From: a virus
Length of the DNA: 37,885 nt
Virus record (IMG/VR): IMGVR_UViG_3300044911_000980
Span: 1 to 37,885 of that record
Strand: one strand, 5' to 3'
How positions within the stretch are numbered: the stretch's first letter is position 1; the number at the start of each line of letters is the position of its first letter. The notes under the pieces are model-generated. The model did not search any database. It was not told the DNA's origin and worked only from the letters and a program-made list of their open reading frames with translations. Below, piece after piece: positions 1 through 37,885 of this stretch. A program made the position numbers and the translations under genes.

Positions 1-72
1 AGGCTCAGTGGTGCAACCAGTCAGAGCAAGAAAGACAAAACCAGCCCAGCAACGAATCCGATGGCGAACCAT
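1..72 (-). CDS. Partial lipoprotein, probable outer-membrane spanin subunit
   Basis: This small open frame runs off the left edge, so only its first 24 codons are seen. It begins MVRHRIRC and continues through a hydrophobic stretch (WAGFVFLAL) to a lipobox, L-T-G-C, with the Cys at residue 20, followed by T-T-E-P. That is a textbook lipoprotein signal: basic N-terminus, short hydrophobic core, then LxGC. It starts inside the 34-aa membrane-peptide gene in another frame and lies just downstream of a holin. Small lipoproteins nested or overlapping in lysis cassettes are usually o-spanins (Rz1-like), which join the inner and outer membranes in the last step of lysis. The lipobox and start are seen directly; the spanin role is inferred from context. 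A generic phage lipoprotein is the alternative. Confidence 0.6.
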   Translation of the reverse strand, partial: MVRHRIRCWAGFVFLALTGCTTEP

Positions 73-125
73 CTGATGGTGAGGTTGGCCCATAGGTAGT
101 TAGCGACTTCTTTGATTTTTTCCAT
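21..125 (-). CDS. 34-aa single-span membrane peptide in the lysis cassette
   Basis: A 34-codon frame starts with ATG, overlaps the holin 3' end by 26 bases and ends at TGA. The product has a charged, amphipathic N-terminus (MEKIKEVANYLWANLTIRW) followed by a hydrophobic stretch (FAIGFVAGLVLSFLL) long enough for one membrane span. It has almost no residues after the span, so it is too short to be a normal i-spanin, which needs a periplasmic coiled coil. It could be a second small holin, a holin regulator, or just the upstream frame of the lipoprotein gene that starts inside it. Overlap with both neighbours and the clean membrane segment support its being translated. The function is not recognised. 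Confidence 0.5.
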   Translation of the reverse strand: MEKIKEVANYLWANLTIRWFAIGFVAGLVLSFLL

Positions 126-429
126 TGGTGTGATTAGAGCGGTTGATGACGCCTTGGACAAGAGCGATGATTTCAGGCGTGGCTGAGCCGCAACAGGAAT
201 AGATGATAGCCTCGTACAGGGGCTCCACGTGGCCGTGAACGGCGAAGTAACACAGCACCCCTACGATTCCTCCTGCGATGATTCGTCTTACCCATAGCCA
301 CCAAGGAACATCCTCTCTGGCTAAAAGCAATCGGCACAAGGCACCAGCCGCACCAAGCATGGCTACAATCCACCCACCTTTCTTCAACTCTTCGGCGGTC
401 TGTAGCAGGTTGTTATCTGGCGGATTCAT
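100..429 (-). CDS. Holin (LydA / holin superfamily III-like)
   Basis: The 109-aa protein has three hydrophobic segments, at about residues 20-38 (WIVAMLGAAGALCRLLLA), 44-64 (including IIAGGIVGVLCYFAV) and 72-95 (AIIYSC to ALVQGVI). It ends in a polar tail. Size, hydrophobic pattern and the motif around RRIIAGGIVGVL resemble the LydA-type holins, which form holes in the inner membrane to release or activate the endolysin. The ATG at 429 overlaps the 3' end of the giant gene by 17 bases, so it is probably translated by coupling at the end of the late operon. Two tiny membrane or lipoprotein frames follow it. The endolysin is not in the window. The holin call is fairly firm on topology and context; the exact family is from memory. 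Confidence 0.75.
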   Translation of the reverse strand: MNPPDNNLLQTAEELKKGGWIVAMLGAAGALCRLLLAREDVPWWLWVRRIIAGGIVGVLCYFAVHGHVEPLYEAIIYSCCGSATPEIIALVQGVINRSNHTNGKNQRSR

Positions 430-3400
430 CTTCGTCCTCTAGGGCGTCTCCTTGGGTAGGAATCTTGCGACCCATCGTCACCCTGCTGAAGTTCTTGTAC
501 ATGCGGTCCATCATTTCGAGCGTGGAAGTATTGGCTTCGGGTCTGCCCTTGCCGCCGTTGGAAGGCATGAGCAGGGCGATGCCCTCAACAATCTTCTTTC
601 TGAATGCCTTCTTGTGTGCCTCGGAGGGCATGCGGGGCTTGAACCTGAGCACAGGCCCACCGACAGAGAAGTAAGTAGCCATGGCCTTGCCAAGGGCTTC
701 GGCGTCGTTCACGTCTACCTTGTTCATGTGTCTCATCCACAACTTGGCACCAACCACGTTGAACACATGTCCGAACGGAGCCATGGCTTTGTTAGCGGAA
801 TTGCGGAACGAATCACCAGAAGTGTACACGCCCTCAGAGTTCTCACGTGCAGACTTTACGACGCCAGCAAACTGCTGGGGTCTGCTGTATTTCTTTGGGT
901 GCTCGGACAACTCGAAACCGCTTATTAACTGGTTTCTCATGCTTTCTCCAGTCGTGTTTCCTTGGATGTGTCCCTGAGTGACATATCCTCCGACGGAGCC
1001 CCACTCGGCCATAAACTTAGAGATGTACGGCAATTGGCCTAAGTACTTTGAGTTCTGGAAAAAGGCCTCCCTGAGTATGGTCGGGTTCGAAATCTTTTCC
1101 ATGATGGCACGTCCAGACTTAGGGTCTACAAGCGTGTAGGTTCCGTCGTTGGCAACTGTCACCATGGGCCTCTGGAAAGCGTCCGTGGAGAATTTGTCGA
1201 TGGATGACTGCTTCTGTCCGAACATGATGGATTGGATGAACCAAGACGGAGCACCATACTGAGATACGTACCCCATGGCTCTTCCTTGCTCAGACCAGTA
1301 GAACGTGGACGAGCCAGCGTTAGCCGCCGCCGAGTCGATGACTCTCTGCCTGTCGTTCTTTTCTCCGCTGACGACGTTGCCGTACCACTTCTTCATGAAC
1401 TCGGTGGAGTTATCCTTCGGCTTGATAGGCTTCAGGTTCTCATCGAGAAGATTAGATTCAGAGGAAGCACCCATCATGTCGCTCGGGCTTCCGATGTAGT
1501 CGGCGGCTGAGGCCGTCATGTCTCCGCTTGAGGTCACGGCTCTCCAGAAGTCCTTGGCGTCACTGAAATCTCCAGCGAAGATTCCAGAACCCATCAGAAG
1601 CGGTGCCGCTTCCTTGGCCGCCAAGGCCATGTGAATCCTGATGTCTCCCTTGGCTCCGTTGTGCTCAAATTCCGCTCCCCTTCTAAACACTCTTTCGAAG
1701 AACGCATTGTCTTCTTCGGCCAGTCTCTTGAAGAAATTTCCGTGCAACTGCACTCTGACTGCCTCTGGCAACAGGTGAATCTGGGTCATCACGTGTGCGA
1801 AAACACTGTCGGATGACATGGGAAGCATGTTTGCCTGTCGCCCGATAAGCATTGTAGCGACGAGGTCCATTGAATGGCCTCTCAACACCTGCATTCTTGC
1901 GTCAGCATAGGTGATGGCACCGAAGCCAGCGTTCGCCGCTCTTAGGATGGTTCCAGTGAGTGCCACAGGCTTGTAGATGTCCTCGACGCCGAACGGAAGC
2001 GTGTTAGCCAGTCTCGGCATGTTGCCAGAGGTGCTAATGGGAACTTCCTTGGCGAGGGCGTCGATTTTCTCCTGCAATTTCTTAATTTCTACAGGGACAG
2101 TGCCAAGGCTGGACACGTATGCAACAAGGCCAGAGACGGAACTTGAGGCAAACTGACCTAGTGCGGTGTTTGCGGCAACAAACTGCACCCCGTATTCACC
2201 GCCCTCATCTACGCTCACATCTGGAGCCATCTTTAATTCCGTGTAATCCAGATTTCTGTACGGAACGTCCGAAAGCATGGACTCTCCAAGAGGGAACAGC
2301 AACTGTGCTGGGTTGGTCCTGTCAACGTCCACAGAACTCTTGATGAGAACGTATCTGTTAGGATTGTTTCTGATTTGCTGAGCCAGAGGTCCTACGTCGT
2401 AGTCCTTGCCCATGTAAATCAAGTTAGGGTCACCTTCGGTGTTAACCTCAGGCATGGCCATCTGGTTCCTAGGTGACTGCAAACGCTCACGATAGGTAGC
2501 GATGAGGTTATCAAAGAACTTGGCCTTAGCCAGCCTGCTTGCCTTGGGTCCAGAATAGTCTCTCAGGTATTCCTGATGCCTGTGATTGTCTCCAGACAGA
2601 ACCTTATCCCTCATGGCTTCGATTCTGTCGATTGTCCTAGCCGCAACGGCATCCCAGTCGATGTCAGCGTGGGCAACGGAGTTCTTTCTGCTGTCTGCGA
2701 TTCCTACGGACTTTGCCACAACCTCTGGGTCCTGTGCGGCATGGACCATGAATACGAAACTGGCGGTAGGCTGAGGTCTTCCAGATGCGTCATCCCTGTA
2801 TGAGAATCGTTCGAATAAATCCGAACCCATGAACTTCTCTGGCAATAGGTATGCAAGAACGTCTCCAGATGCGAGGTTCTGGATTTGGATGGAGATTCTT
2901 CTTCCAGTCTGAACAGTCTCACGCCTGTCGTCCATGTCGGTGAATACTGAAACGTCATCCCTTCCTGAGGGTGGCTTTCTGTAGACGCTGAAATCTGGTT
3001 GCGAGTAGACTGGGATTGTATCCTTTCCGACATACTCCCTGTAATGCTCTGGAACCACCATGGTGCGTCCAGTTTCCTTGAGTTTCAGGGTATCCCTGAG
3101 CATGTACAATTCAATCGGGCTGAGAAGACCGAGGTTCTTCATCAAGAACATGGTGTTCATTCTGACGTCACCACGATTGCTCATCATCTGGTAGTGAAGG
3201 TTCTCGTTAATCTTGCCCTGTGCCTCCTTGATTGACGCCTCAAGGTTCCTCTTGGCTTCAATTAGTTTACCAAGGTCGCTGGCTTTCTTCAGGCCCTCAA
3301 TCTGCTCAAACGTGTCTGGCAGTGATGCTTCGGCTTTGGTAGGAGCACCAAACGTGTTGTACTGGAACGGGTCAGACTGGATTTCCTCGATGCCGATGAC

Positions 3401-6400
3401 TGTCTCGGGGTCGAATTTGAATCCGCTGACAGGGTCTTCTCCGTGGAAGGCAGGGTCATTCGGGCTTGCGATACCATACTCCCCGTTAAGGACTGCCATC
3501 GTGCTTCTCACGTGACCCAACTGGAACGTGCCTTGGTCGTTTTGGTCATAGTGGCTGAAGTCAGCCACGTTTCCTCCGACCATCTTTCTAACAGCCTCGA
3601 CACGCTCGATTGCGTCGATGATGGATTGAATCTTCTTCTTCTGCTCTGGGCTATTGGCGTGTGCCATTCGGTCCTTAAGGGTTTCCTTGGCACGTTTAGA
3701 CTCCTCGATGATTCGCTTATTGGTGACATCGACGAACATCGGGCTGGACTGATAGTTTCCGACGAAAGTAGCGTAGGAAGCATGGTAGTTGCCGCCATGG
3801 AAGTAGACGCCCTGTTGCGACATGGACGGATACGGCTCAGTTGCTGGTGCTTTGGCAAACAGGCCAGTCCCAGAATGAAGAGACACGGCGGCATCAGCGG
3901 TATCGCTACTGGTGGGATTGAAGGGATTAAACTTGGGTACAGACTGGTCTGCGTATGCGATTTCGTACGGATTGATGAATCCAAGTTCGCCGATGGAGGC
4001 TTCAATGGTCTTGTACTGGTCTCCTAACCTTTCCCAGATTACATCTCTCATGATGTAGTCCAGTTGTGCAGGTCTTACGCCTCTGGAATCTCCGTAAAAC
4101 CCTTGAGGGGTGGCGGCAGTCTCAGCCGTGTTCCTGTAAAGGTCCCTCATATTCTGAATCGTGTCGGCAAGGGTCTGGCCAACCACTTCGGCGGGAAGGC
4201 CCATTTCGGCGATGGTGAACTCAAGGGACTTTTGAATCGCAGAGCCGAGGGCTTCTGCGTCGGTCTTAGTGTCTTCTGAAAGAAGTTTCTGGTCGATAAA
4301 GTCAGATACTTTCTTGAGGTTGTCCAAGTGGGTGGTGACAACGAAATTCTCCTTGCTCTGAACATTGTCGATGTATGGCAAGTTGTACAACCCGCTCAGC
4401 GAGCCAGCCCTGATGTTGTGGTTCTGGGATAGCATCGTGCTCCTATTTTCCCTTCTTACCTGCCTGCTGGTCCTAGGGTAGACAGTGTAAATGAACTCCG
4501 CTAGGTCCTGTCTGCTCAGCATGGTGTTCATGTTGTCATGCAACAGATAAACGATGCCAGTCATACGCATCTCATCCTTGGAGACTTGGTTTTCTTTAAA
4601 GAACTTGTACCAGTCAACGCCCGTCATGGAGTCTGGATACAAGTCTCTACCCATCTTACGCTTTCCGTAGGCAACCACCCTCATCAACTTGGAAGAGAAC
4701 TCGACGGGTCCGCTACCATTGCCAAAGGTAAGTTTTCTTCTCAGAAGGCCCTCAAGTTCCCTAGCATCCCTGCTACCAATCATCAAGTTGGCTGGCTTGA
4801 CCTGCACTTGAGGGACGCTCGTTTGAAGAACTGTACCAGACTGAAGGGCTTCACTGACGGCAACCGCCTCCTGATTGGTCATTTGCTTATCAAAGTCACC
4901 AACAGTGAACGTCTTGGACAGGACCATTGATAGGCCTTGTTCATTGGCTTTGAGTTGTTTCCCAGAATGAACACCGAAGTCTACGTTGCCGTCCTTATTT
5001 GTGACGCCCTGCTTAATCTGAGGTGCCTCCATGCCAGCCGCAACAAGGGCCTGTGCCATGATTGCCTTGCTGGCTTTTACGCCGAACTGGGACCTGATGT
5101 TCTCGGCTTCGGCTAAGGTCTTCACGGGGACGACCTTCTTCGTGGTGATGGGGTTTCCGTACTCGTCGATACCAGTCTGGTAGTCGTAGGTTACGAAATA
5201 GCCAGTGGGCTTGGCCTTGGGGCCTCTATGGACGATGGATACTCCGTTCTCTTCCTTGCCATCCCAAGCGAACTTCTGGAGTTCGGGCCTGTTGGGGAAC
5301 ATTAGTTCAATCGCAAGAGCGGTGTCTCCGTTTTTGGTGACATGTCTTTCAGCGTCAGGAATGGAGTACCCGTGGTCGGACCTAAGTGCCATGCCAGCGA
5401 CGGATTCGATGTCTTGGATAAGCCTAGGGTTTCTACCGAGGATTGCCTGCGAGCGGATGGACATGACCTGCGTATGCCTATCCAAGTCCATCGGGGTTCC
5501 GACTTCAGCCAACTGCTGGCCGTTGTTGAGAAGGATTTCATCCATGCTCATGGCTTCCGTCATGGAAGGAACGATTGTATCAGCCATCAGTGCCCCCATT
5601 CTGGACAGACGCTGATTGGCGGGGGAGAAATTGCTTACTGTGCTGTGGAGTACTCCGTGAATGGCGGCTCCGTCTCCCAAGAAAGGAACTTGGTTTGCAG
5701 AGTAATCTCCGAAAGTCCTTCTGGCGAGAACCTGACCAAGTTCCATCATGGAGCCACCGATTAGAAGGTTATGAAGGAAGGCACGGACAACTTCTGGCGT
5801 AGAGTTGGCTGGCAACGTCATGCTGACGTATTGGTGGCCAGTCCTATGACCCAAGATGGAGTATGCCATAGCCAATGCGTCGGCATTGGTGTGTGCACTG
5901 TCGCTGGACATGAGGGTTTCGAATCCAGACTGTGCCCTGCTGTGCTTCCAAGGAATGCCTGCCTTGTTTCCTTCGACGCCTTCGTATCTTGCCCTGATGG
6001 AGTCGCCCCTCAGTACCTTTGCCCTAGCAGATTTGATTAATTGCTTACGCCAAGCCTCGCCGCTGATGGACATGGCTTTGTTCATTCCAGCGGGAGCACT
6101 TAGGTAATTTGCCACAGACATGTCACCGAAAAGGGCCATGTGGATGTTGGCTGGGTTGATTTCACCAGTGTACGGGTCGTAGCCAAGTGACTCGGAAATG
6201 CTGAATCCTACTGGAATCTTGGACCTAGCATTCGGGTAGGGGAAATACTGAGTTCCTAGGTATCCAGACTTGTACCCAGTATGGTCTCCAGTGACGTTGA
6301 TGACGAGCCTTCCGTCTTCGAGCCTCTTCCACGCAAAGCCCATCATGGGACTGGTCATGAAAGGACGGGATTCGGTGTTGGAGTCTATGGTGCTCATCCC

Positions 6401-9400
6401 ATTATCCCTGTCTGGAACGATTGCATGGGTTCCGAACAGGGCACCAATACCATCGGCATGTGCCCTGAACTTAGGACTGCTTAGGCCAGATTCGTTTTCT
6501 TCAGACTTAAGGCCTCTTCTAGAAATGGCACGTCCGCTGTTCCTGAATCTGGCAGGCTCAATGCTGACCTTGTCGGTCTTCATTCTCCTAGCCTGTGCTA
6601 TGATTGAATCGACGACATACTTTCTGATTAGTGGCTGGCTGACTTCGTTGCCCCTGTTTGCCACCTGCGTCTTGTGAACTCCGATGAGCAGGTCTGGCAG
6701 AACGTTGGTATTCTGCTGACTTTCTACGACGGAGAAAGGCTCTGGGTCGTTGGCCGCAGGGTCATAGACCTTGAACAATGCCTCCGCCAGTCCGATAGGT
6801 TCTCCGTCCATGCCAATCTTGGGTGCCTGAAGTTCTCTTTCCTGAACCCTCAGCGTGTCAGCGGGCACGATGGAGTGGATTCTGTTGGGGTGACTAGGGG
6901 AAGATGAGAATCTTCCACCGACGGCGGTATCGAAAGCCCTGAACGTAGCGTTCTGGTTCCTGTAGGCCATCGGAGAAACATGGGTCATGATGCTGCTGTG
7001 AGGCCTGTCTACCTGAACCTCTCCTTCGCTCATGCGAGGAACGTAGCCGACGGCATTGGAATCCATGACGGACCAAGCGGAAAGAAGGGCATGCCAAGTA
7101 TGCTTGTCCGTGAACAGGGCGGCCAAAGAGTTAAGCAACGTCTGAGGAACGTGACCCTTTTGGTACATGTCAGTCAGCGTATCCATCTTGTTGACACCCA
7201 TTTCAGTGAGGTATCTTCCTTCGGTTAGATAGAAGTCCATCTGCCTTAGCAGTTCAGCACGGGCGTCTCCACCGATTTTCTGGGACAACGCTGGGGCTTC
7301 GGGAAGTTTCTTGATGTGCCTGATGGCGTTGAACACACCGAGCATCGTGATGATTCCGTACGCAGAGTTGGAAGAACCAAGATGGCTCAAGATTGCAGTA
7401 ATCTGCTTGCTGTTAAGCGTCTCAAAGAACTCCCTGCTAGCCGTTCTCATTTCAACAGTCTGAGCGGCCCTAGGGTCGTGGTTTCTGTAGGCTTCCCTAG
7501 CCTTCTTGAGAAGTTCCCTCTGCTCCACGCTGAGGATGTCTCCAGTGGTCAGGTTGCCGCCCTTAACTAGGGGGGCCTTTTCTGACATGGCGGCGGCGAC
7601 AAATGGAGCGGCGGCGATGGCTACGCTCTCTGGGTTGTGTCCGCTCTGGAATGCGTTATCAATCAGGTTGGACGGATTCGGCTGTGCCCAAGCACGATAG
7701 AAGTCGGCGTCCTGCGTAAGGGGGCTGGAAATCTCGACACCCTTCTCCCAAGACATCAGGTACGTCGCAGAATGCAGGGCGTGAAGGCCAGTCGTGTAAG
7801 GAAGTGCGAAGTCAATACGAACACCCAACTCGCTTCTTGAGCCCTGTGCACTGATGATGTTTGCGGCTAGGTCTGCCAGAGGTGCGATGTAGGACATCGG
7901 TCTAGTGACGTTGCCAGCACCATCGTTCATGGCACCGAACACAAGGGACCTGACAGCAAGGTCCTTCATGACGGAAGCACGTACGGCGGGTGCGTTGAAG
8001 TCCTTGGAGCCTACACCCGCTGGGCTGAGCGTATGATTCCAGATTGGGAGTTCGATGTTTCTCTTATGTGCAAGGCTTGCCGAAGTATCAGCCATCAGGT
8101 TTTCCTGAAGAACCAGACCTCCGTCGGCACCACGATAGCCCCTAAGCAGGGACAGTTCTTGGATGAACTCGTTGCCAATGTAAGAGTTGGGGGCGTTTCT
8201 CTGGACGTTTCTATGAACGGAGTCTCTTGTGGAACCTTGAGGGTCGCCGACAAGCAATGTCGCAACCCTTCCAAGTTCAGCGGCCTGAGCCGCAATCTTG
8301 CCGATAAGCCTGATACCGAGTAGTTCTGACGTGTGCATTCCCTCTTCCCTGTCGGTCAGGTCTTGAATCACCTTTTCGGTAAGCCTTTGCGTGGCAAGTG
8401 CCGACGTAGTGACGGACATCAGATTGGCTTGGACGTTTACGTTATCAGCGGCGAAATATCTGTCTCCTAGGTCATCAAGGAGGGAGTAGAATTGAACACC
8501 AAATCTACCAACCATTGCTTCTGAGTTGGTAAGTCCACCAGACCTAGTCGATGACTCGGAAGTGAATCCGACGACAGGCATCATGGTATGAAGTTCTACG
8601 AAAGCATCCCTGACTTCTGGGCTGAATCCGCTGGCGTAGATTTGGGGAGCAATGCCAAGTTGGTTGCTGGTTCTGGTAGTTTCCTGAGTATCAAGAGTCT
8701 CGCTGTCCATGAACGACATTGAGGCTCCGAACCCTCTGTTCGTGTTCTGACCACGTGATACGTTGGAAGTGACTCTAAATCCAGCAAGGTCAGGCTCAAT
8801 CATGGCCAAGGACGCCTCGTCCATCAGGGCCAACTTGATTGCCATCAACTGTTCGGGATTGGATTTTTCCGAAAGGTTTTCCTGAAGTTTGGACAAAGCC
8901 ATTTCGTAGAAAGGCTTCAGCAGGAACAGTTTTCTGAAAAGCCTCTTGTTGAGGTCCCTTGCACGGGAAATCAATTCGCCCTTCATCCTGCTGTCTGCGT
9001 CGGTATCCTTCATGGCCTGACGAGAACCGAAATAGCCTACCTCCATGTACCCTTTCTTGGTCCATCTCTCAATCAGTGCGTTCCAGACATCGGCCTCGAC
9101 CCACTCTGGCTTTTCTGGCCTGAATCTGGCGGTGCCAGTGTTGTAGTCGATGTTTACGAGGGTGAACCTGTTAGGTCTTCCGCCCTCGGCATACATGCCC
9201 TTGAACTCGGCATTGAACTGCTTGGGCATTCCCCTGTCACCGAATACGCTCTTGATGAATGATTGGAACTGGTCATCGCCTCCGTACCTAGTCTCATCAT
9301 CGAAACTTGATTCGATTGCTTGAGTAAGTTTAGAGGGGGTTGCGGCACCGACGTTCGTTTTGGAACGTGCGATAATGCCAGAGCCCATAGACCTAGTTGC

Positions 9401-12400
9401 GGTCCTTTCATGAACAATCTGCCTATGAACGATGGACATGATGTCGATGAGTTCTCCCTTTGTAAGGGTCTCTGGCATGTCGCTAGCATCAATCTGGGAG
9501 AAGAGGGTGGAGTTGCTCAGCAACAGGCCATCATCGCTGATGCCCTTCTTCTTTAGAAGTTCGGGGAGTTCTGAAGGCTTAATGACCGAAGGGAAATCAT
9601 CTCTGGTGATGATGTCCATTGCCTCAGTGGGAGTCCTAATCTCGCTCTCGGAAACAACCACGCCGTCGATGATTCTGGCGATGTCCTGAAGGGTTACTGT
9701 GGTCTCTCCGTCTGCGGCGATTGCGGCGAAGATGCCAAGTGCCTTGTCACCCTGCTGTTGGACCGAGGAATTGCTTAAGTCTGGAAGGTTAGTAACCCTC
9801 TCTCTGTTAAGTGCGATAGAAGTGGAGCCTTTTACTCTGATAATGGCATCCCTGAAAGAAAGCCTAGGGACTCCGTCTTTGCCGATTTCCCATCCTCTGC
9901 CATAGACGGCGACAGCATTAAGCATGTCGAGTTCGTTCTGGAGGACACGGACAGTCCAAGAAATCAAGGCACCCTTGCCCATTAGTTTCACGGCGTCGCT
10001 GGAGCGTTCTTCTGGCTTCAACTTAGCATCGCCAGTTCCGCCAATCATGAGATTAGCGACACGAATAGGGGTTTTGTTCTTAAGGGCTAGGCCGATAGCC
10101 CTGATGCTGTTTCCAGCATAGCCAATGTCCATGGCACCGCTGATTGCATCCAGACCATTGACTCTGGTCATGTCGGGGTTGATGCCAGTGGCATTCAACT
10201 CTTCCTGAGTCATCTGAGACCTACGCTCGGTAAGGTCTGCCTCAATCTCATGCTTCTGAGACAAGTACTGCATGGTGCTGACAGTCTCGAAGATTTCCTT
10301 CGCCTTAGCCGAGAAAGCACCGACATCCAGTGCGTTGACGCTGGTATCAGCCATCTTGCTGATAATCTGGAAAGCATTGAGAGCCTGCATCGAACGTCTC
10401 ATGTACTTCAGGGAATTGTTCATTCCGTTGTACAGCCTGAAGGCCAGAGGAGAGTTTTCGATGGATAGCATACCGACGCCGCTTTCAATGAGGCTTTCGA
10501 GTTGCATTACCTGCTCGCAGACAAGGTCCTTCGCTTCGGTTTCTCTAAGGTCTCCACGCTTGAAGGCTTCCATGGCCTCCATTGCCTTGCTTCTGACAGC
10601 ACCAATCTTCTTGGAGAGATTCTCTGCGTTGACCCTAGACATGTGTCCAGCGGGGTGGTGCATGTGACCATCCGCAAGGCCAAGCATGACCTCCTCAGAA
10701 ACCCTGAGCAGGTTAGGGTAGGCATACTGCCTGAGGTGCATGTGCATCGGGGAGCCAGCCATCTGTACGATGGACCTGATTACCTGTGCGTTTGCGAACT
10801 GAGTAGGGGCACTAGACGGGTCGTCCGTAAAGAAAACCCTGCCGCCTTCGTTCTGAACTCTTTCCGTGCTGAGGGTTCTGCCAGCAACGCCAGTGATGTT
10901 GTTAGTAAGAATCTGTCCAGCCCTCTGGAATAGAGTGCTTTCTCTAGTAGAAACAGAATCGGTCCACTGTTCACGACGCTGGATGGCGTGTTGAATCTCA
11001 TGGAGAATCGTGTCCATGGCCTTACGCTCGAAGTCGATGCCGAATGAGGCGTAATCAACATGGTCAGAAGAGCCACGTTCGTGCATCTCTTTCCCGATGT
11101 ATCTGTCAACGCCTAGCGTGATTACGTCAGCATCAGGGTTGTAACTGGCACCATATCCATAGTCCCACTCGACACGGACATCCTTAAGGGACGGGTAATG
11201 TGCGAAGAGAATCTTGTGGTCAATGAGTTCGCCGAGTTTCAGCGAGTCCGTTGACATGAGCGGAGCCTGACCACGGACGTAGTCCTTGTAGTAGGCTTCA
11301 AAATCGGCCTCTCCTCCCTTCGAGAACGGCAACAGGTGTAATTTACCTCCGACCTTTTCGGTCAACAGGCTGGCGTCCTTGTCGCTGAATTCGAAAGCCT
11401 TGTACATTTTGCCGCTATCGGTCTTTACGAAACGCATGGCACCAGATGCTATCATGTCCAGTTCCCTAGCCCTCATGCCGCCAAGCATAAGGTGTGCGGT
11501 CACCCCAGTCCGTTTGGACATTCTGTGCGGGTTGTATCCGTTCTTTTTCAGCAGTTCTAGGAACGAATTGACCTCGGTCCTGATACGCTTCGAAAGTAGG
11601 TTGGCGTTCTTGTCTGCAAAGGATTCCTCGACGAGAGAGAGGTTTCCCTTCTGTGCGAGTTTCTGCTGTTTGCCGACCTTCAGACTCTCCATGCCGCTGG
11701 AAGACATGGCTACCGCAAAAGCAATCTGGCCGAATCCTCCGTTTACTAGGTTCTGTCCATACTCGGTCTTGGTCAGGAACTCTGGGACACGGGCGTTGGC
11801 GTCTTCATTGACCCACTGGCCGTATCTGTTGTTGGGGTCCCCGTCTAGGATTTCCCTGCCGATTTCAGTAAGCAAGCAACCCTTTGCCACCCTGTGCACA
11901 TAGGCCTTGTCTGGGCTGTCTACGCCCTGAGAGGAGATTTCCTTAACAACCCTGCTGAGGCCAGCAGGAGTCATGTCCTTTGCTGGGTCGAAATCGACGC
12001 CAATCTTGACCAGTAAGGGGTGTAGCATGGCCAGATGTGCCCTCTTGGCGTAAAGCCCATGCAGGGTGCCATTGACTCCTCCAGAGAAGGGAGCCGAGCC
12101 AGAGGCAATCATCTCTTGGGTGGTGCCCATGATGACGCCATGCGTTTCGTGGATGCCTCCGACAAGAGGTCCGCTTCTGGAGTTGGAGGGGCTTGAGGTG
12201 GTGCTAAGTGCTTTGTCGGACTCGCCGATTCCAGTCATGAATACGGCACCTTCGGCAGACACGTAGGCTCTAGGTTGCATCTGACCATCAAAGTCAGACC
12301 TAAGGTCGCCATTGCTGAAAGTTACGACAATGGCCTCGCTACCCTTGAACAGGGAGCCAAGAGCCGTTTTGGTCTGAACCGCTGGATAGGGCCTGACCGC

Positions 12401-15400
12401 ACTGGAAACTTGCACGTTTCTGCCATCAACGCTCTTCCATACTGAACCTTCCGCAAAACTTGGGTCACCAAGTGCGATGTTTTCTTTTATGAAAGCCTCA
12501 TTGTTTGACCTATCAAACTTGGTGCTTACTTCCCTGTTTCCGTATTTGGATACGCCATGAGTAAGTTTTGCCTTCTGGAGCATCGTGGACAACGGCTCCC
12601 ACAGTTGCCTGTTGGCATTGAAATAGTTTTCTACGCTGATAGGAAGCGACAGGTATGGAGAATCCATGAATACCTGAGTCGCTCCAGCCGCACTGACGAC
12701 AAGCATCTTACCAGCGTCCAACGCCTCGGTAATGTTGCATGCCCAGTTGTTCAGGTCAGCAAGGATGTTGTCTGGAACAGTACCAACGCCGCCGAAGTAA
12801 GCCCTGACCCCGTAGTTGATTCTCGGGCTTCCGTCAGGGAAAGTCCTAACACCGCTAGGGTACACCCTGTTGATGAAGGACTGAAGTTTGTTTTGGCTGT
12901 TGATGCTTCTGCCTTTTGGCTGTGCTGGACCGCCGCCGTTTTGCCAGTCCTCCCTGACCTCAAGCACAGTCTCTCTAGCGGAGGCCCTGATTTGGTCTAA
13001 AATTTCTTCGTGGGTTACGCTGGAAAACGGCTTTCCTAGTTCGTTCGCAGTGATAAACCTGATTCTGGAAAGCATTCTGAAGGACGCATGAGAGGCTATG
13101 CCCCTGACGTCGTTCATCATGAACGGCAATACCCTGCCCTTCGTTACGCCCTCCTTCAGCATAAGCATCATCTGAAGGTCCAGATTGATTTCCGTGGAGA
13201 GGGTAACCATGTCACCCTTGTTCGAGAATCTGTCAGGGTGAACGAATGCGAGTACGTTCGCCTGAGGGCCAGCCATGTAGCCTCCGACGTAGCCACCATG
13301 CTCCTCGGTGGTCATGTTGGCCTCAATCACCCACCTGTCAGCCTCAGGGTAGACCTCTAGAACCCTCTTCCTGTCTGAGTCGCTGATAAGGTCCAATACC
13401 TTGATTTGGGGTGCCTGATTCCAGTCCTTGGTCTTGAAGCCGAATTTGTACTCCTGCTGGTACGTAAGTGCCTTCTCGATGAACCCTTTTACCTTAGGGA
13501 GAGAGCCGTCGATGTTGTAATCAGCAGAGCCCTTTTCGCCAGTCATCATGAAGGCACCTCCAGAGAGGGCTTTTGCTGGGCTACCGATTACGTCTAGGAC
13601 TGGTTCGCTAATCTGTGCGTCACCAAGGTCATCCTTGCTGATTCCTACCTCTTCGATGGGGATGGTCTTGAGGTGCCTTTCAGCCGCACGTTGTGCCTTG
13701 TCCATGGTCTTAAAGACCCCGACAAGGTTGCCGTACATGTTGAACAACTTGAGTTTGGGCTCTTCGCCCCTGATTTCGAAGCCGTTTCCGTCGGTGTAGA
13801 ACCTGCGTCCGTTGCCCAGTTCTCTCTGGACGAACCCGCCGACCATCATGTTTCTACGCATCGGCTCATAGGCGATTCCATGCCTATGGAACAGGCCCAT
13901 CAGATTTCCTCTGAACGCCTCAGGGAACACCTGAGACTGCTTTTGAACGTTAGCGAGGAGGTCGAAACGCAGGGAGTGAATTGGGTAGAGGGGGCCGTCC
14001 TTACCTCCGCTGTATCCCTCTGGTACGTTGATGTAAGTTTCGTCGTTACGCTTTCTTCCACCCCAAGTCTCGTACATCAGGTCACGCACCTTTTCGGCGT
14101 TTTTGCCGAACTCGGGGCGTAGGAAATCAGCAGAAGGCACTCTTATGCTGGGGTCCTGAGACAATTGGGAGAACCAGTTAACGAAAGTCTCCGAGAAGTG
14201 GCCGAAGTCCTTGAACAGCACCTTGGCATCGTCTCTGGAATAGACGTTCATCTTACGCTTGTTCAGCACAGTGATGTCATGTGCGTGAATCGTTATGTGA
14301 GAACGTGGCGTCTTGAGAGGGGCACCGCTTTCGTCGAACTTGGACTGAATCAGTTCGATGTCGAACGGGGCAAAATTTCTGAAAGTAATAGGCACCTGAC
14401 GGCCTTTTAGTCTTTCGCCGAGGGCGGCCTCTACGACCTGCTGGCTCCAGCCTATGTATTGCCCGTTGTAGGTGTTGAACACAGGCTTGCCAGCCTCAAT
14501 CTGCTTCAGGACGTCAACCATGCCGTGAAGAGTCGATAGTTCGTCAGGGTGGTAGACCCCGCTATCCGCAAGGGCAGTCCACGCTTCTGCGGAAAGTTCA
14601 GTGAGTTTAATCTTTCTGTTGCCGCCTCTGGTGACTTCCCAAGTCGGCTTAACGGCGTCGGGAAGTTTGTCCAAGACTGCGGCGACGGCGTCGGTGGTAG
14701 AGGTAATCTGCTCCTCCACCTCCTTTTTCGTCTTCATCTTTCTGCCATTAAGGAATCTTTCCTTTCTGGTCTGCTTCATGTACATCTCCGCCCTCTCTGG
14801 GGACATGGTAGTTACAGAGACATCATTGTGCTTAAGCACACGACGCATCGTCTCTTCAGTCCACTTGTCTAGGGTAGGGAAACTGATGTATTTCCCTTCA
14901 TGCCAGAAGGCCAATTCGAGTGCCGTCTTGTCGCCCTTGGTGGCCTGCCTGATGATGCCGCCTGCCTGCTCGATGTTGCTGACAACACGCTGGTTCATCA
15001 GCATGTTCCAGTTCTCAAGGACATGCCTGAATGACTTAAGCCTAGGGTCCCTGAGATAGTAGTCTGGCGACTGAATCAATGCTCTATTGGACCTGCTGTA
15101 CGCAAAGATTTCGTGCATGGCCCTCTCTACCATTGGGTAGTTTACGAGTGCCTGAAGTCTGGGCTTTCCAGAATCATAGTTCCACTTACGCATGCCACTA
15201 GGGTCAGAGGCCATCTCGTTACGCATGGCCTTGAGTTTTTCCCTCATGTAAGCGACGTTCCCGTAATCACTAATAATCTTATCATCGGCACCTACGGCAG
15301 GACTTGGGGTAGAAGAGTTAAGCCATTTGTCCTTGCTAGGGTCTGAGGGGTCTTTGCCCGCATGGATGCGTTGGCTGTAACTTCCGAACAGGAGTGCAAT

Positions 15401-17311
15401 TTGCTCGTCTGGAAGAATGCCTTTGTTTTCTGCGTCTCCCAAGAAAGAGACGAGAGTTTCGTATGCGTTTCCGTCAGTCCTGCTAAGCAGTGCGTCTAGG
15501 AATCCGTGGGAGAATTCATGACCAACGACTTCTCTGGAGCCGAGAACGGACTTGTTGACCCAGATGTAGTCTCTGCCTCCAAGGGTAAGAAGTGCACCAT
15601 TTCCTTCTCTGGCAGTGGCTTCGCTAGTGAACTGACCGCTCACCTCTTGAAGTCCGAACTTCTTTACCAAGCCATCGTAATCCTGAAACAGCATGCCAGT
15701 CTCAGGAATCGAGGAATGGCCAAGCATCATTTCAGCCCTAAGGACTGCTGACGTTCTTACGTCGCCATGGGAATCAACGAAGGCAAGATACTCCCTCATG
15801 TTTTCCGCCTTTTCTGGGTCAGACTTTGCGATTTCGTGAATCTGTGCCTTGTCGAAATTCTCGATGATGTACGAATGTGCTACGCTTTGGTTGTAGACAT
15901 TGTGAAGGTGTCTAATGCCTCCAGAAAGACCTCCCCAAGCGAAACCAACGCCCATGCCGCTCGACGCACCTTCGCCTCTGGCGTTCAGGTATCCAAGGGC
16001 ACCCATGTATGCGGCATCGCCTACGGCTCTTTTGAGTGCAGGGAACGACATTGAGGCAGGCCATCCCACGACAACATTGGCAAACTTGGCAACGGCCTGA
16101 CCTTCGACGCTCAGAGGAATTCTGCCGCCATTGAGTGCCAGTCTCTGCATGAGTCCAGTTGCAGAATGCTGGCCTTTTACCCTGACGACGCCCTGAGAGG
16201 CATCAATCAATTCATTCCCCAGTACGCTTGCGTACTCAGCGATAGGCTTGATACCCATCGAAAAAAGGACGCTTTTAATGGGGGAAAGTTCTAGGCCCTC
16301 CCTAGTCACAGTGGAGCCAACGTCGGCAAGCAACGTGGATGCACCATTGGAAATCTCTGGAGGGACGTATCCAATCTTAGCCTCAATCTCGGCAGAGCCT
16401 CTGGCAATCTTCTCACGAACGAATTCGAACGGCTTAGATGCCACTTCCGCACCGCCAACAAGAGTCTCGCCAGTGATTTTCTGGGACAACTCCCTGAATT
16501 TCTTGGCAGTGGTCTTGAACCAGTCGTCAGACTGAGCCGCCTCAAGTGCTACGTTTTTGTGGAAAGAAGCAATGTCCCCGTCTTTGAAGGCCGCAAGCGA
16601 CGCCTTGATTCCGCTTTTCTTGAAGGCGGACTTGATGAACTGAGGGGTGTCTAGGCCGATGTACGAAACGGCATTGGCAAACTTTGGGTCAATAAGGGAC
16701 CTCGCAAACTCTCTGTAGTTATCTGGGACGACGTGCTCTAGGATGGTGTCCTTGCCTTCTTCAAGGGCGTTACTCTGGTTGCCCCACCATCTGGCCTCGT
16801 TGAACTGCTTGATTCTGTCCTCTACAGTTCCGTCGCCGAAAATGAAATTTTTGAACCTGAACAGCGGGGAGGACGGGTCTTCCGACTGCAACATGATTGC
16901 ATACATGTCACGTGCGTCTCTCGCTACGCCGTCAGCAACGGAGCCTGCGGTGACGAGAGGGTTGTTTCCAAATACGCCTACCGCCAAGTCAACGGGCACC
17001 TTTGCGATGGTGCCGACCATCTGCTTGAAGTGGCCTAGGGTGAATTTGTTTCTTCTGGCGTTGGCCTCTTCAAACCTTCTGAACAACTCGACGCCTTCAC
17101 GGGTGGTGTGGTCGAACGTCCTATCCCTGTTCTCCTGCATGAAGTCATAGATGTCGTCATTCGTAAGAGTGCTATTGTCCTCTGGAGTGACGGCCTCTTC
17201 TGGCCTAGCAAGATGGGAGAACTCTAGTCCTCCTCCTTGGAATAATTGGCTAGCCGCTCTTTCAATGTAAGCGTCTTGCTGTTGCTGTTCAGGTGTAAGG
17301 TTGGGTTCCAT
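413..17311 (-). CDS. Giant 5,632-aa polyvalent virion/ejection protein
   Basis: A single uninterrupted frame encodes about 600 kDa. Seen directly: a Gly/Ala-rich hydrophobic stretch at about residues 430-466; a first zincin-like motif HEFSH at 598-602, inside VVGHEFSHGF; and a second, HEIQH, at 2104-2108, inside DTILHEIQHAIQ. A segment at about 4230-4650 runs from VSKDEMRMTGIVYLL to GIEEIQSDPFQ (4640-4650). The second HExxH region and the EEIQSD module match the pattern of phage 'large polyvalent protein' domains. No RNA polymerase or lysozyme motif was found. The gene is last in the morphogenesis block, just before the holin. Its ATG shares one base with the preceding stop (TAATG). By analogy with T7 gp16 and the N4 virion polymerase, it is probably packaged in the capsid and ejected into the host. 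The role is inferred; the frame and motifs are certain. Confidence 0.8.
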   Translation of the reverse strand: MEPNLTPEQQQQDAYIERAASQLFQGGGLEFSHLARPEEAVTPEDNSTLTNDDIYDFMQENRDRTFDHTTREGVELFRRFEEANARRNKFTLGHFKQMVGTIAKVPVDLAVGVFGNNPLVTAGSVADGVARDARDMYAIMLQSEDPSSPLFRFKNFIFGDGTVEDRIKQFNEARWWGNQSNALEEGKDTILEHVVPDNYREFARSLIDPKFANAVSYIGLDTPQFIKSAFKKSGIKASLAAFKDGDIASFHKNVALEAAQSDDWFKTTAKKFRELSQKITGETLVGGAEVASKPFEFVREKIARGSAEIEAKIGYVPPEISNGASTLLADVGSTVTREGLELSPIKSVLFSMGIKPIAEYASVLGNELIDASQGVVRVKGQHSATGLMQRLALNGGRIPLSVEGQAVAKFANVVVGWPASMSFPALKRAVGDAAYMGALGYLNARGEGASSGMGVGFAWGGLSGGIRHLHNVYNQSVAHSYIIENFDKAQIHEIAKSDPEKAENMREYLAFVDSHGDVRTSAVLRAEMMLGHSSIPETGMLFQDYDGLVKKFGLQEVSGQFTSEATAREGNGALLTLGGRDYIWVNKSVLGSREVVGHEFSHGFLDALLSRTDGNAYETLVSFLGDAENKGILPDEQIALLFGSYSQRIHAGKDPSDPSKDKWLNSSTPSPAVGADDKIISDYGNVAYMREKLKAMRNEMASDPSGMRKWNYDSGKPRLQALVNYPMVERAMHEIFAYSRSNRALIQSPDYYLRDPRLKSFRHVLENWNMLMNQRVVSNIEQAGGIIRQATKGDKTALELAFWHEGKYISFPTLDKWTEETMRRVLKHNDVSVTTMSPERAEMYMKQTRKERFLNGRKMKTKKEVEEQITSTTDAVAAVLDKLPDAVKPTWEVTRGGNRKIKLTELSAEAWTALADSGVYHPDELSTLHGMVDVLKQIEAGKPVFNTYNGQYIGWSQQVVEAALGERLKGRQVPITFRNFAPFDIELIQSKFDESGAPLKTPRSHITIHAHDITVLNKRKMNVYSRDDAKVLFKDFGHFSETFVNWFSQLSQDPSIRVPSADFLRPEFGKNAEKVRDLMYETWGGRKRNDETYINVPEGYSGGKDGPLYPIHSLRFDLLANVQKQSQVFPEAFRGNLMGLFHRHGIAYEPMRRNMMVGGFVQRELGNGRRFYTDGNGFEIRGEEPKLKLFNMYGNLVGVFKTMDKAQRAAERHLKTIPIEEVGISKDDLGDAQISEPVLDVIGSPAKALSGGAFMMTGEKGSADYNIDGSLPKVKGFIEKALTYQQEYKFGFKTKDWNQAPQIKVLDLISDSDRKRVLEVYPEADRWVIEANMTTEEHGGYVGGYMAGPQANVLAFVHPDRFSNKGDMVTLSTEINLDLQMMLMLKEGVTKGRVLPFMMNDVRGIASHASFRMLSRIRFITANELGKPFSSVTHEEILDQIRASARETVLEVREDWQNGGGPAQPKGRSINSQNKLQSFINRVYPSGVRTFPDGSPRINYGVRAYFGGVGTVPDNILADLNNWACNITEALDAGKMLVVSAAGATQVFMDSPYLSLPISVENYFNANRQLWEPLSTMLQKAKLTHGVSKYGNREVSTKFDRSNNEAFIKENIALGDPSFAEGSVWKSVDGRNVQVSSAVRPYPAVQTKTALGSLFKGSEAIVVTFSNGDLRSDFDGQMQPRAYVSAEGAVFMTGIGESDKALSTTSSPSNSRSGPLVGGIHETHGVIMGTTQEMIASGSAPFSGGVNGTLHGLYAKRAHLAMLHPLLVKIGVDFDPAKDMTPAGLSRVVKEISSQGVDSPDKAYVHRVAKGCLLTEIGREILDGDPNNRYGQWVNEDANARVPEFLTKTEYGQNLVNGGFGQIAFAVAMSSSGMESLKVGKQQKLAQKGNLSLVEESFADKNANLLSKRIRTEVNSFLELLKKNGYNPHRMSKRTGVTAHLMLGGMRARELDMIASGAMRFVKTDSGKMYKAFEFSDKDASLLTEKVGGKLHLLPFSKGGEADFEAYYKDYVRGQAPLMSTDSLKLGELIDHKILFAHYPSLKDVRVEWDYGYGASYNPDADVITLGVDRYIGKEMHERGSSDHVDYASFGIDFERKAMDTILHEIQHAIQRREQWTDSVSTRESTLFQRAGQILTNNITGVAGRTLSTERVQNEGGRVFFTDDPSSAPTQFANAQVIRSIVQMAGSPMHMHLRQYAYPNLLRVSEEVMLGLADGHMHHPAGHMSRVNAENLSKKIGAVRSKAMEAMEAFKRGDLRETEAKDLVCEQVMQLESLIESGVGMLSIENSPLAFRLYNGMNNSLKYMRRSMQALNAFQIISKMADTSVNALDVGAFSAKAKEIFETVSTMQYLSQKHEIEADLTERRSQMTQEELNATGINPDMTRVNGLDAISGAMDIGYAGNSIRAIGLALKNKTPIRVANLMIGGTGDAKLKPEERSSDAVKLMGKGALISWTVRVLQNELDMLNAVAVYGRGWEIGKDGVPRLSFRDAIIRVKGSTSIALNRERVTNLPDLSNSSVQQQGDKALGIFAAIAADGETTVTLQDIARIIDGVVVSESEIRTPTEAMDIITRDDFPSVIKPSELPELLKKKGISDDGLLLSNSTLFSQIDASDMPETLTKGELIDIMSIVHRQIVHERTATRSMGSGIIARSKTNVGAATPSKLTQAIESSFDDETRYGGDDQFQSFIKSVFGDRGMPKQFNAEFKGMYAEGGRPNRFTLVNIDYNTGTARFRPEKPEWVEADVWNALIERWTKKGYMEVGYFGSRQAMKDTDADSRMKGELISRARDLNKRLFRKLFLLKPFYEMALSKLQENLSEKSNPEQLMAIKLALMDEASLAMIEPDLAGFRVTSNVSRGQNTNRGFGASMSFMDSETLDTQETTRTSNQLGIAPQIYASGFSPEVRDAFVELHTMMPVVGFTSESSTRSGGLTNSEAMVGRFGVQFYSLLDDLGDRYFAADNVNVQANLMSVTTSALATQRLTEKVIQDLTDREEGMHTSELLGIRLIGKIAAQAAELGRVATLLVGDPQGSTRDSVHRNVQRNAPNSYIGNEFIQELSLLRGYRGADGGLVLQENLMADTSASLAHKRNIELPIWNHTLSPAGVGSKDFNAPAVRASVMKDLAVRSLVFGAMNDGAGNVTRPMSYIAPLADLAANIISAQGSRSELGVRIDFALPYTTGLHALHSATYLMSWEKGVEISSPLTQDADFYRAWAQPNPSNLIDNAFQSGHNPESVAIAAAPFVAAAMSEKAPLVKGGNLTTGDILSVEQRELLKKAREAYRNHDPRAAQTVEMRTASREFFETLNSKQITAILSHLGSSNSAYGIITMLGVFNAIRHIKKLPEAPALSQKIGGDARAELLRQMDFYLTEGRYLTEMGVNKMDTLTDMYQKGHVPQTLLNSLAALFTDKHTWHALLSAWSVMDSNAVGYVPRMSEGEVQVDRPHSSIMTHVSPMAYRNQNATFRAFDTAVGGRFSSSPSHPNRIHSIVPADTLRVQERELQAPKIGMDGEPIGLAEALFKVYDPAANDPEPFSVVESQQNTNVLPDLLIGVHKTQVANRGNEVSQPLIRKYVVDSIIAQARRMKTDKVSIEPARFRNSGRAISRRGLKSEENESGLSSPKFRAHADGIGALFGTHAIVPDRDNGMSTIDSNTESRPFMTSPMMGFAWKRLEDGRLVINVTGDHTGYKSGYLGTQYFPYPNARSKIPVGFSISESLGYDPYTGEINPANIHMALFGDMSVANYLSAPAGMNKAMSISGEAWRKQLIKSARAKVLRGDSIRARYEGVEGNKAGIPWKHSRAQSGFETLMSSDSAHTNADALAMAYSILGHRTGHQYVSMTLPANSTPEVVRAFLHNLLIGGSMMELGQVLARRTFGDYSANQVPFLGDGAAIHGVLHSTVSNFSPANQRLSRMGALMADTIVPSMTEAMSMDEILLNNGQQLAEVGTPMDLDRHTQVMSIRSQAILGRNPRLIQDIESVAGMALRSDHGYSIPDAERHVTKNGDTALAIELMFPNRPELQKFAWDGKEENGVSIVHRGPKAKPTGYFVTYDYQTGIDEYGNPITTKKVVPVKTLAEAENIRSQFGVKASKAIMAQALVAAGMEAPQIKQGVTNKDGNVDFGVHSGKQLKANEQGLSMVLSKTFTVGDFDKQMTNQEAVAVSEALQSGTVLQTSVPQVQVKPANLMIGSRDARELEGLLRRKLTFGNGSGPVEFSSKLMRVVAYGKRKMGRDLYPDSMTGVDWYKFFKENQVSKDEMRMTGIVYLLHDNMNTMLSRQDLAEFIYTVYPRTSRQVRRENRSTMLSQNHNIRAGSLSGLYNLPYIDNVQSKENFVVTTHLDNLKKVSDFIDQKLLSEDTKTDAEALGSAIQKSLEFTIAEMGLPAEVVGQTLADTIQNMRDLYRNTAETAATPQGFYGDSRGVRPAQLDYIMRDVIWERLGDQYKTIEASIGELGFINPYEIAYADQSVPKFNPFNPTSSDTADAAVSLHSGTGLFAKAPATEPYPSMSQQGVYFHGGNYHASYATFVGNYQSSPMFVDVTNKRIIEESKRAKETLKDRMAHANSPEQKKKIQSIIDAIERVEAVRKMVGGNVADFSHYDQNDQGTFQLGHVRSTMAVLNGEYGIASPNDPAFHGEDPVSGFKFDPETVIGIEEIQSDPFQYNTFGAPTKAEASLPDTFEQIEGLKKASDLGKLIEAKRNLEASIKEAQGKINENLHYQMMSNRGDVRMNTMFLMKNLGLLSPIELYMLRDTLKLKETGRTMVVPEHYREYVGKDTIPVYSQPDFSVYRKPPSGRDDVSVFTDMDDRRETVQTGRRISIQIQNLASGDVLAYLLPEKFMGSDLFERFSYRDDASGRPQPTASFVFMVHAAQDPEVVAKSVGIADSRKNSVAHADIDWDAVAARTIDRIEAMRDKVLSGDNHRHQEYLRDYSGPKASRLAKAKFFDNLIATYRERLQSPRNQMAMPEVNTEGDPNLIYMGKDYDVGPLAQQIRNNPNRYVLIKSSVDVDRTNPAQLLFPLGESMLSDVPYRNLDYTELKMAPDVSVDEGGEYGVQFVAANTALGQFASSSVSGLVAYVSSLGTVPVEIKKLQEKIDALAKEVPISTSGNMPRLANTLPFGVEDIYKPVALTGTILRAANAGFGAITYADARMQVLRGHSMDLVATMLIGRQANMLPMSSDSVFAHVMTQIHLLPEAVRVQLHGNFFKRLAEEDNAFFERVFRRGAEFEHNGAKGDIRIHMALAAKEAAPLLMGSGIFAGDFSDAKDFWRAVTSSGDMTASAADYIGSPSDMMGASSESNLLDENLKPIKPKDNSTEFMKKWYGNVVSGEKNDRQRVIDSAAANAGSSTFYWSEQGRAMGYVSQYGAPSWFIQSIMFGQKQSSIDKFSTDAFQRPMVTVANDGTYTLVDPKSGRAIMEKISNPTILREAFFQNSKYLGQLPYISKFMAEWGSVGGYVTQGHIQGNTTGESMRNQLISGFELSEHPKKYSRPQQFAGVVKSARENSEGVYTSGDSFRNSANKAMAPFGHVFNVVGAKLWMRHMNKVDVNDAEALGKAMATYFSVGGPVLRFKPRMPSEAHKKAFRKKIVEGIALLMPSNGGKGRPEANTSTLEMMDRMYKNFSRVTMGRKIPTQGDALEDEDESAR

Positions 17312-18258
17312 TATCTGCCGACAGTGCCACGCAACATGGTCCTTTGCTTGGCGTTTTGTCTGGTGTCAATTAGGTCGATGCCGTTGTTACCTGCAACCTC
17401 TTTCAACTTAGACAGAACTCCCTCCCTTGCGTTGTCTAGCAACACCATTTCGTTGCCTCCAAGTCTTGCGAACATCTTGGACGCTCTTTGCGGGACCATG
17501 CTTTCTGCGATAGCCATGTCGTTGTCGGACACGTTGCCGCCCATTCCCTTCATGTCCTTCATGATGCTAAGGTAGTCCATCTTTATGTTGGACTCGATGG
17601 CTCTTGCGGTAGAGGCGTCCTCAGAGGGGTCCATGCTACCTAGGTAGGCGTTGCGGGAGTAGATTTCCCTCAACTGATTAGACATGACTTGGAAACGCTG
17701 GACTCTTCCAATCAGTGCCCTGAAGTCCTGAGCCTTCATGTCGCCACCCTTGAAAGGAAGCGACTTTACGCCCATTCTCCTAGCAAGACCAAAGGTAGAT
17801 ACGCTGACGGGCATTCCGTTGTCGTCATTGACGCTGTACGAGCCCTTCGGGGACATGATGAACTGGTAGTTCTTCCTTTTGCCCTGACCATCGGACTCTT
17901 CAAGGTCGATTGCCTCTCCTACCTGAAACAGGGAAGGGCCTTTGCTCTTCATGACGGACTCGACGGCACTGTAGTCGCCAATTCCAGCGTAGAACTTTGC
18001 GTCGTTGATTCTGAAATCGGCATTCCCAGCGGCCTTCCTTTCCTCCGCTTGCTTTTCTGCGTACTTACGCCTTGCGGTGACGTAGGCGGGGTCTGGGTTC
18101 ATCCTTTCGAGGTGGGCGTACTTATTCCCAGTGAGCATCATCGAGATGTCCTGCTCGGTCTGGGGTGCCTGCTGGCCTCCAAACATCTGACCGACAGTCA
18201 GCCCAGCCTGACCTTTAACGTCACCTGCGTACTGGGAATAGTCTTCTTCTTGGTCCAT
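17311..18258 (-). CDS. Unknown protein, probable internal virion/ejection protein (315 aa)
   Basis: No family is recognised. The product begins with an acidic stretch (MDQEEDYSQYAGD) and is soluble in appearance. It has a mixed middle and a helical, Met-rich C-terminal half (for example DYLSIMKDMKGMGGNVSDND at about 230-249). There is no signal peptide or membrane segment. Its stop overlaps the start of the giant gene by one base (TAATG), so the two are probably translated together and may form one complex. The leader before its ATG is A-rich (aaaaataaacacaaaacaa) with no Shine-Dalgarno. Position between nozzle-like tail genes and the giant protein suggests an ejected internal virion protein. 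That role rests on context only. Confidence 0.6.
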   Translation of the reverse strand: MDQEEDYSQYAGDVKGQAGLTVGQMFGGQQAPQTEQDISMMLTGNKYAHLERMNPDPAYVTARRKYAEKQAEERKAAGNADFRINDAKFYAGIGDYSAVESVMKSKGPSLFQVGEAIDLEESDGQGKRKNYQFIMSPKGSYSVNDDNGMPVSVSTFGLARRMGVKSLPFKGGDMKAQDFRALIGRVQRFQVMSNQLREIYSRNAYLGSMDPSEDASTARAIESNIKMDYLSIMKDMKGMGGNVSDNDMAIAESMVPQRASKMFARLGGNEMVLLDNAREGVLSKLKEVAGNNGIDLIDTRQNAKQRTMLRGTVGR

Positions 18259-18269
18259 TTGTTTTGTGT

Positions 18270-19772
18270 TTATTTTTCGTCCTTCTCGATAAGGTCTGGC
18301 TTTTTAAGCATAAGCCCTTTGCTTCCAACCTTGGCATCAGGGCCAACCTCTCTGTAGGCCCAATGCCATCTTTCCGCAGGCGGGTCTTTTTCCGCTTCAG
18401 CAAACATCTCTTCCATGGTCCTAGGCTTGTCTGGCTTAGGGGCGGCAGGTTTCGTTTTGTTGTCCTTCTCCTTTGCGGCTTTTACGTTCTCGGCATGCTT
18501 GTCTTGGTAGTCCTTGCCTAGGTCAATGATGACTGGGAGCCATCTCCTACCATCCTTATCACGCAATCCAACCTTTCCATCGCCGCCCATTATTTTGGGA
18601 TACGGGAAGATTCCGCCCTTAGGACTTTCTTCAAAGAAGTCCTTATCAATGGGGATTTCTTCCTGAGGGCCAGTTCCACCATGAAGGAATTTGCCAGTCT
18701 TGAATTTTCCTCCGCTCTTCGCCCAGTAGGCAGAGTACTTTTCTTTGACGCTTTTGATTACGGAAGAGGCAGGCTGGTCTAGTATTGAGATTCTCCTGTC
18801 CCTAGGGATTGCCTCATCAAGGACATCCTTAATGACGCGGTTCGGTTCTGTAAGCCTAGATAGGGCTTTTGAAGTAAGCGACGACTTGTGAGACGCTTCT
18901 GAGTATGGAGTCGTCATAAACTCTGGGTCACTGGTTAACTTGCTGACTATGCTCTGGCCAAGGAACTCATCCTTAATGATTTCGGAATTCTTTTTTGAGT
19001 CTTCTTTCTCTCTCTCCATGCGAGCATTTTCCTTCATCACGTAGCCAGTAGTTGCAAGACCTCCAGTGGTAAGAAGCGGCATTGACTTTCTAAGCCCCTC
19101 TGTGCTTCCTGCGGCCCATCTGGTACCAAACCAACTCGGGGTTTCGTTTGCGTAATTGTGAAAGTTCTTGGACCAATTCCACGCATCGCCCTCACCTAGG
19201 GCGGCACCAAGAAGGTTACGAGCACCCTTGCTCCACGGAGAAGGAGTGGGGGTGTTAAAGAAGGCCTGCCATTGAGCAGGAAGCAATCCCTGAGACTCCT
19301 GAGGGGTGGCATGGAACATCTGCTGAAGGGTTTCCTTGCTGTATCCACCAGCGGGAGGGCCTCCTTGCTGAGCAGAATCTGTTGCGGCCTTTCCGAACAG
19401 ATTAAAAGACGGCTTACCAGCAAGTTTTGCATCCCTTAGCCTTTGCAGGAACTCTGGGTGAAGTGTCAATTTATCCGCATCGGTGCCTTTTAGTAAAACT
19501 GGTTCATTGCCGAGGATTTCAAAACTCAACTTGTTGTTGTCGGTTGCATCTGGCGTAACCCTAAGCGGTATCAGGTTATCGTCTCCACCACCGATTACGG
19601 GCTTCGTGTCGTTTGTTCTTCTCGCAAGTCTCTCTGCGGCAAGGGCGGCACCTTCGGACAGGTCGCCACCTTCGGCGACGATTCTTTGGACTGCCTTGGC
19701 GGCATCACTGCCTTCGCTGAGTGGGTGCAGTGCGATTGAAATCTGTTTTGCTGCTTTTTGCGTGTTGGCCAT
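18270..19772 (-). CDS. Unknown protein, probable internal virion/ejection protein (500 aa)
   Basis: No family is recognised. The N-terminal 60 residues are Ala-rich and helical. A short hydrophobic stretch lies at about 231-246 (MPLLTTGGLATTGYVM), followed by a highly charged helix (about 247-265). The C-terminal quarter is Lys/Asp/Glu-rich with a KPAAPKPDKP linker, and it ends in alternating charges. The gene sits 10 bases after its upstream neighbour and 11 bases before the 315-aa gene. Its leader (aataaactaaaccaa) has no Shine-Dalgarno. Short hydrophobic patches in otherwise polar proteins are common in podovirus ejection proteins that line the channel through the cell envelope. This assignment is from context, not homology. 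Confidence 0.6.
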   Translation of the reverse strand: MANTQKAAKQISIALHPLSEGSDAAKAVQRIVAEGGDLSEGAALAAERLARRTNDTKPVIGGGDDNLIPLRVTPDATDNNKLSFEILGNEPVLLKGTDADKLTLHPEFLQRLRDAKLAGKPSFNLFGKAATDSAQQGGPPAGGYSKETLQQMFHATPQESQGLLPAQWQAFFNTPTPSPWSKGARNLLGAALGEGDAWNWSKNFHNYANETPSWFGTRWAAGSTEGLRKSMPLLTTGGLATTGYVMKENARMEREKEDSKKNSEIIKDEFLGQSIVSKLTSDPEFMTTPYSEASHKSSLTSKALSRLTEPNRVIKDVLDEAIPRDRRISILDQPASSVIKSVKEKYSAYWAKSGGKFKTGKFLHGGTGPQEEIPIDKDFFEESPKGGIFPYPKIMGGDGKVGLRDKDGRRWLPVIIDLGKDYQDKHAENVKAAKEKDNKTKPAAPKPDKPRTMEEMFAEAEKDPPAERWHWAYREVGPDAKVGSKGLMLKKPDLIEKDEK

Positions 19773-19782
19773 TTGGTTTAGT

Positions 19783-21039
19783 TTATTCCTTAGAGTAGTA
19801 TGGTTGCCATCTCATCGTCATTCCTGACGACTTCGGGGGCTCTACCTTCTTCTTTATTTCAGATAGCGGAAGATGGTTGGTTTTGGCACCCTTCCTTTCG
19901 TATGCGGCGTTAATCGCCCTGTAGAAGTTTCCGATTTCCTGCCTGTCAAGTGGGGTTCTTGGAGTTGAGTCCAGAAACTCCACAGCATGTTGAAGGTCTT
20001 CAATGTTCTCCTTGTCGAAGGTCTCAAAATCGTAATTTCCGTCTGCGACCATCTGGGCTTTATTGGTAAGAACATCCAAAGCCTCCCAAGGCGTAAAGGT
20101 GTCATCTTCCACGCCTTGGTTTCCAGACTTGGAGAATGCGGATTTCATTTTTCTCTTCTGGTCGGCCTGATATTGGTCGTAGAACGACCTCTCAGAAAGT
20201 TCGATGTCTTTGATTCCGCCAGCCGCATGTCTGGCGATTACGACTGCCCCTCCAGCACCAGCACCGACTTTTACGCCCAACGGGCCAAGTGCGGCACCAG
20301 TGCCAATGGCATTGCCCATAGTTCTCGCATCTGCGGCAACTGTACGCTGGGTGTTGATTAGTTTTACGATTTTCTCCTGAAGGTCCCTGTCTCCGTAAAA
20401 TTGTGCAGACTTAAACAGTTTTTCGTAATCTTTGGATAAGTCATCCAGATGGGAGCCAGCAAGTTCGCCTCCGACGTTTGCGATAACTCCAGTGGCCATT
20501 CCAGCACCAATGTTAGCACCAGTCCTCATCCAAGGCTTGGAGTTCGCCATTGCACCTCCGATGTAATTCGGGGTCATGACCTTACCCACCAGACCGCCAA
20601 GTTTTCCTTGGTTTGCTTGAGTTACGGCAACTTGGCTGTTAATCGCTCCCAGAACCCTGTTTACTGCTGCGTTTGTTGGCGTAATCGCTTGCAAGGCGGG
20701 TATGGACGAGGTTCTTGCGGCATCTAAGGCGGACCTGAGCACCATCGGCGAAGTCTTAGGCAGGTACTGTGCATTGTTAATTGCGTCTGGAACCCATCCA
20801 ATCGTTTCAGCCAAACCCTTGCCTCCACCTAGGGCGTCATACCTGCTTCCAGTGTTCTCCGACTGATAGTCCCTGAGAAACGGAGGAACCGCTTGGTCGT
20901 AGACCAAATTTTCTAAGGCATGCTCTCCTACAACCTTGTACCAAGAGTCTTGAGGCTCATTTTCTTCTGGACGTCCGTCGTCTCCCACGAAATGAATTTG
21001 AGAGCCTTGAGGCGTTTTCTGGATTGGGACGGAGGACAT
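19783..21039 (-). CDS. Unknown Gly/Ala-rich protein, probable ejection protein (418 aa)
   Basis: No family is recognised. Two Gly/Ala-rich hydrophobic segments stand out: about residues 172-195 (GANIGAGMATGVIANVGGEL) and about 241-276 (GNAIGTGAALGPLGVKVGAG and on to AVVIARHAAGGI). They are separated by a charged helical region. This looks like glycine-zipper membrane-inserting sequence rather than a stable transmembrane anchor. A pair of such segments fits an internal virion protein that inserts into the host envelope during DNA ejection. The start ATG shares one base with the stop of the upstream coiled-coil gene (TGATG), implying coupled translation. The role is inferred from composition and location. 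Confidence 0.6.
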   Translation of the reverse strand: MSSVPIQKTPQGSQIHFVGDDGRPEENEPQDSWYKVVGEHALENLVYDQAVPPFLRDYQSENTGSRYDALGGGKGLAETIGWVPDAINNAQYLPKTSPMVLRSALDAARTSSIPALQAITPTNAAVNRVLGAINSQVAVTQANQGKLGGLVGKVMTPNYIGGAMANSKPWMRTGANIGAGMATGVIANVGGELAGSHLDDLSKDYEKLFKSAQFYGDRDLQEKIVKLINTQRTVAADARTMGNAIGTGAALGPLGVKVGAGAGGAVVIARHAAGGIKDIELSERSFYDQYQADQKRKMKSAFSKSGNQGVEDDTFTPWEALDVLTNKAQMVADGNYDFETFDKENIEDLQHAVEFLDSTPRTPLDRQEIGNFYRAINAAYERKGAKTNHLPLSEIKKKVEPPKSSGMTMRWQPYYSKE

Positions 21040-21911
21040 CAGGAGAACGGGTCAACGCCTCCAGACGCTTCTCTTCTCTTAGACTCAGCCTCCCTGAATT
21101 TGGTGTCGGTAGCGGCTCTGCTCTTCGTGTAATCGAATGCACCGCCCTGAATAAGAGAATTAATCAGGGCCGCTCTCTTCACTGGGTCCAGTTCGGCAGA
21201 GATTCTGGAGCGGTTGTAGTCATACCTCTCCTGCATCTCTCTCGCCTGCTGGCTTGAGCCCCTTTTGGAAACCTTATCCCTGTATTCATACTGGCCAGTC
21301 TGCTCGTTGAAAAACTCCTCACTGGTGAACTCGTCTTCCGTGCTATCAGTGAAGTAGTAATCAGAGCCCTTGTCTCCGCCTTTGGCCATGTAGGCATTCC
21401 ACTTGTTGTCAGCCGCCTCTAGGTCTGCCTCTGCCTTTGCTAGGGCATCCATGTTTGCCTTTTTAGCGGCATCGTCGGCAATTTTCTTTCTTCTGTCGAA
21501 TTCGTCGCTTTCCCTTTTAGCAGCGGCGGCGGCTTCGATTTCTCTGGCTCTCACCAGTTTGTCCGCTTCAATCTTACGCTGGGCGGTGGCGGCATCGGCT
21601 TCAATCTTACGCTGGGCAGTGGCCTCGGTGGCAAGTTCTCTGTCGGACTTTAGTTTAGCCTGAAGAGTCTCCATTTGGCTGGCCCTGTTGGCGGCACCTT
21701 CCTGAAGGGTAGTCTTGTTTCTCATCAGGGCCTCCTGCTGTTGCTGACCTACCTGCATGGCAGTCCTCATGGTCTGACCTGCCCCTTGAACGCCAGTTGT
21801 GAAGGCGTTTGTGGTGAACTGGTTTTGGCTCTCAAGCATCTGGTTTCTTTGCCCCAATGCGTCGCTGAGCGTGTCTCTGCGAGCCTGTCCTCCTAGGAAA
21901 TTGAATTGCAT
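21039..21911 (-). CDS. Coiled-coil protein, probable internal virion protein (290 aa)
   Basis: Residues about 70-175 are a long Ala/Glu/Lys/Arg-rich helix, a clear coiled-coil candidate. It includes two tandem 11-residue units (ATAQRKIEADA then ATAQRKIEADK, residues 97-118). The N-terminal 60 residues are Gln/Thr/Gly-rich (for example AMQVGQQQQEAL), and the C-terminus is polar and mixed. No enzyme motif is seen. The gene follows the 306-aa gene by 5 bases and overlaps the start of the 418-aa gene by one base. In T7-like podoviruses the first ejection protein after the nozzle is a small helical protein (gp14), so this gene occupies a comparable place. That comparison is positional only. Confidence 0.6.
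   Translation of the reverse strand: MQFNFLGGQARRDTLSDALGQRNQMLESQNQFTTNAFTTGVQGAGQTMRTAMQVGQQQQEALMRNKTTLQEGAANRASQMETLQAKLKSDRELATEATAQRKIEADAATAQRKIEADKLVRAREIEAAAAAKRESDEFDRRKKIADDAAKKANMDALAKAEADLEAADNKWNAYMAKGGDKGSDYYFTDSTEDEFTSEEFFNEQTGQYEYRDKVSKRGSSQQAREMQERYDYNRSRISAELDPVKRAALINSLIQGGAFDYTKSRAATDTKFREAESKRREASGGVDPFS
21558..21623 (-). repeat. Two tandem 33-bp units (11-residue repeat) in a coiled coil
   Basis: Two adjacent 33-base units inside the 290-aa gene encode the same 11-residue sequence except for the last residue (ATAQRKIEAD plus A or K). The DNA is nearly identical between units, which suggests a recent duplication rather than convergent helix composition. An 11-residue (hendecad) period preserves a right-handed or straight coiled-coil register. 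Confidence 0.8.
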
Positions 21912-21916
21912 GTTAG

Positions 21917-22837
21917 TTAAGTTTGGGCGGCGGCGGATTTCTGTCCGAATGCACCCATGACGATGGAAGCACCCTCCCAGTCATAGTTCCTCTGGTTAGC
22001 AAGGTCCCAGCCCTGCTGGACTCCACCTGCGGAAGCAATGGTCTGTCTGATTTGCTGGTCACGGATTTCCCCAGCGTTCTTTGCCTCGACGGCAGAAGCA
22101 TGAGAATCAGAGATAAGCGGAGACTCGAAAGGAACCACGATTGGGATTCCCTGAGCGGATACGAGGGCCTTGTCGGCGGCGTCTACTAGTTGTTGCACGG
22201 AGAGGGAGTTGGCAAGATAGGTCGTATTCTGACCGCCACCGCTCGCCGCACTCAGGCCTAAAACGTACTGGTTGTTGCTGTCCTGATTGACAAGTTTTGC
22301 CGAGTAATACCCGTAGATTGAGTTAGCCGCAGTCAACGCCCTAGAGGTCAGGTGAGTCGTTACCTTTGCGTCTGCTTCGGCGAATTCTTCTGCGTTTGCG
22401 TTGTAGGCTTCAATGGTCTGTGCAATTTCAAATCTCGGATTGCGTCCCCAGAAAGTGTACCCCTCTGGTTGGGCATAATAGGATTGAGATAGTGCGAGTT
22501 GTGCTTCTGCCAGCGTAGCAAAGCAAAGAGGCCAGCCGCTACCGCTACTGGAAATGGTGTTGTAGGGAGGGGTCTTACTCGGAACCCAAACCTGACCCCA
22601 AGAACCTCTCCAAATCTGGTATTTCGCACCAGAAACCCAACTCGTACCAGCGGGGTAAGTGTCTGTCGTCGTGATGGTTGGGGGTGTCGTAGAATTATCA
22701 ATCGTCGTATGCAGGTTCTTCATCTCTTGGATGTAGAACCCAGAACCGACACCCTGAAGGTCCATGGAATGGACCGATACGTACGACTGATTGGGGTACG
22801 GAGGGTACGAGTAAGGATTTGGGTCAGGATTTGGCAT
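21917..22837 (-). CDS. Unknown structural-region protein (306 aa)
   Basis: No family is recognised. The N-terminal 20 residues are Pro/Tyr-rich (PNPDPNPYSYPPYPNQSY). The first 130 residues are rich in Trp, Tyr, Thr, Gly and Pro, probably beta structure. Residues about 135-200 and 250-306 look helical (for example EIRDQQIRQTIASAGG). The start ATG overlaps the stop of the nozzle-like gene by one base (TGATG), and the gene ends 5 bases before the coiled-coil gene. A beta-rich head with a helical C-terminal half next to the nozzle suggests a minor tail or internal virion protein. This is inference from composition and context. Confidence 0.55.
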   Translation of the reverse strand: MPNPDPNPYSYPPYPNQSYVSVHSMDLQGVGSGFYIQEMKNLHTTIDNSTTPPTITTTDTYPAGTSWVSGAKYQIWRGSWGQVWVPSKTPPYNTISSSGSGWPLCFATLAEAQLALSQSYYAQPEGYTFWGRNPRFEIAQTIEAYNANAEEFAEADAKVTTHLTSRALTAANSIYGYYSAKLVNQDSNNQYVLGLSAASGGGQNTTYLANSLSVQQLVDAADKALVSAQGIPIVVPFESPLISDSHASAVEAKNAGEIRDQQIRQTIASAGGVQQGWDLANQRNYDWEGASIVMGAFGQKSAAAQT

Positions 22838-24222
22838 CAGAACGACGAGAAAATGGATTTACCGACAATTGAGGCCTCCAAACCTATGCTGTAGATGTAG
22901 GGCCTACCAGATTTAACAACGATTTCCAACTTGCCGCTCATCGACTTTTTGTTGGTCAAAGCACGTCTAACAGCAGTTCCAAGATTAGCGGAGAACTTAT
23001 CCATGAGCCACTTCCCGTCTGGATTTACGGAAATGAAGTTCATTTCTACTTCGGCATGGCCTTTTGTGTCTAGCGACAGGAAGCAATCGTCATACTTCTT
23101 TTCTGAGTGGGACTGGAACATGTAACTACGGCTACGGATTTTCGCAACGATGGCCGAGCCATTGTCCGTGCCACCTTCGTTAAGCAGGTAGATGCGTCCC
23201 ATTCCGTAGTTCACACCCCAGAGTCTCATCTTCCCTCCCTTTCTTGCAGACACGACGGCGTCTATTGACTGCGGGTAAACGTAGATAGACTCCAGAGGGT
23301 TCTTATTAGTGAGGTTCAGGGCTAAGACGACAGTCCTGTTGTACGGGGCAAGCAACGGAAGCGTGAAGTAGCAACGGCCCTGACATGAAGCCGCAGTAAT
23401 CTGGCCGAGTTTAGACGGGTCAATCAGGTCAATGATGTCCTGAATCAGGAACGTAATCGGCGAAGAACCATCTTGGTACTCGTTTCTTCCTCCAGAGTAC
23501 TTTACGACCTTTATGCCGTCCGTGTCCATGAACAGCACTTGAGGTCCAATTCGGCAGATTCCGTCTTTTGCGGCCAATCCGTCGTGGGATGCAATCTTCT
23601 GAATCTGGTGGAACACCTGAGGATTCGGCAATCTGTTGACGTTTGCCTGTCTGCCGAGTCCAGCCGCAACGGAGTAGATGCTCCTTTTGCCAAAAACCAG
23701 CATGGCGTTCATGTCTGGCTCGATTGCCTGAATCGAGTCGTACGTACCCTGAACAAGATAAGCCGAATCTGGCTCGTATGGCTGATTCCCAGAGTAGAGT
23801 GAGAACTTAAGTTTATCCCCTTTTGCCGTAACCAGCCGCTCGACGATGTTTGCCCCAGCGACGAAGTCCGTATCTGCCGTCTCCATGGTCAGTGCGTCCT
23901 GATACCCCTGACCACGGGCTTTTTGCTTAGCCGCCAGATTGACCGAAGTGAACACTCCAGTGTCGCAGTTGAATCTTTGGTTGGCCCCCCAAAGCAGAAT
24001 GCTGTCCCCGTTGGTAGATGAGGCGGCACAGGCGTATTCAATGGCCGCACCAGCGGTTCCAGCAAGTACGCTACCAAGCCTAGGCATGGCAACCCCTTCA
24101 TTGAACTCCATGTTCTCGGAGTATTCAACCATCCCAGATTCTGGGGAGAAGGAAGCACTGTTTGGGAAGGATGCGAATCCCTCGAATCTTAGGTCGCCGT
24201 CTGGTTTGATTTCTCTAGGCAT
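22837..24222 (-). CDS. Tail nozzle / stabilisation-like protein (461 aa)
   Basis: The sequence is beta-rich, with an early motif ENMEFNEGVAMPRLGS at about residues 36-51. That resembles the 'list of values with a marked baseline' N-terminus of P22 gp10-like stabilisation and podovirus nozzle proteins. It continues with short repeated beta elements, such as AMLVFGKRSIYSVAAG near 172-187 and VLFMDTDGIKVVKYSGG near 229-245, as in a beta-propeller. The length (about 460 aa) fits that group. It lies downstream of the adaptor and fibre-like genes and upstream of the ejection-protein block, the usual place for the distal tail tube or nozzle. The leader (cctgaataaac) has no Shine-Dalgarno. The fold call is from pattern memory and needs structure prediction; a receptor-binding propeller is the alternative. 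Confidence 0.65.
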   Translation of the reverse strand: MPREIKPDGDLRFEGFASFPNSASFSPESGMVEYSENMEFNEGVAMPRLGSVLAGTAGAAIEYACAASSTNGDSILLWGANQRFNCDTGVFTSVNLAAKQKARGQGYQDALTMETADTDFVAGANIVERLVTAKGDKLKFSLYSGNQPYEPDSAYLVQGTYDSIQAIEPDMNAMLVFGKRSIYSVAAGLGRQANVNRLPNPQVFHQIQKIASHDGLAAKDGICRIGPQVLFMDTDGIKVVKYSGGRNEYQDGSSPITFLIQDIIDLIDPSKLGQITAASCQGRCYFTLPLLAPYNRTVVLALNLTNKNPLESIYVYPQSIDAVVSARKGGKMRLWGVNYGMGRIYLLNEGGTDNGSAIVAKIRSRSYMFQSHSEKKYDDCFLSLDTKGHAEVEMNFISVNPDGKWLMDKFSANLGTAVRRALTNKKSMSGKLEIVVKSGRPYIYSIGLEASIVGKSIFSSF

Positions 24223-24224
24223 GT

Positions 24225-25208
24225 TTATTCAGGTGGGGGCTCGTCAGGCACGCATCCAATTCCCTCAACCCAATGCTCGCCAGTTGGGCAATTCGTATTC
24301 TGGTATGGAACGCATGCAGATAGGGATTCATCCCAGTAGTAACCTTCGTCGCACTGGGGAGGGGGAGGCGGCTCCTCTGGCCTGCTGGTCACGTTGCACT
24401 CGGCGTCAGAAGAGTAAATGTACCCGTTACAGGTAGTAAAATCACCAACATTGCACTGATTGAAAGTTTCTTCCCTAGTGCCGCACGACCCGTCCGCTAA
24501 GGTATTGGCGTACGTGTATCCAATTTGGATGGGTCCGCATCCAGCATCATACATTACGTCTCCGACAGTCCTTTGAGAAATGAAAGTTCCATCAGGGTCG
24601 CAAGGGGGCGGCGGCTCCTCTGGCCTGCTGGTCACGTTGCACTGCAAATCAGATGAGTAGATGTAGCCATTGCAGGTCGTGAAATCACCAACATTACACT
24701 CATTAAAAGTTTCAACTCTTTCTCCACACTGTCCATCTGCTACGATTGTTTCGTAGGTGTAGCCAATCTGAACTGGGCCGCATCCTGCGTCGTACATGAT
24801 GTCCCCTGTAGTACGCTGGGAAATGACAGTCCCTTCTTCTGGGCATTCAGGCCTGCTTGTGACGTTACACTGGCTGTCAGATGAGTACACCATCCCATTG
24901 CAGGTGGTGAAATCGCCTACGTTACACACGTTTTCCGTTTCTTCCCTAGTTCCGCACTCTCCATCCGCCACAATCGTGGTGTAAGTGTATCCGATTTGGA
25001 CAGGGCCGCACCCTGCGTCATACATAAAGTCTGTGGTGGTGGGTCCGCTTATGACAGTCCCTTCTTCTGGGCAGGGCGGTGGCGGTGGCGGGGGAGGTGG
25101 TGGTTGCGGGTTGGCACCCTCTCTCCTTGTGCGTGGGATGATGAAGCCGCTTGAGGTGTGTGTGGCTCGGTCAGAAACCCTGATTGTGTTGTACCTTCTA
25201 AGTGGCAT
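24225..25208 (-). CDS. Cys-rich triple-repeat protein, probable tail appendage (327 aa)
   Basis: After a basic N-terminus and a polyproline run (residues 34-45), the protein has three repeats of about 76 residues beginning at 46, 122 and 203. Each has six Cys at matching positions (unit positions 1, 22, 40, 50, 58 and 69). Each contains MYDAGCGP, IQIGYTY or VQIGYTY, CNVGDFTTCNG and CNVTSRPE. Repeats 2 and 3 end in Pro-rich linkers. A C-terminal part (286-327) has two short Cys-pair units (CDEGYYWDESLSACVP and CPTGEHWVEGIGCVP). In all, 22 Cys suggest disulphide-linked small domains. The ATG overlaps the stop of the Tyr/Gly-rich gene (TGATG). No signal peptide is visible. An appendage or receptor-binding role is inferred from location and repeats. 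Confidence 0.65.
   Translation of the reverse strand: MPLRRYNTIRVSDRATHTSSGFIIPRTRREGANPQPPPPPPPPPPCPEEGTVISGPTTTDFMYDAGCGPVQIGYTYTTIVADGECGTREETENVCNVGDFTTCNGMVYSSDSQCNVTSRPECPEEGTVISQRTTGDIMYDAGCGPVQIGYTYETIVADGQCGERVETFNECNVGDFTTCNGYIYSSDLQCNVTSRPEEPPPPCDPDGTFISQRTVGDVMYDAGCGPIQIGYTYANTLADGSCGTREETFNQCNVGDFTTCNGYIYSSDAECNVTSRPEEPPPPPQCDEGYYWDESLSACVPYQNTNCPTGEHWVEGIGCVPDEPPPE
24354..25073 (-). repeat. Three tandem Cys-rich repeats (about 76-83 codons each)
   Basis: Unit 1 covers 24846-25073, unit 2 covers 24603-24845 and unit 3 covers 24354-24602. The proteins are highly similar between units, while the DNA differs at many third positions. The units were therefore duplicated long enough ago for synonymous change, with the protein sequence kept under selection. 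Confidence 0.9.
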
Positions 25209-26602
25209 CAGGATGCGTAGTAAGACCCGTTTCCGTCAGAGTTGTAGTAACTGTATACGTCCTGCATCATCTCTGCGTCATACCCCGTGACTACGGACGT
25301 AAAGTTGTACCCGTAGGGCTGGTATGAGTACGTAGTATCCCAGTAGGTACCACCCATTCCGTCATGGTACTCGGTGCTGTAGTAAGTTCCATTTTCAAAA
25401 TTGTTGCTAGCCTCTGGAATGTACAGGTAGTTTGTCCCGCTGGATGTGTTCCCAGTCGGTCCAGTGGAATAGCCGCCACCGCCGCCCGAACTGTCGTACC
25501 ATTCCGAGTAGTAGGAGCCAGTGCCGTCGGAGTAGTAGGAGTAACTTCCATCGCTAGTCAGGTAAGTTCCGTAAGAGTAGTAGTTGTTTGAGCATGAGCC
25601 GTATGTTCCGCCAGAGCCGTCATGGTATTCGACGCAATCATTTGAGCCAATCTGGTACTGACTGTAATTAATTTCTACGTAAATCGGAGTTGAAGACCCG
25701 TTCCCAGTTGGTTCCCCGCTAGGGGGGTATCCATTCCCGCCTCCGCCAGAGCCAGAGTACTCAGAGTAGAAGCCACCACTACCATTCCAGTAGTAATTGT
25801 AGTCGCTGTAATTAGTGATGTAGGTCCCGTACGGATACAGGCCGCTGTATCGGAACACGATGTTTCCGTTGCCGTCCCATTCCCACCTGTTGTCGTTGCC
25901 GTCAAAGTAGTAATTGCTAGAATACTCTGGGACTTCTACATACGTGTCGCTTGCGTCAGATTGTAATGTGCCGTCTGGGTAGTACCCTCCGCCTACATGC
26001 ATGTTGCCAGTCCCCATGTAGATATTGCCATTTCCGTCCCATTCTAGCGTATTGAAGTTGTACCTTCCGTTGGGTATTTGCTCCATGGTCTGCGGGTGTT
26101 CAGACGTTTGGTCAGTAATTTCGTACTGAGGTGCCCCAGTTACTGGCGTCCCGTATGCAAAGAAATCTCCATACGTCTCTGCGTATTGCCCGAAAGTCAC
26201 GCCGCCGACGCCGTCAGAAATGTACCTAGACACGGAGTATTGTCCGTTTTGGTAATACAAATAGTCACCCCCGCCGAGGTCAAACGAGGCTGTATGCGGT
26301 TCGACGTCGTCGAGTCTTGGTCCGACCCACTCGCCAGCGGGAACGTAAACAGCCGTCCCAAGCACTTCGTAAGTTCCGCCCTGCCCGTCAGCCAACAAGT
26401 TGAATACGCCAGTCCCTATTTGGACGTTCACATTCCCTTGCTCGGGGTGGTAAACCGACACCGCTACTGAAACAGTAATGGGCCTCTGCTCAGAACTCAT
26501 AACAGTCCCTGCGGCAGGCACGGAAGGCCCGTCAGAACTTCCGTTGAGGCGAGCCTCGTTGTCGTGAGGGCCACCTAGTCTTAAGTCGCCCTTGAACGGC
26601 AT
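25208..26602 (-). CDS. Tyr/Gly/Ser-rich repeat protein, probable tail fibre or adhesin (464 aa)
   Basis: Residues 1-215 are beta-rich with motifs of the form DGxGG (ADGQGGTYEV at 71-80, SDGVGGVTF at 129-137). From about 220 to the end, three repeats of about 70 residues follow (220-288, 307-377, 391-464). They share the pattern Y-hydrophobic-E/Y-x, then DGxGG or DGNGN, then YGTY, then YY-SDG-x-GSYYSE. They are separated by flexible Ser/Gly/Pro/Thr linkers such as SSGGGGGYSTGPTGNTSSGT. Composition is dominated by Tyr, Gly, Ser and Asn, as in phage fibre and adhesin shafts. The gene overlaps its neighbours on both sides by one base. A receptor-binding role is inferred; no family is named with confidence. 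Confidence 0.65.
   Translation of the reverse strand: MPFKGDLRLGGPHDNEARLNGSSDGPSVPAAGTVMSSEQRPITVSVAVSVYHPEQGNVNVQIGTGVFNLLADGQGGTYEVLGTAVYVPAGEWVGPRLDDVEPHTASFDLGGGDYLYYQNGQYSVSRYISDGVGGVTFGQYAETYGDFFAYGTPVTGAPQYEITDQTSEHPQTMEQIPNGRYNFNTLEWDGNGNIYMGTGNMHVGGGYYPDGTLQSDASDTYVEVPEYSSNYYFDGNDNRWEWDGNGNIVFRYSGLYPYGTYITNYSDYNYYWNGSGGFYSEYSGSGGGGNGYPPSGEPTGNGSSTPIYVEINYSQYQIGSNDCVEYHDGSGGTYGSCSNNYYSYGTYLTSDGSYSYYSDGTGSYYSEWYDSSGGGGGYSTGPTGNTSSGTNYLYIPEASNNFENGTYYSTEYHDGMGGTYWDTTYSYQPYGYNFTSVVTGYDAEMMQDVYSYYNSDGNGSYYAS
25211..25945 (-). repeat. Three Tyr/Gly-rich repeats in the fibre-like gene
   Basis: Approximate unit limits are 25739-25945, 25472-25684 and 25211-25432. Each unit keeps an aromatic-rich core with DG-x-G-x-Y/F signatures, and Gly/Ser/Pro-rich linkers lie between units. 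The units are diverged, with the third (C-terminal) longest and containing an insert (about residues 437-449). Confidence 0.7.
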
Positions 26603-26901
26603 TACTGTGCGTAGTGATAGACGTATCCTTCGCCATCTACCCAGACTTCACCATTGTAGCCATTCAGTTCGAACGAGCCGCCGTCATGCTTGTTGGCATT
26701 CTTCTCATGCGAAAGCACGATTGGAGAGCCAGCACCATCAGGCTGGAGGTAGAAGTTGAGCAATGTGTCGTCGGAGGTGTTGACGATGCCGAAGACACGC
26801 CTGTTTCTGACGGCGTCGAGCACCTTAATCTTGGTACCGATGCTATTGAAGACAGTCACATCGACGTTAGGGATGTTCTGGGGTTGTTCGATTCTGGACA
26901 T
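26602..26901 (-). CDS. Small beta-rich virion protein (99 aa)
   Basis: No family is recognised. The short protein is dominated by beta-type sequence (VDVTVFNSIGTKIKVLDAV, RRVFGIVNTSDDTLLNFYLQ, GEVWVDGEGYVYHYAQ). It has no membrane segment, signal peptide or Cys. It reads like a single small beta-sandwich, such as a head-decoration protein, a fibre-base protein or a small adaptor. Its stop overlaps the start of the fibre-like gene by one base (TAATG), and it begins one base after the adaptor gene ends. Expression is therefore tied to both. A minor structural role is inferred from operon position. Confidence 0.6.
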   Translation of the reverse strand: MSRIEQPQNIPNVDVTVFNSIGTKIKVLDAVRNRRVFGIVNTSDDTLLNFYLQPDGAGSPIVLSHEKNANKHDGGSFELNGYNGEVWVDGEGYVYHYAQ

Positions 26902-26902
26902 A

Positions 26903-27649
26903 TTAGTAGTTTCTGAAGTTGATACGTCTCACTTGGCCCTGTTGCCTGAGGACTTGGTCGAGGGCTTGGTCGAGGGCCGTTTGTGCGTCCGCTTCAGCCG
27001 CTGTGGCGAGTTCCGTCTGACCTTGCGAACGTTGATAGTCAGCGTGGACTCCGTGGATGAGATAGGAGCCGAACAGTCTTGGGATTTGAACAATCTGCCA
27101 AGAGCCGAGAGTAGGGATTGAGCCAGTGCCCGAAGGCGATTCACCAGTGTATTCATAAAAATTGCCCTGTACGGGACTTCCACTTACAGGTACCAGCGAA
27201 CTGGTCGCACTGCCAGCATCAAAATAGACCTGTGCACCCTTTTTGTAGGACACTGCGGTGTCCCAAGGCTCCCCGAACAACTTGGGGGCGTCACTCCTGT
27301 ACTCCACCCACACGTTCTGGTCTAGGTTGTTCATCAGGAAGCAGTCGCTTCCGTTAAGAACAAAGTCCTTTTCAATGGAATTGTGTGCAAGCGGGTCCTT
27401 CGTCCACACGGCAAGCACCTGACCGACGTCAGCAGGCAGGATTACCTTGTTGCGTTCGCTGACAATGCCAGTCGGGCACTGCTGGAACTTCTTAAGTTCA
27501 GGCCATTCGTGCTGTTCCCAGACAGTTTGCATGCGTCTGGAGGCAAAATCCCTGACAGTAGCGAACCTGTCGGTGGTCGTCAGGTTCCTGTCCAACCCGC
27601 AGAGTTGCAGGGCGGTGTGCAGGATTTCACTGAAGTTGATGGTACGCAT
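26903..27649 (-). CDS. Head-tail adaptor (P22 gp4 / T7 gp11-like connector)
   Basis: The N-terminus is helical (NFSEILHTALQLCGLD, then FASRRMQTVWEQHEWPELKK). A beta-rich middle with an apparent insert at about 135-190 is followed by a long C-terminal helix (LATAAEADAQTALDQALDQV). The pattern of a short helix pair, the W-E/H-WPEL-type segment, a beta region, and a final Ala/Gln-rich helix with YLIHGVHADYQ fits the adaptor rings that attach below the portal in podoviruses. The length (248 aa) is in the usual range. The gene follows the capsid region and precedes tail genes, as expected. Its ATG overlaps the stop of the 122-aa gene (TAATG). The call rests on pattern and synteny, not a database match. 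Confidence 0.75.
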   Translation of the reverse strand: MRTINFSEILHTALQLCGLDRNLTTTDRFATVRDFASRRMQTVWEQHEWPELKKFQQCPTGIVSERNKVILPADVGQVLAVWTKDPLAHNSIEKDFVLNGSDCFLMNNLDQNVWVEYRSDAPKLFGEPWDTAVSYKKGAQVYFDAGSATSSLVPVSGSPVQGNFYEYTGESPSGTGSIPTLGSWQIVQIPRLFGSYLIHGVHADYQRSQGQTELATAAEADAQTALDQALDQVLRQQGQVRRINFRNY

Positions 27650-28017
27650 TAAATTGCCCTACCGAACTGGTCGAACAGGCCTTTTGTGCCGTTCACCAGC
27701 AGAGTGGTGTTCTCCGCTTTGGAGTTTACCTTACACTCAGGGTTGTCTCTAAGGAATCCTTTGACGAAGTCCTTGTCTCTCCAGCATTCATACCCGAGAC
27801 GCTGGCCCCAGTAGTGGTAGGAGTCCACTGGGATTCGCATGGATAACTGCCCCAAGCCATCGACGTGCTTGTGGAGTTGCTGGTTTAGTTGCCCGATTAG
27901 TTTCTTCTGTGCATGGGCCTGCACTTTACGGAGTTCCCACCCCGTCCGAAACTCCTCAAGCATGGGCTTAAGAAGGTCGGACGGGATGGTTTCATGGATG
28001 GGTACTATGCCAGCCAT
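27649..28017 (-). CDS. Unknown head-region protein (122 aa)
   Basis: No family is recognised. The first half is helical and basic (about residues 14-50, including FRTGWELRKVQAHAQKKLIG). The middle is aromatic (DSYHYWGQRLGYECWRDKDF), and the C-terminus is short and beta-like (NTTLLVNGTKGLFDQFG). It starts 12 bases after the major capsid gene and overlaps the adaptor start by one base (TAATG). Genes in this slot often encode small head-completion or DNA-binding virion proteins. Only the location supports that here. Confidence 0.6.
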   Translation of the reverse strand: MAGIVPIHETIPSDLLKPMLEEFRTGWELRKVQAHAQKKLIGQLNQQLHKHVDGLGQLSMRIPVDSYHYWGQRLGYECWRDKDFVKGFLRDNPECKVNSKAENTTLLVNGTKGLFDQFGRAI

Positions 28018-28029
28018 GCTCCGCTCTGC

Positions 28030-29382
28030 TTACGAGAGCAGACCGCCGTTGGAGTTAGCCGCCTTGTAGTCCAGCATGCCGAACGTCAGGGGCGACTGGA
28101 CGACCAGAGCCGCCATCGCTTCCATCATTCTGCGGGGACCACCGCCGTTTTCGGTCAGTTCACGGACCTGAGCGATGTTGCCGCCGTAGCGGATTTCAAG
28201 CATGTCCCACGGGATAATGAAGCCCTTGGTCTTAGCGTTGTTGGCGTGGAGGTTGACGTAGACCTTGGCTTCGGCTTCGGTAGCGAAACGAGCAGGGACG
28301 GCATTAGCGGTGCCGACGGCGACTCTTTCGAACTTATTGGTGGTAGCGTCCTTGAGCCAGACGAGGTTGCCAGCGGCGGTGATGCCATCATAGACGGCGT
28401 AGCGACCAGTGGCGGTGTAGGAGGCACCAGTAGAGCCAGAGCCAGTGTCTTCGATGCGGTAGGGGTTGACACCCGCATGGAGGAACTGGGTCGGGATAAG
28501 GGCCAACTTACCGAAATCGCCTTCGAAGTAGTCCACGGAAACCTTGATGCTGTCGGAATTGGCATCTCTGTTGTTCGTGATTCTGGACTCCTGAGCGGGG
28601 GAAGCCTTGGTGTAGACGAGGTTGGTGAACTGACGCTTGAGGGCAGTGCCAACGACGGCTTCGTGGTTCTTGAACTGGCCAGTCTGCTCATAGACCGAGG
28701 TCATGAGGTCCTGAACAGTGTTCTCACCGAGTTGGTCAACGCTTTCGCCAGTGCCAACGATAGAGGAGGCAGGGGTGCGGAAGTTTTCACCGACGGGGCG
28801 GATGGACTGGTTCTGGACGCCGTACTTGGCCTGAATGTTGGTGGTGGCACCAAGCAGGTCATTCTTAATCCAAGCCGTGAGACAGCGAGTGCGATACGGG
28901 GTCGCACCATCGTCGATGGCGGGAAGGATGTCAGAAGTGAAGGTCATTTCCATCGAACGCTTGAGGTCGATGGTGGCCTTGGACAACTGGCGGCTGAGTT
29001 CGTCCTTAACACCAGCGATGTTGAGGATGTCCTGCGTCAGGTTGGACACGTGAACGGCTCTGCGGAACATGTGGATGTTGTTTTCCACTTCTTCTCTGTA
29101 GCCGAGGGTGTACTGCTTGAAGGCAGGGTTGGTGGCGGGGGAGGTGGGGTCAACGTCAGCACCATCGAGAACGCCGAGTTCGATGGAGGGGTCGGGGTGG
29201 CGGTCAACCTGCCATCTGAACGTCGTATTTCCAGGTTTGGAACCACGCTTAGCCATCGAGGTGATGGGCGTGTCCTTGGCATCGACGTTGGCGATGAGGT
29301 CAGAGAGTTCTTCTCTGATACCGACTCTAGCACCCTGAAGGGGACGCTGATTCTGGAACTGTCTTTCGAATAGGGAAGCCAT
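28030..29382 (-). CDS. Major capsid protein, SU10/DUF5309-like HK97 fold (450 aa)
   Basis: The N-terminal region has the hallmark of SU10-type capsid proteins: GIREELSDLIANVDAKDTPI (residues 21-40), then T-S-M-A-K-R-G and a segment with FRWQVDRHPDPS. These are followed by NIHMFRRAVHVSNLTQDILN and the long helix DELSRQLSKATIDLKRSMEM. The length fits HK97-fold capsid proteins without a delta-domain protease target. It directly follows a scaffold-like gene and precedes head-completion and adaptor genes. The leader before the ATG (aacctaaaaactatc) is A-rich with no Shine-Dalgarno, which is notable for what must be a very highly expressed gene. Family assignment is from conserved motifs and synteny. 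Confidence 0.92.
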   Translation of the reverse strand: MASLFERQFQNQRPLQGARVGIREELSDLIANVDAKDTPITSMAKRGSKPGNTTFRWQVDRHPDPSIELGVLDGADVDPTSPATNPAFKQYTLGYREEVENNIHMFRRAVHVSNLTQDILNIAGVKDELSRQLSKATIDLKRSMEMTFTSDILPAIDDGATPYRTRCLTAWIKNDLLGATTNIQAKYGVQNQSIRPVGENFRTPASSIVGTGESVDQLGENTVQDLMTSVYEQTGQFKNHEAVVGTALKRQFTNLVYTKASPAQESRITNNRDANSDSIKVSVDYFEGDFGKLALIPTQFLHAGVNPYRIEDTGSGSTGASYTATGRYAVYDGITAAGNLVWLKDATTNKFERVAVGTANAVPARFATEAEAKVYVNLHANNAKTKGFIIPWDMLEIRYGGNIAQVRELTENGGGPRRMMEAMAALVVQSPLTFGMLDYKAANSNGGLLS

Positions 29383-29396
29383 GATAGTTTTTAGGT

Positions 29397-30404
29397 TTAG
29401 ATGAACTTGCTCTTAAACACTTCTGCGAGGTCATCGACTGAGCCTGAACGTCTGAAGCGGTCCACGCTTTCCTTGGCCTTAACCTCGTCGATACGCATGG
29501 TAGGACGGGGAGCGGACGAAGTCTGGGTGGGTTGAACCTGTACGACTGGATTGTTTACGAAATTCTTAGCGTTTTTCTTCTGGGCATTGTACGAAACCAT
29601 GCCCATAGCCAACTGAGCGGCGTAGATTTCATAGTCGGGGAACTTCTTGATTTCAGGCACTGCATCGACGAACTTCCTGACCACAGATGCTCTGTTGTCG
29701 GTGGGGTCGTCTAGCCAAGGGAACTCCTTGCGAGCCATCGTCTTGAATTCCTTCGACTTCTGAATGAACTCCGCTTGCTGGGGAAGAAACTCTTCCATGG
29801 CTCTGAGTGCCGAGACTTTTGCCTTGGCAATCTCTTCCTTGGAAACGTTCTTTTCGTAGTTATTCTCGTCGTAGTATCCGTCTGGGTAACGTTCGCAGAA
29901 AAGACGAATCTGTCTCTGTCTATCGTACTCGGCCTTAATTTTTTCCTCCGTGTCCAACTCCGCATGAGGGTTATTTGTAGCGGGTTTGACTGGGGTAGCC
30001 TGTTGACGCTTGATAGACTCGAGTTCTTCTTCGAGTTTCTTTGCACGTTCCTCTGCTTCACGACGCAGAGCCGTTAGTTTGTTAAGACGCTTCTGAACTC
30101 CCTTGGGAGTGTCATCATAGTCCTGACGCACATCGTCGGTTACTGCTTCGGTGGTCGCTTCGGCTTGGGGCTCTTCGACCTCTTCGGTCTTGGGCTCTTC
30201 CACCTCTGCTTCAGCATCTTTGGTTTCGGAGTCGCCGCTCTCCGCTTTCATCTGCCCGTCAGACAAGGCTCGCATGAAGAAATCAGCGAGTTTTCCGTTA
30301 GCCGAGGAGTCGGGAGTAACCTCGGTTTTGTTTTCTGGCATGGGGGTATTAACCTCGTTCCCAAGTTCGAGGTCAGCGTTAGGCTGATTGGTGTTTTCTT
30401 CCAT
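29397..30404 (-). CDS. Capsid scaffold protein (335 aa)
   Basis: The protein is highly charged. An acidic, low-complexity N-terminal third (to about residue 95, rich in Glu, Thr, Ala, Asp and Pro) is followed by a coiled coil at about 105-137 (KRLNKLTALRREAEERAKKL). A helical middle comes next, and a basic C-terminal segment ends in RFRRSGSVDDLAEVFKSKFI. This layout is typical of internal scaffold proteins that nucleate procapsid assembly and bind coat protein through a C-terminal basic helix-turn-helix. It lies 14 bases upstream of the major capsid gene, the canonical place. No protease motif (Ser or U9/U35 type) is visible. The scaffold call is by layout and synteny, and is strong but not homology-tested. 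Confidence 0.82.
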   Translation of the reverse strand: MEENTNQPNADLELGNEVNTPMPENKTEVTPDSSANGKLADFFMRALSDGQMKAESGDSETKDAEAEVEEPKTEEVEEPQAEATTEAVTDDVRQDYDDTPKGVQKRLNKLTALRREAEERAKKLEEELESIKRQQATPVKPATNNPHAELDTEEKIKAEYDRQRQIRLFCERYPDGYYDENNYEKNVSKEEIAKAKVSALRAMEEFLPQQAEFIQKSKEFKTMARKEFPWLDDPTDNRASVVRKFVDAVPEIKKFPDYEIYAAQLAMGMVSYNAQKKNAKNFVNNPVVQVQPTQTSSAPRPTMRIDEVKAKESVDRFRRSGSVDDLAEVFKSKFI

Positions 30405-30505
30405 AGTCAGGGTTTAGTGCTCCCAGAAGCGTTGACAGTGGACACCCTTTTTAATCGGCCAGCAAGCGTGGCTAGGCCCACGCAGTGCTTTGAGTCGCTT
30501 TTCTC
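30405..30505 (-). promoter_or_regulatory. 101-base gap before the scaffold/capsid genes, with a hairpin
   Basis: This is the longest untranslated stretch in the leftward block. A perfect 6-bp inverted repeat (GCGTGG and CCACGC, loop of 6) lies at 30466-30483. There is no T-run directly after it in the leftward direction, so a simple intrinsic terminator is unlikely. No convincing sigma-70 or Bacteroidota-type promoter could be read by eye. Location suggests regulation of capsid and scaffold expression, as a promoter, processing site or transcript-stabilising hairpin, but the sequence alone does not decide. Confidence 0.35.
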
Positions 30506-30751
30506 TTAAGACATGTCTGCCTTAGCCTCTTCCCTGAGCCTTTGGACCTCAAGAAGCATGTCGTTGATGGCATCAAGTCGTCCAGCGGAGTGGATTCTTG
30601 CCTCACCAGCAGTGTTTACGGACATTACCTTACCCATCTCAATCTGTAGAGCCAAGTCGCAGACGATAAGGAAAGACTTGTACAGTTCTTCTCCCTCGTT
30701 CGTCCTAAATTGGAACGACTTGACGATTTTCTTTCTCTCTTCGGTCATCAT
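30506..30751 (-). CDS. Small helical protein downstream of portal (81 aa)
   Basis: No family is recognised. The protein is nearly all helical and charged, with a final helix AINDMLLEVQRLREEAKADM. The start is decided by an ATGATG sequence that overlaps the portal stop (TGA) by four bases, a classic coupled start. It lies between portal and scaffold genes. A small assembly factor or minor head protein would fit. There is no evidence for a particular job. Confidence 0.65.
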   Translation of the reverse strand: MMTEERKKIVKSFQFRTNEGEELYKSFLIVCDLALQIEMGKVMSVNTAGEARIHSAGRLDAINDMLLEVQRLREEAKADMS

Positions 30752-32994
30752 GCGATGGGCGTATTGACGTTAATGGTGGTGTTTTGGGTCTGCTGAGGGG
30801 GCTGGGCCTGCTCCTGCTGGCCGACGCCCTCCTTGCTAAATTCCTCCTGAATCTCCTCAGATGCCTGAGAAACGCCAATTCGCCCGATTTGCTTGTTCTT
30901 TTCTTGGTCGATGGAGAACTGCAACTGCTTGGTGTAGTTCTGGAACAGGATTTGGAAGATTCTGTCGCTGTTAAGTGCCTGTTGGGCCTTCGGGTTCTTC
31001 TGGATGATGTCTTGGGCGAACTGCAACTTGCTGGAGGCGGCAGGGTCCATCTCGGTGTACAGGGCTTCGTTGCCCAGCATCATCATTCCGATGTCGCTAA
31101 CGACGTCCTTGTACAGTTTCTGGGAGGCGGTGGCTTGGTCGATGACCAGTTCTCTGGCCGCATCAGGGCTGATGGACTCGATGACCAGTTTTACCAACTT
31201 GTTTCTGTCGATGATGCCGCCACTATCGAGCGGAACAACAGTCTTGATAATGGCCTCCAGTTTCTTCTGTACGAATTCTGGGTCAGTGTCTCTGACGTCG
31301 AAACGTACGTTTAAGTCAAACTGGCTATGAATGTCTGACATTCCCTGCTTCAGGGGGCTACCAGTGATTCTGATGATTTCCTCTTCGGACATGAACTGGA
31401 GGCTCAGCGAGAACATCTGGGTGTAGACCCTGTTCCAGAACATAAGCCACCCGTCCACCTGAAGTTGCTTAAGCATCTGAACCTTCTGTGGGTCAATAAG
31501 TTCGCCAACGGCAAATCCGTAGTAGTTGCCTAGGTTTTGCTCAACTTGCTGAATGACTTGGAAGGCCATTCCAGCATCGCTCCTAGGGGATTCTAGCCAA
31601 GTGTAGTCGTCCTTGTTAGATACAGGGAGTACCTGAGCAGGGGCTATGCGGTTAAGGGCACCGATACGCTTGACCACCTTGACTGGCGGGAGAACTTCAA
31701 AGGCGGTCCTATCCCTGATGGCGTCGTGCTGAGCCTTTACCTCGTCCTGCTCAGTCTTGTTGATTTCGGGGATGCCTCTGGATTCTGCAACTGCTCTGCG
31801 GTTTCTCTCACGCCTGTATTCTACGAACGGGTACTCCCCGTGTGCGTAGTTGAGGATGTCCTGCTTGGCGAAGAGTTCCGCTCCGCAGTGCGGAGAGAAT
31901 ACAGTGTAGTAGATTGCGGGTACGTCGTTGCTGTCCAACTGCCTGTAGTAGGCCCAGACGACTTCAATCAGGTTGTTGCCACGCTCGATGTTCGAGTTGA
32001 GCATCGTGGTGGTGGGAATGAGGTTGGGGTCATTAAAGTAGTAGTTGTTTCCCATGCTATTGACCGCTTTCTCGACCCACTCCATGTTCCAACCTGCAAT
32101 CTTGGCGGTAGAACGCATCTCCACTTCGGTCATGTACTGCCTGCGGAAAATGACACGGGCCTTTTGAAGGTCAGCCGTCTCAGGGGGGAAGCAGACTTCG
32201 TCGAAGGGCTTGAGGGCCTCAACGTGGGGAAGGTTCTTTTGAACGTAGATTTCAGGGATTTCTCCTACGCCATTCTCCCTCATTCCCTTGATGAATTTCT
32301 TCATGTCCCTGAGTTTCATCTGGGGCATTACATCCTTAAGGAGAGACATGGCGTATTCCTCCTTGTTCGGGTCCACGATGGAGTTGAAGAGTTTGGTGAA
32401 CGTGCCACCAGACTGGCCTCCAGCCTTTGCCTGTTCTGCCTCAGCCATGGACATGTTCTGGAGTTCTTCCAGTTTCATGCTGTTGATTCTGGTGCCCATC
32501 TGCTGTTCCCAAGTAACCTGAACTACAGACCATCCATAGGTTAGTGCGTAGTCGGCCGCCAGTTCAGCCTCCTTGTGCAATTCGTTCTTAATCTTAGTCT
32601 CAACCATCCAACGCATCAGCGTGGTAGCCGAGGCGGCGGACATAGTGTCGTTGATTTCGGTTCCTCCGACCTTAAGGGTGCAACCCTTGTATGCGGTAAG
32701 GAGGAGTGCCTTCTGGTCGTTAATCAGCCTATCGACGAGCCTGATGCGTACATCGGAAGCACCTTCGAACGGGAAGGCTGGGTCCCCGTCTGGGCGAGCC
32801 CAAGAGTGCTTCTTGCCATCATCTGTCTGACCAGTCCATCTGGTGAGCCTGATGTCATCGGCGTAGTTCATCTTCGACACCATCGTGCCGTGGAACGCAG
32901 AACGCTGATACTCCGAAAGGAGCAGGTTAATGTCAGGCTTGTCGGCGTGATACGCCAGCCTATCAGCGTGAGGAGTCGGGCTTTTGAAGTTCAT
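30748..32994 (-). CDS. Portal protein (748 aa)
   Basis: The length and pattern fit large podovirus portals (P22/SU10-like). The N-terminus includes NYADDIRLTRWTGQTDDG and FPFEGASDVRIRLVDRLIND (about residues 75-94), typical of these portals. It continues with clip and wing regions, including QVTWEQQMGTRINSMKLEEL. Further features are a middle region with ARVIFRRQYMTEVEMRST, the long C-terminal helix region, and a Gln-rich tail (VGQQEQAQPPQQTQNTTINV). Portals form the dodecameric ring through which DNA is packaged and ejected. The gene lies downstream of the large terminase with one small gene between. Its start overlaps the helix-turn-helix gene by 32 bases, with no Shine-Dalgarno (leader cagaatacca). 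Confidence 0.93.
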   Translation of the reverse strand: MNFKSPTPHADRLAYHADKPDINLLLSEYQRSAFHGTMVSKMNYADDIRLTRWTGQTDDGKKHSWARPDGDPAFPFEGASDVRIRLVDRLINDQKALLLTAYKGCTLKVGGTEINDTMSAASATTLMRWMVETKIKNELHKEAELAADYALTYGWSVVQVTWEQQMGTRINSMKLEELQNMSMAEAEQAKAGGQSGGTFTKLFNSIVDPNKEEYAMSLLKDVMPQMKLRDMKKFIKGMRENGVGEIPEIYVQKNLPHVEALKPFDEVCFPPETADLQKARVIFRRQYMTEVEMRSTAKIAGWNMEWVEKAVNSMGNNYYFNDPNLIPTTTMLNSNIERGNNLIEVVWAYYRQLDSNDVPAIYYTVFSPHCGAELFAKQDILNYAHGEYPFVEYRRERNRRAVAESRGIPEINKTEQDEVKAQHDAIRDRTAFEVLPPVKVVKRIGALNRIAPAQVLPVSNKDDYTWLESPRSDAGMAFQVIQQVEQNLGNYYGFAVGELIDPQKVQMLKQLQVDGWLMFWNRVYTQMFSLSLQFMSEEEIIRITGSPLKQGMSDIHSQFDLNVRFDVRDTDPEFVQKKLEAIIKTVVPLDSGGIIDRNKLVKLVIESISPDAARELVIDQATASQKLYKDVVSDIGMMMLGNEALYTEMDPAASSKLQFAQDIIQKNPKAQQALNSDRIFQILFQNYTKQLQFSIDQEKNKQIGRIGVSQASEEIQEEFSKEGVGQQEQAQPPQQTQNTTINVNTPIA

Positions 32995-33175
32995 TGGTAT
33001 TCTGATTGATAAAGTTTAAAATCTCATCCCTGAAGTACATGTGCTGTCCTCCTAGAGTCTTGAAAGTCTTGATGGCACCCTTGTTTCTCAGTCTGAGAAG
33101 GGTGGACTTAGACAGGTTGAAAATGCGTGAAGCGTCAGCAAGCCTGAGTAGCGGGGGTGTTTCTTTAGGGAGCAT
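32963..33175 (-). CDS. Small helix-turn-helix DNA-binding protein (MerR/excisionase-like, 70 aa)
   Basis: From the ATG at 33175 the product is 70 aa. Residues 10-53 match the excisionase/MerR-type helix-turn-helix pattern: LLRLADASRIFNLSKSTLLR (helix-turn-helix), then NKGAI, then GGQHMYFRDEILNFI as a winged part. I chose this start because it lies one base after the terminase stop and a GGAGG sits upstream. The longer frame from 33223 would overlap the terminase by 47 bases. It overlaps the portal start by 32 bases. A DNA-binding protein between terminase and portal could help recognise packaging sites or regulate the late block. An excisionase role is less likely, as no integrase is seen. 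The domain is clear; the role is inference. Confidence 0.8.
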   Translation of the reverse strand: MLPKETPPLLRLADASRIFNLSKSTLLRLRNKGAIKTFKTLGGQHMYFRDEILNFINQNTNELQKPDSSR

Positions 33176-33176
33176 T

Positions 33177-34805
33177 TTAGTAAGAGCCTCCTCCGATTGC
33201 CTTGTAGGTGTCGGCACCGCCATACATCGGGTCCATGACGGCTAGGTATCTGAGTGCGTCAATCGGGTCTTTACTGGCACCCTTTTCGGCGTCCAGCCCA
33301 GTCCACTCTCTCAAGCACCAAATCAGATTGTGGCATTTTTCGGAGATGAAAAGTTTTGGGAGATTCACCATGGAAATCTCCTGATTAGGGTCATAGGCGA
33401 ACCAGTCGTTGATGATGGATACTCCCTCCTCAAGCCTCAGGCCTGCCGCTGGGGTGAAGTACATTGGGTTATCCCCGTCATCCAGCAGGTTGATTAGCGT
33501 GGTACCGCCTTCCTTCTGGATGATGGTCGTTCCGCCTGCACGTGGGTCAATGAACCTGTCTGCGATGATTTCGCCTTTCTCTAGGTCGAGGATGTGCTTC
33601 TTGATTTCATCGAGGCCCATGCCAGCACCCTGACGTTGGGCTGGGCCAGCCTTGCCATCGTGCTTCTCGCCAGCCATCGCCCATTCGCCCATGCTGATGT
33701 CTGGCCATTCCCTGTAGATGAACTTTGAGCCGTCTGGCATCACCCTCATCCAGAGCATGAACCAATTTCTAGAGCCAGCAGGGTCAACAGCCATGTAGTT
33801 AGTGCCCTCCTCTGGCACCAATTCATCTGGGATGATGTTTGGTTCTCCAAATCTCGGGAACTGGGAGCCAGAAAGCGACTCCGCCCATCCGTATGCACGG
33901 ATTTTCACCTCGTAAGGCCCTCTTCCCCTAAGTGCTAACTTGATTTGTTCGAACGGGGAGTACTTATTGAGGATTGAATGAAACCAGATTACATTGGCCG
34001 AACCCTTGCTACACTCTGCAACGTAGGGCATGTGCCCCTTGGGGATGCTTGGGACATTCTGGGTATCTGGAAGGAGGTCTGCAAAGAGCGTCTTCTTAAT
34101 CCTAGAGCCAGCAACGTAGTCTTTGACGACGGGGGTGAAGCCAGTGATGGGCGTGAAGGTAAGAATCATCTTACCAGAGCGGGTGACTAGTCGGTAGCGG
34201 AGCGTCTCAATCCAGTCCTGAGGCACAAGTTCGTCGCACCAGATGAAATCTGGTTCGCCACCTTCGATGACCTTCTTCTCCTGACCATAGTTCATGAAGA
34301 AGATTTGGGAGCGATTCGGAAGGACGAACGTTGCGTCCGAAAACCCATTTTTCTGCGAATACTGGATGTTCGTGACCTTGGTCTTCTTGGCGTTCTTGAA
34401 TTCTGGGGGCATGTACTTCCAGATGACCGCCTGTTGCATCTGTATGGATGTCTGAGAAGTGGTGTGTAGGCACCAAACACGGCTTTCGGGCCTAGAGCAC
34501 AGCAACTGCATTACACGCTTGGCGGCGTATTCGGTCTTTCCTGCTCGGTTTCCTCCCATGATGAGCAACTCATTGCCCTTCATCAGCAGTTTGTCCGCCT
34601 CTGCCCAACTTTCTGGCTCGTAGCCATGTCTGTAGGGGTCATTCTGCTCGGCCTTAATCTTTTCCTCACGACGCTTGAGGATTTCCGTCAGGGCATCTGG
34701 GCCTAGTTCCTGAGCCAAGTCCAAGATTTCGGACTCGGTAGGCATCTTGATTACGGGATGCTTGGTTAGTTCAATCCCGCAGACTGTTTCTTTCTCAAAA
34801 GCCAT
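33177..34805 (-). CDS. terL: Terminase large subunit (packaging ATPase/nuclease, 542 aa)
   Basis: All expected motifs are present. The Walker A motif is GGNRAGKT at residues 84-91. The Walker B motif is DFIWCDE at 186-192, with catalytic Glu192. A coupling motif, LTFTPITGF, is at 215-223. An RNase H-like nuclease domain has acidic residues at D341 (AVDPAGS), D420 (FIDPRAGG) and D513/D516 (KDPIDALRYL). The ATG at 34805 shares a base with the stop of the upstream gene (TGATG). A longer frame from 34820 would add five residues (MGQGL) and is less likely. The protein pumps DNA into the procapsid at the portal vertex and cuts it. No gene recognisable as the small subunit lies directly upstream. 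Confidence 0.97.
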   Translation of the reverse strand: MAFEKETVCGIELTKHPVIKMPTESEILDLAQELGPDALTEILKRREEKIKAEQNDPYRHGYEPESWAEADKLLMKGNELLIMGGNRAGKTEYAAKRVMQLLCSRPESRVWCLHTTSQTSIQMQQAVIWKYMPPEFKNAKKTKVTNIQYSQKNGFSDATFVLPNRSQIFFMNYGQEKKVIEGGEPDFIWCDELVPQDWIETLRYRLVTRSGKMILTFTPITGFTPVVKDYVAGSRIKKTLFADLLPDTQNVPSIPKGHMPYVAECSKGSANVIWFHSILNKYSPFEQIKLALRGRGPYEVKIRAYGWAESLSGSQFPRFGEPNIIPDELVPEEGTNYMAVDPAGSRNWFMLWMRVMPDGSKFIYREWPDISMGEWAMAGEKHDGKAGPAQRQGAGMGLDEIKKHILDLEKGEIIADRFIDPRAGGTTIIQKEGGTTLINLLDDGDNPMYFTPAAGLRLEEGVSIINDWFAYDPNQEISMVNLPKLFISEKCHNLIWCLREWTGLDAEKGASKDPIDALRYLAVMDPMYGGADTYKAIGGGSY

Positions 34806-35455
34806 CAGGCCTTGCCCCAACTCTCCTCAAGATTGACAGGGAATCCGTTGTTTGCCGCTTCCTGTGCGTTTGATTGAATTACGCCTCCGTAGTTGCCGAA
34901 TGTCGCAACCCTCATCGGACCACATACGCTAGGGTTGAATCTCGAAATCCACGGCATCAAGCCAGCGGCCACAGGGCCAGCCGCCATCTCACCGAATTTT
35001 CCAAGGGAGATTTGTCCGTAAGTCGGAGACATTGATTTAGCGATGTCTGATTTCTTACTCGGTGGCTCTATCGGCATCTGACGCATGGGGGTCGCCTTTT
35101 TTCTCCCATACATGTCCTGCGTCTCGCCCCTGTTGTACTTGCCCCAAGTCCTTTCAGTTATGTGGGCCCGTTCAGCCTTCGTCTTTTCCTTGGCCGCATA
35201 CCCCTTAGTGTACTTGTAGCCTTTGTTCCGCAGGACGCCTTCATTGTCCATTTCGTATCCATCGGGGATATCGACTTTTCTAGAAAGTGAGTTAAATCTT
35301 TCCAGACTAGACGCCCGTGATTCGTCACGCTTCCTTACGTAAGCCTGTTGCTCTTGGTCTAGGGCACGGGATAGTGCCCCCATTCCCATAAGCGAGATTG
35401 TGGGGTCAAGGCCAGTGTTCCCTTCTGACGGAACGTATTTGTCGTCTTCCGCCAT
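34805..35455 (-). CDS. Unknown protein upstream of the large terminase (216 aa)
   Basis: No family is recognised. The first 130 residues are polar, basic and probably partly disordered (for example YVRKRDESRASSLERFNSLS and YTKGYAAKEKTKAERAHITE). A more hydrophobic segment follows at about 160-175 (GEMAAGPVAAGLMPWISRF), then a Gly/Asn-rich end. The slot directly upstream of the large subunit is where a small terminase normally sits. I see no helix-turn-helix here, and the length and composition do not look like known small subunits. It could be a divergent small terminase or a minor virion protein. Its stop overlaps the terminase start by one base. Confidence 0.55.
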   Translation of the reverse strand: MAEDDKYVPSEGNTGLDPTISLMGMGALSRALDQEQQAYVRKRDESRASSLERFNSLSRKVDIPDGYEMDNEGVLRNKGYKYTKGYAAKEKTKAERAHITERTWGKYNRGETQDMYGRKKATPMRQMPIEPPSKKSDIAKSMSPTYGQISLGKFGEMAAGPVAAGLMPWISRFNPSVCGPMRVATFGNYGGVIQSNAQEAANNGFPVNLEESWGKA

Positions 35456-35467
35456 GTCTGGTCAGGA

Positions 35468-36424
35468 TTACTGACCGCTCTTCTTTCTGGTCCAGTAGGA
35501 GTGAGCAGACTGCTGAGAATTTTCATTCTTCTGCCTGTTCTGCTCATCCATGGCGTAGTTAATCACTTCGCCAGCGGCACCACCAGCGGCACCAGCGGCA
35601 CCGATGATTTTTCTGTCCCTGCTAGAAAGAAGAGGGCTTGGGTTGTTCTTAAAGTGACTCTGAATGTCGTTAGACTTGTACTTCTTAAAGTCGCCCTTGT
35701 TGAACTGGCTAAAGAATTCGTACTTACCCATGTTGCCGCCCTGAGAGTAGGGCTTGCCAAATTCATCAGGGACTTCGTGCATGTTCATGTCCTTGATAGG
35801 CTTATTGGGGGTCATGCTGTCGATGGACTTGTCGGTGGGCTTCTTGACTCTCAGGCCAGCACCGAAGTCATCGAGCGTGGCACCATGGTTTCCAGCGGCA
35901 TGCTGACTGATGAAGTCGGAAATCTGCTTGGGGGTCGTCTTGCGAGTGCCGTCGTCAATCTTTACGCCAAATCCGCTACCAGCCCTTTTGTCAGGGTTTC
36001 TGGCCTTATCGCCCTTGATGGTTACAAACTCATCAGTGTTCCTTCCAGCGTCGGAATCGTAAAAATCTCTAGACTCCTTTCTTGCCCTATCGAGCAAGTT
36101 GCCAGTGCCCTGACCTTTTGCTCTTTCGGCTTCGGCCTTTCTTCTGGCCATAGCATCGCTCTGGATTTTTCTGCCTTGGGCCCCCTCTTCTCTGGCAACA
36201 ATCTGAGCCTTAATGTCCATAACCTCGTTGCCACGTTCTCTGAACTGACGAGCAAACCCGTCCGCTTCGGAGGCTCTGTCGAAATGGTAGTTGGCCTTGG
36301 GGATTGAGCCGCCGCCGCCCATTTCAGAGGCGGGGGTCTTGATTACAGGCATGTCGGGGTCTACGCCGCTTAATGCGTTGGCGATTCTCTTGAGAAAATC
36401 AGAGGACTTTTTAGGATTAGCCAT
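35468..36424 (-). CDS. Unknown protein with Gly/Ala-rich hydrophobic segment (318 aa)
   Basis: No family is recognised. The protein is mostly polar and basic. It has a charged helix at about 60-110 and many Asp/Lys/Gly-rich loops. Near the C-terminus (residues 273-288) is a Gly/Ala-rich hydrophobic segment, IIGAAGAAGGAAGEVI, followed by a polar tail. The segment resembles those in the probable ejection proteins at 19783-21039 and in the giant protein, although this gene lies far upstream next to the terminase. It begins after a 34-base A-rich gap (aaataaaaaaacacccca before the ATG), with no Shine-Dalgarno. A virion or ejection role is possible but not supported beyond composition. Confidence 0.55.
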   Translation of the reverse strand: MANPKKSSDFLKRIANALSGVDPDMPVIKTPASEMGGGGSIPKANYHFDRASEADGFARQFRERGNEVMDIKAQIVAREEGAQGRKIQSDAMARRKAEAERAKGQGTGNLLDRARKESRDFYDSDAGRNTDEFVTIKGDKARNPDKRAGSGFGVKIDDGTRKTTPKQISDFISQHAAGNHGATLDDFGAGLRVKKPTDKSIDSMTPNKPIKDMNMHEVPDEFGKPYSQGGNMGKYEFFSQFNKGDFKKYKSNDIQSHFKNNPSPLLSSRDRKIIGAAGAAGGAAGEVINYAMDEQNRQKNENSQQSAHSYWTRKKSGQ

Positions 36425-36458
36425 TGGGGTGTTTTTTTATTTGGTGGGGTTTTTAAAT

Positions 36459-36572
36459 TTAGCAACGCTTGCCGCCCCTTTGGGGCTTTTTACCTTTGGA
36501 GCGGTATTCGCCCTTAGAGGCTTGATACTTGGTGCCTTCAGACTTCTCGAACTTCTCATTCTTGTACTTCAT
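36459..36572 (-). CDS. 37-aa basic microprotein
   Basis: A small frame encodes 37 residues: MKYKNEKFEKSEGTKYQASK followed by GEYRSKGKKPQRGGKRC. About one third are Lys or Arg, with a terminal Cys. Its ATG overlaps the upstream stop by four bases (ATGA), the same coupled-start style used elsewhere in this block. The leader is A- and C-rich (aataaacccaaaccca). The strong charge suggests nucleic-acid or phosphate binding. No family is recognised. The coupled start and lack of any other gene in this space make it likely to be real. Confidence 0.55.
   Translation of the reverse strand: MKYKNEKFEKSEGTKYQASKGEYRSKGKKPQRGGKRC
36474..36491 (+). terminator. Possible rightward intrinsic terminator-like hairpin
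   Basis: On the + strand, a 5-bp stem (GCCCC, loop TTT, GGGGC) is followed at once by five T residues. It lies inside the 3' end of the 37-aa gene, which is read the other way, so it would act only on antisense rightward transcripts. On the minus strand the same hairpin has the A-run before it and none after. It may be a coding coincidence. Confidence 0.2.
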
Positions 36573-37012
36573 TGGGGTTTGGGTTTATTAGACGTGCTGA
36601 AGAGTCTCTGTGCCGATGCGGGTCTTTGCGAGCAGAAAAATGCAGTTCCTTTCATCTGCACGACGATGTCGGCCCCTCGGTAGAAAAGTCGGGCGTCATG
36701 CGTCTGCACTGTAATGGGAGTTCCCTTACCTTCGATAAGGGCGGTCAAAAGGCGACGATTCGGGAAGTCACACCTAACCACCTTCGCTTTGAAGGTGGTT
36801 GGGTCGATTTCGGCTGGCTTGGCCTCCTTAACGCCGAATTTCTCGAGAACCTTAGCCTTCCCCGAAGGGGAAAAAATTACGGGACACAGTTTCTCGGGCT
36901 TATCGCCCACCTTCTCCTTGTCCCAGTCTTCGCCTCTGACAAGGGTCAGGCGGTATTCACGCAGTTCCTCCTTGGGGAGGCCGTACAGGCGTATCAGTTC
37001 AGATTCTCTCAT
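36569..37012 (-). CDS. Unknown protein (147 aa) between resolvase and 37-aa gene
   Basis: No family is recognised. From the ATG at 37012 the product starts MRESELIRLYGLPKEELREY and has mixed alpha/beta content. Conserved-looking segments include KLCPVIFSPSGKAKVLEKFG and a beta-type end region (TPITVQTHDARLFYRGADIV). A Ser/Pro/Lys-rich tail closes it. A longer frame from 37084 is possible, but its Ser/Thr-rich start would lie entirely within the resolvase gene. The chosen start gives a 14-base overlap. It belongs to the resolvase transcript, so a DNA-processing accessory is possible. That is only context. Confidence 0.6.
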   Translation of the reverse strand: MRESELIRLYGLPKEELREYRLTLVRGEDWDKEKVGDKPEKLCPVIFSPSGKAKVLEKFGVKEAKPAEIDPTTFKAKVVRCDFPNRRLLTALIEGKGTPITVQTHDARLFYRGADIVVQMKGTAFFCSQRPASAQRLFSTSNKPKPQ

Positions 37013-37490
37013 TGAGGTGCTTGCGGATTTGCTCGCAGTATTCGGAGTCGATGAACTTGCAGGGCTTAATCCAGACTCCGACAAAAGGGACCTTGGTGCG
37101 GAATTTCATCACCTTGCCGAAAACCACCTGCGAGTCATCCCCCCAGAACTTCATCTTTGTGAGGGTATCGACCATGGACTTGGCTAGATTGTCGAAATCG
37201 GGCTTGGTGGTCATGGGGGCGTCCTTGCCCTTGTCGGACTTAATCAGGGGAAATCCGAAATAGAGGGTCAGTTCAAGTGGTCCTTCGTAAGGTACGTCTG
37301 GGGCGTACTTCTCGGCTTGGTGGGCAAATTCGTGCATCCACTTCACAACCTCGGATTTGGACGTCTTCCCAATGAATTGACGTCCATCCTTGGTTCGAAG
37401 GATTCTCAGGTCTGACTGATGGGTGGTCCTGATGGGCTCTAGGGCCACCATGAACCTGCGTTCGAAATAGTCGGGGGTATCCTCGGGCAT
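36999..37490 (-). CDS. rusA: RusA-like Holliday junction resolvase (163 aa)
   Basis: The product carries the RusA signature KPDFDNLAK (residues 96-104) and WGDDSQVV (116-123). The four residues of the E. coli RusA active site align in spacing: D98, D100, K104 and D119 here correspond to D70, D72, K76 and D91 there. RusA cuts four-way DNA junctions; in phages it resolves recombination or replication branches before packaging. I start at the ATG at 37490 (MPEDTPDYFERRF). An in-frame ATG at 37529 would add 13 residues, and the longest frame (from 37712) would run deep into the oppositely oriented gene. It is the first gene of the leftward block. The family call is strong. Confidence 0.92.
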   Translation of the reverse strand: MPEDTPDYFERRFMVALEPIRTTHQSDLRILRTKDGRQFIGKTSKSEVVKWMHEFAHQAEKYAPDVPYEGPLELTLYFGFPLIKSDKGKDAPMTTKPDFDNLAKSMVDTLTKMKFWGDDSQVVFGKVMKFRTKVPFVGVWIKPCKFIDSEYCEQIRKHLNERI

Positions 37491-37492
37491 GG

Positions 37493-37521
37493 TTGACACG
37501 TGGTTGAATGGCACATACGAG
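37493..37521 (+). promoter_or_regulatory. Possible rightward promoter with perfect -35 box
   Basis: A perfect TTGACA lies at 37493-37498. Seventeen bases later is TACGAG (37516-37521), a weak -10 with three matches to TATAAT. Initiation about seven bases further on would fall near the ATG at 37528, giving a leaderless or nearly leaderless message. The -35 also lies just upstream of the chosen resolvase start. This is a weak call made by eye, and sigma-70 rules may not apply in the unknown host. Confidence 0.2.
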
Positions 37522-37527
37522 TCAATC

Positions 37528-37885
37528 ATGGATAACGAGCGTCTAAGCACCAACCCCTCTTCCCAGCACAAAGCCTCAAAGGTGCCCAAGGAGCGTAAAC
37601 AACAGGTAGAGGCCCTCTTGAGGGAAGGTAAGCCAATCCTCGAAATCGCCAAGGAAACCAAAATGTCGCCCAACAACGTCATGGCGGTCAAAAGGGCCAT
37701 GCCTGAGTCCACGGGCCTTCAGGACGAGTTCAAGGCTACGACTGTCCGCAACCTGAAGAACTTCGTGCAACAGGCTTCACGCAAGTTGGTGGACGAACTG
37801 GACAACCTGCACGTCTCCCAGATTCCCATCGCCATGGGCATCGCCATCGACAAGATTCAGACCCTACAGGACCAGCCCCAAAGCG
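37528..37885 (+). CDS. Helix-turn-helix DNA-binding protein, partial (119 aa seen)
   Basis: This is the only rightward gene, and it runs off the right edge without a stop. From the ATG at 37528 the product has a basic N-terminus, then a helix-turn-helix at about residues 27-56 (EALLREGKPILEIAKETKMS and NNVMAVKR). A helical part follows, with LVDELDNLHVSQIPIAMGIA and IDKIQTLQDQPQS. Phage proteins with this layout, ending in an 'A-I-D-K' helix and a Gln/Pro tail, are often DNA-binding regulators or small-terminase-like. A second in-frame ATG at 37489 would add 13 residues. The gene diverges from the resolvase, and their candidate starts share CATG sequences at 37488-37491 and 37527-37530. The exact role is open. 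Confidence 0.65.
   Translation, partial: MDNERLSTNPSSQHKASKVPKERKQQVEALLREGKPILEIAKETKMSPNNVMAVKRAMPESTGLQDEFKATTVRNLKNFVQQASRKLVDELDNLHVSQIPIAMGIAIDKIQTLQDQPQS

Follow-up and report, generated by a model that had tools for sequence, protein, structure and literature searches.

We analysed a 37,885-base stretch of viral DNA, positions 1-37885 of the IMG/VR record IMGVR_UViG_3300044911_000980, which is known from environmental DNA only and is called the window throughout. This DNA represents part of the genome of a tailed phage of about 48 kb that has many relatives in IMG/VR. Contigs of its close relatives measure 47-50 kb and several of them carry terminal repeats, and therefore the window lacks about 10 kb. 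All window genes with recognisable products lie on the minus strand: an SU10-type major capsid protein (28030..29382; PF17236, 1.8e-37), a scaffold-like protein, the terminase large subunit on which the family tree is based (33177..34820; PF03237, 5.1e-09; phrog_2, 3.8e-19) and a RusA-type Holliday junction resolvase (36999..37712; PF05866, 5.7e-16). The window thus carries both an SU10-type major capsid protein and a terminase large subunit, as do phages with an SU10-type capsid, a combination that is uninformative on closer taxonomy. A conserved protein at the usual portal position (30748..32994, minus strand) adjoins the terminase and has no match in Pfam or PHROG. A giant gene (413..17311, minus strand) encodes 5632 amino acids and occupies 45% of the window; the Pfam search of its product found no relatives and no family above the cut-off. 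Among the window proteins none matched an integrase, with about 10 kb of the genome lying outside the window. Phages that avoid restriction sites are typically, though not obligatorily, non-temperate.

Across the whole contig (1..37885), GATC, AGCT, CCGG, GCGC and ACSGT are missing, and CGCG, CCWGG and GCWGC are nearly gone. Using an expectation derived from trinucleotide counts over all 37,885 bases, the observed over expected numbers for the tetramers are 0/147.6 for GATC, 0/118.5 for AGCT, 0/107.3 for CCGG, 0/93.1 for GCGC and 1/81.6 for CGCG. An earlier note on this DNA had described all five as entirely absent, which is correct for the first four, while a program count locates a single CGCG at 18836..18839. 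The same note called GGCC, TCGA, CATG, GTAC and ACGT plentiful, in agreement with counts of 178, 157, 250, 121 and 145. It would have counted near-zero values for these palindromes alone as support. Non-palindromic tetramers are indeed spared, all of them reaching at least 0.70 of expectation, but the note missed three words of five bases whose middle position is degenerate: CCWGG (1/138), ACSGT (0/46) and GCWGC (4/61; by program count the four sites lie at 6992..6996, 19750..19754, 20666..20670 and 21520..21524). Of 479 pentamer classes expected 25 times or more, these three have ratios of 0.00-0.07 and no other falls below 0.60. With the alternative centre, the half-sites occur at normal frequency (ACWGT 59/60, GCSGC 134/120). 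Eight words (GATC, AGCT, CCGG, GCGC, CGCG, CCWGG, ACSGT and GCWGC) qualify as eliminated, with an observed over expected ratio under 0.1 and an expectation above 15 copies, a threshold applied here to a Markov expectation where the 2018 paper of Rusinov et al. used the Burge measure. TATA (1/20.6) and ATAT (8/29.5) are low too and are the sole other palindromes that are strongly low.

Ordinary base, codon or mutation bias might make these words rare, since several of them have a high G+C content and phages show dinucleotide biases. We therefore compared the window with 200 codon shuffles in which all proteins and the codon usage of each gene are preserved. The shuffles contain 155 copies of GATC, 147 of AGCT, 114 of CCGG, 85 of GCGC and 64 of CGCG, with minima of 131, 121, 96, 64 and 41 copies, respectively, and predict 93.7 copies of CCWGG, 62 of ACSGT and 83.1 of GCWGC. 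The earlier note had named similar depletion in codon-matched shuffles as a result that would overturn its claim; at 64-155 copies predicted per tetramer, the depletion stands and is explained neither by protein content nor by codon content. Moreover, other words composed of those letters are normal, W centres behave differently from S centres, and relatives with a G+C content like that of the window show full counts of the words it is missing. The shuffles and the relatives together refute compositional bias, to which we give practically no credence.

Among 66 relatives, the missing words change time and again. The five tetramers are missing from the window's own group. Two relatives (G007 and G025) lack GGCC and retain part of their GCGC, a third (G013) lacks GATC and GCGC, and a fourth (G018) lacks GATC, AGSCT and ATAT. 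GTAC is missing from G017 (0/93 observed over expected) and G026, both of which retain the other common tetramer palindromes. In G009, GAWTC is reduced to 1/47 but GASTC stands at 101/93; in G010, CASTG is at 0/25 but CAWTG at 90/98. In a sister group the tetramers are normal and CCWGG is missing, with CASTG, ACSGT or GAWTC also lost in some members. CCWGG is absent from nearly the entire phage family. On the terminase tree (66 rows), where gains and losses are indistinguishable, the minimum number of changes is 11 for ACSGT, 8 for GCWGC, 6 for ATAT, 5 for CASTG, 4 each for CCGG, GCGC and CGCG, 3 for AGCT and 1 for GATC.

Alignments of orthologs indicate how sites disappear. None of 47 aligned ACSGT sites is retained between orthologs at 79.5% DNA identity, and in ortholog pairs at about 80% identity GTAC survives at 1 of 93 sites and GCGC at none of 57. 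For most control words retention in such pairs is 29-64%, with CAWTG at 18% in one pair. Most sites in aligned ortholog DNA were lost through a single substitution. For the giant gene, whose protein is very diverged, the fraction of losses that were synonymous gave a mixed picture, and we do not claim that the majority of losses are silent. Codon shuffles of the giant gene predict 21-26 copies of ATAT in G003, G013 and G018, all of which have none, and 28 copies of AGSCT in G018, which has 1. We know of no enzyme with a site matching ACSGT, ATAT or AGSCT, and avoidance of these words may be a pointer to undescribed specificities.

Some relatives show intermediate counts, namely GCGC in G019 (88/192) and G007 (94/143) and CCGG in G023 (127/200). 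Their sites are spread evenly along the genome, a pattern that speaks for gradual regain or loss and against a recombination mosaic. These evenly spread counts resemble relaxed selection and raise the possibility that the pressure came from past hosts or from a wider host community and that the present host is without most of the enzymes. However, all eight window words are at or near zero, so that most pressures would be recent or present ones, and we hold this variant to be possible but doubtful.

Defences other than type II systems, such as CRISPR with avoidance of its PAMs, phosphorothioate-based systems or BREX-like systems, could also select against short words, and GATC and GGCC are both phosphorothioate contexts. 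Against this, PAM and BREX motifs are usually non-palindromic, and eight palindromic or pseudo-palindromic words with W or S centres fit type II sites, making such defences a very unlikely source of the pattern. The best account would be recognition of both half-sites by a protein that also separates W from S at the centre, as type II restriction enzymes do. Selection by type II restriction is strongly supported because only palindromes and pseudo-palindromes are depleted, W and S centres are distinguished, codon-based nulls fail and relatives drop words singly. The earlier note had proposed several 4-base type II systems; several type II specificities are upheld, while the limit to five words of four bases is not, as there appear to be at least eight, 5-base words included. 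We thus consider it highly likely, judging from the sequences, that host-encoded type II restriction-modification systems, of no fewer than eight putative specificities, have exerted long and strong selection on this phage lineage, which has escaped by having no sites.

Avoidance of CCGG together with CCWGG amounts to avoidance of CCNGG. All codings of the dipeptide Pro-Gly (CCN GGN) contain CCGG or CCWGG, and therefore no coding is left for it; by enumeration, the window's word set rules out no dipeptide other than Pro-Gly. This dipeptide occurs once in the 21 predicted window proteins, against 48 expected and about 49 in shuffles (range 27-69), and its observed over expected ratio is the lowest of 292 dipeptides in the window, the next lowest being 0.34. 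Gly-Pro is found 30 times in the same proteins. The giant gene contains neither a CCNGG site nor a Pro-Gly.

In relatives, dipeptides were counted only in open reading frames on the giant gene's strand that are homologous to curated window genes. The 18 CCNGG-avoiding genomes, which share ancestry and are not 18 independent cases, have 28 Pro-Gly versus 573.5 expected; 15 other genomes, which keep CCGG, have 351 versus 465.1 expected. Pro-Gly tracks the observed over expected ratio of CCGG (Spearman 0.86), with intermediate relatives falling between. Relatives avoiding CCWGG alone write Pro-Gly with CCC and CCG only, and the majority of CCGG sites in their giant gene lie outside Pro-Gly codons, which places the cause in the DNA and the effect in the protein. 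Eight alignment columns are Pro-Gly in the majority of CCGG-keepers. In most or all avoiders seven of these differ, the substitutes being AG, NG, PA, PN, TG and others, with one of the seven a gap column. In the protein at the portal position, one Pro-Gly conserved in relatives is replaced in the window and reads PA in most avoiders. The eighth column, within KPGN in the capsid protein, is the one retained in all avoiders.

This retained position is also that of the sole CCWGG of the window. The site (CCAGG on the plus strand, 29231..29235) lies within the minus-strand codons CCT GGA at 29230-29235, which encode residues Pro50-Gly51 of the major capsid protein; no other Pro-Gly occurs among the predicted window proteins. 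The KPGN motif is invariant wherever it is found in the phage family; G015 and G022 have CCGG, not CCWGG, at these codons. EcoRII reads CCWGG and needs more than one site (PMC4081073). By analogy, the single remaining CCWGG may be tolerated since EcoRII-type enzymes require at least two sites.

The protein data also bear on whether the phage has adopted the composition of a palindrome-avoiding host genome, with no direct restriction involved. Bacteria avoid the sites of their own restriction systems too, according to work cited in passages of PMC6286503. Elimination in the window is near total, though, and near-total elimination is described in the same passages as commoner in phages than in prokaryotes; replacement of Pro-Gly in conserved proteins further implies direct and strong selection. 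Inherited host composition is accordingly very unlikely. We consider it probable that a dipeptide can be lost from an entire phage proteome under restriction pressure, with avoidance of CCNGG removing Pro-Gly, that of GGNCC removing Gly-Pro and that of GGCC removing Trp-Pro, and that surviving sites mark hard-to-replace residues. The coding rule linking CCNGG, GGNCC and GGCC to these dipeptides is a necessity and the loss of dipeptides is observed; its generality is uncertain.

We searched for the hosts in several ways. To find prophage-like or mis-binned contigs, 84,980 species genomes were scanned with a terminase profile; the two matches, at 51-52% identity, both lay on Verrucomicrobiota MAG contigs and showed no avoidance, which makes this phylum a weak lead on the host and no assignment. 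CRISPR spacers from 388 Verrucomicrobiota, searched with no positive control, gave chance-like short matches that cluster on a small number of query segments, of which one seems to be repetitive. Spacers from 320 genomes of one order, likewise searched with no positive control, had no match to the giant gene at E <= 1e-4, and a search of a plasmid collection returned nothing. The EcoRII-C domain is present in 19 of 376 Verrucomicrobiota genomes, showing only that such enzymes occur in the phylum. A phage methyltransferase could have accounted for the presence of sites in some relatives, but a search of 33 relatives with the two Pfam families PF01555 and PF00145, to which base modification is invisible, found none.

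In the explanation we favour, the hosts' type II restriction-modification systems would select against sites of at least eight specificities and the phage would escape through the absence of targets. Sites would be removed mostly via the single-base substitutions seen in orthologs, each loss presumably raising the survival odds of incoming DNA, as published work on lambda suggests. Where every coding of a dipeptide holds a site, the protein would yield, as seen in the replacement of Pro-Gly nearly everywhere except at the capsid position. Once a restriction system had gone from the hosts, sites would be regained evenly and Pro-Gly would return in step, as the intermediate relatives suggest.

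Site avoidance is usually viewed as silent tuning of codons, and the window phage also pays in amino acids of conserved proteins. Full-text searches of open-access papers found no prior report of such a protein-level consequence, which appears to be new, site avoidance itself being known. Near-complete avoidance of eight specificities and word-by-word switching among relatives bear on how strong restriction is in nature and show the extent to which bacterial DNA-cutting defences can reshape a virus. A phage genome can thus be read as a record of past restriction systems, its relatives offer a ready series for timing the loss and regain of sites, and surviving sites provide a way to find hard-to-replace residues such as Pro50-Gly51 of the capsid protein.

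Elimination of type II sites in double-stranded DNA phages is a known phenomenon (Rusinov et al., 2018, PMC6286503). As in the window phage, phages in passages of that paper have type II sites at less than a tenth of an expectation that exceeds 15; eight words in one genome, sets that switch within one family and a forced effect on proteins are features of the window phage not found in those passages. Escherichia phage T7 also avoids GATC (6/143) and CCWGG (2/59). Unlike the window phage, it eliminates only these two words, and its record annotates the Ocr anti-restriction protein. The nearest GenBank record found is phage C75C1 (OQ984151), whose terminase is 32% identical to that of the window. 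It resembles the window phage in avoiding GATC (0/101), GGCC (2/33) and CASTG (0/34), and differs in retaining AGCT and CCWGG and in having an annotated DNA methyltransferase.

We then compared dipeptides in a control panel of cultured phages, which had been fetched before the dipeptide idea arose and was analysed with simple open reading frame calls (for Mic1, on the first 48 kb). LUZ24, in which none of these words is eliminated, has Pro-Gly at 54/55.7 and Gly-Pro at 40/55.7. Anabaena phage A-4L (KF356198) shares with the window phage the elimination of words, three in its case, and Microcystis phage Mic1 (MN013189) has seven eliminated words. Both have a word set other than that of the window phage. 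GGNCC is absent from A-4L, and because GGNCC is avoided in both phages, Gly-Pro and Trp-Pro are lost (0/35.4 and 0/7.7 in A-4L; 1/36.4 and 0/6.1 in Mic1). Conversely, Pro-Gly is normal in A-4L (33/35.4) and at about half in Mic1 (17/36.4). Methylophilales phage Venkman EXVC282S (MT375522) resembles the window phage in eliminating many words together, nine word classes in all, with ACGT, GATC, GCGC, GGCC, TCGA, CCWGG, CTNAG and GGWCC among them. Its capsid protein is SU10-type like that of the window, at 25% identity, a distant homology accompanied by a different word set. Here Pro-Gly stands at 0/24.7 and Gly-Pro at 1/24.7. Given these matching dipeptide losses in cultured phages, the removal of multiple words is not unique to the family of the window.

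The words lost differ among the relatives of the window phage in IMG/VR. GTAC is fully missing from G017 and G026, with no copies observed where 93 and 75, respectively, are expected, and both phages retain GATC, AGCT, CCGG, GCGC, CGCG and GGCC. Another relative, G018, holds a single copy of AGSCT (where S is G or C) against 72 expected, with AGCT at a normal level in the same phage. Unlike AGSCT, AGWCT (where W is A or T) shows no depletion in the giant gene of G018. The loss of AGSCT in this single relative possibly reflects an unknown specificity.

ATAT is absent or nearly so from four relatives (observed/expected 0/43 in G003, 0/31 in G013, 0/29 in G018 and 1/30 in G022), and this loss also stands against codon shuffles, which keep the proteins and the codon usage of each gene. 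TATA is likewise low, including in the window itself (1/21). We know of no restriction enzyme that has ATAT as its site.

The giant gene of the window (413-17311, - strand) is a single gene of 5632 aa occupying 45% of the contig. It is conserved in 31 contigs, with about 30% identity to the more distant ones compared. Searching the protein against Pfam gave no match above the cut-off; it carries two metallopeptidase-like motifs, VGHEFSHGF and LHEIQHAIQ. The product could be an injected multi-domain protein.

Comparing gene clusters between avoiders and non-avoiders, we found a nuclease-like gene of about 145 aa and a gene of about 245 aa confined, within the family, to GATC-avoiding relatives. 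A different nuclease-like gene (about 156 aa) is present in most of the other relatives. The distribution of these genes may reflect nothing more than the tree. In the window, a gene at 32963-33223 (- strand), located between the terminase gene and the one at the portal position, encodes a small protein whose helix-turn-helix, by eye, resembles that of excisionase/MerR proteins.

Among known phages, the cultured Methylophilales phage Venkman EXVC282S (MT375522), which infects a Methylophilales bacterium, is missing nine word classes. C75C1 (OQ984151), the nearest GenBank record found, has no GATC, and further words are strongly yet incompletely depleted (CATG 15/120, TCGA 41/93).
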